From Apostichopus japonicus (Eukaryota; Echinodermata; Holothuroidea; Aspidochirotida; Stichopodidae), in NCBI RefSeq assembly GCF_037975245.1, contig NC_092582.1:17262577-17326576 (forward strand): DNA of 64,000 nucleotides, in the 5' to 3' direction. The first letter of the stretch is position 1. Every line of letters starts with the position of its first letter. The notes beneath the pieces are model-generated. The model saw only the letters and a program-made list of their open reading frames with translations, made no database searches and had not been told where the DNA came from. Shown here one piece after another: positions 1 to 64,000 of this stretch. Made by a program: the position numbers and the translations under genes.

Positions 1-686
1 CGCGTTGAGATGTTTCATCCTATCAGACCAACCAATGAGAGGTTATTGAGCCCCCCCCCCCCCCTTTTGGCAGTAGTATACTGCATGATGTTGGTGCGAA
101 GAAGAGTTTTGCCTGACCATTGCCTTTTTCCAAACATAAATGATCGGGCTATTGTTGAGCATTAGGAGGGCTGTTGTAGGTGCAACTTTCTGAGATTTCA
201 CTACGAAAACACTTGGGTATGGGGGAGGGGGAAAAGTGGAAATGTTATACATAAATCAGCCTCCATGGAGAGATAGTCATGTTTTTTCGTGGTAACATTA
301 AACATGGACCCTCACACTTGCAAAGTCATTCACATGCAGTGTGAGGGTATGACAGAGAGGTGGGAGGGGAGGGGGGAGACACATGCCAAAAATTTTCTGC
401 TCAGTATGTGCGGTAGACATGCTGACGGAGTTACAGTATGAAGGCTGGTTGCAATGGACCCCCCCCCCCTCCCAGTGGTAACACTTCAAAGATCAATAGG
501 TAAGTTTTCTTTTCCTTAACAAAAATAGTAAAGTAAAACTTTTTCTTCATAACACCTAGTCTTCGACTTTCCTTGTTTCATGCCGTGGCATCTATCCCTT
601 TAATCCAATTTAGCACTCCAAACAAATCAATCGGAACTTTAGATTGAAGCAGACTGAATTGTTTGTCACATTATGTGAATACTCAA
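1..686. other. Intergenic, no gene seen
   Basis: I see no gene here. Homopolymer C runs (about 51-64 and 460-469) and G-rich stretches break every reading frame, and the short open frames look random. Position 687 is a candidate LTR boundary. Confidence 0.5.
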
Positions 687-1989
687 TGTAGTGCATCCCA
701 CAGGGAGCCATGTGTTGGTTGCACATCTGTCCCTTTCGGCGTTCGTTGCTGTAGCCTTTGACACATTATCATTACAACGAACACCAAACAAATATTACGC
801 TCTTTAGAAATGTAGAGTTCATTGCTGAAGATGTCGCTTTTAAGAAGTAATTGAGGTAATTATATGTATATTATATTTAAGCTTTGGCTCATGTTAGGAT
901 AGGGAAGTATAAGTGAGTTTGTGACTCACAATTTGTATTTTTGTTCGTACAACGTGGACCTATTCTCAGCGTGGGTTAGCCTATCGTTAGATAGTGTGGT
1001 AGGCCTAGGTTTATTGTTTCCGAGAATGCATCACGATGGTATTCAAGTTCATTTTGAGTATTTTCAAGGGCTTAGTTAAGTTTTGTACTCTTAAAATATA
1101 TCATTATAAGATCACATGCCTTGTTATTGTTGTATTCGAGGGGATCGTGTAATTCGTGTGTTTCATTGTCTAGGCTAAGCGTGCCTTACGGTGAATTGCT
1201 AAGTGTGTATAAAGTATTTTAGTATTATATTCCGATAGAGCGCCCTCTCATAACAAACAAGATGGCTGCGCCCATGTTATCGTTGAATATTTGTGTACGT
1301 AATAGGCAAGCCACCCAAGTGAGCTAGAGTAACATTATCTAATTATTCATTAAGGTATTTTCTTTCTATATTCACCACTTTATGTGTTAACCAGCACTGA
1401 TTAAGATTAAATTCACCTCTGTTGATATTGGTTTTGGATAAAATGCCTCTTGCTGCTGTATTAACCACAATTAGTTGTTAAACGATGTATTCTGTAATAA
1501 GTTACACGTTCTGTGTACAGGGAACTGGTTGAGATGTAATTGACTAGATAAGTTGTGTTATTGTTTTATAAGTGTAATGCCCTGCCCATAAATGGACAGA
1601 GAGATTGTAAGGCAGACGTGCCGAGATTTAAATGTCGCCATCTCATCATTTTTACGATTATGTGTTATGTCTAGTGGTGCTCCCAGTTCTACCCTTGTCA
1701 TTGTAGCTATTCAGACAGCGTAGAAACCAGCCTAATTGGGTCACAGAAAGTAGAGTTAGTCTGGTACACAATTTTAAGTGACTTTATTTTTATGTTTTGT
1801 TTCTCTTTTTATTATCTTTCAGGAAAGTTACCTGAAGGTGCTGCACCGTCCTTTTTGTTTATGTAATCATATAATATAATCTCGAACATGCTATGTGAGA
1901 GAAGAAGTAATAAACCCCTCAGCCACCAGAACAAGCGGTGGTAGAAATTAGCACTCTCCCCTGCCTATTTATTCCTGCGTATCCTCACA
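687..1989 (+). mobile_element. Candidate solo LTR of a retrotransposon
   Basis: The 1303-bp segment starts TGTAGTG and ends CCTCACA, so it has the TG...CA ends of an LTR, and is flanked by a 4-bp direct repeat TCAA (683-686 and 1990-1993). A TATA-like GTATAAAG lies near 1207 and an AATAAA near 1910, the order expected of a promoter and polyadenylation signal in an LTR. No gag or pol coding sequence is present and no second copy is in the window, so it would be a solo LTR. The target duplication is short and could be chance; orientation rests on the AATAAA. Confidence 0.4.
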
Positions 1990-1993
1990 TCAA

Positions 1994-4900
1994 TGTGACA
2001 GCATCATGGTTTGCTAGTGACCGTGTCCAAAGAATGCAATAGCTTTGTGACATAGTTGTCACAACATCAAATGATGTTATAGCATCACAGGCAATTTGGG
2101 TTTATCTAATAATTTTAAAACATTTTATGCTAGAGAGCACCATGACAAGATTTCAGTCTCTTCCGTTATAATAAAAATGTCAAGAATGGGGATTTTTATC
2201 CATCTGTCAATATTAGTTAACGAAATAAACAATCAAATACCATTATTAATTGCGACTTGAGTTTATTGAAAGCACCAAGTACAGTCCTCTTGTTCCAATG
2301 TCACCAGATTAAAGTATTGCATTTATTCACCACAAATATGCTATGATATCAATACAATAACAAAACAAATCGCTGCTTTTCCCAGCAACTAGATCGCAAG
2401 TAGAAACAAGCAAGCACAAAGCACACATACTTATTTACATATGAAACACAACCAGCTATGGTATTTCAAAGATACATTTGGCATGGCAAGGTACTGTCAA
2501 CCAGAACGAAAACATTTCATGGTTCCTTGCTGCTGCTCATTGATTAACAGGGAACACTCCAAGTATGTAATGTTGAAGCAAGATCAATTATTGCCTTACA
2601 AAGCCACACCTCCTCATAAATACACACGTTATCAATTGCAACACACATCGCCATGTGTAGGCTACCTATCAATAACACACTCACCTTTGATGAAACTGTG
2701 ACTTATGATTGTCTACTGTACTTATTGCAATCTGAAGATTGATGTTTAACCCTGTGACCTCATTAATATTCATGATATGAGCACCAAAATCAATATGGTT
2801 TATCAACTAATTATGGACCACCCACCCACCCACCAAATATGGCATTGATCAATCATAGCCCTTGTTGAGTTATCATGCATACAAACTTACACACACATGC
2901 ACACCGACCTGACCACAAAGGTTCCTTTGCTTTCAGCAAGGAACCAAAACTACAAAACGCCATATACGAAATGCACATAAGTTTAAGTTTGCTGTTGTGT
3001 TTGATCCAGGCACAATGCAACATGATATTTCTTGTTAATTAAAAAAAGAGGTATTTGCATACTCCCTTAACAGCAAGGAAATGTTAATTGACTGTCAAGA
3101 CTGACTGAGACCACAGAATGTTTAACATACAATGGATGGGTTAATTTACTGCAATGTTCAGAAAATAACATAATATCAACCCTGCTGAAGGATAACTATT
3201 TCATGCCACAACAAATACCTTTTCACAGTGAAAAAAACTTTTTAGACTAAATAGATCTGTAAATAAATGTACAGAATATATGGCACCTGTGATTTGCAAA
3301 GGGCATATTTCTATAGCGTTTTAATGTTAAGATTTGTTATTTGTTCTAACATTGTTTATAAATTATTAGTCACTAGTATAAAATTCGTCTTGATTAACTG
3401 TATGATTAGATGGCAGAAATATGATAACTATGATAGTAACATGGACAAATATACCTGCCAACCCTTCCTGCCACACTTCTTTTTTTATCATCATTGAACA
3501 ACCATTTCAATCGTAATTCTGCTTGCATACAGTGCTTTCTCAATTGACTTGAACTGTGATCAATAATAACATTGAGTTTCTTTTTATAGTTATTGGGATC
3601 ATTTGCTTGATCCTATGAAGTTTTACAGTACCTAAATGAGTAAACATCTAAGAATGTCTGAATAGGTAAAATACTAACTGTATCCATGGACAGTATTTAA
3701 CTTATCACAATTTAAGTATAGGTTCAACTGCAATATACCATACTGCAGCTTTAAACAACTACATACACATAAGCCTGCAAGACCAAGAAATATGCCTCCT
3801 CCCAATCTATTGCCTTCTCAGGTTTGTACAGTATGCCTTCATTATTAGCAGTCATGGCTGGTGAAAGACATAAAAATTGATAAAACTAGTAGAAATTATA
3901 ATTTTCACAGTTGGAATGTCCAGCCACATCAGTCTCCATGTGATTACTGTCATGTCTTTCTGCTACTACTGTACTGCTCTAATGAAACTTTCTCTATGAG
4001 GCTTCTTATGCCCTTCAACATGTCTCTTGACATAAATAGAATGAAAAGATAAAAAGTTTCACACAATATGCATGAAAATATGAGTGTGATGTCGGGTATT
4101 TTATGTGAAGTATTTGCCATTTTTGCACACTTTTGGCAAAAGTTTTGCTCACTGCCATAGGTGGAATTATGATATTTCTTCTCATATAATGTCTGAAAAT
4201 GTTGCTAACAGATGATTGAACGAACACCGACCCAGAGACTAAACTGAGAGGATGAACATTGCTAGTTGCCAGAGGAATGCTTGTGGTTGCAATTTTGACC
4301 TTGCAGAGGAAATTGCATTGAAAATCCATCACAAAAAGAGTTTCCAGAGCACTTAAACAACCAAGATAAATGTAATACAGCTAATCCTTTAAAACCACTC
4401 AAGTTGTGAAATTTTAACTCAAAACTTACATAGCTTTTTTAATACTACTGATAAGTTACCACTGTAAACTGGTCATACACAGTATACCAAAAGATTGAGT
4501 GATTTGCAAACCCTGAAACTGGCATGTTGTATGAAATGCTGCAGGTTTCATGTAAACCAGGCTCTACTTTATTCATAAATAAGTACTCTACCACATCATG
4601 TGTCAAGCTGAAAGAATAAGACATAATTATATAGAATTCCTTAATACAAACTGTAAATGATGACATCCTAGGCTCCTAGCACAGATACATGTATGGTGAA
4701 CAAACTTACCACCTTGATGGTTATCTATTACATGTTAATACAAGTAGGAAGCTAATTGTAATTTGCCAATTTTGAGCTGTCTACATAAACTTAATAGTTC
4801 AATCTTTTTTCAAGCAATCCCACTTGCCTCAAATACAGGACTGCAGGGTTTAAAGTTGGTAAAGGATGGCTAAGCCAAAGGCTGCCATACAGTTGCAGTG

Positions 4901-6097
4901 CTATGAGGGGTTTTCACACTGCCCATTCAGTAGTTACTTAAAAAAGGTACTGTAGAAAGATGGATAACAGCTAGATGGATTGACAGAGTGAAGATGCTGA
5001 GTCACAATAGTTCAAGTAGCATCGCTGGTTTGAGCTAAGAGTTACATTGGAATATGGGAGAGTCTTTCGAATATCCAGTTGCTCAGACTTACACTCAGTA
5101 TTTTTCAATACTGTGCTTGCTCTCCATTAACCAGGTGCCACTCCATTAAATATGGAATAACAACATTTTGCTCTAAAGTCTTCGTTCATACAAGACATAC
5201 TGCTATTTATCATGATGGCAACTTCCATAGACCAGTCATGGAACCATGCAAAATAGTTTGTGTGTCTATGAGTACAGCTTTACTTTCCTTTGCAATGTTT
5301 TTGGTTGTGCTTCTAATGCCAGTACTATCCTTTTGTATCAGCCTGTTAACAATCATTGAAATCTACTGCCAGGGTGTGTTGTCAGTGAACCATCTTTTGA
5401 AAGATTAAGGCCAGACTGGATAGTCATTGGACCGACAAATCTTGACTGCTTCATTATTAATGATCTTTGGTCACCCTTAATTAACTGCATCAGAACTGAT
5501 GATGGAATGCAAGTTCTTGATTATTTGACCGAATGCTTTTGACTGACATATGAAGTTCTCTTGGATCTCATGCTGCTCACCTGTCACAATTTCATAAGAA
5601 TAGCTCAACACCTTGTCCAAACAAGGATCTCAATCACTGCAGTTTTCAAAGTCATTACAAACTAGAAGGGGTTTCAATTTCATCCACAAAAGTCTATGAA
5701 ATACATATAGCCTAAGTGCTGAATAACATGTGGAGTGAGTACTTGGCAGTATTTTTCAAAGTTGCAGACAATACGCTGCACATTGTTATACAGTGTACAT
5801 AGGACAAACAATGGGGCATTGGACATATTGTGAATCGCCTTTGGGTAAGCACGACCCCCCCCCCCCCTCCCCCTTGGATCCACCCGTACAAAACTAAGTA
5901 TTACTCCTAGGCCCCAGGGTGAATAATTATTAAAATACCAGAGTGAATGGCCGTGTATGATACTGGCAGTACAGTTTACAGGCCTAAGTAAGGCTAACAC
6001 AGTTACATTCCTAACATAAAGTTACGCCAGGTAGTACTGGTAATAGTAGTAGTAGAACTAGTTACTCGGCCTACTAGTACTACTAGTAATAGGTAGG
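1994..6097. other. 4.1 kb without a supported coding gene
   Basis: AT-rich sequence with only short, unconvincing open frames. On the minus strand there is an AATAAA at 2262-2267, so this could be the 3' region or introns of a minus-strand transcript starting near 6.2 kb, but no coding exon with matching splice sites could be found. A G-rich segment at about 5851-5885 (read on minus: GGATCCAAGGGGG) resembles the end of a hAT-like element also seen elsewhere in the window. Confidence 0.4.
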
Positions 6098-6157
6098 CTA
6101 TATCGAAATTCGGACTTCTTCATCACTTCTAAAGCGCCCGAATCGACCGCTCGCCAT
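6098..6157 (-). CDS. Tiny ORF, possible first exon of a minus-strand gene
   Basis: A 19-codon frame reads MASGRFGRFRSDEEVRISI and lies in a CpG-containing, promoter-like region. The residues look like the N terminus of a real protein, but the frame stops quickly and the only nearby donor-like GT (at GAA|GTCCG) is weak. It may be a first coding exon whose partners are outside my reach, or chance. Confidence 0.15.
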   Translation of the reverse strand: MASGRFGRFRSDEEVRISI

Positions 6158-6481
6158 TTCTCTATTTCTATGCTCCTTCAACTTAACTATACACGCTGGA
6201 ATTCGGGCTGGAAGTCGCCATTCTTCTCGTCTACGCTTGCGCTATGTTTCATCTATGGCCGCAGACATCTTGAATAGGGGTGCTTGGCAGCGATTGGCTG
6301 AAACCCCAAACCTTCTCTAAGATCTATTTTGATTGGTGCTAACATTCTGTGACACCGTCACCTTCGGCGAGTCGATCTAGGAGCTTGTCCAGTAGTCACC
6401 ATCTTGGGACTACATGAAACCTCTTTTGAAAATTAGTAAAATATTTTTAAAGAATTAATTTATGTGTTCCCACCCTACGAA

Positions 6482-6844
6482 ATGGAGCATTATTTAGTAT
6501 TTGGTAAGAATTTGACATATATATTTATAATAGAATTCAACGATCGTAGCAACGAAATGAGCCAATTAAACCGTATCACAGATTCTCCTTCGGCCGCGAT
6601 ATATGCCATTTACGTGATTGGTGCATTAAAGATGAACGATAGTGATTTTTCACCATCGACGAAAAAATACGATTTTATTCAAGAGTATTCTAGTTGGTTT
6701 CCATTTTACACATGTGAAAATTCAAGTCAATCCGATGTTGGGAAAGGCTTACAAAAAATTCCTAAACTCGTTGATTTTTTAAACCAAAATTGGGCTTTTC
6801 TTGAAAAGCGATATGATGATCACGTGATCTACAGTGACATGTGA
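6482..6844 (+). CDS. Hypothetical protein, 120 aa
   Basis: Open frame from an ATG at 6482 to a stop at 6844. The translation has mixed, protein-like composition (for example KYDFIQEYSSWFPFYTCEN and a C-terminal FLNQNWAFLEKRYDD) and no low-complexity bias. I recognise no domain. It lies just upstream of the THAP-like remnant on the same strand, so it could be part of the same decayed gene. A GTG lies six codons upstream but would not be used as a start in an animal gene. Confidence 0.25.
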   Translation: MEHYLVFGKNLTYIFIIEFNDRSNEMSQLNRITDSPSAAIYAIYVIGALKMNDSDFSPSTKKYDFIQEYSSWFPFYTCENSSQSDVGKGLQKIPKLVDFLNQNWAFLEKRYDDHVIYSDM

Positions 6845-6978
6845 CGTCATTATGATGATAACAACGTGAGCTCGGCGTAGTGTACTTCAGCAGTGTGCAC
6901 TTAGTGTGTAAGTTTAGTTGCAACCTACTCTATATTGGACTCGACAAACAACGTAAACCACTAGCAAAATCCAAGAAA

Positions 6979-7238
6979 TTGCGTTGTAGGGGGATGCAAC
7001 AGAACGAATGTGGACTCTACAATAAGTTTTTTTTTTCAATTTTCCAAGCGGAAAAAGTAGTGAGAGATATCGGAAACTCTGGATACGATTTGTGAGGAGA
7101 ACCAGGAAAGACTTCATCGCACCAGGAGTTCCTCATGGCAAGAATGTGAAAGTTTGTTCTGCCCACTTCACAGAAGATGATTCTCGGGCCCAATTGAAAT
7201 TTGCGTGTGGCAAGGTCACTAAAGTAATAAAAGTTTGA
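6979..7238 (+). pseudogene. THAP-domain-like remnant broken in a poly(T) run
   Basis: Two frames together make a THAP-like zinc-binding module. The first holds C-x7-C (CRGMQQNEC) and runs to about 7029. The second holds FP, then KLWIRFVRRTRK, then VCSAHFTEDD, and ends at TGA 7236-7238. The FP, W, RR and C-x2-HF-x2-D order is that of THAP DNA-binding domains common in P-element-derived genes. The frames switch inside a T12 run (7027-7036 region), where the second frame also has an upstream TAA. This is either a real pseudogene lesion or a homopolymer assembly error. Spacing of the first cysteine pair is wider than the usual 2-4 residues. Confidence 0.45.
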
Positions 7239-7532
7239 AAAGTTTATATATATCCCGATAAATGCAACAGTAAGTGTTGGAACTGGAAGACATGTCAGAC
7301 GTGAACAACCTAATGACTATGTGAGGAGAGAATCCACGTGCAAATTTCAATTGGGGCATGGACGTCGCTTAGGCAGAGTTTTTTGGGGGCAGAGATGTGT
7401 TCATACCCTCCAAACCACTTTAAATGTAATACGAATAGGAAATGTGTGTATGCTCGAGCGAAACAAAACATCGTGTAAGTATTACTTACGGTAGCGCACA
7501 CTGTCACTTATGTTTGCACAGTGTGAAAGTAC

Positions 7533-7847
7533 CAAGGGCGTAGGAACCGGGGCGGGGGCTGGGGGCGCCAGCCCCCTCAGTGAAGAATATTGAGGGGCGG
7601 AAGTATCATTCCGCCCCCCCCCCCCCGCTTTGCAAGTCAGAAAACCCCTTCTTCATTTCCAAATGAGAAAAAAATCTCATTTGGAGCACCAAATTGCATC
7701 TAAGGCCAGGTGAAAATGCAAAATTATATACAAAATGGAGTGGATGACTTGAAGTGTGCTATATTGCACCCTTAGACTCCTCCCCCAGGCCGGCCATAAG
7801 TCTTCAGCCCCCCCCCCCCCACTCAAAAGTACCTTCCTACGCCACTG
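7533..7847. mobile_element. hAT-type MITE with 8-bp target duplication
   Basis: A 315-bp element begins CAAGGGCGTAGGAAC and ends TTCCTACGCCACTG. The reverse complement of the end, CAGTGGCGTAGGAA, differs from the start at two positions. A perfect 8-bp direct repeat GAAAGTAC flanks it (7525-7532 and 7848-7855). Eight-base duplications and CAG-type termini are hallmarks of hAT transposons. The interior holds poly(C) runs and no coding sequence, so it is non-autonomous. Confidence 0.75.
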
Positions 7848-7855
7848 GAAAGTAC

Positions 7856-9138
7856 CGTTTGCGGACCTACGTAAAGTTGGGCTAGAATACGATTCCTCCT
7901 GAAGCCCAAACCACGAGGCATGCATGTGAATAAACGCAATAGGCATTGCATGTAGTGAAAAAAAATTGTTCGAGCTAGACTAACAACTCGATTGAGTTCA
8001 AATGCGGTGGTATTTCAAGCTCAATGAAACCTTTCTGTTGGATTTAATGACGCACAAGGAACGTTTATGTTTTACAGTAGGCCTAGTGCATACAAGCGAA
8101 TCTGCTTTGTTTAGAACTTTGGATTTTCTTTCGGATGTTATACTAATCTACGTTTGAGACTATCATCACTATTGTTATTGTGCCAGTTTGACTGGTAAGT
8201 GAGCACATTCATACATCACTCTGTATAAAACCCGCCAAAAACGTGATCTTGAGATTTACGTTACTTTGGGTCAGCTTGCGAGTTACCTCTTCAGATATTG
8301 GGAAATCGTTGCGAAATCGCCGCAAATTTTGTAAAAAAAACTTTTAAACACGTGGCTGCATCCTATGCAGCCTACCGCTCTGCCACCTCACCGCCCAAAA
8401 AAATTCGAACACCACCTCAATTTTGAAACTTTTCGGTCTGAAAAATGAGATTTTTAGGCATTTTTTGCACGTGTAGCACGCGTGCACACTATAGTTCATT
8501 TGACGGAAAAGACACACCTGGCTGACTTGCAAGGATAACCGCCCTTCTGACGTCCTACTTGTTCAAAATTGGCATTTAATTTAATTATTTTTTCTCTCTC
8601 TTTTTTTTCTCTCTCTTTTTTTTTTCTCTTTTTTTTTCTTTTTTTTTTTGACCAAGAGCAGGGGGGTCCGGACCCCCTGGACCCCCCCTGGATCCGCGCC
8701 TGACATTACGCCGAAAATAACAGTTATGCTGACACGAAATGCACGCACAGCTCCGTACTGAACAGTTCACAACAGAAAAGATCATCACAGTGACGTCATT
8801 CACTGACCTGAGGGCTGTTCAAGGTCGTTGCAGTGTTTGCAAATTCCTAAATTACGGAGGGGAAAAAACGATGTTTTAATTCCCTTTTTTATAACTTTCC
8901 GGTGTGCTATTTGAAAAATTAAAAAAATATGTTGCTTGGTAACATATAAACTACATTATGTATGAAAATGAGAGATTTTTTTTCTGTCACTATCGTTCTA
9001 CTTTAAGTAAACAAACCTTGATGCACGGTTCAACCGACGAATCAGAGACGCCGCTTTAACAAGCTTCGGTACGCCGATTTTCACTGTCACGTGGTATACG
9101 CCGGACGCTTTACCTGGAGAGTCATGTAAACGATTACG
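7856..9138. other. Intergenic with simple repeats and transposon ends
   Basis: No gene is supported. At 8585-8650 lies a T-rich tract with TTTCTCTC units. At 8658-8701 a GC-rich stretch ending GGATCCGCGCCTG resembles the end of a hAT-like element without a visible partner. On the minus strand at about 8365-8400 is TGGCAGAGCGG, a perfect tRNA A-box-like string, without a B box. Confidence 0.5.
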
Positions 9139-9463
9139 ATGGCGGACCATGAAAGTTGCTCGAAAAATGCTTGTTTTGCTCACTGTTATGGTGTTTCTGG
9201 AATTTTAAAGCCTTTCACAGTGACAACATGGAACACATTATTGAAAAGTGTTACACTTTGGAAAGATCTAGTGGGTTATCAGGCCGATATAGCAAGTGAA
9301 TTTTTACGTGTTAATGGCGATGTTGATATTACCACACTACCTATCCCAGAACATGGTGGTATCCACGAGAAATGTTATCGGTATTTTACCGACTCCTCAA
9401 AGCGCAAGCGAGGTATAAACAACAAGAAGAAAGACATTGTGGTTGAATCATGCAATGAACCAG
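9139..9463 (+). CDS. Exon 1 of the Cys/His-module gene
   Basis: Codes for 108 residues plus one base and ends at CAG|GTAAGA. Start chosen at the first ATG of the frame. It carries the first Cys/His module (C7, C12, C16, then HEKC near residue 75). Confidence 0.65.
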
Positions 9464-11679
9464 GTAAGACTTTAATTTCGGATGTAACAAATACGTATAA
9501 AGCACATTTTATGATGTTCAATTTGGATCATCATTATGAGTTACACTCATACATGTAGCATGTAAGGCTCATAATTGACACTTAAGCCTGGATTTGATCA
9601 ACGATATCTATCAAGGAATGATCCAAATCACTCAACTGTATGTGTTTTTCATATGTGTAGTTCCTCAGAAATGTAATGATTTCAAAATATTTAAAGTTCT
9701 GTGGTTATGCACCGTACAATTGAGCAGAATTTGACCACAAAATGTCTGCCGTGTCAAGTTCTTTCATACCCGTTAAATTGACACATTCGTCGATAAGCTA
9801 ACTGTAGTGTAGGCCTTAGTATACATCCATTGACTTTGGATGCTGTTTGCTATGCTCTGAGCCTAGTCTTAGCTCCGACAGGTCAGGTCCCAGAGAGTAG
9901 TGGTATCATATTGAGATAATGTTGGTTATTTTTAGGGTGTAAGATTTCCAAATGCCCGAAAAATGTGCAAAACTTGGGGGAAGGTGTTAAAAGCTTAAGA
10001 AAAACCACAAGTTGGTCAGCAAATAGCTGAAATGGATTCAAGCTCATGAAATATGTAATTCTGCTTGATTGCAAAATGTTTAGATGGCCTGCTGTATCGT
10101 TGCTAGTAATATTTGAAGGTGCGTCAGTTATGAGGGTGCGTCAATTATGAAGCCTTTACTATATACATGTACATGCATAATGAATTTCATCTAGCTATCT
10201 TGATGCACAGTCAGTGCATGACTCGCCTATGCATGTGCAGTATTTATACTTGAATGTTAGACATGATAAATAAAGAAATAGAAATTTATAATTTTGGTCT
10301 CATATTGTAGTTATGTGGCTATTGTCTAAAAAGCTGCCATATTGCAGAGTTACGTCCAATTTTCAATACAATTGTAGTTCCTTATTTTTTTATTTTTTTT
10401 TCAAATTATATGGTAGTTTTGTAAAATCAAAAATGTCATGTATTCCCAACTGGAAAATACTATGAGCAACATAATTTAAATGTATTTACACAAACAGGAC
10501 AAATTATGCTTGTGTTTTTCCATTCTTAATTCTTGTCATTGCATGTACTAGTACTTGTTTACCGGTACCTACAAATTGATTCACACATCATTTTTATTTC
10601 ATTCTTTCACAGAATTGGAACCATCCACTTCCAGCGGGGAACCCAAAGCTAAGGATACGTCATCTACAGCAGAAACAAGGTTGTTACGCTCTAGCTCCAG
10701 TGTGGTCAGCTTTCGCAAGATATTATCTAATCCTGTCCTTCCTGAGGTGTGCATTATCTGTTGTGGCAACAAGTCATGGAGAGATCGCGAGGGACGAAAG
10801 AAGAAAGAACCTTTGCTTTTATGTGAACTGCCAGATGGTGGCAAACTAGCAATAGCTGCTAATGACAAGAAAGATATCCGGATATTGATTCAGATTCGTG
10901 AAAGAGACTGTGTGGCCATCAAAGTGAGATACCACCGGAGCTGTTTCAAAGGTTACACAAATTACTTAACCAGAAACAATGCAGCGCCAAAGGAACAGAT
11001 GTATGCCAAAGGATTTGATGCCTTTTGTAAATACAACATTGATCAGAAGATCATAGTGGAGAAGAATATCTACCTCTTTACGAAATTGAAGAAGCAGTTT
11101 TGCAAAGCTGTGAAAGACGTGGAAGGCATCGATGCCAGTGGGTACAAGACGTACAATTTGAAGCAACGCCTACAACGCAGGTATCCCCAGCTGTGTTTTC
11201 TAAAGCCAAAGAAAATATATGCTAGTGAAATGGTGTACATTGAGACACTATCAACTGAAGAAATTGTGCCAGGTGTCATGGGTTCTGAATCTGATACCAC
11301 CACTACTGACACAGACACCACAGACCACGAGAAAGAGGTGCCACCAAAGCGACAGAGGCATGGCAGTGGCTACCAAACTAGACCAAATGAGATGTCATCA
11401 CTCAGGGACAGGTATTCTACTGCATTGGACCTGAAGAAAGAAATGCTACAGGGAACAGCATCAACCAACCTTCCATGGCCTCCAACATCAACAGATTTAT
11501 CAATATTCGCAGCACGCAGTATGGTACCAACAAAGCTGTATAACTTTCTGGCATGGGTTGTTGGCATTTCCGATGAACCAGATGATAAGGAGAAAGTGAA
11601 GACTACAGATGCAGAGGATCGTCACATCCTTGCCATTGCTCAGGACATCATGTATTTGGCCACGAAAGGAATGACATAA
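9139..11679 (+). CDS. Two-exon protein with two Cys/His modules, 463 aa, function unknown
   Basis: Exon 1 is 9139-9463 (ATG, donor CAG|GTAAGA) and exon 2 is 10613-11679 (acceptor TTTCACAG); both are phase 1 and join cleanly. Residues 1-108 contain C7, C12, C16, a LKPFT..TW segment and HEKCYRYFT followed by a basic stretch. Residues about 155-219 repeat the theme: VCIICC, a basic loop, then YHRSCFKGYT. This C-x2-C ... H-x3/4-C-Y pattern is typical of a large, poorly studied family of invertebrate proteins, possibly DNA-binding and transposon-related. A Ser/Thr/Asp-rich acidic linker (TTTTDTDTTDHEKE) and a basic KRQRH patch follow, so a nuclear role is plausible. Family members I know are often longer, so this may be the N-terminal half only. 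AATAAA lies at 11691. Confidence 0.7.
10613..11679 (+). CDS. Exon 2 (terminal) of the Cys/His-module gene
   Basis: Follows a pyrimidine-rich tract and CACAG. It restores the frame as E-LEPSTSSGEP and runs without interruption to TGA... then TAA-rich 3' sequence; the stop closes at 11679. It carries the CIICC and YHRSC module and the acidic/basic linker. Confidence 0.7.
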
Positions 11680-11690
11680 ATATATACCCT

Positions 11691-11696
11691 AATAAA
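11691..11696 (+). terminator. Polyadenylation signal AATAAA
   Basis: Twelve bases after the stop codon of the two-exon gene. A canonical hexamer so close suggests a very short 3' UTR. Confidence 0.5.
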
Positions 11697-12499
11697 ACTT
11701 CTGGTGCACACTTACAACCATTGAATTGAAGTTGGGAATAATTTTTATTCTGTGAAGTGGTGTATTATGTGCATAAGTATTAATACAGCAACTGCACCCC
11801 TGGCCGTAACCATTATGTAGTGTTTGTAAATGTTGGTGTATTAACAATATGAAATATCTACAGGTAGTAAAAAGCTGTTACTCCAAGACAGTGACAAAGT
11901 AACTCTTTAGTCAAAGTAGGATTCATCTATGTATATTTATTTAAAATAATTCAACATGCATTGCATTTATTTACAATTCTATAGTGTACCATTGCAACAC
12001 TCTTAAATATAGGTGAGTTTGCACATTTGACAGAAGATTTTGGTTCATTTTGTAGCCTATGTGAAATGCATTTATAATAAAGTAGTAGATTTGGATTTGA
12101 GTGGTGCTACAGCTACATAGCTCTTGGAAAGTATAGGTCATTTTCTCTGAATAACACAATTGTAAGATAAGTCGTTTATATTCACTCACTCATTAATTAA
12201 GCTCCCTTTATGGTTAATTGGATGATTTCAATCTCTTGGAATATATCTTGGCTAATTCATTTTCATGAAATATTCATGTACATTGTAAAAAATCTAAATC
12301 AACAGGCTAAGTAGGCCAAAATTTGAATTTTTTGAGAAAACACGTCAAATATACGATGTTTTGGGATGGATTTCACGAAGTGCATGTTGTATTTTAATAT
12401 ATTTTTTAATTGTATTTGAATTAAGCAACCAGTGTTGTCACTTGATCAAGAGAAATCATAATGCAAATTTGGCTTTGCAAAAGTTCCTTATGTTGTCTG

Positions 12500-12711
12500 C
12501 AGCTTTTTTTTTAAGGGAATTCTTGTTTCGGGCCTTTTGTCTTTAGGCGGGAATTTCTGGGAAGTGCTCCACTTCTGGAGGTGGGAACTGCCATAGTCTG
12601 AAAGAGACATAAAATATCCACAATTTAAGCTACATTTCAGGTAGTGCCAAGGAGGGGACTACTAAACATAATTTAGAAGTGCATTTCAGCCTTACGCCCT
12701 ATAGTCTATTT
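12500..12711 (+). repeat. Diverged duplication, copy A
   Basis: Shares its whole length with copy B at 13345-13552. Shared blocks include AAGGAATTCTTGTTT, TTTTAGGCGGGA, TGGGAACTG, the ACATTT(C)A segment and ATAGTCTAT. Substitutions and small indels occur throughout, so it is old. A weaker match extends upstream (GAAGTGCATG near 12378 and GAAGTGCACG near 13219). Neither copy is coding. Confidence 0.7.
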
Positions 12712-13344
12712 ACCATGTACTCTAAATAAATAAGGACTAACAAAGTCTTCCCTGTAAGCTATATCAAGCCCATCATTTAAAAATACGGAAGGTCTGTCAC
12801 AATTAAACGTTATCCCACTTAGAGCATGGATGTGACCTAACTGCGTATTTCATGTTGTAACAATTTGCAGGGAAATATACGCGCTAGTAAAAAAAAAGAA
12901 GCAGTTGAAACAGTGGCACCAAGCGCTGGCATGCACATCAATTCTCTAAATGGGGTAAAGTTTATATTGTGCTGTTAAATACTTCATGTACTATAAATAG
13001 TACAGATCATGTTATATGGTATGGGAAGAAAACACAACAGGTCTGCAAAAGAGTATAAGATATCATAAAACTCTTTATAAATAATATCTCAAGGGACAAT
13101 TACTGTGTTACCTTAAATTGTACAACGCTTGTAATTAAAATAAAGTGATAAAATGGCAAAAATCTGTTATTTTGGGGAAATTTCATCAACTATTTGGTGT
13201 TTCGTTTCAACACTTCATGAAGTGCACGTCCTCATTAGATGCCAATTCCAATATCATTACTTATAAAAAACAATATGGGTCATTGTAGGATGTCAAATCC
13301 CTGAACAAACAGTGTAATACCATATTTCACTTGCATGACACGCA

Positions 13345-13552
13345 GTCCTTTTTAAAGGAATTCTTGTTTTTTAGTGTTTTGTTTTTAGGCGGGATTTACT
13401 CAAAAGTGCCCCATTTCTGGGAGTGGGAACTGTTGGGATATTGAAAGGACACACAATACCTACATTTTAAGCCGCATTTCATGTAGTCCCCAGGAGATGA
13501 CTGCAAGAATTAATTTAGAAAGCTGTTTTGACTTCATGCTCCATAGTCTATA
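13345..13552 (+). repeat. Diverged duplication, copy B
   Basis: Direct repeat of 12500-12711, about 845 bp downstream in the same orientation. Either a tandem segmental duplication or two fragments of one dispersed repeat. Confidence 0.7.
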
Positions 13553-13599
13553 TGGCTTTGTGAAGCTTTCAGACAACAACTTTTGTGTGTATGTGTGTG

Positions 13600-14319
13600 T
13601 CGGGGGAGGGGACGTGTAGAGAAAGGCGGCGGAATGTAGAGCCCTGAATCCCCGCCCCCACCGCTGCTTTCCCCCTTTTTTGTAGTAGGTGCCAAGCAGA
13701 CGTTATCATAATAGACTTCTACGCTTGGTAATAGAGTAAGGCTATTCCATGTTTATTATCCAATAGTTCCATACTTTCAAGGTATATGACGTACGGTATA
13801 CTATATGTAACTAAATTTGACCATTTATGATCTGATACTCTTTATGCTAATTCAAAGTAAATGATCTAGCAACGCCGAGGTAGAGAATTATGTGTTTGAG
13901 GAGGCGGAGGGGGGGGGGGTAGACCACTATGGTTTTAAACACCTATATTCCTTTTTTTTGGGAGTGAGGGGGGGTCGAATGCTGTAAGTTGAATCAGGAA
14001 TAAAATCATCGCATGATGGCGTGTATCATATATATATATATATATATATTGTGAGTAATGTACTCACCGATGTGATTATACTTCTGTGTTAAGGACGCAT
14101 TGATCCGATGAAAATCAGGGCTCCAGATGCCAAATGTCTCATAAAAAATACAGAAAAGAAATCATATAAATATAAAAAAGAAAAGAGAAAAATATTTTCA
14201 GTCCGACCCAAATGGACCCAAACTAAACCCAACGTAGACCGAAATTGAAGCTGTAACGGGGAAAAGATGTCGCAAAAATGTCCACTCCTTTCTGCAAAAA
14301 AATGTCCGTCGATGATCAT

Positions 14320-14354
<35 letters not shown>

Positions 14355-16213
14355 CGGGGCGGGGCGTGGGGGGCGTGGGCGGGGCGTGGGCGGGGGCGGG
14401 AGAGAAGATTATTGTCAATTTCGAATGAATGCATAATAACAGGTCATATACTGTATATGGACAACATACGAAAGTGTACGGTAATTCATGCATGACAACG
14501 GTGAGAGGTATAACGTCGTTTATTCCTATTAAATTTCGCGATGACATGTACGGTATATTGCCAGCATATTTATCATCGGATTAAGGTTTTAAGCACTTTT
14601 GGGGATGAAATTTAAAAAATTATATGTATCCAGGAAAGAGAAACTCTATATGCCGTGTCTAACTTTGAACAGGTTCAGGCTGGCCAATTTTGGACAGAAC
14701 GAAAATTCAATTTAAGCCACTCAGATAAGGCTTCACTTTGTGAAACCTGTTAAATGAGAGTACACAACGTTTGACCACTCAGTATAGATAACAGGGATCA
14801 ACAACTAAAACAGGAATGATGCTTGCCTGGTTTTCTTTGTTGTAAGGGCTCTGATATATCAGGCCTATCGAATGAGGGTTTTGCCGTCGCGTCGGAGACA
14901 AGACTCGTAACGGGAGATTCTCGTCTTGTGTGATGCCGTTGTCGCCACAAAAATCAGTCAAAGTTTTTGTACGTGGCTTCTTCGACCGCAGTGTAAACAC
15001 GTTAGCCATACCCCTAAGTTTAAAATTCCACGTGTATATACTGTTTTGTCTTTACAGTCAAATCTGGAAACCTGTTTCGTTGATCAACGGAGGTGTGTTG
15101 TATGTAGGTTCTCGCAAAAGGAATGTAGTAGGCCGAACTAGAAATGAACGTGCATTGGCTTACGTGTTACAATGTATAAGTAACACAAGAGAGGAATTTA
15201 TTCCATGGTTGAGACTGTTTGTCAACCTAAATACGTAACAATATACAGATGTCCATTGTGTAATTTGCACAGCATTTCCAAACAGTGACGTATCAATTAC
15301 TAAGTTATATGTCGTCTGAAACACCGCATAGAAACATATACCAACGCGTGATCTTAATAGCGCGCCTATGGTGGGAGCACCTGAGCGCTGAGATATGTTA
15401 ACAGCGCCGACGGTACTATAGACACTTGACTTCTTACTTTAAGTGAAGCTGTATTAGGAACATGTTTCTATGCATAACAGATAAGGTACGTCACAACTGC
15501 AAATGAACTGGGGTATTCCGGTATGATTCGCCATCCCTTCCTTCCTTCATCACTTGGATCTCTTTAGAAACTCTACGGTTTCCCTGTCAGTGAATTCAAA
15601 ATATAATCTTAGGTGTGCAGACGCGCGCGTAAGCTGGCCTCATGTTTTTGTGTGTAGGAAGTATAGCCATCAAAGTAGAGCCTTTGGCGCAAATGCAAAT
15701 ACGATGCTTGTTGAATTACTATATAAATGCGTGAAGTTTTATGCAAGCGCACACTGAAGCTTTCTTTGAACATGCGCAGTGTATATGTCAAACATTCTGT
15801 GGCCTCTCTCTCTTACTCGGATTTGATTCATACGTGATACCCAGTTCACGTCACAACTTAAAGACCAGTCAGTCTCAGGCTCACAAATTATGCCACAAAG
15901 GCGAATTTACTGTCTACCCAAAAAAGCATGATTAATTCTCACTGTGACAGTTCAATGTCTAATTTAACGCCTCTAAATGTCTGAGGACGATTTACAGAGC
16001 CAGAAATTTCAGGGAAAGTATTTTTCTGAACAGTTTTAGCAAATAGTTGTCTAGAATTTGGGGTCGATGCTGAACATGGCCGTTATGGATTCAGTACTCT
16101 TCTAAAATAGCGTTTATTTACGTTATACCTACCTGTATGTTTTCTCCCCCAGTCATTAAACAAATCATCCATTGTGTTCTCTTCTTGATCAGCTCTTCTC
16201 GTAACTCCGCACT
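13600..16213. other. Intergenic, simple repeats, no gene seen
   Basis: Contains G-rich tracts (13590-13620, 13905-13920), an (AT)n tract at 14024-14050, a second (AT)n tract at 14324-14351 directly followed by a G-rich block (14354-14402), and short overlapping open frames on both strands at 14779-15240 that show no recognisable domain. Confidence 0.5.
14324..14402 (+). repeat. (AT)n microsatellite joined to G-rich block
   Basis: About 14 AT dinucleotides run directly into repeated GGGGC/GTGGG units. Several runs of three or more G separated by short loops fit a G-quadruplex pattern on the plus strand. Confidence 0.8.
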
Positions 16214-17290
16214 ATGTGGTGGAAGATCATTATACTCGGGATTTCTGTGGTCTTGGCTTGGCGGATATTGGGCTTTGTCTATTTCATGGGTCCTCATCGA
16301 ACGATACATACACACTGGCCAGGCCCTTGTCGGAATCTGGCCCCAATAAGGTCTGGTGCAGAAGGTATCGCGCTTTCTAGTCTGCAGGGGTTAGCCTTCA
16401 TCTCGTCTGGATACAAAACAGCTGACGTCACAGATGAACGGATAAAAAACTCTCTAGCCAGAGTTTTTCTCTTCGACTTTAACAAACCTGACGGGGACGC
16501 CAAAGAGTTAGAGCTTATAGGTGACGTCAGACTGGCGTCACCACATGGTATATCTTTATGGGAAGACAAAGAAGGCATCCAAATCTTCTTGGTGGATCAT
16601 CGGTTAACCGAAGATACGATTGAGATCGAGCCACCGCTCTCACTAAGGCATACCAGGACAATTTATAATCCTTTATTTGCTAATCTGAATGACGTCATTG
16701 CGACAGGTGACTCGAGCTTTTACGTCACAAATGCAGCGTCTGTGCGTGATGGCCCTTTGCTTACCATCTCATTCCTGCTACAGTTATCAACAGGCAGTGT
16801 AGTCTATTACGACGGAGTTACAGCCAGACAGGTAGCGGGGAATGGTAAAATCCTAAACGGAATAACGTCCTCATCCGATGGGAGGTTCATATTCGTCTCG
16901 TACATGGTTGATGAAGCTATAGTCGTGTTTCGGAGAGAGGGAGACGGCTCTTTGATGAGAGTCCAAACCATCAGTTTGTCAGCTATCCTCGACAACCTAT
17001 TTTATGATCCAGCAACTGGAGATTTGCTAGCAAGCTGTGGTATCCCGATAGGATTCTTCACTATGATCACTGACTATGGTCATAAAGCGCCCTCAAATTT
17101 ACTTCGTATCAGACCTTTGTCTGGTGGACGAGATAACCCCTTTGAAACTTATAATATCGTGGAGCTATTTGCAGATGACGGATACCTGCTGTCGGTGTCC
17201 TCGAGTGCTGCTTTATTTCAAGACAAGTTGTTACTGGGAAGCGTGCTAGAGAAAGCAGCACTATGCGAGATCAGATACGCAAATGACTGA
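16214..17290 (+). CDS. Paraoxonase/arylesterase-like protein, single exon, 358 aa
   Basis: Matches the PON family over its full length (vertebrate PONs are about 355 aa). Residues 4-24 are a hydrophobic uncleaved-type signal anchor. Recognisable blocks are GLAFISSG (59-66), PHGIS (110-114), LNDVIATG (158-165), NGITSSSDGRF (215-225), DNLFYDPATGD (260-270) and the C-terminal LLGSVLEKAALCEIRY. By alignment to PON1, His111 and His129 match the His115/His134 dyad; Glu50, Asn159, Asn215, Asp260 and Asn261 match the catalytic-calcium ligands; Asp160 matches a structural-calcium ligand; Cys39 and Cys351 match the conserved disulfide. The Asp54 equivalent is Gly51. Expected six-bladed propeller lactonase/arylesterase, membrane-anchored or secreted. 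It has no introns, unlike the nine-exon vertebrate genes. First in-frame ATG chosen. Confidence 0.88.
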   Translation: MWWKIIILGISVVLAWRILGFVYFMGPHRTIHTHWPGPCRNLAPIRSGAEGIALSSLQGLAFISSGYKTADVTDERIKNSLARVFLFDFNKPDGDAKELELIGDVRLASPHGISLWEDKEGIQIFLVDHRLTEDTIEIEPPLSLRHTRTIYNPLFANLNDVIATGDSSFYVTNAASVRDGPLLTISFLLQLSTGSVVYYDGVTARQVAGNGKILNGITSSSDGRFIFVSYMVDEAIVVFRREGDGSLMRVQTISLSAILDNLFYDPATGDLLASCGIPIGFFTMITDYGHKAPSNLLRIRPLSGGRDNPFETYNIVELFADDGYLLSVSSSAALFQDKLLLGSVLEKAALCEIRYAND

Positions 17291-19665
17291 GTGAATAGAA
17301 GCGCCAGGCTGCTTTATGGCAGGGGTGGGGGGGGTGGAGGCAAATTGCTTTGGAAGGGGAGGAGGCAGAAGGTTGGCGTTGCAAGAATCGCTATAGCAAC
17401 GTAGAGGTGGATGCTAACTGCATTAAGGGTAAAGGGTTGTGGGTGGGTGGGTAGGGAAGGGAGGGACGGGTAAGTCCATGGGTTTATATGGCAGTAATGT
17501 ATGAAAACATTTGCTATGGAAGGGGGAGGGGGGTGTGAGCGGCATGATCCTTTTTATGGCAGATGTAGACGCGAAATTTCCTTGAACGGGAGAGAGGAGA
17601 GGTGTGGCTATGAGAGGGACGAGAGCCTACAGATTGTTTATAATAGAGGAGTGGGCGCTGAATTGTTCTACAAGTCGCTGTGATAATTGAAACTTGTTTC
17701 ATAAAGGCCAATGGGAAGAGCTAGAGGGGTGTGGGGGGGGGGCGGGTGTTAAGCCATTTCATTGTTTGTAGTACGTATTAACAATTTCAAAGATAAATCG
17801 ATGATTCACCGTGTCAGTAATGAACACAAGAGTTAGTGAAATTTGACAGTAACGGATTCATCACCGTTCAACATTTAATTTTTTTTTTATGAAGATTGTA
17901 TCGAACAGCGATAAATTGCACGTGTACATATATTGGCCGCCTGCAATGAGGTTTTTTGAGTGTTTATGGTGGTTTACTGGCTCCGCTAGCAACCCTAATA
18001 AATTTGCAGGTATCCTGTTCCTCGCTTAAATAGCTAACTGTGAAATCAATAATGAATAATGTAATTAATAATGTAATAAAGGGAACAATTGAGTGAACAC
18101 GATCTCCCGAGTATCAATGTACCAAGCCCTTCCCTCCACTGGATCCTTTTAATAAGGAAACAATGAAAAGAATGCAAGACAATAGAAAACATGATCAATG
18201 TTTAGTTTTACTATAAATCATAGTCCATGAGTGTATGGTTGACAATCCACAAAAATTATTCGAAAATAACTCTTACATCTCTTGTTCGTCACCAACAAAG
18301 AGACATTTCTCCAGGGAAAGGACTCAATTCCCGGGGACTTTCTGACAACAACCCCCCCCCCACCTCCTCCACTACCCTCCCTCACACTTTTTGGAAGCTT
18401 ACTGTGCCACTGTAAGAAATTGTACTCAGGCTATATATTATTATAGCTGAATCTGTTCCGTGGCTCCGAATCCAGATAGAGTATCGATTTATAGCTTAGA
18501 CCAGCTGGGAGTCTCTGATGTGGAAAGTAAACAAGAAAACAATTGAAAATCAAAATCGCATTCCGCAAATTTTGAGCACTATTGTGTGGAATAGGTTTGG
18601 AGCTATAAAGGTGACAAAGCAATGTGTGACTCGATATTTTCAGGCATGTATATGTATATGTATATGAATATGGAATGAATATATTCGTCAAACTGAAACC
18701 AGCTGTTATCTCTCTGTACCTTGGACCCGTTTAACGCTTGTGCTAACTTTAATATCAGTCATATATTTTATATGTGCTTTTGTTGGAGTCTCGTTGCTTT
18801 CGGAAGACAATTAATTTGTTTGTTTGTCAATGACTCCAGAACAGTCAGATATTTACATTTGGACTAGAAGGAAGCCCCTGTATTTTATTTGATAACTTCG
18901 TTCACAGATTACGAATATACAGCATGCAAGAATGCATAAACTTGGAAAGGAGTGAGATCAACATACTGGAACCTGGTTTATACATACTATCGAATCGAAT
19001 GGATATCGATCGGACGGGCGGAAAGTAACTGAAATCGAAAGCCAGTCTTCCTTCTCAAGATATCCCTGCCATGTCCACTCAAGGTAAAGAACTTGTAATG
19101 GGTCGCAACTATAATTTTTGTACCCATGGGCAGGGTTGGGGGGGGGGGAATTGAGGGTTAAGACTTTATGTCATCGATGGGAGTGGTGTAAGGGGATGGG
19201 GAAACAATCCATGGATCCTTGCCTGGACATATTCGTTGGTGAGGAGGTTAAGGGTGGTGTATAGTTATGAAGAGAGTCTGATGTAGAACTATAACTATCT
19301 TCATATACGCTGCATTTTTATCATTTCAAGCGCTCAAGAAAATCTACGATCACTGTGTCTATGAATATAAGGTTTTTTAAGGTATAGATTTTCACTTTAT
19401 GCAAGATAACACTAAACCGAGTCTTCGAACTAATGGTACTATTTGTCACTAATAATTCATCATTCTAAAAAGCAGAGTAATGAGAAGATCTGAGGTATAG
19501 CAACAATTATGTCATAGATTTTGAACAAATCACGACATCGTCTATGCGTGAGAAGCGAATCTATTCTATAGGAATCACGTATCGTAACTTGTGTGGAGAA
19601 ACCCCAAGCAATGGGCTGATATATTACGTTTGGTATTTATGACTCTTTTTCTCTTGTGCAGACCA
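17291..19665. other. Intergenic, G-rich then AT-rich
   Basis: 3' flank of the paraoxonase-like gene, with GGGTGGG-rich stretches to about 17750. Possible polyadenylation signals occur at about 17996 and 18074. No gene is supported. Confidence 0.45.
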
Positions 19666-19833
19666 ATGTGGAAAATGAAGATCTTTCTAACAGCCATCGC
19701 CATATTGCTGGCCTGCTGCGCATGTATTCCGGATTTTCTTGCTTCTTTAACGGCCCATTTGGCGCTGAAGACTTTCGGCGGCACACCCAGTACATGGATG
19801 GACACACTATATAGTCTAATTAGTCAATCGTGA
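19666..19833 (+). CDS. Possible small secreted peptide, 55 aa
   Basis: A short frame starts MWKMKIFLTAIAILL, a convincing signal peptide with a small-residue cleavage region (ACCACIP), followed by about 33 residues. A pyrimidine-rich tract and GTGCAG directly before the ATG look like a splice acceptor, so this may be the first coding exon of a gene. No good donor follows. Unrecognised. Confidence 0.3.
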   Translation: MWKMKIFLTAIAILLACCACIPDFLASLTAHLALKTFGGTPSTWMDTLYSLISQS

Positions 19834-21779
19834 ATGTTTTAGTTTTTCCTTTAAATTCGTGTAAAGGAAGGACCATTGTTGGATTACACCCAGTAATATT
19901 TATTTTTAACAGAATTTAAACGGTTAACACTTTATTTGAGACGTTTAATCTTTTAGTCGTTTAATCTTTTTTCTGTGTTTTTTTTTAGTGTGTGTCACTC
20001 TACGTTGCCTCAGTTCAGCGGATTTGTTGGTCAGTGTGTTTTATATATAAACGAAGATTAGTATCGGATGTGTAATGGTACATTTTCAAAACAAACATAA
20101 ACAAAAACAAACCTTAAAAGTGCTGTAGCAATACAACCTGAATTCTCAGAGCATTCAGAGCAACAGTCTACAACCGATCATAATCTATCTTTGCGCCTTA
20201 ACTCTTTATTAAAAGTCTTTGAAAATGTTGCCGAATATCTCGTTGAGAGTACACGTTCTAGCGAAAGGAGTGACCCGTGTGGCATGCTATCACGGCAATC
20301 ATCACCGGTAACATAACAGAGGATTATTGGAAGATAAGAAGAAAATGTTCCAAGAAAGACGCAAGAAAAATGCGCATTGTTCCCTTTATTTTAAGGGGAG
20401 GGGTACTGTTATTTGTTTATCGTTGTTTATTTGCGTGAGAACTTTTAATTCACTCCCATATATACACGCGCAAGCACGAACGCTCACACTCACATATACA
20501 AGTTGGTTGAAGCAAACACTGTCTGTATAACCAATACTATATAGTAAGACGTTCCTTGTACATCCTCTTGAATTTCATGCATATATAGTTAGGATCCCAT
20601 CCTACCGAGTTGATATATATGAGACTAAACATTAATAAATCAGTCATCAACACGAATATTTTCGATATTTCAATATTTCGATCTTATATGATTTTAACAT
20701 GTCGACTCTCAATCTCATAAAAAGCGACGAAGATGGATGTTTCAACTATCTTTCAATTTTTGTTTTGGATAATGTAAACCAGGTGATCTTTTTCAACACA
20801 TATATTCCGTACGCCTTTGAAGTGGAGGGGTGGGGTGGGGTGGGGGGTTTGTGGTAGGAGTGTATATTGATGGATTTGTAGGGGCATCATATCACAACTA
20901 CAGTAGCCTGTATAGGAAGGGAGTGACTATCTACACTGTCGATGTCTGTGGAATGCAGATTCTACTATTTGGAGAGCCCGTTGATGATGGCTTAATGAAC
21001 TCTTCAGGCAATGCATCTCTCAAGGATGAGATTCCGCCTCAAGTTCTGCATGTGCACGGGGAAGGGAAGTGAACTTATTGAGGTCTATTCTTTAAGTTTG
21101 GTTATACCATGGTAAGTTTAGTAAAAAGGCATGCATCCGATCACGTACCACTGGCACACTATACGTATATCGATGTATATCAGTTTGTCTGCGGTATACA
21201 TAATGTATACTTATCTATTCATCATCTCTTGTGGAAGCATTTGTCATTGCACCAAGTGTACACAAATACAATGTTCAAATTGAGTTAGATGTTATTAAGC
21301 AAACGTTGATGTTACAAAGGGCATCGAGTTTATCTCACACAGAAATACCATTTCCTGATAAGGCTGATAGCACGCATATACATCAATATGTTTTACATAC
21401 ATTTCCACCAGACATAGGTTCAAGTCAATTAGTCAATAGTATATATAGGCTGTTCGCCGTCTACACAAGTATCTATATTCTCTCAAGGTTAAAGATTGTG
21501 GGACGACATGGAGGATGGGATAGAGCGAGAGAGAGGGGAGGGGGGGGGAATTTTACTCATCTACTGTACTTATGATCGACGGAGGAGAAATCAGCGTATT
21601 GCATGTTAGACTAGACAAGGAGAGGGATACATAGTGTATGAATGTGGGAGGGGAAGGAAGGGGTGGGGTGCCTCTACCTAGTTTAACCATTAAATTGACT
21701 TTAGCAATTAGTTATGTGACGATCCAAACAAATAGACTGTGCTTACCGATTATTTCATATGCTATATATGAAATAATGC

Positions 21780-21826
<47 letters not shown>

Positions 21827-22240
21827 TATATATATGTGTGTGTGTGTTTGTGTGTGTAAGAAGTCAAGTTGTGCTTATTAAAGTGTGTGAGGTTGGAAAG
21901 GTGGGTGTACCCACCCCCACCCCTGGATTCACGCCTGGAGAATAAACAAAAGCAACAGACAGATGCAAGTTTGTGATAATCGTAAACTGGTCGTTATTAT
22001 TCCTGAAATGATTAATTAGTTGATTCTATGACACGTCACATGTCTACATGTTATAAACAATCCAATTAGTTATAGAAAAAAAGTACCGCATGTCAGTATT
22101 TGAATATATGATTACAATATATGTGGCACAACATTACAGTCTCCGAATTCAAGAAATTTGAAGTGAAATAAAATGGTTTATTTTCATCATAAGTTGTGAC
22201 ACGTCCGAAAGAGTGAGGCTGGTTACGAAGAAGAATTGAG
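19834..22240. other. Intergenic, microsatellites, no gene seen
   Basis: Holds a GGGGTGGGG-type tract at 20824-20850, an (AT)n tract at about 21786-21835 leading into (TG)n to about 21860, and a GC-rich segment at about 21895-21930 ending CCTGGATTCACGCCTGG that resembles other transposon-end sequences in the window. Open frames at 20830-21072 and 21231-21575 look random. Confidence 0.45.
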
Positions 22241-22600
22241 CATGTAAAATAAGGGGAGAGGAGAGGAAGTGGGAGAGGAGAGGAGGAGCTTTGGGTGAAG
22301 AAATTAGCATTTAAAGAGAGGGGCGAGGCGGTTAGTGAAGAAAAAACATACCAACAAAAAGAATGGACTGATATAATACCTCATAAAATAGAAACATGGG
22401 CAAAACAAAACAGCATTAGGCATATAAAATAAGGGGGGAGAGGAGAGGAAGTGGGAGAGGAGAGGAGGAGCTTTGAGTGAAGAAATTAGCATTTAAGAGA
22501 GGGGCGGGGCGGTAAGTGAAGAAAAAGCATACCAACAAAAAGAATGGACTTATATAATACTTCAGAAAATAGAAACATGGGCAAAACAAAACAGCAGCGT
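22241..22600 (+). repeat. 180-bp unit, two tandem copies
   Basis: Copy 1 is about 22241-22420 and copy 2 about 22421-22600. Both contain a purine-rich GGGGAGAGGAGAGGAAG block, TTAGCATTTAA, ACCAACAAAAAGAATGGACT and a GGGCAAAACAAAACAGCA end, with few differences, so the duplication is recent. Confidence 0.85.
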
Positions 22601-22861
22601 AGAATGAATAAGTTGCATAATTAACGCCCATCAAAAGATATTATGCGTGACAAGATGTCTGATGTATTAATATTGGGTTAATGAAAAGGAAATTATGAAC
22701 TTACACGACTTCAAAAACAAGCTGAGACAATGAAGTGTGATATACTTAGATTACCATGCTCATATCTAGAAACTAATGTGTTTGTGTGCAAGCACATGTA
22801 TTAAATTATGCAACCACGTAAACGTGAATGCTAACGGCTAAAAATAGTATAATTTCCTCAC

Positions 22862-23647
22862 AAGGCTGTGCATTGACTAACCCATCAGTATATGCATCAT
22901 GATCGGAACAAGCAATGTAGAAAAAACGTTAGGATCAAGAGTATAGGCTGTTTATTGAACAACCCATCAGTATATGCCTCATGATGGAATAAGCAATGTA
23001 GAAAGAACGTTATGATCAAGTGTATAGGCTGTGCATTGAGCAACCCATCAGTATATGCCTCATGATGGAATAAGCAATGTAGAAAGAACGTTAGGAATAA
23101 GAGTATAGGCTGTGCATTGAACAACCAATCAGTATATGCCTCATGATGGAACAAGCAATGTAGAGAGAACGTTAGGATCAAGATTATAGGCTGTACATTG
23201 AACAACCCATCAGTATATGCGTCATGATCGGAACAAGCAATGTAGAAAGAACGTTAGGAATTAGAGTATAGGCTGTGCATTGAACAACTCATCAGTATGT
23301 GCCTCATGATGGAACAAGCAATGTAGAAAGAACGTTACGATCAAGATTATAGGCTGCGCATTGAACAACCCATCAGTATATGCCTCGTGATGGAACAAGC
23401 AATGTAGAAAGAACGTTAGGATCAACAGTATATGCTGTGCACTGAACAACCCATCAGTATATGCCTCATGATGGAACAAGCAATGTAGAAAGAACGTTAG
23501 GATCAAGAGTATAGGCTGTGCATTGAACAACCCATCAGTATGTGCCTCATGATGGAACAAGCAATGTAGAAAGAACGTTAGGATCAAGAGTATAGGCTGT
23601 GCATTGAACAACAACACATCAATATATGCCTCATGATGGAACAAGCA
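22862..23647 (-). repeat. Minisatellite, ten units of about 81 bp
   Basis: Ten direct repeats, each with CCCATCAGTATATGC, CATGATGGAACAAGCA, GAAAGAACGTTAG and TATAGGCTGTGCATTGAAC. The period is close to 81 bp, a multiple of three, so the minus strand stays open across many units and reads a repeated 27-residue phrase (core FNAQPILLILTFFLHC, then FHHEAYTDGL). Two long open runs (23644-23261 and 23205-22897) are in different frames because one unit near 23220 has an extra base. No start context, splice site or flanking coding sequence supports a gene. Confidence 0.85.
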
Positions 23648-23802
23648 GGCAGACTAGTGCACTTTTATCGCTAAATAATGTCAAGTTTTTTCGTCACTAG
23701 TTGTGACACGTCAAGAAGAGAATATTAATTGGTAGTGATATTAAATGTAAGTAAATATCGGCAATGTATACAGGTATCTTATCAAGTATAAAATAGTAAA
23801 AG

Positions 23803-24065
23803 CATGTGGCGTAGCAACAGGACCCGGTGCAGCAAACGGCAATAGGCCACAAAGGCGAGTCCACATTCAATGAATGTAAAAAATTTCCTTTTAATTTCCT
23901 TTTATTTGGCACCTGTATATAGACGCCCGGATATGACCCTCTACGGCCTTTTGCTGTAGCGGTCAGGATTTCGTTTGAATTTCCCTTTTCTTTATCGGTA
24001 GTTCTTACTGGTCAACGCTGAGGACCCAAGCCCGGTGCGGTCGCACGGGCCTAGCTACGCCGCTG
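23803..24065. mobile_element. Degenerate hAT-like MITE
   Basis: The left end contains GTGGCGTAGCAACAGGACCCGG and the right end, read on the minus strand, CAGCGGCGTAGCTAGGCCCG. These share GGCGTAGC and a downstream CC-rich part, and resemble common hAT-type termini. No clean 8-bp target duplication is visible, so the boundaries are approximate. Confidence 0.4.
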
Positions 24066-24930
24066 CACATGTTAATATGATTTTTCATCACGATAAGATG
24101 TGACACGTCCAAGAAATATATATGAATATCGTCGTAAATTTTGTTAACAAATGTTGAAATGCTAAAAGCTAACATTACATTATATGATATCAATGAAAGT
24201 AGCATTCATAGCAATGTATTTATAAAACACTGAAACTTCGTAACTGGGAGGACCATACGTCCTACACATGCATGTTTCGTTTGTTCCATGCCGTGTGACA
24301 GAATATATGAAAATACTACAAAGTCAGCGTCCATATAGCTGGCTAAGCTAAGCTATGTGTTTATGCATTCTGAGTACAACAGTAGTTACAACTAAATGTT
24401 TATATTTTCCCCTGTTTTAAGGAAAGAGAATGCACTCGAAATCAACGCAAAACGTTAGCTATAATTGTAGCCCTTACTTCTTGTAAGATAAGGGAATGAA
24501 GATAACGTAGAAACTAGGAATTGTGGGAGAGTGAATGCAGTTTCATTACTGCTTCCAGTCTCAAATATATGGAGGGAGAAGAGATAGACGGGGCGGGGCG
24601 GTAAAAGATACACTTCGCATTTCAAAATTGGTTCTTTTCTGTTATCTGCTATCAACAAATGGTGCACTTAAACTTTGCCAAAAAGGTAGCAGACATTTGA
24701 TTTATGAGAAAGACCACATGTTTTAATGTTACAAATTTGGCTCTTTCCACAGTACTTTCATTCAAAATGGTTTCCCTGTTGTCAAAGGTAGCACTTAGAC
24801 TTTCCACAAAGGTAGCATACGCTTCATTTATGAGACAGAGCATATTCTTTAATGTTCCCCCCCCCCAAAAAAAAAAGGAAAGCAAAATACTAGTTTCATA
24901 ACTAACGGGGACACTTGTAAGATATGAGAA
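24066..24930. other. Intergenic with a local direct repeat
   Basis: Between 24660 and 24860 two copies of a 70-80 bp segment occur about 125 bp apart (shared GTAGCA, TTTATGAGA, CACAT/CATAT and TTTTAATGTT). A C9 run abuts an A10 run at 24856-24877. No gene seen. Confidence 0.45.
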
Positions 24931-24949
24931 TTTGGACCCTTCAAGTGTT

Positions 24950-24955
24950 TTTATT
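24950..24955 (-). terminator. Candidate polyadenylation signal of the mosaic gene
   Basis: AATAAA on the minus strand, 254 bases after the stop codon of the last NTR exon. No closer canonical hexamer is seen. Confidence 0.4.
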
Positions 24956-25209
24956 TACAGGACGTCCTTTAAATTTAATGAAAATGGGGAATTATCTGAT
25001 TTTCACAAATGTGGGAAGATTGTTCGAGGGCTTGCATTCGTTCTTTGCATTCCCCCAGGCTACGTTATTCTTAATGAAATGACATAACTGTAACAGATAC
25101 ATAACAGATACTATCAATTAAGTTCACTAGTTCTGCCTCCTTACTATTAACTGATTTTTGTGTGGATTACAGAAGATCCACATGTTCCTTTGTCGCCACC
25201 GGTGACATT

Positions 25210-25565
25210 TTACAGATGGAGGATTAAAGATGGCACGTCATCGAATGCGAGATTACCAATGTAGGGGAAGCAAGACCTCGTTGCTAGGAACTGTGTCTGT
25301 AATTTGAAATCCCACGGCTTTGCGAAGGTTGGATCGGATATTTTTTCTGATGTTCCGTCGATACTGATCAGAAATGGAGTATCCAGAATGTACAGACGAG
25401 GACAGTAACAGATGTCTTGGTTTCGGTTCAGTGATAGTTCATCCACATTAAGATTGCCATTCAGTGGTGCCTGATCAAAAGGCTTGGCAATGTGTGTAGT
25501 AGTTAAGCGAAACTTTGCGACACCCGTGGCGTAGCTGTGGACACGTGTTACTATGGACAGTATGA
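25210..25565 (-). CDS. Mosaic gene exon 24: NTR domain, C-terminal part, and stop
   Basis: Begins after CGCTTCCACAG and continues the NTR as ILSIVTRVHSYATGVAKF, with later cysteines in ICYCPR and ATRSC, making six in the domain. The stop TAA lies at 25210. An ATG at 25605 would give a separate 131-aa frame with a hydrophobic start, but the splice site and NTR continuity argue for a terminal exon. Confidence 0.8.
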
Positions 25566-28500
25566 CTGTGGAAGCGAAAATTAGTTTTAGAGGTATTTGT
25601 AGCATAATTTGGTATTGTTTGCAAGTAAATTCGAGTTAGTAATCTTGACAAATATTAAATTAGAGAATTTGTGTTTGAATTGACTGTGCATGTTTGTCAA
25701 CGAATATGTATCCTCCACCCATCACGAATGTTTACTGGTTTATAGCAATTTTAAACATGGCAGAGTCTAATCTTTTTGCTTTGAGAACGGAAATTATATT
25801 AATTGTTTCAAGTTTAGCGGGTCTTTCAAATATAAAAACAGTACTTCAGTATACTTACAGGTAGTATTCTGCCTACAGAGTTCTGACAAGGAGACACGTT
25901 GTGGGCAGGTTGGACAACGATCTGTTAAGTCAGTGGATGGAAAAAAAGGAGGAGATGAGAAGAAAACATATCGGAAGGGGAAGTACTGCCAATAAATGAG
26001 CATGCTAAATATCCAAGTTCCAAATTTTCACTTTTATTTTAAATTTTCTGTCGGAGAACTGTTCTCGGTCATTTAGACTAGTAAACAGCAATTGATTTGT
26101 TAGAAATTGAAAACGCCTAAGAAATATCATCAGCAGTGATGATCAACAGTGTAGAGTTTAGCCCGAAAACGCCACGTTTGGTTCTACTAACATAACTGAG
26201 AGCAAAAGAGGTTGTTAATATGTAGTGTTTATGGAAAGTTCATCCAGTTGTGCCGAAAAATAAATTAGGTTAGAAACTGATCATCAAAAGGCTCAAACTT
26301 GTGCGTTTGAATCTACTGAAATGTGACTGTGTTACGGCGCCCTGTAACTCGGTAGAGTTGGTTTATTGGGGGCAGTTAACATGGTAGGCTATTTACAGAA
26401 GCCAAGAAGCTCCTTTCAAATAAATGATTAAAAAGTTCCGCTGATTTCAAGACGAATTATTTTCTCCGTCTCTCTGTAATATTCAATAAGAGCAGTGTAA
26501 AATTACTTCAAGATACTAATTAAAAGCAACTTTATGTATAATACGGCTGCAACAATGATCGTGAGCACTGGCTGACTAACTTTTCCAGACTCGCTTGCCT
26601 CTAAAGATAATTGTTCGACAAGTGGTAAGCGTGGGCTCACACGTGATAGAACATCTGACCACTGATTGGTTCAATATTACTTACTTCTGAACATCATTAA
26701 CATTCATCACATCTATCGCTAAATGAACCAATCATGAGTGAGAAAGAAAGCAGCATGTGCTTTTAATCTTTCTTATGTTTATTTTTGTCTAAATTTACGG
26801 TCCCAAACCAGACGTCTGAAAAAGCAGGTCAAACAATTTCTTATGTATTTCTTTTTTTTACGGTCGTGGTGCAGGTGCTTGGTAAAACTCAATGGGGTAC
26901 ATGTTCATCCATATCACTTCATTACACTATATCGTGAGTACAAACAATGTCAATTAGTGAGTCCATGTTATGTTTTTGAAAATGCTGATAGTATGAGTAA
27001 AAAAACGCATTAAACATATATCTAAAATGTCTTTCTTTGTCTCGACGTAATCCCTCTTCTTTGTTTTAATTAGACGAAATAGTATCATTACTGTTGTTTG
27101 GAAATACATTCCATATGTAAACCATATACTTACCTGGACAGGTTTGTGTACACTGATCTCTGGTCACGAAGTTGTTCTCATTACCTCCACAGCCACTGTA
27201 GTTGAACGGGACACATACCTTACTGCCAACGTCATAGGCCCATCGCGGGACGGATTTATCGCACGGTCCCTCAACATGTGGTACTAAACAAAAGTTTTCT
27301 AAAGGAAGAAAATAATAATTATTATAGTATCGTAAACGCATCATATATGACTGTATAATATAGGTTTGCAAAATGTGACTTCCTACAATACAATGGTGTA
27401 GAGGTCTAGGTCGAACCCGGGAACAATGATATCACCGGGCCCACGATTATGAAAATGATAATACATTATGCTCTGCCCCAGGTTACCTTGGGCCCCTAAT
27501 CGACCTCGGGCTCCTGGCCTGTTGGTGACAATGCATATGACCCTCGTTGCAAAACCATTGCCCCACCCCACTCAATTCCCCGTGACTAACCTTTTAATTA
27601 CTCCAATATTAAAGCTGCATAGAATCTTACTCAATTGAGCAAACATTCTACGTAGTAGAACGTATTTTTGTGACTTATCAACATCTCACATCGGAACATG
27701 CACTCTGTATGGCAGCTACCGTATATAATGCGGTAAACGACATATGTGCGGCACACAATTTTAACCAAAGGTCTTTTATGAATGGTGCCATCAATTTAGC
27801 AAAGTTTGTACCCGTCCGCTATGCAGGCTTCATAATAATGTACGACCATTCCACGAATTACAAAGACAGCTACAAAAACCTTTGAGAAGGATCATATCAC
27901 TTACGCCGTAGGCAAATCTGTTGGCATTCAGACATTGCAGTAAACCCAGTACCCATTTGGAGTCCATAACCGAAAGGCGTCATTGCACAGTTGTCGCCGT
28001 TGAAGTAAACTTTACCATAATCGAGCTCGATATTCAGGTCCATTGCTATGTAGCTGTCATGGGGCTTGCTTCTACATCTTCCACCTGAAGGACAAGACGG
28101 AAGAAAAAACATGATATAAAAATTGATGTAATTTGATAATAAATTACAGGCCAACTTGGCAACCGGAAAGATACGATCGAACTTGACCTGGAGAATGGTA
28201 TGTAGAGAGGTATAACCACGGAAGGGTTAAAGGGTTGTGTATTTAATTCAGTTTGCCTACCAATTGTGTAAACAATTCCCTGTTCCTACAACATATTCTC
28301 ATTCTTTCCTTTGTCCTTTCAAATCCATGTTTTTTTTTAATGTTGCTGTAGGAACAGGGGAAGAGACCAAAGTCATGACACTTCACCAAGTTTAACCCGA
28401 CCCATCACCACCTCTCCCCTGCTGAATGCTCCAGTTAGACAAAACTGAAAGCGGAGAGGAGAAGAAGCTGAAAGGAAAGAGGAGAGGAAAGAAAACAATA

Positions 28501-31500
28501 ACGCGATACACACATATTTACTCACAGATTTCACAAGAACCGCGATGGAGTAATCGTAAATTACTTGAACCACCCTGTGCACAGACCCCGACTCCCAGAT
28601 GACAAGATGACGGATAGGTCAATGCATTAGATCCGCAGACTCGGTCTTCCTCCTTGAGACTGCTGACGTCAGCACAGTCAGAAATCTCGAGACAGATACA
28701 GACGGCGGTGTTGCTGACAACATCACATTTTTGTCCGAAAGGGCAAGACGTTTGGCTGCACAAATCTGTAGAGTCATGTGAAGCGTACTATGTTACTGTA
28801 GGATATTTTACAGAGGTGTACAACTGAAACGCTTAAAGTTTACGGTATTTAATATTTGGTTTGACTTTTGTATATTTTACTATTTTCTTCTTCGTCTTGT
28901 CATCAAATAATGTGAAACATTGCGTTATATTTTCGTTATGCCAGCAAAACCCGTCGTGGACAGTGCTCAGAGAAATTTGAATGATTATGGGGAAGAAGAG
29001 AATATCGTAAGGAAATTCGAATATCAATTGCCAGAATAATAAACATAGAAGGTTGAGGAGGGCGGTCATGAAGGTGCAAAGACTGCGGAGGGGGTACTGT
29101 GGCTAACTTTTCCCCTGAAATATCGGGCAAACTAGTACCTATAGTAGGTTATTGATCCCGATAAAACCGGGTGCGAATTTCCGATAAACCGCGGGGTTTT
29201 TCCCCTGGCTCTGACCAAACCTCACCCATCATTTATCTTTAAATATAAATTTGGTAGGTTACCAATGCAAACTGGAGAACTTCCATTCCAATTTCCATTC
29301 GCGAGACATTCTAGGCCCGCAGTTGATCCAGCTACAGAAAACCCTTCATTACACGAACAAGTCAACACAGAGCCAATGTTGTAAGAGTTGTCCGAGCATA
29401 CACCGTTTGTTATATTTATGGGCACGCAGGCAGTTGCTGAAAATAAGAGAATGAGACGTTATCAGGGTTTATCATAGAGGCGATCATATTCCATTATATG
29501 TATTAGGTAGCTTTCACAACCCACCCAACACGTGTTATCATGTTATAACACAGATGCATATAAATGCGCAATATATGTCGAAAACGCTAATATAAGCAAC
29601 TGTACAATTCGGTTCGGGTGTCACAACGTGATGTTGTCACACAACGTCAATGGGTATAGATCTATGCTTACTACAGGGAAGAGTCTTTCGAAAATACATC
29701 TTCATTTTGAGGACTTTTAAAGAAATATTGAAATAACATCAGTATCTAGGTTATGAATCGAAGTATTCATAAATGATATTTAGATGTATTTTATAGTTTT
29801 GCATCGCACGATTCTTCTCTTCTCCTGCTCTCAGCATGATAAAGTGTTATAATTGTGATTTCAGTGTATCTCTGTTTCTTGTGATCAATTTTTAGTGATT
29901 ATTTTCACATATTGGATGCCAACACATTTTGTCTCTACTCTCCTCGCTATTGTTAATATACATTGCTTGGCAGTGGGTTCATTACCCAATCAAAATCAAA
30001 TGATATTGTGCTTTTCAGAGATAATCTGCAGTATATTTTGTCTTCTTAGTAAATTATACAATTACTAAAAATAAACTCCCATCTGAAAGCTGCATGTCGG
30101 GCATGTTCGGGTTCGAACCAGTGAGCTTTGCAACCCAGAAGTCACTGGTTCGAATCCCGCTCTGGCTATAAATTGCTTTGTTCCTTTGTCTAACCTTTCG
30201 TAGTCATTTTCCAGTTATTCAATTAGTTATACATAATAATAGTAATAATAATAATGATAATGATAATAATAGTAATAATAATAATAATAATAATCAGCAG
30301 CAGCAGTTATTTTAACGACGCTTAAGCGACCACAAATGTGGGAGAAACCCGCAAGGGCTTATGGATTACAACTTACACGTCGGTTGGCTTCCAATTCAAC
30401 ATTTTAACTCAAATTTGGAATCTTTTCAAGTTAGAAAGTCATTTCATATAATAATTTACTTGAAGTTACTCCACCTTTTATCACGTTCTTTACTTTACCA
30501 TACTTCGAGACTCTTGTTATGCAGTTTCCAAGTGTATTGTTCTACTCTTTCGAATAATTTCTGGAACATTTGTAACAATTACAACAGTTCCATCCAATGT
30601 ATTCATTGATCGCTTTTGTATGTGGTAAAACAAAAGCTAGCTCATATAAGGAGTTCTTATGCCTATCTGTAAAGTGTTGCCTTTAATTAAAGAGAGCAAA
30701 TACCTCTACATGTTGGTATGGCGACGTCCCATTGCCCATTAGCCAAACAATTAAGCGTTTGGGATCCTTCAAGTTGGAAGCGAGAATTACAGGAGAAAGA
30801 AGCAACACTGGATCTGCCGATGGCTTTGGAAATAGCGACGTTACCGTTCAAGAAAACTGCAATATCTGGACAGGTTTCTAAGTAGTTGGATCAGGATGGA
30901 TAAAGAACAGAAAGAAAGTCAGTGCATTTATATCTAAATAGGTAATATAAAATCACAATCGACATATTGGAACAATTATGCGTAATAAAATTCTTGTCTA
31001 CATCTGTCAAAATGCATTTACATGCATATTTATAGTGTGTTTGGCAATGGTATTGTATCAATGGTTTCACTACTTAACTGCGTTGTCTGTAATCTACAGA
31101 CAGGCAAGGTTTATTTCTCTTTAGAAGTAGAAATTTAAAAAAATTATTTCTTTTCAACACATTGAAGTAATTTCATTTTTTTTTTTATAACTGCTGATAT
31201 CCATTTATATCCAAGCCATTGACGATACTTACATTTTTATTTTTTCAAACAGGCGTGAGTCCTGCTTTGGAAGTCCCGTGGGGCTGGTTGTTTCCCATTG
31301 TGCTAGATTTTTAACTATTTATCTGAATATATATGGTTATAAAGCTATATAGTCAGAGAAACATATGATGTACAAAAACATGTTTTAAAATATAAAACGT
31401 TTTATCTTACTTATCATTTTCACATGAACTGTTGCTTGCACAAGCTTAGTCCCACAAGAGTAGGAACCTTCGTAATCCTTTGTCATCTTTGGTAGACGTA

Positions 31501-34500
31501 ATCGCAAACCTTTCTCAAATTTCCCTTCTTGATAGAAAGTGCTATAGAAAAGACAACAATAAGAGGATATCCATATTATTTATGATTAAAATAAAAAAGA
31601 AATGTGCCATTTTATTCGAAGAGATATCTTAATGTTACAATATTTTATATTTCACAATTTGATTTGATTCACTCATTTTATTGGCAACTCCCAGTTGAGA
31701 ATCGTTTGCATTTCCGAATATAAAGAATTTCACTTCCAGTATTTGGTTTCTCGTCTCATTACAGAAATGACACCACAAAAAAGTCTACAGTGACTGAACT
31801 TACTGGCCGATTCGGAACTTGCAATTGCCGATCGGTTGGGCTTTTCAAAATAAAAACACAAACGTGGTGGTAGGCTAACTGACATTGATTTATGTTATTT
31901 GAGGAGATATGCTGATTAAGTGGAATATATAACTAAATCATCTCTAAAGTCTGAGGTGAAAAACCACAGGACTACAGCATCTGGCAAAGTTGACATTTAT
32001 CCAAAGTCAAGTCAGTGTAGTTGTAAAGTTTCGAATGTATGAAAACAGTACAGATAAGTTATTCTTTTTTTTTATATTGGCTGTATCATGTGATTTCTTC
32101 TTAAAGTACGATATTCAAGTTTAATTTTTTTTATAGATGGCTCTTTATGCATACCCATTTGCCAGTACGGTACCCTTAAAGTTCCATCCGAAGGAATATT
32201 TAGTCATCAAAACTTCCAAACTATATTTACTTTCAACCGCACAAGTTAGCAATATTTCTTCGCCTTCGTATTGGGTAAGAACGTTGTTGTCATGCACTCT
32301 CGGATCCGTTACCATGGTTACAGTGATAACTGAAAATAAAGTGGTAATAACCAAATGTGCGAAAAAAGAAAGAAATTGAAAGAAAAATACAAAAGTCTTC
32401 ATTTTGTAATTAAAAAGTGTTTATCCGCATCTCAAAGTCATATGTCTCACTGCCTCTCGATGTTCGTACCTCTCTAGATTGACCCATTTTCAGTCCAACC
32501 TCTGACCAAACTTTCTAATTTCTCGTCATTACTTATCGAAGGGTATGCAATAGTCTTCTTTACCTGTCTCAATTACTTACTTGGTAAACAAATTGATTGA
32601 CCCGTTTCAAGCAACCATTGTCCCCTATCGCAGTAACATGTATGACTTCCAAACAGCTGGTAACCGTCGTTGCATTGGAAATTAACAGAATCCCCGTGAT
32701 ATATTCCGTCAGCAATATCCGCATTATGTAATATGTAACCATTCTCCAAGGCGCTGATGTCGCTGCATCTTCCTGTTAAAAATATGAAACGAGGAGAATT
32801 GACTAGGACAAAGGTACACATACATATATGGTTTTATGTAACTCTTTAAAACTACACAGGTAAACATTCGAGGTGAGAGTGGGCGAGAGGGGGGGTGACA
32901 TGAAATCGCTGAAATCGACTCTAATGTAAAGGGGTCTGAGGTCCTCCCAAATAAATTAAAGTACAATTTTAGACGTGAAATGGTGCATTCTTATTCATTT
33001 TGAGACTATAAATAACCGGTTATTCAATGAAGTCTACACGGACGGTGCTAATACTCTTGAATTTTGAACAAGCAAAACTCCCTGGCTGAACCTCAATATC
33101 AGCAATACAAATGTAAAACAATAAAGAAATAAATATTTTTGTTCCATCGTTGAAACGCTATAATTTTTCGTTTGAAACTATCGGAGTTCATAGCGTTTAC
33201 AATCACAGAATTTATATCAACATTGAAAGAAGAGAAACCCAATATGTTACAATTTAATATCAGTATTTCACAGCTAATATTGATATGTTACACTTGCTGA
33301 TGCTGTAATTTCCTGAGACAGTGATACTTTTCTTGTGCACGTATGGCGTTAAATAATTTACTCAGTTATTATTTGAGAGATTAGTCAAGATCATTGCAAT
33401 GAGGATGATTGGTAGCAGAAGAACCTTACGTAATAGCTTAACAAACGGATTCTTATTCATATTGAATTTCTGTGACATAAAGTGAGTGCCGGTTATGTAG
33501 TGTAAACGTACGAAGAATCTTAACATCAAGGATCTGTACAGTGTTGCCCGCCTCGGTTTTACAAGCATATTGTCCAACATCTTCCATAGTAAAATTTTGA
33601 ATCCAAAGGTTTGTTCCATTGTTGCCACCCTGAGGCAAAGAAGACAAAAGAATATATATAATAAAGAAGAAAGAAAAAGGAAACTAATAGACGGTATTAA
33701 AATACACCAACATTTACGTGGTCTATTTTGTGCAACCATCTTTTTCTAAACTGGGTGGTGGTGGGCAAACATGTTAAGTCTTCAAATGAAGAGGTCTCAG
33801 AGGGTCCCTCCCCGTTTGAGTTATTATGTAGAATGTAGGGTTTGTAATGCAAAATGGTGCTATACTTTGCCAAGTTTGAAACAACTTTGAAGACGTGTCT
33901 CGACTGTTTAGGTTGTAACGCCTACACATATATTAATTATATCATGTATAATTATATCAGCCCGTTAGAGGAGGGAAGGTTCTGAGTACCTCTGATTTTC
34001 ATAATTGTATAGGGCGTGGTTGCACCTTGGTCAATGGTTTATATTAAACTGTTTCGTAAATAATTAGAAAAACACAACGATCAATCTTGTAAATGAAAAG
34101 TAGTATGACTCTCTTTGAGGTAATATTAAACAGAAGCAAATTATTATAATAGCCATAAACAATTCCCTTATACATGCCAGCTTTTCTTTGTTTTAAAAGG
34201 TTTTCAATGACGCAGCCTTGGTGTTAATGCATTTACTAATATGGCTGTTTCCTTTTATTTTGTTTTCTTATGTATCACACTGAATGTAAATAACGAAGAA
34301 CAAAAATAAAAAAGATCTCATTTTGATTCAATTTTGGGGGAATTTTACCCAATTAAACCTTCACCGATGTTGTACAAACTATACAATATACAATCGATAG
34401 AACTATGGAGCTACCATTTAGACCAAATTGAGACATCCTCCTATGTACAAAGGTGTTATTATAATCCAAAAACAGACAACTATTTAATGATTTATTTTAA

Positions 34501-37500
34501 AGATTCCCATTTGAGACAGAACATTTCGTCGCCCAAACTTGAGTGTATTTAGCTCAACAGAACAGGAGCGAAGTTATTCAAAAGTTTGACAATTTCTTTC
34601 ATCATTTGTAATACAATAGTATATCAAACTGTGAACTGAAAAGTAAATTGGCAGAATATTTCATTCTAAATTCTCCATTGAGCCATCCTTTAAGAGATTT
34701 TGAAGAGAAAAAATGTAGTACTGAAAAATAATTACTCCTAGTTTTTCGAATGTTGTTGTTGACGAAGAGCCATCGATAGTACAGGAGAGATCCACCTCGT
34801 CACCTTCTCTGACCAACACAGTCGCATGCTCCAGATTCCGCATGGTAATTTCATCTCTGATGGATACTTAACCGAAAAGAAAAATGATCAAATTAACCTG
34901 TTAAATACAGTATTTGGCTTAATAAAGCAACGAACTATTTAAAGAGTTGCTGCATGTTTTACTTGAGTTCATATATATTATTTATGCTTTGTTTTTTGTT
35001 TTTTAACTAATAATTAGAAAAAAATCTGGTAAATTTTAATACAAAGTAAACGATTATTTTTTCAGATATTATGTTTAACAATTTGCAACAAAATGACAAA
35101 TTCCTTGAATCTAATAAGTAAGGAATTCAACTTTTTACTGCCAAGCAACATAATGATTCTTAATCAATGTCATCAATTTAACAATTCACAGGAAACTGAG
35201 AATTGACCATTTAGTATATTCCACCAATTCAACATTTCCCAACAAAATGCTGAATTACCCTCAGAAAGTCATCAGTTCAACAATATTTTAGCAAACTGAT
35301 GAATTCATCATCGAATAAATCTCGTGGAATCAACATTTGGCAACAAAAAGAATTGTTACGCTCGCATCAAACATGTCATCATTTCAGCATTTTGCAAAAA
35401 CATCATGAATGACAGCAAATTGCAGAGAAAGATCTTAACATTCCAACGGCAGCTTAACGTTTCAATATAACAGATAGAAAACATTGAGCTTTTCTTCTTT
35501 TCTTACCTGAAGAATTCCTGTGGCACGCCGGCTGTTTGTTATCTGTATAAGTCCATATTGCATCCCTACAGAACATCTTTTCGTTACCGATTCTTTCAAA
35601 TCCTATGTTACAGGATACCGTTAAGACACCGGTTAAATTTTCCAGTGTTTCGTAAGTTCTTTCAATCAACACAGAATGCAGCACAGAGGGAAGATGCATT
35701 TCGCAGTTATCTAAAGAAAACATGGATAAGTGGTTGAGATCGATATAAGAATTACAACTTTAGGATTTTTGTTTATTTGTTTAGAAGCAAAATGCATACA
35801 ATTTTGATCCATTTTTCACTTCTTGACAATGAAATTTGGTTGAATTGTTGTAACTTTCCTTTGCTTTGGGATAGAATTCTCCCAAATCAGGGAATATTTA
35901 CCAAAATTTCTTAGAGTGAAAAATCATTATGTCTTCAACGGATTTCACTCCCTTTTTTTCTTCAGTTTGTTTTTGCTCTTTAAGTTGATAGATTACATTG
36001 TCTAAAGGTCTGAAAGTTGTATTTCGCTTTACGTTCTTCAATCTTCATTTCAAACGCATTTGAAACCTGTGTTTACCTCATCTGATGCTATTGTATTTTA
36101 ATATACTGGTAAAATGGATATGCTAGTATACACTGAAAACTTAAATTGGTTCACCGACTAACATAACGTTAGTCCATCTGATGCCTCTCCCGACTAACAT
36201 AGCCTTAGTCAGTTGATATACCGACTAATTTATTCCTTAGTCAGTTGGATTTCTTAGTGGGTCATCTTAGTCCGTCAACTTAGTCGATCAACAATTTGTT
36301 AGTCGGTAAATGTATATTAGTCAGTTACATTAGTTGGTGACATTAGTCGGTCTTTACCGACTAATTTATATGAGCCACCGACTAGTTTATAGCAAGTTTT
36401 ACATTAGTCAGGATGGTGCCTCTCCCGACTAACCTTTCTTAGTCGGTATCGACTGACTAGTTGCACTGACTAGAATAACTGAAAGAATTAAACCCGACTA
36501 GTTTCACTGACTAGCATCACTGAAAGAAAAGAGAGCAGAAGAAACACAAATAATGTGTACATTGGCAGTATTTATTTCTGATAAAACTTCTGATGTCTAC
36601 AAAGGCTGACTTTCGACAGATAGAGAAGAAATCACTGTAAACAAAAATCTGAAAATATGATTTTATTCCAACAAAGTTAAGACAAGTTAATGGATCAAAC
36701 ATGAATCGCAAAAGTATATCACTGCACAATAATGCAAAGTTGAATCTTGGGCAAGGGTTCCTCACGACTTTCGTTTTAAAGTGGTACCCCAAATCGACAC
36801 CAGTTAAGTCTTCACGAACAAAGAGTGTTTCTCTTAACTACAAATGGCCTCCCACTTGTCTTCAGGAAGCCAAAATCTGCACCATTATTGACCTGTGAAC
36901 AGAAAATATGATATACGTGTAAGCACAGATACAGATATAGCACATGATAACTCACATTATCATAAACATACATTTACATTAAAATTTTATAACATATTGG
37001 GAGGTATACATTTAAATCTAGGTCCCTCAAATTATAAGCCAGGAATAGCAGCTTTACCAAATAATTATTAGCTTTGCACAGCATAACACCAAGTTATTTT
37101 TCAAAGCTTTATAATTATTTTAATCATGTTAATAATGATCCCAATAGACCGGGAGCCCAGAGGGTTTGGTTAGCTGGGAAGGTAACCAATTGCCTTGTAC
37201 ATCACAATGTTCACAGTGCATTCCTGTATATGAAACCAGACGACTGGCAAACCGACTGTGGTGGATGTGGCTGGGAGAGCAATTTTAAAGTCACCTGATA
37301 GTTTTCATGGTAACACATCAAAGACAGAACAATGTGTCAGGTATGGCCCCAAGAGCAACAAATGGCCATCGCCAGTAATTATTGGTGGTGGGGTACCCCT
37401 GCCAGTGATCTATAATTGACCCCCCAAGGCTGACCTAGGTCAGCTCATGAGGTAACCACTTGAAACCTACTTGAAAATGTTGGTTAGGACTTCAGATACA

Positions 37501-40500
37501 ACTGATGGGCATAGCCAGTAATTTTTATTGGTGGGGTACCCCTTCCAGTAGACCCCCAAAATGCCCATCCCCCATTGACCTAGATGAGCTCATGATGTAA
37601 CCAGTTGAAAACTACTGGAAAATGGTATCACTTCATATGTAAGGGATGGGCATTTCCAGTAATTTATATTGGGGGGGGGGGTACCCCTGCCAGTAGACCC
37701 CCAAAATGTCCATTCCCTCATTGACCTAGGTCAGCTCATGAGATAACCAGTTGAAAAATTACTGGAAAATGATAGGTATCACTTCATATGTAAGGGATGG
37801 GCATTTCCAGCCATTTAAATTGGTGGGGTAACCCTGCCAGTAGACCCCCAAAATGCCCATCCCCCATTGACCTAGATTAGCTCATGAGGTAACCAGTTAA
37901 AAACTACTGTAAAATGATTGGCAGAACTCTATATGTAAGGGATGGGCATTTCCAGTAATTTATATTAGTGGGGTACCCCTGCCAGTAGACCCCCAAAATG
38001 CCCCCCCCCCCTCATTGATCTAGGTCAGCTCATGATTTAACCAGTTGAAAACTACTGGAAAATGATTGACAGGATTCTATATGTAAGGGATGGGCGGACT
38101 CTGGCAGTGGTGGCCCACCAATATAAAATACTGGAAATGCCCATCCTTACATATGAAGTGATACCATTTTCCAGTAGGTTTCAACTGGTCAAATCATGAG
38201 CTCACCTAGGTCAATTAGGGGATGGGCATATTGGGGGTCTACTGGCAGGGGTACCCCACCAATAAAAATTACTGGCTATGCCCATCCCTTGTATCTGAAG
38301 TCCTAACCAACATTTTCAAGTAGGTTTCAAGTGGTTACCTCATGAGCTGACCTAGGTCAGCCGTGAGGGGTCAATTGTTGATCACTGGCAGGGGTACCCC
38401 ACCACCAATAATTACTGGCGATGGCCATTTGTTGCTCTTGGGGCCATACCTGACACATTGTTCTTACTTTGATGTGGTTACCATGAAAACTGATCTAGGT
38501 TAGCTATTAGGTGACTTTAAAATTGCTCTCCCAGCCACATCCACCACAGTGCACAGGAATGCATTGTGAACATTGTGATGTACCAGGCAATTGGTTACCT
38601 TCAAAGCTAACCAAACCCTCTGGACTCCCGCTCTACAGATCAGTGAAAATTTGACCAAACTTATGAAGCTTGCAATAAATGATATACTAGACTTTTTTTT
38701 TTTAAAACAGGTTATGAAAAGTATCTTTAATATCATTAAACAGTTGGGTACAATAGTTAAACTCACTCTTCCATCTTTTTTCTCTATGGTACTTGTTCCT
38801 TTGCTTTTTGGGCTCTTGGATAAACTCTTTTGTCCTGCGAAGGGTACCAATATATCATCTTAAAACATGTCTTTAAGCCATATATAACACAGTTCTCCTC
38901 TTCTGTTGTTGCCTCCACACTGGTGTCGTACATCACAGGAAACCTCACCCTTGACTTAGATATTTGGCTTTTCAATTCCTGCTGGAAAAAAGAAACAGCA
39001 AAGTATTCATCATTTGAAAAAAAAAAATAAATAAAGTTGTCACCACAAAGTTATGTGAGATTTGCTTCCACTATAGTCTCAAAAAACAATCCCAAAGTTT
39101 GAAGCAGACTGTATAAAGCTGAAAATTTGAACGAGAGTGTCATCACCATTGCAACCAGAATCAAATGCCCAGAATACAGAGATAATAAAACATGGGCTAA
39201 ATCTTTGTTTGTTTTTATGATCTTTAAAAATATAAAATTTTAGAAACAGAAATGCACTGAGCCAACTTATTTATAGGCCTAATCGTTTTTAGTTGTTATT
39301 TTGCTTGCTCACATAACAAGCCTGTTTAGACCTAGGCTAGAGGAGAATCAATACTTTGTTACACTAAGTTTGTCTTTCGGTCGTTTTGATTTAGTCTTAC
39401 CAGTAGTACTAAAGTATATAATGGACCGGCGAAGACTAGAGAATACCCAGAGTTTTAGCAACTGCGTTAAACTGTGTCATCTGATCTATTATTTACGTCA
39501 ATGAGTTTCATTCAATCTATGATCAAAAAGAGAAAACTACTTAATCTTAACCTTTAAACTTTGCTACTAAACAGATATGCTTGAATTACAAATAAATGTC
39601 AAAAAACATCATAATCTACGAATCGATGCATATACATATACATAAACAGAATAATTTGAATTCGCGCAAGTGAACACTGCACTACATTGGACAGAAAAAA
39701 AAACGTGCAATTATAGACCAAACTAAACATACTAAATTTCCCGTTACTTCTACATAAAATATCAATACAAATACAACAACTTACTCTTTTGGCAGTATAC
39801 TAAAAGCACATGTTATAATAACTTCAGACTATCAAGCTTTCCTGAGAAAAAAACGGTTAATACTTCTTACAGTAAACAAGTCGACCGTGAAGGAATGTCG
39901 CAATTGTTTCCTGAGCGTGACCGGAAATTAAATACTAAAAAATGATAAATGAAAAGGTTAAATAGAACTGAAGCGTGCATCCTGACTGCTCGCAACATAT
40001 AATACCGTTGACTAGCCAACATAATCTGTTCAGCCTACTGTGACTGTACGTTTGAAGGTCTAGCCTTGCTTATTCAATATCACAAAGCCTACCCATTTAG
40101 ATTCACATGGGAAATTACAGGAAATCTTTACCAAATGAGTGTAGACTTCAAATAAACTATTGAGACCTATAGTTCCAGCATTTGTTTGGGAATGAATTAG
40201 AAGATTATGTGCCACTGTTCAGTCTAGCCCAATACACACATAACACATTGTTAATTGGTGTTTAGAATGCACACTGTAGTGTTGAGAATGCACTGCAGTA
40301 CCCAGTAGAAGCCTATAGGCTACTCACTGTCATTGCACTTGTGTATTGCGAAACGCCAGCGTGACAACGGTAGCGTTACACTAACCATAATACATGAGTA
40401 CTAGTGCCAGTGGCCTAACAATTAACTTTAATTTTATCTTCAAGTTAAAGGAATAACAGGTAGGCCGATGATGGCAGTTAATACCTCCATTCTTCTAAAG

Positions 40501-43500
40501 ACCTTCTTGGGAGATTTACGGTTGAAAGTTGCTTAGAGTGATCGTATGAAACTATGCCAAGTCCAGCAAGCTGCCGTTGCCTCTCGGTTTCCAAATTGAA
40601 GTGAATCGAATTGGGTTAAAATACATTAGTCCGTCGACACCGACTAAGCTACGATTATGGCGTAAATCGGGTGTCCGTATCGTTCTTAGTCCATGGGTTA
40701 AAATACCTTAGTCCGTCGCCACCGACTAAGCTGCGATTATATTTTCCTTAGTCAGTGTAAACTGACTAAGAAGCAGCAATGAAACGAAGATTTTTGCTAG
40801 TTCGTGTGCATTGACTAACGTTACAAACTAATTTAACGTTAGTCCGTGGCAATATTGACTAGTTTATTTTTTCAGTGTAGCAATATCAATTAAACCTACT
40901 TGTAGTCAAAATAGTTTCGTTTTGCGATTGAAAATAATCAATAGCAACACTCATTACTGAAACAATTAGGATGATGAATAAGTTACCTATCAAACACGTT
41001 GGTTTTGGTCCAGACCAGGTACCGTTCGTTCTGCACCCTATTGTAGAGGTACCGGAGATGTGGTAACCCTCGTTGCATTCGAAGTTGACAAAGTCCCCTA
41101 CCAGCATGTTACCGTCACTAGGATGTCTATTACCGTTGCGTATCTGACCTAAGTCTTGACACCAGGCTGGAAGGAGATGTTATCAATTAGTACGGATTTA
41201 TTTAATGATCTTAACCTATGTAATATTTATTTATAAACTAATCTGGTATTCAAAGTGTTATTGCTTCGTTACCCCAAACTATAACCTTCATTATCTTGGC
41301 GATCCTCCAGTGACGGATGTTGTTGCCTGTGGAACTGGGCTACTTGAGGAGGTTTCTCCCTCCCCCTGTGAGAAGGTGTCATATGGTAAGAGTTGATGAG
41401 TTGCAAAATGGTATTTTAGTTTGCAACATTGGAGTACTTTATTTCTAAACTGTGTCCACTATTTATCCACAAAATGAATATCACCATCTGCTCTTTTTCT
41501 ACTTCCCATTATTTTGGTGAGCCTCCACACATTTCGGCGATGCTAAAAAGGGTCACCATACCTACTTTGAATTTCAGAGTAATTCATGACACGCAATGAC
41601 ACCGAGTATGGGAGGATGTCTTCAATATATTCTGTGCTTTCGTGTCATGTATCGGAGCATTTGTACAGTTGTACTGATAGGGTGAGTAATATCCTTTATC
41701 ATGATTCAATTAGATTGAGGTTAGAAACTGCACGTGCTCTCAGTGAGACGACACCCTCCCAATGGATTAGCCAAGCAAAATTGGTCCCAACCGACTGACT
41801 GTAGCATTAAATCTATAAAGAGCTTATCACATTAAGAAAGTGGCAGGGAGTCAGCGACTGATCAAATTGTTATATATATACTGTGTCCTTAACCTTTATG
41901 GAAGGTTTAAATTGTTGCGATAAAAGCAATAACATTTGTTGACCTGTGAGTCTTCAGATAAATAATGACAGCAATGTATGAGTGTGCAAGTTGTGATGCG
42001 CACAGTCAAAATTTAATACTCTAGCCATGTTTATGTTTCGATAGAACTCATTCCTGAATGTGATACAAAGCAACTGCTTTAAAATATAAAATAAAACATT
42101 CCAGATTTCAAGTATATGCAAATGTTTTTTGAGCTTGATTAGAGAGGTAAATTTTTAAATATTTTCCAATGGTGTAACGAAATAAATATTAATGCAACTG
42201 TATTAACCCTGTTAATACTTTTTAGGCTAAACTGATTACTTTACGTATCGGTTAAAGTTTGCTTTTGTGTATATCTTCTAAATTCTTTACGTTGTAAGAC
42301 TATGTCATTTGTGAGGTAATGATGATATCACATATAAATCACGGCCAGGCAGTTTAAAACTTATAAATAACTTTTCAACTATCTTTAAAAACGAAGACGG
42401 TTTGCGTCAGAAACGTTTTACTCCAAGCACTCAACAAAGGTCGGTTGGAAATTTTGCAATGTTATAGCGGCATGTGAAAAAAAAAATCATAGAATTAAAA
42501 ATAACTTGCAATCCTTTCCATGATTGCGGTTTAACATTAAGGTCACCCTTACCGTGAATTTGTTTAACAGTTTGGAATTTTAGATTATTTTGAAAATGTT
42601 TGAATTTTTCCTTCTTGTGAGAGACACTCCAGTTATTTATATCATTAATGTTGATACGTTTTGAGGAGTTTTTCGGAGGGGTTTATTTAGACCTTTAGGA
42701 GGAGATATGTTAACAAAGAGGAATGTGTTTACATTATATGTATAAGGTGATTGAAATGTAGCATTATATGGTATGCAAGATTTTGAAAGTTTTGAAACAT
42801 TCACTTCCTTTTATTTAATATTCACAGGCGCGCGGAAGCATGAGACATACCTCCAGAAATATGACATATCGTCCATCATCACCCAAATCAAAGACATAGT
42901 TATATATTGCCTACAGATGCATCTTCCACGCAAACCAAATAGCACCTTTTTGGATGGGAGATATGATATCGGAAAGGATTCTATAAGGTGAGGGGGGATA
43001 CGATGTATTTTTCTCAATCAGTCTTTTACCAGCCTTTACGAAAATTATATGATGGTGTGAGGGCGAGTCAGAGAGATGACAGAGCGAGATAGGGGAAGGA
43101 TAAGGGGAGGGTGAAGGGGAGTTAGAAAACAGAGCAGTCGGAAACTATAGACATTGCGATACTTCTGCTGGTCATAATTTCCATAGTGTAAAAACACCAG
43201 CCTGGTAACATTGCATGACATATAACAAGATTCCTCACCACGAACTTCAAGGGATATATTAACGAATTTGCCCGAGTCTCCTCGGACAACACACGAATAG
43301 TTGCCAGACATGGACCTCCGTAGGGGCTGTAGGCTTAATTTGTACCAGTCGTTTCCTGAAAGAGAAACAGAGGTTATTGCATACCATTGATAGCGAAAAA
43401 TGTGCAAATTCATCAGATGTATATTGCTGTTCCTATATTACTATTATTTTGTTTTTGGTAGGGAGGGGCTTGCAATAAACCCCCCCTCGTAGCTACGTGT

Positions 43501-46500
43501 TGAAGGGTATAATCCTTCCGCCACCCTAACAAACAGATGGTTGGAAATAATGGTGGCAATTGTTAGCTCGCTGAATATTTCAACCTGCTATGTTGTTGAC
43601 CTTCAAATGCAAAAAATGGGAGCAAGTCACTGAATTGAACATCTTCCAGCCGAATATGTACCCACCTGGTTCTCTCGTTCCAGATAGGTGATTGCTTCCT
43701 AAGTTGAAATACCACCTAGGTCTTTTATACGTAGGTACTTTGCAAGACATTTCGAGGAATCTATCTCCTTCGTAGGCTATAACTTTTTCGTTTATCATAG
43801 TAAAGTTATTAGATACACGAATCTGGTAATCGTGTTGACCACTTGTATCTGAGGAAATTAAAGAAAAAACACAAGTAGCAAAATATGAATGTATTGTCCC
43901 TCTATTTCCGTTCAGGTTTTACAGAAACACTTGTTCAACACCTGTAGTGGTAAAGCTATCAATTATAGTAAGTTACTCTCTTAAAGCGTTTTTAATAAAG
44001 AGAGAGCCACAGCCGTCGGTAAATGTATGTGTTAGAGGAAGTATTTATGTGAAGACATTTCTCTTTTTTTGTAACACCAGCGCTAAAAGGGATTAAAATA
44101 TTGGAATTTACTTTAAAATAAAAAAAGACAAGACACTTGTCCACTCATGTCTTACCCAGAATACACTGTGGAAAGTCCCCCTCCGTCCATTGTCCATCTT
44201 GACAAACGAATCTGTTTGTACCTATCATCCTGTAACCTTCTTTACACACATAAATGACGTAACCGCCATGGTGTCGGTGATGCGACGAATTTACTCTAGT
44301 GGCATCTCTTGGTGTAGGTTGAAGTTCCCTGCACTTAACTAATGGCAAAGATGGCAAAGAAGATGTTTGAGGGAGGGGAAGGTATGTGGAAAAGGTAAAT
44401 AGAAAGGAAAAAAGAAAACGCTCGTTAATAAGTAATTGACCCATGATGTGAAGTTCGGGTTCAATTATAACGATGAACCGATTGTGAGCACAAGCAAATG
44501 AATGAAACACGAATCAGGTCTCCTTCTCTCGTCTTTTGTCCCCTCCAACAAATTAATCTCATTGCTTACATTTGCAAGAAGGCTCTGTTCCACTCAGTCG
44601 GTTTTCGTGTGAGCAACTCCTGACAGCGTCACCATCCAGGGTCGTCGTGGAACGATCGGTACATTTATATTGTACAGTCTCGTTATAATTTAAGTAATCT
44701 CTATCCGGTTCTTCAAAGTATCTTAGCCGTCCAGTTGGTTGAGAAAGTGGACATCTAATTGCTACATTTGGCAAAAAAGAAAAAAGAAAAAAATGAAACC
44801 CCAGAAGAGACCATCAGTTGATATTTGAAATAGCATGAGCTATAAGATATGATGCGCTTGTATTTTGGGTTTCTACGTTACAATGTGAAGGAGAAAAAAG
44901 TTTCAATTCGTTTTGTTGTGTGATGCCAGATGTTTAATCAAACAACAACATCAATGTTTTAACAAATATGCCGGTCATTGCCAGTCATAGCATCCTGGAG
45001 TGTAGCTGTTTTCAGTACAATGTACAGTTATCTGTATACGATATACATTTCAGTGATGATACCAGAACCTTTATGGGAGTCGGGCGGGACAGTGGTAAGT
45101 GAGTTGGGGCGTACCTGTACAATTTGGAACGCCTCCACATGACCACTGGCTGTCAGTTTGACATGTGCAATGGATAGGGCCTGGTGTTTTTAGGAAGAAA
45201 CCTTCAACACAAGCGAATGTCACAACGTCGTGGACAATGTAATTACCGGTCCCACTTCGTTGAACCGTCAAATTAGGTCCAGGCACAAGTGGTGGGCAGT
45301 TGTTTGCTGTAATGAAATTATTCTCTTAAATAAATGAAAATGTTATTTTAAGATGTAAGAAAAATACATAGAAGAATGTAAATAACATCATACTGGTAAA
45401 ATGCCTTCAAATTCTATCATTTCATTTTCAGATAACGTCATTTAAATCTTTTTCAAAGTGTACTATCTCAGGGTGTTTTTGTTTTAGTTTTCTTCAATAT
45501 TTGAATTAGAGATAAAGGAATAGTTTACAAAGTTCACTAGAAATGTCAAGATTAAATTTCCTTTCACAGGCCAAAGGAGATATACCCTGAAATGTCTTTT
45601 TAAGTGTAATAATGTACTCGGTCGGAACAACTGGCTTGCGGGCGCTTTGTAGGGAGGGATTCAGTGACTCACGGTCATTGCTTGTTAAAAGTAGCTCTTA
45701 AAAGTGTCACAACAAACTTGCCTTCTTTTGGCTTATAAGTAAATTTACGGTAACACTTGCGACATCTTAAAGTATATGCAAACTTGCACTACGATATATA
45801 CACTCCGTCAAAAGTTCATAACTAAATAGAAATATGACCATACTTTCTGAATGTGATGAGTTTTAAAAGTCCTTGATACCAATTCCGTTCTCATAGATAA
45901 GTATACCCATTACCAGCCACCCCCCCCCCCCTAACAACCCCCAAACAAAGCTTGTTCGTTTCAAATGTCAGCAGGATAAGTCTCTTTATACATTGAAAAA
46001 GCTCTAGAAAAACTTAAAGCTTTACACCAAACATGTAAGGCGCCAATGTCTGATGCATAGCAAAGAAGATGAAAAAAAAATTCAAAAAACGATGCAGTTA
46101 TATTGAAGATTCGTCTAAATTCCCTGATTGATATAACCTCACCTAAGCAAGACGGATTGCTGCCGCTCCAAGTTCGATTTCCTAAACAGGTACGGGTAGA
46201 TGTGCCTTGTAATGTGTAACCAGCTGTACATTCGTAATAGACAGTAGCGGAAACGGAATAATCTAGGCCGATTTGAATCAAATTTTCTGATCTTCCTGGC
46301 GGATCACAAGTTGGTACTGAAAAGGACAGAGTAGAACGTTAAAAGTGACTTATGCAAGAGAGTCAAGATTTTAAAGATATTGTAACTTTTACACTCTGGT
46401 TGGGAGACAGTTTCATCATTCCTACAATCACACCATATCATTATAACACCTGGCGTGTTTTTACATGGCATTGGAGGTTGATGTAGTTAACCACACCGAT

Positions 46501-49500
46501 ACGGTTCGCCTCAGCAGGGAACGGCTGTGGATGCAACGATTCTTCCCCATGGTCTCAACATCCAAGAATGGAATGACTAAACACCATCGGTAACCTCACT
46601 CACTTTACCCATACCTCTCTCCCTCTATCTCTCTTTCCTCACACTGCTCTATTCATCACAATTCCGTCCCATCCTCGATACTCAACTGTTATTTTCTTCC
46701 TACTTCACCATTTTCCTGCTCCCCTTTCACCTATATACTTACTATTCAACCCACATTGCTACATCGTTCTACGTAGTTCAACTCCATATTACATACATAC
46801 AGGCCTTTCATGATATAAGCGGTTTCATCTCATTTGCTCAGTCTATGCTAACTCTATTCACTGTTCATTGGTCCAATTTAGCTGTCTAGTGTTCAATGTG
46901 TGCTTTCTGTTTTCTGTTTCACAGTTTGCCTTTGAAGAAGATCCTGCTCGGATCGAAACGTCAAGCCCTTTATACCATTTAACACCCCGAGCAGTTATGA
47001 TGGCGAGCAATACTTCCAGATTGTTTTCAAACTTAGATGGAAAGCTCTATAGGTTTGTTATACTCCTCTGCGTCATGTAGACTAAAGCTAATGATTATGT
47101 GATCTCAATATAACAAAGACTTACGAAGACATTGCCCTCTAATACGAGACCAAGAACCATCTTCGCTACAAACGATTTCCCCGTCTCCTTCAAGGCTATA
47201 ACCTTCGTTACAAGTGTAAGTTACTTTAGCTACATTTCTGCTCCAGGAGGCGTGATCCATGGACGGCGGATCCTGGCAAGTTATGTTATCTGTAAAGTGG
47301 ACAAAAAACACCGTACAATCTTGTTTACTACATGAAAGCAGCGGTATTATCACGCAACGCAATGACGTGCATAGGATTCCAATGGTGGCAGTGGTCATGG
47401 TGGTGTGTGTGGGGGGGGGTGGGGGAGGGATAAAAAACTTCTCGTGACTGATTTAGATGAGGGCATGAACCTTTTATGGACGGGCTGTAGACCAGTCAGA
47501 ATTGTTGCGCAGGAGGGCTGCTTGGACGTTAATAAGTGAAATTGTGCTTCTGATGCATATTCAGACTACGGCTAAGGTCATTGAGGCGGAGTGAGGCGGT
47601 TCACGTGCTATTTTAAAAACAAACCCAAAACTGTTAATATCATATCAGATGATCAAAAGAGAACCTTTGAATGACATTTAACACCATCTTTCGTTTGACA
47701 ATTGTTTCTTTTATTGCGGAGTAAACATGCTATCGGAGGATGAGTATAGAGCTACTGTTTTCCTTTATTGACTTTTAGTATTGTGTGGAAGGAACTAAGC
47801 TGATAGACTGTGTTTTACATTAAATAGTACAGCCACTTTCATTCTTGAGCATCGGGTTAAAAGATTGATTTCCCACAAATCTTTAACGTGGTACAGAAAT
47901 ACCGCTTGGACATATTAAAGCATTGTTTCGTAACAGTCTGCAATATATCAAATTCATTTTGGGTCTTTAAAGGCATCTTTTAATTTGACATTTCCTTCGT
48001 TTCGGAGGAGCTGATGTACATCGAGTTTTGCGTTTGCCTAACGAAATTAGCACAAAGTAGGACCTATTGGTAGTTTAAGTACTCTAGGTACCTGACCAAT
48101 TTAGCCCATATTCTGTACATTTGTAGTGTGTGATATTCTTACTCAAAAATCTGTTAAACGTTTTCGAAGAGCTCTTTTCGTGGTCAAGAATATACACATT
48201 TGAGGTTTTGAACAATCCTTTAATTATGTGCAATATATGACGTGGTGTGTTATCAAATATTCTTATTTAAGGCCTTAATAAGTTAAACCTTAATTACAAG
48301 CTCACATATATCATTTGAATAATGTGATGTTACACTTTTCAAACAGGACAATAAAATACTCCGGAGACTACAACCCTGGGTCAGTATCCTTGAGACGAAG
48401 ATTGTAAAACAAAGGGAAACCATAACAGAAAATTAGGCAATCACTCTCTTTACATCATCGATGTGCATAAATATAGCTAATGTTTATTCATTACGAATTA
48501 AGAAAAGACTTGTAAAATGGTAAATCTTTGATGGATTTTGATGGGAGTTGCAACTATTTTCATGAATTCTAATGCCTATTCGAGTGATTAGGACAATGTT
48601 GTTCATAGGTGTCCGTCTTAAATATATCAAAACAGTGAAAAAGATAACGCCTGAGGATCTAATTTAAAGTTTCTAACCTTATGGTTTTATTAACACTAAA
48701 ATTCTGAAGAAAGCAATTGATGAGTAATTAAAGAATCATCCATGAACGTGCATGAGCCTAAATTTTGGCCTACAGATTGTAAATGCTGCCTGGCTGAAAA
48801 TATAGACAAACTTCAAACATCTTATGTGATTGAGTTAAGTATATGTCATTGAAGATACAAAACATAATCTACTTTTAGAATGAATGTTAAAACACATTCA
48901 TCGATAGCGTAAAATTGTCATACCGTCTTGCTTCAAGCATTGCGGAATTGGTCCATTCCAATTTCCATCAGAAAGACAGTGCAGAGTCTCTGGTCCATAC
49001 AACAAACCTTTTTGACAACCAAATCTGATCGTTTGACCAAAATTATCGATGGGAGGATTTGGCAAAATGACGTACCCATCTGATGAATGCCGCGGCTGTG
49101 AGCAATCTATAGCTGTATAACGGAGAGAGAGCAAAAATATCTATGTTCACATTTGTTTAATTTGAACAAGAATTTGAACAAGGACTATCGTAATTTATGA
49201 TTACAAACCGTATAAATCTATTGAATGTATTAAAGGAATAACGAAGGCAGGGATCAAAAACAATTTATATTATTCAGTAACCTCAAAACTATCTTTTATT
49301 CGATTTTTAAGTTAACCTCTTCCCACTGGACTGAATACGCTCACTTTGAATATTGGCTCCTACTAGTAAGGCCTAATCACAATGCACAGTAAGCCGCCAT
49401 TGTTTATGTAATACGCTTGAAATTCATATTGATGACGTAAGAGAGGAACAACTCTCTTAACAAAGTCGTCTTCCTTGTGGTAGACACCCCCTGGAAAATA

Positions 49501-52500
49501 TTCAGCTGTTGTTGCTAGGACTAGAACTTAAAAGGCCTTGCAATTCCTATAAGCCCAACGCAGCTTAAAAAGTACTCTTTTCTTAAAACTTTCGTTCATA
49601 AAAAATCCTAGGTGACGCTAAGCAAGCACACTGACGCTATGCCTAGGCTACGCTAAAGTAACAATGTAGCCTTATATACAGCACGCCTTGCCAGACTTAG
49701 GATTATTTCATAACCAATTCAAATGGAATGTTCACGGATGTCGCTCATCTCACTGTGGTATCTCTTAGTACCGCTTTATTTGGCAAACGGTTTCAAATTT
49801 TGTATTGATTGTTAAACAGCTTCCTTTAACCTACTCGGTTCAAGCAGTAGCCTTCTGCTTATATAAATAATCTTCTCATCTGGTTTACAACAGGACACTA
49901 ATATAGATTATTATAGCATTCCCCACATTGCATGGGCCCAGGTGTGACATATTAACTGATAAATTTAATATTAAGAAACCTTTCCTTTTCATGCAGTAAA
50001 AGTTATGGTATATTGGATGAAAATAAGTTGCCTTTAAATAGTCTTGTCTGCAGTACGGAAAGGTTACATTGATTGATTGAGTTTTTCGGTGAGGAATATT
50101 TCGTCTTCACTGTAGAGGTCTCATTGTAAATTCAACAGGGAATATCCTTCACTATTACCAATACAAAGTGTCTGTGTGTGTAATATCATAATATAAGTTG
50201 GTCTTACGTTGATGGACACAAATAAAACCGCATTTCTGGTCACAAGTACATCTTTCCTCTTGTGTACAATCACTGTCCGAGACGCATGAGTGATTACAGC
50301 CGTAATGCAAGGCGTAGAAGCCGTCACGGGTAGGACACCCTTTATAGAAAGGACAACATGATAATTAAAAGGAAAATGGGAATATTTGATATCATTATAA
50401 TAGACATTTAACCTTTACATATTGTTTTCTACCATTAATGGTTGTGTAATCGATACACATATGTCAAAAAGATGTTAGCAAAATATGAAATAACTCCAAG
50501 ACTACGTTTGAAATAATATTGTTGACCATTTGGGATGTATATGAAACAAAACTAGTCATTCTTATTATATTATGATTTAGGGAAGGATGGAAGGAAGGAT
50601 GGTTGAATTCATGCATGGTTCGATAGATTGATATATATATACATGCAGACAGGCAAAGCCTGATTGAATAACGACCTTCTCACGATTTAGGCGACTTAAA
50701 TAGAAACTCACCTCGCCGTTCGAGGTCATTTCCATGCTTCACTTTTCAATTATTTTCCAATGAAGCAGATAACGTGCTGGACTTTTCTTCACATGCCAGC
50801 TGGGGGGGGGGGGGGGGAACTGTATTTTTTACAAAATATTGTTTTTTATGGTTTGCCAGATATTATCTGATTATAATATTTTGTTGTAATCAGTGCATGA
50901 TCAGTGGGTGGTTTGTGGTATAACCGCGACATGTTTGTATCTTGCTGAGTTCTCCTGAAAATGACACATTTTTAAAAGTGTGGCTTACCAAAACGTACTA
51001 TATAAGTTCAAGACTTCGTTAACTAATTTTGGATTGAAACGTACTAACTATAATACTCAAAGTAGGAATGCATTTGATTGAAAATTAAGACGGCTCACTT
51101 TAGATTGTCTTCACCAAATGAATGTTGTAGGGCAATTAATAAATGATTTCGATTCCATTCGATTGCATCCATCGAGCAGACGAGACATCTCCATTATATA
51201 TTAACCATGTTTAACGTTTACTTTTAAGTTATTTGAACTAAACAGTAATCCCAGCCAATTGGCATGTAATGCCATTGCATATTAGTTTCGAATAACAATA
51301 AATAATATCAACATGAATTTTAAATTGCTAATGTAAACGAATTCGTTACCTTCATCTCTATATAAATAAACACGAATTAATTTTAAGCTTCTCTCTCATA
51401 TATCACATATCAACCCCTTTGTTTTTAATCCACTCGTATTTTTATATTTATGGTAGTACCAAGAAAATAATCAAGTACAAAGTTTCCAGTGTTTCTTTCT
51501 TCAAACTAATTGTAAATAAACTGAATAATTTAGGAAAGGGAGATAAAAGAAAATGATTTACCAAAATATTTTGGATTGAAATATAGTTTCTAAATAGAAA
51601 TAAAAATTAAGAAGAAAAAACACCCCACTATTCAATCAAAAAGAGGGAATTAATTTCTCCCTTAAGGAAACAACTGAAGTAAATGCTATCAACTCTCTTT
51701 TTTTTCAATGACAAAATAAAGCACGGCAGCTCGTCATTCATAGCATAGAAATTTGTTTTTTACTTTGAAAGAATGGATTAGTTAAAAGAAATCAAGTAAA
51801 GCCTTTGTCTTTATTTTTCTTTCATTTAAATACATGTAAAAGAAGAATGCATATTCTCAGAGGAAGGGAAATGACAGGCAACACATTTAATTTAATGCTG
51901 CATTAGATATTAATCTGGTTGCCAGATATCAGCCACGAATAATTAAACTATTTGATTTTAGCGATAACACATGTGCTTATAATTCCCGTTTCTCATGTGA
52001 AGCCTACACGTGTTTGTTTCCACAGAACCACTTAAAAACTATCCGAACAGGGTAAACTATAACCTGGTTCTACATTTCATTATTGATTTGTCTCATCGTT
52101 TCTTATGTAAGAACATCTGATTACCAGAGCTCAGGCAAAGCCAAATGTTGTAAGTCATCACTGCGGCATTGAGTATAGGTTACTTATAAGTACTACGGAG
52201 GGACGGGCTACGCAGTCAACCAAAGAACATGAGAGGAACAAAAAACCCGAAAAAAAAATACCGCGAGCGGTACTTAGAACTTTGCACATTTAGTTACTTA
52301 GGCCTATACAGTGAAAGCCAAAGGCAAAAATTAACGTAAGTTCGTAATTACTGATCCTAAATAACCTTCTTATCTGTCTTAAATCAAACCCTAAATAACC
52401 ATACTATACTGTAAATACACCCGATACACACATAGAACACAGTTACTACTGTAAATTTTAAAGTTTTGTACCTCAGTAAAACTGGCTCGTGCTATAAATC

Positions 52501-52893
52501 GGTAGCATGTGCTATTATGATTACAGTAAGAATATGTGTAATTCCAACAAATCAAGTTGTTGGAATTTCTGGGATTACACATATCCTCAGTTGTTACTGT
52601 AATCCTTATAGCACATGCTACCGATTTATCAGATTTGTCAGCACGATCCAGTTTTTACTGTGGTACAAAACTTTAAGATTTACAGTAGTTAATGTAACCT
52701 CTGTGTGAATCGGCTGGTAAATACTATCCATTCTGCGATAATTGCTAGTTGAACGGCTCAGAGCTTAAAGAGAATATTTTCTGATTTTGCTTCTTATTCA
52801 ATACTTACGGTTCTCATGACTCTGGCACTGGTTCCTATGAAATTGAAAATTTAGTATAATTAGGATGACAAGTGACCCAAATTTAAACTCCAT
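25210..52893 (-). CDS. WFIKKN-like secreted mosaic protein, expanded with sushi and Ig domains; 24 exons, 1364 aa
   Basis: I traced 24 exons by domain content, acceptor/donor sites and phase; the coding lengths sum to 4095 nt including the stop. Order and approximate residues: signal peptide 1-25; WAP 30-72; sushi 1-6, 73-437; Ig1 438-537; sushi 7-8, 538-665; Ig2 666-748; sushi 9, 749-812; Ig3 813-914; sushi 10-11, 915-1030; follistatin/Kazal 1031-1110; degenerate Kunitz 1111-1170; Kunitz 1171-1225; NTR 1226-1364. Known family: WFIKKN1/2 are WAP-follistatin-Ig-Kunitz-Kunitz-NTR proteins that bind GDF8/GDF11. The same module set here suggests an extracellular growth-factor antagonist or protease inhibitor, with the sushi/Ig array giving adhesion or complement-like recognition; that role is inference. 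Module boundaries are nearly all phase 1. Exons could still be missed in the long introns, and alternative splicing cannot be judged. Confidence 0.82.
25859..25921 (-). CDS. Mosaic gene exon 23: NTR domain, N-terminal part
   Basis: A 63-nt exon codes for DRCPTCPQRVSLSELCRQNT. The C-x2-C ... LS-x2-LCR phrase matches the start of WFIKKN-type NTR domains just after the second Kunitz. Acceptor CTGACTTAACAG, donor T|GTAAGT, phases 1-1. Confidence 0.78.
27134..27298 (-). CDS. Mosaic gene exon 22: Kunitz 2, intact
   Basis: All six cysteines with canonical spacing: NFCLVPHVEGPC, RWAYDVGSKVC, FNYSGCGGNENNF, DQCTQTC. The residue after the second cysteine (P1) is Asp, not the Lys/Arg of trypsin inhibitors. 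Acceptor TTCCTTTAG, donor G|GTAAGT, phases 1-1. Confidence 0.93.
27905..28084 (-). CDS. Mosaic gene exon 21: Kunitz 1, two key cysteines missing
   Basis: GRC, VYFNGDNC, FGYG and SECQQIC align with Kunitz cysteines 1, 3, 5 and 6. The second and fourth (the Cys14-Cys38 pair of BPTI) are absent. Acceptor GTCCTTCAG, donor C|GTAAGT, phases 1-1; the junction with exon 20 makes an additional cysteine. Confidence 0.75.
28526..28765 (-). CDS. Mosaic gene exon 20: follistatin/Kazal module
   Basis: A follistatin-type hairpin (C-x4-SCPFGQKCDV...AVCIC) is followed by a Kazal core with RVCGSNALTYPSSCHL and a final GSC. In WFIKKN proteins the equivalent module contributes to growth-factor binding. Acceptor GACTCTACAG, donor T|GTGAGT, phases 1-1. 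Confidence 0.85.
29263..29436 (-). CDS. Mosaic gene exon 19: sushi 11
   Basis: ACVPINITNGVC, LTCSCNEGFSVAG, ECLANGNWNGSSPVC. The LANG-x-W phrase is shared with exon 18, suggesting a tandem duplication. Acceptor TTATTTTCAG, donor G|GTAACC, phases 1-1. Confidence 0.87.
30092..30296 (+). repeat. tRNA-derived SINE-like repeat with trinucleotide tail
   Basis: 30130-30170 resembles the 3' half of a tRNA: TTTGCAACCCAGAAG, a perfect B box GGTTCGAATCC, then an acceptor-like CTCTGGCTA. The 5' half is degenerate and does not pair, so it is not a working tRNA. A short body and then a (TAA/TGA)n tract (30236-30294) follow, as in SINE tails. It lies in a mosaic-gene intron. Confidence 0.4.
30704..30877 (-). 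CDS. Mosaic gene exon 18: sushi 10
   Basis: TCPDIAVFLNGN, FSCNSRFQLEGS, CLANGQW and PTC. Acceptor CAACTACTTAG, donor G|GTATTT, phases 1-1. No long ATG-initiated frame covers it, but the domain and both splice sites are clear. Confidence 0.85.
31411..31541 (-). CDS. Mosaic gene exon 17: Ig3, second half
   Basis: LRLRLPKMTKDYEGSYSCGT is the E-F region with D-Y-x-G-x-Y-x-C, then a G strand (QATVHVKM). Acceptor CTTTTCTATAG, phase 2 in; donor A|GTAAGA, phase 1 out. Confidence 0.83.
32155..32329 (-). CDS. Mosaic gene exon 16: Ig3, first half
   Basis: QYEGEEILLTCAVESKYS gives the first Ig cysteine and FGWNFKG a C-strand tryptophan. Acceptor TTATTTTCAG, phase 1 in; donor GG|GTATGC, phase 2 out, forced by exon 17. 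Confidence 0.75.
32581..32772 (-). CDS. Mosaic gene exon 15: sushi 9
   Basis: RCSDISALENGYI, FQCNDGYQLFGS, HTCYCDRGQW and SIC; one extra cysteine. Acceptor TTTTTAACAG, donor A|GTAAGT, phases 1-1. Confidence 0.87.
33512..33629 (-). CDS. Mosaic gene exon 14: Ig2, second half
   Basis: LWIQNFTMEDVGQYACKTEAGN is the E-F strand region (D-x-G-x-Y-x-C). Acceptor CTTTGCCTCAG, phase 0 in; donor C|GTACGT, phase 1 out. Confidence 0.82.
34736..34866 (-). CDS. Mosaic gene exon 13: Ig2, first half
   Basis: ATVLVREGDEVDLSCTI gives the A'-B strand with the first Ig cysteine. No C-strand tryptophan is seen. Acceptor CGGTTAAG, donor GGA|GTAATT; phase 0 out is required by, and fits, the next exon. The donor is non-optimal. 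Confidence 0.68.
35507..35710 (-). CDS. Mosaic gene exon 12: sushi 8
   Basis: NCEMHLPS, VSCNIGFERIG, FCRDAIW and PAC. A little longer than the others between the first two cysteines. Acceptor GTTTTCTTTAG, donor G|GTAAGA, phases 1-1. Confidence 0.8.
36131..40877. mobile_element. 4.7-kb CACTG-ended DNA transposon-like element
   Basis: The left end starts CACTGAAAA and the right end, on minus, CACTGAAAAAATAAAC. A TA lies on each side (36129-36130 and 40878-40879). Both subterminal zones (36155-36500 and 40625-40870) carry many direct and inverted copies of CGACTAA/TTAGTCGG, a layout known from CACTA/EnSpm and Chapaev-type elements. No intact transposase is visible; short frames inside (for example minus 38975-38784) may be remnants or captured host sequence. 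It sits in the mosaic-gene intron between exons 11 and 12. It could also be two elements of one family flanking unrelated DNA. Confidence 0.55.
37146..38640. repeat. Large imperfect palindrome built from 145-bp tandem units
   Basis: The outer arms match in inverse orientation: 37150-37300 (CAGAGGGTTTGGTTAGCT, GTAACCAATTGCCT, GATGTGGCTGGGAGAGC) against 38500-38640. Between them are about five units in forward orientation (starts near 37371, 37513, 37654, 37808, 37952) and about three in reverse (38100-38420). Each holds CCAGTAATTT, GGGGTACCCCTGCCAGTAG, TGACCTAGGTCAGCTCATGA and GGATGGGCAT. The turn is near 38095-38110. Nested in the 36131-40877 element. Confidence 0.8.
40987..41166 (-). CDS. 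Mosaic gene exon 11: sushi 7
   Basis: WCQDLGQIRNG, FECNEGYHISGTS, CRTNGTWSGPKPTC: a textbook sushi domain. Acceptor ATCTCCTTCCAG, donor G|GTAACT, phases 1-1. Confidence 0.9.
41311..41385 (+). CDS. Possible upstream exon of the nested plus-strand gene
   Basis: Bounded by GATCCTCCAG and ATG|GTAAGAG. Phases 1-1 would join the exon at 42828 in frame (VSY-G-ARKHETYLQ). It reads TDVVACGTGLLEEVSP. A third splice-bounded segment at about 41579-41681 lies between them but has stops in all frames. Weak evidence. Confidence 0.22.
42828..42987 (+). CDS. Possible exon of a nested plus-strand gene, RII-alpha/Dpy-30-like helix
   Basis: Flanked by TTAATATTCACAG and AAG|GTGAGG, phase 1 in and phase 2 out. 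It reads ETYLQKYDISSIITQIKDI, then HLPRKPNSTFL. A YLxKxxI helix ending in a P-x-x-P-x-x-FL phrase resembles RII-alpha/Dpy-30-type dimerisation motifs of cilia and sperm proteins. It lies in the intron between mosaic exons 10 and 11 on the opposite strand. Other exons are not established. Confidence 0.3.
43239..43355 (-). CDS. Mosaic gene exon 10: Ig1, second half
   Basis: WYKLSLQPLRRSMSGNYSCVV is the E-F strand region with the Y-x-C motif, followed by a G strand (FVNISLEV). Acceptor TTTCTCTTTCAG, donor G|GTGAGG, phases 1-1. Confidence 0.82.
43666..43848 (-). CDS. Mosaic gene exon 9: Ig1, first half
   Basis: KVIAYEGDRFLEMSCKV gives the B-strand cysteine and RPRWYF the C-strand tryptophan of an Ig domain. 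Acceptor TTTCCTCAG, donor G|GTGGGT, phase 1 out. Confidence 0.8.
44156..44338 (-). CDS. Mosaic gene exon 8: sushi 6
   Basis: KCRELQPTP, YVCKEGYRMIGT, VCQDGQW and PQC; typical sushi with a His-rich stretch (SSHHRHH) in the first half. Acceptor GCCATTAG, donor G|GTAAGAC, phases 1-1. Confidence 0.88.
44570..44761 (-). CDS. Mosaic gene exon 7: sushi 5, divergent
   Basis: RCPLSQP, YKCTDR, RSCSHENR and PSC keep the four-cysteine frame, but the usual Gly-x-Trp before the last cysteine is replaced. Acceptor AATGTAG, donor T|GTAAGC, phases 1-1. Confidence 0.78.
45115..45306 (-). CDS. Mosaic gene exon 6: sushi 4
   Basis: NCPPL, TFACVEGFFL, then HCTC and a W-S-C-G before PNC: six cysteines rather than four, so probably an extra disulfide between the HCTC and WSC positions. 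Acceptor TTCATTACAG, donor G|GTACGC, phases 1-1. Confidence 0.82.
46143..46316 (-). CDS. Mosaic gene exon 5: sushi 3
   Basis: TCDPPG, YYECTAGYTLQGTS, TCLGNRTW and PSC. Acceptor CCTTTTCAG, donor G|GTGAGG, phases 1-1. Confidence 0.88.
46600..46966 (+). repeat. Pyrimidine-rich dispersed repeat with hammerhead-like end, copy 1
   Basis: A 330-bp pyrimidine-rich stretch ends in TTGAAGAAGATCCTGC, CGGATC and GAAACGTCAAGC (46931-46965). The same arrangement recurs at 53585-53845. Both are plus strand, antisense to the neighbouring gene. The end motif resembles CTGANGA...GAAA cores of hammerhead ribozymes in Penelope-like elements. Confidence 0.5.
47125..47289 (-). CDS. Mosaic gene exon 4: sushi 2
   Basis: ITCQDPP, TYTCNEGYSLEGDG, VCSEDGSW and GQC give a canonical short sushi domain. 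Acceptor CACTTTACAG, donor C|GTAAGT, phases 1-1. Confidence 0.88.
48160..48620. repeat. Non-coding duplication, copy 1
   Basis: Paralogous with 56815-57232: shared GGCCTTAATAAGTTA, CACATATATC, AACAGAAAATTAGGCAATCA, AAGAAAAGACTTGTAAAATGG, CAACTATTTTCATGA and GGACAATGTTGTTCA. Lies in the mosaic-gene intron between exons 3 and 4. Confidence 0.85.
48924..49112 (-). CDS. Mosaic gene exon 3: sushi 1
   Basis: Four cysteines (IDC, FGC, LHC, PQC) with the conserved GNW before the last one. Acceptor TTATACAG, donor G|GTATGAC, phases 1-1. Confidence 0.85.
50208..50339 (-). CDS. Mosaic gene exon 2: WAP domain
   Basis: Eight cysteines in the whey-acidic-protein four-disulfide pattern: C-x12-C-x3-C-x5-C-x5-C-x1-C-x3-C-x3-C. 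The central SDSDC and KCGFIC match WAP. One residue (Thr) is inserted between the normally adjacent fifth and sixth cysteines. Phases 1-1. Confidence 0.75.
52420..52716. repeat. Long hairpin (foldback MITE) in the first mosaic-gene intron
   Basis: Left arm 52420-52560 and right arm 52562-52716 are near-complementary: TACTGTAAATTTTAAAGTTT, AAACTGGCTCGTGCT, AAATCGGTAGCATGTGCTAT, TGATTACAGTAA, ATATGTGTAATTCCAACAA on the left, all mirrored on the right with a few substitutions and a small insertion. The ends read CCGATACACACA and, on minus, CCGATTCACACA. It lies about 90 bp from the exon 1 donor. Confidence 0.88.
52809..52893 (-). CDS. Mosaic gene exon 1: start and signal peptide
   Basis: ATG at 52893. 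The 28 residues begin MEFKFGSLVILIILNF, a clear signal peptide, then HRNQCQSHEN. Donor C|GTAAGTATT, phase 1, joins the WAP exon as R-CPTRDG. An acceptor-like CAATTTCATAG lies inside, but the in-frame signal peptide makes the longer exon preferable. Confidence 0.7.
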
Positions 52894-53584
52894 AACGAAC
52901 TGTCTGCTTGGAGAGATGATGAAACGGAAGTGAAGTCGCTCCTTACTAACCGTGTTACAGACGGGTGATTCGACCCAAGCTAAAGAATCGGTGAGAAGAG
53001 AACGTCGCTCAGAAATTTGTTTGAGTTTTTGCGTCGCAGAAATGAGAGATATTTCTGCCAGTGTTTTTCTTTGCTGAACCCGTTGTGGTGACCCTTTACA
53101 TATATGTAGCAAAAATTAGGTAAACATGCACGTTATGTAGATTCAAAACGATAGTTTCAATACGTGCTTGTTGATGAATTAAGGAAAACAAACTTTCGAA
53201 GCAGATTCAATTTTTTTTATTCTAAATGCACTCTGACCAGGTGGGTTTAATGGAAAAAAAAGCTGTCGCAATCGAAACAAAGAAATTTATTTTCTGTTGC
53301 CCTTATGGCGCGAGCGCTTTACCGTAAAATCACTGCAAACGCCCATATCAGCATGTTCATTACACAAATGTAACCTATATATACTCGTATCGTCCACTTT
53401 TTGTATCCAATTTCACGGAGGAAACGTCTGAAAACACCCCCTTGCAATGGAAGGAAAATGACACAATTTAATAGTAAAGAAAACCGCAGATAGTAAACCC
53501 TCTATGCAGATGCATAGCATAAAATGTTCATTTTACTGCAGTAATCTACGCTATAAGAAAATTAAATAACTATTTTATATTTCT

Positions 53585-53845
53585 GTCTTTGTCCTCTAGT
53601 TCCTATTCCCTACCCTCTTCCCTTAATCCTACCTTTGTCCCTCCATTGTTTATCTCCTACCTCTCCTCTTGCCCTTTTGGTTTCTTTCTCTTCTCTCAAT
53701 CCCTTGTCTACTAATCCTCTTTCATCTATCTCTTTGTGTTCACCATGCTCTTTAACCTGTTTGTATTCTGTGCGTGCATTAATCCCTTCTGTTACTTGTC
53801 ATTTAGCCTCTGAAGAAGATCCTGCTAGGATCGAAACGTCAAGCC
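53585..53845 (+). repeat. Pyrimidine-rich dispersed repeat with hammerhead-like end, copy 2
   Basis: Pyrimidine-rich sequence ends in CTGAAGA (53810), a GATCC/GGATC stem with a 5-nt loop, and GAAACGTCAAGCC. It keeps the core C that copy 1 has changed to T. It lies just upstream of mosaic exon 1, between the two minus-strand genes. Confidence 0.55.
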
Positions 53846-54720
53846 AACTAACGTTTACACAGGCTCTTTAGTGGATAAATAGTTTGCTAACAGTTTATTT
53901 TATTATGATTTTATAATTCAGTTAACTTAGCAAAAATAAGACCTTTGAATGAAAAAAGAACAAGAATCAATGTTCACAAGCGAAATCTCAGCAAAAAACA
54001 CCCTGGTAATTAATTGATGTTTCGATGCAATTTAACCAAAACTATATCTCTACAAACGGCATGTTGAGTTTGTCAAATTGTTTCACCTAATTGGGACTTA
54101 ATTAGGGAGTAACTGTGATTTCAGTGACGTTGCCCAGAGACCTTTTTAACATATGTATTATTCATATCCATCATCCAAATAAAACTGGCATGAACATTAT
54201 TCGGGTAGAAAACTGTGTTTGTCAAGGTAATGAAGTCCATTGTATTTATCATTTTTCTACACACATCTCCCTGCTAAACATTAAGATGGAAACTTTTATC
54301 AACATAGGAAAAGCTCTTTTGACAAGTTTGCGGAAGGAGTCATCCAGAAAATGCTGCCTAGGCGTCTCAATTAAGAATCACAAGACCATGAAGAATTGTG
54401 CAGAACGAAAAAAGCAAGAAGATGGAATGAATTGAATTATTCACTTGGATTTAAGTGACAGAGACAAATAAACAAAATGTTGTAGCACTTAATTTTAAAG
54501 AACCAAGAAGCAATGTATCCACAAAACATAAACTCGCTTTTGCTCTGGCAATACGAAGAACTTTAATATGATTTACTTTTAATATTTGAAATTGTCATTT
54601 GCTATCATTTTAATATCCGAAAAGACCCATCGCGCGTCCTGCCACCTGACTAAATGACTGCTTCCTAACAAATTCCGTCTTTAATTGTTTCACCCATAAC
54701 CGAATTATAGCCGCGTATCT

Positions 54721-57700
54721 TTAAAGATGACATTCCTTCTTGATTGCCAGCTGTGCGAAACAAAATAGGGTTCCAAAACTCGTTCCTGTATATTGATATG
54801 TCTACCAAAGAGGAAAGATAAAGAAAGGAAGAGAGGGAGGGAGGCAGAGGGCAAAGAAAGAAGAGGGCAGAGAAAGAAGAAGGCAGAGGGCAGAGAAAGA
54901 AGAGGAAGAGAAAGAAAAGGGGAAAGGAAAGGAAAAGGAAAGAAACATGAAAACCGTGAGGAAGAGGAAGTAAAGAGATGAGAGGTTCCACCTCTTTAAA
55001 ACAGATTTTCATTTATCAGCAAACATGTCATCTACACTAACATTTAAGCAAGTGTTTAGAAATACAAGAAATGAAAATAGCGAGGAAAAGGACACTAAAA
55101 TGATGGATAATAGTAGTAGAGAAATAAATGTAGTTGCCATCTCTCTTGAACATACTTTCAATGGACTTCAGCAAATATGTTTATAGAATCTTACGTAATA
55201 ACGTTTGTGTGTTTTTTTTTTCAATAAAACAAAGGTGATTCTGTTTATAGCTGCTAACTTACTGGGACAGGGTATCCGGGACAAATAAGATCATCGGATA
55301 GTAGAAGTACAGCAAACGTCCTGGTATCATAGTTCGGATTTCTATTTTCATAGTAGTGGGCAGACAATCCTGATATTGCATGAACCAACAAAGGACACCA
55401 ATCATGTGATATCTGTGCCTAGTAAAAAAGAGAAAACAAAACTTTACGATAGAAATATTTCTCTGATTGTTGGTACAGCTACTTGAGTTTTATGAAACAT
55501 ATAATATTAACAGCATAGCCATCGTTTCTACTACTTACTACGCTTATAAATGAACCCCAGATAACTAATTAATAAATTAACTGGAAATTGGATGCCGAAA
55601 CCTAGTTATTTTGCAAAATGTAACGCCAAATAGAAATCATCGTTTGAACTTCATTCTAGCACGTCATTTATATTCAGCCTTTTCTGACTTATTCGAAAGT
55701 TGTGTATCCGGTTTCCATTATTATGCACAATAAGGTATCCACAGTTGCATTTAAATGTGCAACTTAACTTTGTTTTAAGCACATGTGATGTGGATATACC
55801 ACCGTGGGACCTTTCGAATTTGATGGCAAATCGATACATTTTCATATTGTTTCCTATCTAAGTCTTCACACCTCTTGGTAAATTGCGCCATTGTTGCCCA
55901 TTCAAATCTAGTGTAAATTTAACTGCATTGTGAACTTTGTCAAACATTGCCTGTTAATCTGAAGAAAAGAAGAGAGCCCGGACGTATTAGCTTGAGACTG
56001 CGACCATGTGGATATGACCGGTTGCTTGTCCAGAGAGGATACAAAACTTTCGCAATAGTCAGAACAGGCTGAATAGACATCATGTGCTAGAATGTTCATG
56101 GTGTTCGTTTCGCAAGTAAAGGTATGACTATCATGTAACCTACTTTATAATACCTTATATACCTTTACTAATAAAGTAAAGAGGATTTCTATCAGTTATT
56201 CTTATCAAAATATTTATAACAAATACGTATAGAGGATAAATAAAAATTGGGGAAACAGTTGTACAATTATGATTCTAGTTTTAATATTATGATTCTAACC
56301 CCTCCCCCGCTCCCCCACCTCCACCAACTCATAAGACCCTAGCAACGTCCCTGAATATATTCCGTTGATAATAGCTTATAATGAAGTCTAATCACCTCAT
56401 CATAACATCCTACCAGGCTGATTGAAAATGAATCTAAAAGTCCCATTTTCGTTAAATGAAATTCCCATGTAAGTTATGTCGAGAAAGCAGGCGCTCGCAT
56501 CTTAAGTATATAGTTGCCTGATTTTGAATACCATAAAGCTGAGTTTCGTCCAAGAGTAAGCAATACAAAACTGTATTAAACAGTATAATCATGGCTAATT
56601 TTTTCCGCAGGGACTTCCTCCTTAGATATTGAAAAAGACATGTCAACTAACCTGTGTACGTTTATTGCATAATTCACGGATTACGGGGTCTGGTGAATAC
56701 TTGTCGCAATTAAGTCGTGAACACATGCCTGTAAAGGACTTCATCTGTATGTACAACGAATAAAACACTGTTAAAGTATATTTGTTGTGTATGATAATCT
56801 CCTTCAATTTTGTTCGAAAACCTCTTTTGTTTCCAAGATACACAGATCTGAAGTTTTGATAAATCTGGGAAAGTCATTAAATATATGCAAAAAAATATAT
56901 GCAAACTATGAAGTATAGAGTGTTATTTTAGGCCTTAATAAGTTATCTCCTATTTACAAGCCCACATATATCTTTTGAATAATATGATGTTGTTCCTCTC
57001 TTCAAGGAAGATAATAAAGTATTTCAAAAACAACAAAAAAATGAATAACGTAACAGAAAATTAGGCAATCACTCCCAATGTGCATAAATTGACTAACGTT
57101 TATACATATATACATTAGAATTAAGAAAAGACTTGTAAAATGGTAAATCTTTGATGGGAGTTACAACTATTTTCATGATTTCTAATGCCCATTAAAGTGA
57201 TTTAGGACAATGTTGTTCAAAGTGTCCGGAGACAGTTAAAGAATTGCTTATAGAGCATGGAAATTCGAAAGAGAGAGAGAGAGATAGAGAGATTGAGGAG
57301 AGAGGGGGAGTGGTGGGTGAGAGAGAGAGGAGGAGGATGGGATAATTTCACTTACTTTGGACAGTTTTCCATCTTGGGCAACCTGTGTGAGAAGTAGCAT
57401 TAGTATGTCAGGACGAATTGCTACACACGTTCGGCACTGTAATAGATGTAATCATGATGGTTCTTTGGGAAGATATATTCCCACTGTCTATTGTTACTTT
57501 GGTAGTGAGGACATAAACTTGAAACGGTAGCTGATATGGAATGCGAGAAACAAACCATCTCACACCTTTAAGGATACAATTAGTTGATAACAAATAGTGA
57601 CCATTATATTATGACATCACTATTTCTGTAAATTATACATGTTCTCATATAACGCCCGATGTATAATTCATACAATAGATAGTCTTTTTTTTTAGTTTTC

Positions 57701-59182
57701 GTTAGTCATTGACCTCTTTGAAAAGGGATCATAGTTGAACTCGGATTTGCTCATTCAAATCAAACCATTGGCTAATAAGCACATATGATTTCTACTTCCA
57801 TCTTCTTTTCTTTTTTTCTTCTATTTTTTGGACATATAAACATCCAATACAGAGACCCAATGCACGTGGCAAGTGCTTTCCTCCAGTGAGACTTACCTGG
57901 CGATGTATGGATCTGACAAGTTGAATTTGTATTTTGACAAAAACATGACAAAAGCCCCTGTTAGAACCACTGTTTGGTGGCGTTGAAACAGTTATATCAA
58001 CAATGTAGACAGGAATAACAGCTAGAAATACAAAAGTACCAATAAGATGATATAAACAGAAAGATATTTCAAATGAATTATAAATTTGTATGCAATAGCA
58101 GTCAGTGTTGAGGCAACTCTGTTTCAGATTACCTACAGATCACGAGTCTAATGAACCAAGAGGCAGGGGTGAAGTTGATTACAAAGGAATTAGGTACAAA
58201 AAGGAAGCCAAGAGCTGCCCGTAGGCCGTTTCGTACAAGAATGATTGGCATCTAAAAACTTTGGTGTGAATTCAAAGACAATTCCGGACCTCGTAATGAA
58301 TGTGCATTGTGACAATCCAGGCAATGCTTAGATATAGACCAACGAATAAAGAGGACTTTACGATCGTTCAGGAGCCTGTCCATTTGTTCAATGAGTTTCC
58401 GTTGTACTTTGCTTTTGGGCTTAATTGATTACGCTATTGGTTAGTATTCCATTGCGGTGTATTAATTTTGTTACCTTTTGGTTATCATTGCTAAACTTTA
58501 GAAAGTGGGTGAGAGCTGGCAAGTATCTTTATTGTACCAAACTCTCTTAGTTGCTGCAGAAAAGTTGCAAAGAGTAGAATCACGATTTCTTTCTAAAAAT
58601 CATTTTTCGACTGACAAAAGAGCGAGTAAAAATAATGAGTGAAATTCAAAACTAGTCAACATAGTCACCTAAAATATTTTGGTCGGTTTCAGCAAGTAGT
58701 AGTTAGTACATGAACATGATGAATTACATCAAGAAATACATGAAATCAGATATTTGTGTTAGAAACGCAAGAAACGGTGTTTTACCGAAGAGGCAAAACT
58801 GAAGATAAGAATAGGTGGTTCAGAGTTGTGTTTCATGTTTATGTTATTGTCCTGAGTCAATAGTTGCTACGAAAATAAAAGTTCCGATATATTTTGTTTG
58901 TTGAAATTAAGGGAAATATTTTTCTCTTTCTTTCTTTATTTTTTTGTTAGATGGTCATTGTGAAATGTTGATCTAAGAACTACTTATATGAACGCAGTAT
59001 GTGTATTTGCATATTCCTAACATGATATCAACGTTTCAAAATAATTTCCGGAAACATAAAGACCAATTAAATAACGTCCCCGTGCAGACGCTTTATTATT
59101 ATTCTTTGAGGTTATAAGGATCATTAGCATAAAAGTTATACTTACCCAATACAACGAAGAAGGAAACCAAAGAACGTAACAT
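54721..59182 (-). CDS. Unrecognised secreted cysteine-containing protein, about 7 exons, 210 aa
   Basis: Exons read 5' to 3': 59146-59182 (ATG, MLRSLVSFFVVL, signal peptide; donor G|GTAAGTAT), 57897-58021, 57429-57558, 57356-57382, 56652-56728, 55263-55418, 54721-54801. Phases are compatible throughout and the sum is 633 nt with stop. About ten cysteines, with clusters in RCPRWKTVQSMCSRLNCDKY, IRELCNKR and DWCPLLVH. I recognise no domain. Best supported are the first exon, 56652-56728 (only one frame open) and 55263-55418. Weakest are 57429-57558 (two frames open; acceptor GTGTGAG and donor C|GTGTGT are poor) and the last exon, where a longer frame in another phase exists. It sits head-to-tail behind the mosaic gene and is divergent from the gene at 59961. 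Confidence 0.45.
54793..54981 (+). repeat. Purine-rich (GA/AAG) low-complexity tract
   Basis: AGGAAAG, GGCAGAGGGC and AAGAAGA units for about 190 bp. Long open frames on both strands here come from composition only. On the minus strand it forms the pyrimidine tract before the last exon of the 59-kb gene, whose acceptor it may assist. Confidence 0.8.
56815..57232. repeat. Non-coding duplication, copy 2
   Basis: Same orientation and order of blocks as 48160-48620, in an intron of the neighbouring minus-strand gene. Either a shared dispersed repeat or intronic evidence of a segmental duplication covering both genes. Confidence 0.85.
57268..57336 (+). repeat. (GA)n-rich microsatellite
   Basis: GAGAGAGAGAGA tracts interrupted by GATAGAGAGATT and G-rich bases, immediately 3' (minus sense) of a short predicted exon. 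Confidence 0.8.
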
Positions 59183-59960
59183 CTTGTCAGTAATGTTGTC
59201 CAAGATCTTCTTTGCTCGTGGTATCCGTTTCGTAATATATCAACAGAACAGACGAATACGTGGTACCACGACTGGTGTCAAAGTTCGGGGTACTTTATTT
59301 TTTTTTTAATTGAATCCAATTCTCAAGATTTATACTGCAGTTTACCACTTTTCTCCCCGCATGACTCGCGTCACCCGGAAGGCAGGAATATCTATGACGC
59401 CACGTTCCTTGGTTAATTCCATCGATAAAGTTGTCAGTTGAAAGTTGTCATACCAAGAAAGTCATTTGACGTATTCCGTGATCTGTGCACTCAAGTAATA
59501 CTTTACCCAGTTAATTTCTGAAGCCAAAGTGAAGAAAATAAAGCGGAAATAAACAACTCCCTGGTTAAAGTGCAGTCACATTCAGTCGATCAAACTGAAC
59601 ACGCAGCGCTTTCACGGCGGGGATTCACGGTTGAAAATGTGCATTTAAAGGCGATATCGCTCGTAGACTTTTTTTTGAGGGCGCTGGCATTATCGCGGTT
59701 TCAGCGAGGTTTAATGGGACCCCTATTAATCACGTGACCTCGGTGGCAAATTTAGATCAGTGAATAGCACAGGCAAGCGTATGCGTAACAAGCCCGTACC
59801 CATGCACACAATTTTATAACACAGCATTTCAGATTACTGTATTGTTTACCGCAAAGGATTTTCGTACGCGATAGTTTGTTGTTTGTGTGCCTTTTGAGTA
59901 AAGAATACTGTACGATTTTCGTACAAATACATTCGATTAGACTAGAGTATAGTGACAATC
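59183..59960. promoter_or_regulatory. Likely bidirectional promoter region
   Basis: The minus-strand secreted-protein gene begins at 59182 and the plus-strand gene at 59961, leaving 778 bp between the start codons. The sequence is less AT-rich and has more CpG than its surroundings (for example TTTCACGGCGGGGATTCACGG near 59611 and GGCGATATCGCTCG near 59651). No TATA box stands out. Confidence 0.35.
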
Positions 59961-62900
59961 ATGGAAAAGGGATCAGGGCAAGGAGAATCGGGCGAAAGAA
60001 AACGACCTTATCCTGGAACGAGGGTAGGTTCAATTGGAGGAAAGCCATTGTTGCATGGACCTGACAAAAACAGCAGTGCAAAGGAACAACAGCGAAGAAG
60101 AGATGCCACGAAGATCTATCTTCTACGTTCCTACGTAAACTGGCAAATGGAGAAAGAACTCTACAAACATGTCCACGATTTGACTACTGTTAGCAACGCA
60201 GATTTCGCAGAACATTTGCTTCAGGATCACACAAAAAGGTAATGATTTGCTAAGCTAGGCTAAAACTGTATAGGGTAATACTAGTACATAGTAGTACTAC
60301 AGGGTATTGTCCTAGGTAACTGTCAGTATTGCGAAGTACAGAAAACTGCAAAGTTCGGAAACCCCTAAGAAATACACGATTTCACCATTATAACCTGCAA
60401 GCGAGAGCCAATATCACTAAAAACTAGGAAGCTACAGTTATTTCCTCTCCAAAATGACCGTGCGCAAGTATGTACGTACATATCTGTCAATAAAATGAAG
60501 ATAGTTTTTGGGGTATTTTAAGGTTAGGTGTTCGAACTTCGCAGTGTCTATGCTATTGTATTTGTAACATACATGATTTGATGAGCCTAGGCTTTGTAAC
60601 TAGGTCTATCATTCATTATTTTTTCCAATGGACCTAGCGTATGCTAACCTTATCATACTTATCCTAGCACAAAATAGCAGTAAGTTGTATTACTGAGTCA
60701 GCATTATCACTGTTTGTGAATGCTTGTCATGAGGATACTGTATAGGCCGTGGCTATTCTTACAACTAGTGGTAACAATTATTTATAAACTATTCTTACGA
60801 CAAAGGCAAATTCATGTGCTGTAAAGTAAATAAAGCAACTGCGCATGTAGTAGGGGTAACCCTAAACATAACCCTAAACCTCAATCCTAACCCTAACCGG
60901 AAGTTATTGTTACTCCTCGTTGTAAAATTAGTACTCCTTATCACTGGCGGATCCAGGGCCTTTGTTTGGGAGGGGCCAAGGTGGCATTAGAGTGATATGG
61001 GGGAGGGGTCTAAGGGGAGGAGGTGCCCCCTTCCCTTTGGAAAATTTTCTATTGCTGAATGCCCTCAGATGCAATTTGGTGCCACAAAAGTGTACAATGG
61101 TGATGTTAATTTACTTCTAAAAAAATGTTTCCCAGGTGTAATTCTCTAAAATATTTATAAAACAAAGTTCCGATCATCTTTCTCAAGAAATTTTATTTCT
61201 CATAGGTTATAAATTTCTTACAACCAGCCTGTAACTGCAAAATGGTGTTAAACTGTAAATCCTCATGCTCATACATTTACATAGCTCCCAACTTTTGAGA
61301 AGGCAAATGCTGGTCCATGCCACGAATTGCCGTCCTGGGGGAGGGGTATAAGGAATTTTTTGGAATCCTGGTGATGCCTACATGTAAAATGGTGGCACTT
61401 AGAAAGGCTTTTGTCACCCAAAGTTTTCTGAGAAATATGCATTTTTTTGTGTGTAACATCAATAAATTGAATAGTAGGTGATAATTCATTCTTTCCCGTT
61501 GCATGAAAATGTTCGCTGCTTGCCCCAATAAAATGAAATATAGACTAATTTGAGGTTCAAATGATGCTGTAAAGGAGGTTTTATACTCTATTATGCAAAA
61601 TGTTAAAGAAATGATGGTTGCTAAGTCAAAATTTGATGCAAATTTTTTTTATGTATACTTGACAATTACAATGCGGTTTTTTCGGACGCTTGTGCGGGTC
61701 AGCGGTGTTAGAATGCGGGTCTAATTCCCGCGAATTGCGGGTCAGTTGGGAGCTCTGTATTTAATTATAAACCAGAAAACGAAAAGGTTTAGACTAGTCT
61801 ACCACTGCTATTCCTCTCGATTTTTTTAATTTCCAATCATATGATTTAGCGGATGTTCGGAAACACTTTTTAGCTCACCTTTGGGGGGGGGGGCATGGCC
61901 CCCTTGGATCCGCCAGTGCTCCTAATCATAAAAATAGCAACTGCCCATGCGTATCGGAAATTATTCTTACGACTAGTCGTAAGAATAGCCACTTTGTACT
62001 GTATACAGTTAAAAATTAAATATCCTTCCTAAAGAAGACTGACAGGGACTGGGGGTCTTTAGTTTCACTCCTCATATTTATGCCATGGAAAGCTGGGCCT
62101 TCTCATCACCAAAAAGTAAACTGTTTTTGCCTCAACAAATTGATGGAAATATATTTTCTAACCACTAGGCCTAGGTGATCTGTTCATCCCCACCCCCTCC
62201 AGGTTCTAAATTGTTATCAGCTGTCCTTGTTTGAAGAATAATTCTTGTGAATGAGCATTTGAAGAAAAGCCACACCTATGCCCAGTCATAATTAACTAGG
62301 CATATAACATAGGACTAAGACCTATAGTATTAGTAATAAGTATCTGAAATTAGTGTTCATAGTAACTGTATTCCCTAATTTTGTAATATACACCAGTGAG
62401 GAAGGCCTACTGTGCTGTACAAGTACAACCACATGGATCTGCAATTTTTCCTATAAAAATAATGCATCTACATAAATAATTTAGAATCACTCCTAACTGA
62501 TTCACATGTTTTCACACCGCTGCGTATGCAACTAGACCTTAGGTTTTTCTAAGGTCAGCCACAGCCAGCATATATGCAATCATTTGGGCAACAGGGTGTT
62601 ATACTGTTATCTACTGACTGTCTGTCCATATTCCAGCAATCATGTGTACAATTCTGTGTTTGGGATTTTTGAAGGAACCCAACTGCTATGCAAGAAATTA
62701 GGTAAATTAGCCTCACAAATTGAGGGACCATATTACATATAGCTATACCTATATAAACCTTTATATAGCCATGCCTGGAGGTAAGAAAGTACCAGTTTTT
62801 TGGTGTAGGCCTGATGCTCATACTTTATGATGCTGTGCTAAGTTATCATACTTTTTTATATATAGTCATTACTATGCTTGTTTTTGTTCAGCTTCTTGTG

Positions 62901-63699
62901 AATGATCTGATGTTTAGTGTTCAAAAATTATAATATCTATTAAATTTGGTGGCCGAAACTATCTCTTGTGGAGAGTAATCTAGCGTTAAATTAATGGTAG
63001 TCTGAAATCAAGCTATTCATGTAAACAGGAATTTTTCACAATGGTGGGCTTATGTCATGGAGTAAGCTAGCATCTCAATTCTCACTCATGAAACCAACTG
63101 CTCACATAAACAGGAAGCTTACACAGTAGGTAAAAAATGAGTGTACATCAAACTTTGATCAAAAGACTGGACATCTTTTAGCGATATGAAACCAATCAGT
63201 TCACTAAGGCAGGAAGTTTACATAGTAAATTTTACATTGACATGTGAGCTCAAAGTTGTTGGGCAAGCAGTTGGGCACACAAAATTATCCTTACAATTCT
63301 TGAAAGGTACCGCGGTTTATGGATATGTTGAAGAAGAGTATGAAAGAATATCTCATCCTTATCTGGGTTTAAATCAATGTGGGTTAACAATATGTTATTA
63401 TTGAAATCTGCCTAAGTGTTTGTTTGTTACTTTTCTCTTTCATACTTTTTCTTGGGTAGGTATGATAAAAACATGTATGTTTGTAATGATTTGGTCATTA
63501 CCAGATTCATTACGCATACAATTAAGCTTGGGGTGTACAGTAAAATTACTGTTTCAGTTATATGATTTACGGACAATTTTTTTTGTTTCATTGTATAGGT
63601 TTCAAATGCATCTTTTCCGGAAAGATGCTGAAAGTCAAACAGAGGCATTCTCAGCAGCTGTCACCACAGAAAGATCAGTTGACACTCAGAAAGGAGAAG
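59961..63699 (+). CDS. 5' part of an unknown gene, two exons in window, runs off the right end
   Basis: Exon 1 is 59961-60238 (ATG; donor AAAAAG|GTAATG, phase 2) and exon 2 is 63599-63699 (acceptor TTTCATTGTATAG; donor G|GTAAAT, phase 1 out). Together they give 126 residues: a basic Gly/Lys/Arg-rich start (ESGERKRPYPGTR), a helical segment RRRDATKIYLLRSYVNWQ then FAEHLLQDHTKR, and a polar tail with KDAESQTEAF and SVDTQK. The KIYLLRS...W...F-x2-LL pattern resembles N-terminal regions of several uncharacterised invertebrate proteins, often DNA-binding; that is a weak match from memory. A GTG three codons upstream is not a likely start. The 3.36-kb intron holds nested transposons. Confidence 0.6.
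60856..60900 (-). repeat. Degenerate interstitial telomere-like repeats
   Basis: About five imperfect CCCTAA units (AACCCTAAACATAACCCTAAACC, then AATCCTAACCCTAACC) equal TTAGGG-type telomere sequence on the minus strand. They lie just inside the outer element, 34 bp before the hAT target site. Confidence 0.6.
60942..61918. mobile_element. Non-autonomous hAT-like element nested in another
   Basis: Begins CACTGGCGGATCCAGGGCC and ends GGCCCCCTTGGATCCGCCAGTG, so the terminal inverted repeats share CACTGGCGGATCCA. The 8-bp flanks are CTCCTTAT (60934-60941) and CTCCTAAT (61919-61926), one mismatch. The 977-bp interior has no transposase. Confidence 0.75.
62006..63598. other. Intron sequence, nothing recognised
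   Basis: Remainder of the first intron of the plus-strand gene at 59961. AT-rich, with short random open frames and no clear repeat or domain. Confidence 0.4.
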
Positions 63700-64000
63700 G
63701 TAAATTTATATGTTTATCCTTGCCCTTGCATGAATTACAGACTGGAAGAGCAGTGCTAATCTTATCTGATCTGATGTGATCAGAAAAATAATACAATTTC
63801 ATTCTCATTAAATTCCAAAAGAAAGAAAAAAATGGTAGCATATTGCTCATCCACTAAAAAGCATACATGTGTATGAAAATTTATAAAAGTAAGTGGGCCT
63901 GATATTATCAGGATCTTCTTTAGAGGCAAACTGACTAGTAACAGTAAATTCAAGAGACACAATAGAGCCTGGAACAGAGAGGACATGGTGAACACAAAGA
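63700..64000. other. Start of the next intron, nothing recognised
   Basis: Follows the donor at 63700. AT-rich; no further exon is recognised before the window ends. Confidence 0.4.

Follow-up and report, generated by a model that had tools for sequence, protein, structure and literature searches.

The window (the whole stretch of DNA analysed, 64,000 nucleotides, C22:17262577-17326576) carries a predicted gene of 24 exons whose product would be a mosaic of WAP, sushi, Ig, follistatin/Kazal (FS), Kunitz and NTR-like modules. With somewhat better than even confidence, it is read here as one intact gene for a secreted protein, a member of a WAP-sushi family to which Ig modules and an FS-Kunitz-NTR-like tail were added, and not as a WFIKKN gene enlarged by insertion. 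The CxC-type WAP and the sushi array would come from a WAP-sushi family expanded on the same chromosome, and the Ig modules and the tail (FS, Kunitz-like, Kunitz, NTR-like) may have been joined to them via phase-1 exon shuffling. Shuffling of this kind onto a WAP-sushi gene, rather than descent by insertion, would account for the resemblance to WFIKKN.

Gene model

The model comes from genomic sequence, in which candidate exons flanked by acceptable splice sites were translated and joined. On the minus strand, it runs from a start codon at 52893 to a stop codon ending at 25210, and the exons join in frame to give 1370 residues and a stop (Table 1), not the 1364 residues of the first-pass annotation. 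The 24 phase-compatible exons proposed there were borne out, all of them on one strand and all 23 introns having GT-AG ends. Phase 1 is seen at 21 of the 23 introns; the exceptions split Ig2 (phase 0) and Ig3 (phase 2). The modules follow the order signal peptide, WAP, six sushi, Ig, two sushi, Ig, sushi, Ig, two sushi, FS/Kazal, first Kunitz (Ku1), second Kunitz (Ku2) and NTR, and the earlier description of one large mosaic gene, with the WAP first, the FS/Kunitz/NTR-like end last and an order reminiscent of WFIKKN, fits this model. The predicted protein has 91 cysteines and 20 N-glycosylation sequons. Its N-terminus reads as a signal peptide and no membrane span was seen at the C-terminus on inspection by eye, which together point to secretion.

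Two open frames on the plus strand of the window were also noted: one of 361 residues at 16205-17287 with an arylesterase (paraoxonase-type) match of 54.7 bits, and one of 375 residues at 10552-11676 whose only Pfam match, CheR_N at 17.2 bits, is below threshold.

Table 1. Exons of the predicted gene and the insertion in one of its introns (window positions).
Feature	Positions	Strand	Evidence or remark
Exon 1, start codon and signal peptide (MEFKFGSLVILIILNFQFHRNQCQ...)	52809..52893	-	ATG, hydrophobic stretch, donor GTAAGT
Exon 2, WAP module, CxC variant, 8 Cys	50208..50339	-	Pfam WAP 28.5 bits
Exon 3, sushi 1	48924..49112	-	splice join, Pfam, Cys/Trp count
Exon 4, sushi 2	47125..47289	-	splice join, Pfam, Cys/Trp count
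Exon 5, sushi 3	46143..46316	-	splice join, Pfam, Cys/Trp count
Exon 6, sushi 4, 6 Cys	45115..45324	-	splice join, Pfam, Cys/Trp count
Exon 7, sushi 5, without Trp	44570..44761	-	splice join, Pfam, Cys/Trp count
Exon 8, sushi 6	44156..44338	-	splice join, Pfam, Cys/Trp count
Exon 9, Ig1 first half	43666..43848	-	Ig_3 28.4 bits (joined module), cut-off 30
Exon 10, Ig1 second half, RGDS at residues 529-532	43239..43355	-	splice join, Pfam
Exon 11, sushi 7	40987..41166	-	best Pfam sushi stretch, residues 546-601
Insertion in sushi 7 - sushi 8 intron, 4747 bases, outside protein	36131..40877		absent from copies A and B
Exon 12, sushi 8	35507..35710	-	splice join, Pfam, Cys/Trp count
Exon 13, Ig2 first half, ends in phase 0	34736..34866	-	I-set 28.2 bits (joined module)
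Exon 14, Ig2 second half	33512..33629	-	splice join, Pfam
Exon 15, sushi 9, 5 Cys	32581..32772	-	splice join, Pfam, Cys/Trp count
Exon 16, Ig3 first half, ends in phase 2	32155..32329	-	Ig_3 20.6 bits (joined module), below cut-off
Exon 17, Ig3 second half	31411..31541	-	splice join, Pfam
Exon 18, sushi 10	30704..30877	-	splice join, Pfam, Cys/Trp count
Exon 19, sushi 11, 6 Cys	29263..29436	-	splice join, Pfam, Cys/Trp count
Exon 20, FS/Kazal module, 10 Cys	28526..28765	-	Kazal_2 34.1 bits
Exon 21, putative Kunitz remnant (Ku1)	27905..28084	-	no significant Kunitz match
Exon 22, Kunitz (Ku2), six Cys, Asp at P1	27134..27298	-	Kunitz 73 bits
Exon 23, start of NTR-like module	25859..25921	-	C-x-x-C ... 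C pattern; phase-1 intron
Exon 24, remainder of NTR-like module, with stop codon	25210..25565	-	C-x-C-P motif; weak model support

Support for the individual modules

Comparison of the joined protein with Pfam returned sushi (252.7 bits, nine stretches passing on their own), Kunitz (64.4 bits, one stretch), Ig_3 (56.3 bits, three stretches), Kazal_2 (28.2 bits) and WAP (22.3 bits, or 28.5 with the N-terminal piece alone). The scan, suggested with the first-pass annotation, recovered WAP, sushi, Ig, Kazal and one Kunitz, and gave no match at E<=1 for Ku1 or the NTR-like end. When the Ig modules were compared singly, Ig2 passed and Ig1 and Ig3 fell below the cut-off. In the module order claimed earlier, WAP, sushi, Ig, FS/Kazal and Ku2 stand, Ku1 is unsupported and the NTR draws weak support from shuffles and a profile match.

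Four to six cysteines are present in all eleven sushi exons and a Trp in ten of them. A sushi model built from these eleven exons, which match it by construction, gave two further matches in the window, both at chance level (E 0.4 and 0.89); no twelfth sushi was found and additional sushi exons in the window were rejected.

Ku2 is a clear Kunitz module, with all six cysteines. The residue at its P1 position is Asp, and Arg occupies that position in Ku2 of the WFIKKN gene on C16 (described below). On a model made from 24 Kunitz domains of the same genome Ku1 scored -1.0 bits, a value reached by 627 of 1000 free shuffles and 729 of 1000 shuffles with cysteines fixed. If it is a Kunitz, it is without counterparts of Cys14 and Cys38 (Kunitz residue numbering). 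Its predicted structure is a Kunitz-like hairpin with a C-terminal helix, at a pLDDT of 40.7, too low to mean anything.

The C-terminal end is weakly identified as an NTR module. It had no PDB match at E<=10. On a small model of four NTRs from the same genome it scored 4.4 bits; of 2000 shuffles, which do not keep cysteine positions, six did as well. Profile comparison (hhalign) gave E 0.014 at a probability of 3%, in the right register at C-x-C. Pairwise z values were 4.1 with the C8 NTR, 1.7 with that of C16 and about 0 with those of C19 and C13. The phase-1 intron lies five residues past the third cysteine in the window and four in the C16 WFIKKN NTR. The predicted structure of the second NTR exon was unusable (pLDDT 28.7).

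Copies of the gene and their conservation

A search of the genome (671.6 Mb, 35 contigs) found the FS-Kunitz-NTR tail three times on C22, in the window and in two copies termed A and B. Elsewhere only single Kunitz or weak FS matches were obtained, the best at 57.6 bits against 260.4. The N-terminal part of the gene was found at the same C22 sites as the tail and in rearranged fragments. Exons differ by 0 to about 4% among the copies.

Copy A (C22:16.86 Mb) keeps all 24 exons, exon 1 being seen in part (bases 33-85 of 85). Its exons are 97.8-100% identical to those of the window, as against 90.6-99.0% for aligned blocks with exons included. Over the 23 exons from WAP to the second NTR exon (exon 1 excluded) it has 15 synonymous and 14 nonsynonymous changes (dN/dS 0.26; p 4.5e-4 in a binomial test against the proportion of synonymous sites), with splice dinucleotides intact and no internal stop.

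In copy B (16.98 Mb, C22:16975200-16998000) there is a stop in sushi 4, and five exons (Ig2b, sushi 9, Ig3a, Ig3b and sushi 10) are missing. Its exon 1 has one change relative to the window and its 5′ part a dN/dS of 0.31. Gene conversion is suggested at the 3′ end of this copy, because 5.2 kb there are 99.1% identical to the window, unlike the 5′ part. Of a fourth copy (D) there are only pieces, some on each strand: one has sushi 7-8, one runs from sushi 2 to Ig1b with a single gap in sushi 5, and one has WAP and sushi 1.

The insertion listed in Table 1 is bounded by CACTGAAAA... and ...TTTTCAGTG and shows a TA duplication. Further inside it has inverted arms that agree at 88% across 548 columns; it is probably a DNA transposon.

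From these comparisons, the window gene looks real, recently duplicated and preserved by selection. It is very improbable that the copies stem from assembly duplication or unresolved haplotypes, or that the gene is decaying. The small exon differences would suit such an origin, as would the stop and the lost exons of copy B and the scattered state of D, but distances of 113 kb and 312 kb on a single contig separate the copies' tails, large private events (the 4.75-kb insert, multi-exon loss, inversion) distinguish the copies, and the window and copy A are codon-constrained with no internal stop in the exons compared.

A WAP-sushi cluster on the same chromosome

At C22:0.50-1.60 Mb (863300-873200, 1013000-1065000 and 498000-527700 read) lies a large cluster of sushi exons with CxC-type WAPs, which is probably an expanded WAP-sushi gene family. 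Sushi exons adjoin the WAPs there, as they do after the window WAP; the exon scan of the cluster sought phase-1 exons only, and the phase of its sushi exons is not an independent result. The CxC type is common to the window WAP and the four cluster WAPs read, and the window WAP was aligned with three of them. Against Pfam, one of three cluster WAPs scored 19.1 bits, under the cut-off, and the other two gave no match.

Outside its own copies the window WAP had six matches at E<=10, four of them at C22 0.87-1.12 Mb (best E 0.019) and the others on C11 and C4. The reverse query with a cluster WAP gave 26 matches at E<=10: 18 at C22 0.50-1.17 Mb, two on C18, two on C15 and, as the remaining four, the WAPs of the window family (E 0.005-0.027); the C16 WAP was not among them. 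The link is that of one short module, at E 0.005 to 0.03. The best non-copy match of sushi 1 is C22:504389 (E 0.0011), in a stretch taken as one gene where one CxC WAP is followed by six sushi matches, which parallels the opening of the window protein. For sushi 7 a C19 sushi is closest, and C22:504338 is fourth among the non-copy matches.

Searches for Kunitz and Ig modules in the cluster (52 kb and 30 kb, on the strand of the genes), with models built for this analysis, stayed at chance level, the best E being 0.03 for Kunitz and 0.05 for Ig. For NTR the search covered the 30 kb, and its model was too weak for absence to tell. Of the 91 Kunitz places counted genome-wide, C22 has just three, each of them Ku2 in one of the copies of the window gene.

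Several arrays were noted in passing. On C4, 54 of the 91 Kunitz places lie on one strand at 23.27-23.35 Mb, with a WAP at 23350383, and on C11 an array at 24.27-24.33 Mb holds 25 of the genome's 43 WAP matches, again on one strand. At C4:11512000-11531800 two Kunitz exons stand near a stretch that by eye resembles a membrane span, together with a glycosyl hydrolase 81 match that is weak (19 bits) and misses the cut-off; the exons and these neighbouring features are perhaps one gene. In the C22 cluster stretch L053, at about 91-6975, open frames repeat at a spacing of 373 bases and seem to form a tandem repeat array.

Relation to WFIKKN

A separate gene on C16 (12.447-12.465 Mb) has WAP, FS/Kazal, Ig, two Kunitz and NTR modules in the WFIKKN order (Pfam: WAP 39.4, Kazal_2 33.7, Ig_3 31.3, Kunitz 107 in two stretches, NTR 28.3 bits). 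Its exons, like those of the window gene, were joined in this analysis, and a search for its Ku1 missed the first half. With its FS-Ku-NTR part as query, strong matches were confined to its own exons, followed by many Kunitz and weak FS matches on C4 and C11; in the window family this query matched Ku2 alone (E<=1, 39.7-40 bits).

Twenty-four Kunitz domains were sampled from the 91 places: 21 with the strict cysteine pattern from 27 small loci, two from C4 and one from C16. The nearest to the window Ku2 is a C4 Kunitz (27/51 identical), and C16 Ku2 is tenth (24/51). In a tree of 24 Kunitz domains none of the 22 inner branches was starred. Against single solved domains the window FS scored best with SPARC (27.7 bits), FSTL3 (25.9) and agrin (20.5), as against 15.8 with WFIKKN2, a modest gap, and shows no preference for WFIKKN. 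The WAP core reads C-x-C in the window and CC in the C16 gene. The WFIKKN feature of an N-terminal WAP is present, with no link to the C16 WAP at E<=10; that of an FS/Kazal right after the WAP, followed by Ig and Kunitz, is absent, since eleven sushi and three Ig modules intervene. The module set is thus common with WFIKKN, yet none of the tested modules (WAP, FS and Ku2) is specially close.

Origin of the architecture

The inference drawn earlier, that WFIKKN had been expanded by insertion of sushi and Ig arrays between WAP and FS, is weakened because the same genome keeps a separate WFIKKN gene on C16, because the window WAP sides with the C22 cluster and not with the C16 WAP, and because Ku2 is not specially close to that of C16. 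A WFIKKN paralogue of this make, still acting as a GDF8/GDF11-type antagonist, is considered unlikely. It would explain why all five WFIKKN module types are present in a compatible order at both ends, why the NTR-like phase-1 intron, counted from the third cysteine, is within one residue of that of C16, and why a phase-1 intron interrupts Ig1 and the C16 Ig at comparable positions; the weak NTR signal in shuffles and profile match also agrees with it. Descent of the tail from a common source with WFIKKN still fits the WAP-first, Ku-Ku-NTR-last order, the similar NTR intron and the weak NTR signal. Against the paralogue stand the lack of an Ig between FS and Ku1, the FS without preference for WFIKKN2 and the failure of the C16 tail query to reach any module of the window family other than Ku2. 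Equally doubtful is a fuller version of capture, a lineage-specific chimera in which an expanded WAP-sushi family local to the chromosome took up the FS-Kunitz-NTR tail and became a surface- or matrix-tethered trap for TGF-beta-family factors, without protease inhibition and parallel to WFIKKN.

It was also considered that the model fuses two adjacent genes, a WAP-sushi-Ig gene and a short FS-Kunitz-NTR gene. Fusion of tandem genes in gene prediction is a known source of false architectures, according to PMC3927609, the gene model is known from genomic sequence alone, phase 1-1 exons fit two shuffled genes equally well, and one ATTAAA lies within the intron between sushi 11 and FS. In this intron of 497 bases, however, one script, by its own criteria, found no first exon resembling a signal peptide, and copy A keeps order, frame and splice sites. 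The lack of such an exon and the conservation of copy A speak for one gene without proving it, and the split into two is improbable. In a scan of all introns for a signal-peptide-like alternative first exon there was one candidate, after sushi 1, and a second gene start in the introns was rejected. The preferred reading is one mosaic gene of WAP-sushi descent. In line with the first-pass annotation, which knew of no described protein with this exact architecture, none was found among the papers listed in searches of open-licence literature, searches that were in part loosely aimed. The main text of PMC13228809 has no Kunitz, sushi, Kazal or WFIKKN.

Predicted function

The product is probably a secreted binding or matrix protein. 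How it might bind can be proposed only tentatively, as a docking rod with a ligand-binding tail. The WAP/sushi/Ig part would be a long rod with many contacts, docking on surfaces, on matrix or on other extracellular proteins. An RGDS directly past the second Ig1 cysteine, kept in copies A and B and arising in 2.9% of shuffles, may dock integrins. The tail would bind a ligand, for which TGF-beta-family factors, contacted by FS, are the foremost candidates.

Trypsin inhibition by a Kunitz module needs Lys or Arg at P1. With Asp at P1 of Ku2 and no recognisable Kunitz sequence in Ku1, the protein is probably not a trypsin-type inhibitor, and the protease control claimed for it earlier is weakened on the same two counts. 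An ordinary multi-headed inhibitor, in which WAP, Kazal and Kunitz modules inhibit and sushi and Ig modules serve as spacers, would suit the inhibitor-type folds and an intact Ku2 of 73 bits with its six cysteines; the Asp at P1 and a Ku1 that does not rise above shuffles and that, if a Kunitz, is missing the Cys14/Cys38 counterparts make it quite improbable.

For WFIKKN, PMC3427181 assigns GDF8/GDF11 binding to FS and antiprotease activity to Ku2. The paper titled 'Agrin Binds BMP2, BMP4 and TGF-beta1' (PMC2874008) fits the binding of such ligands by FS modules outside WFIKKN. These two analogies make a TGF-beta-family factor the first guess for what the window FS binds.

Comparison with known systems

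If the model holds, a second gene, from another N-terminal family, has reached or re-used a WFIKKN-like module set, and a WFIKKN-like mosaic and WFIKKN coexist in one genome. The young copies, with exons 0 to about 4% apart, would then be a testable case of exon shuffling, and also a case for the loss of inhibitor features by a Kunitz module and for the local growth of families of extracellular proteins.

Complement factor H-like and other sushi-array proteins are secreted and have long sushi arrays; the window gene is like these proteins in its long array. They are not known to have a WAP, FS, Kunitz or NTR. Papilin carries a thrombospondin type-1/ADAMTS-like cassette, which was not among the eleven Pfam families found in the window protein at E<=1. 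It shares Kunitz and Ig modules with the window gene and, in protostomes, a WAP as well, according to PMC3427181. The same source describes GASP as a deuterostome protein with papilin as its probable sister and a sea urchin GASP without a follistatin domain, and in the parts consulted mentions no sushi, as against eleven in the window gene.

WFIKKN1 and WFIKKN2 (GASP2 and GASP1) are like the window gene in the N-terminal WAP, in the FS/Kazal, Ig and Kunitz types and in having Kunitz and NTR or NTR-like modules last. In the window gene, by contrast, WAP and FS are separated by eleven sushi and three Ig modules and no Ig stands between FS and Kunitz, and its CxC WAP, unrecognisable Ku1 and Asp at Ku2 P1 also set it apart. 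Unlike the C22 WAP-sushi genes (0.50-1.60 Mb), which have neither above chance level in the stretches read, the window family holds Kunitz and Ig modules; like them, it has a CxC WAP followed by sushi exons that can be read as phase 1.
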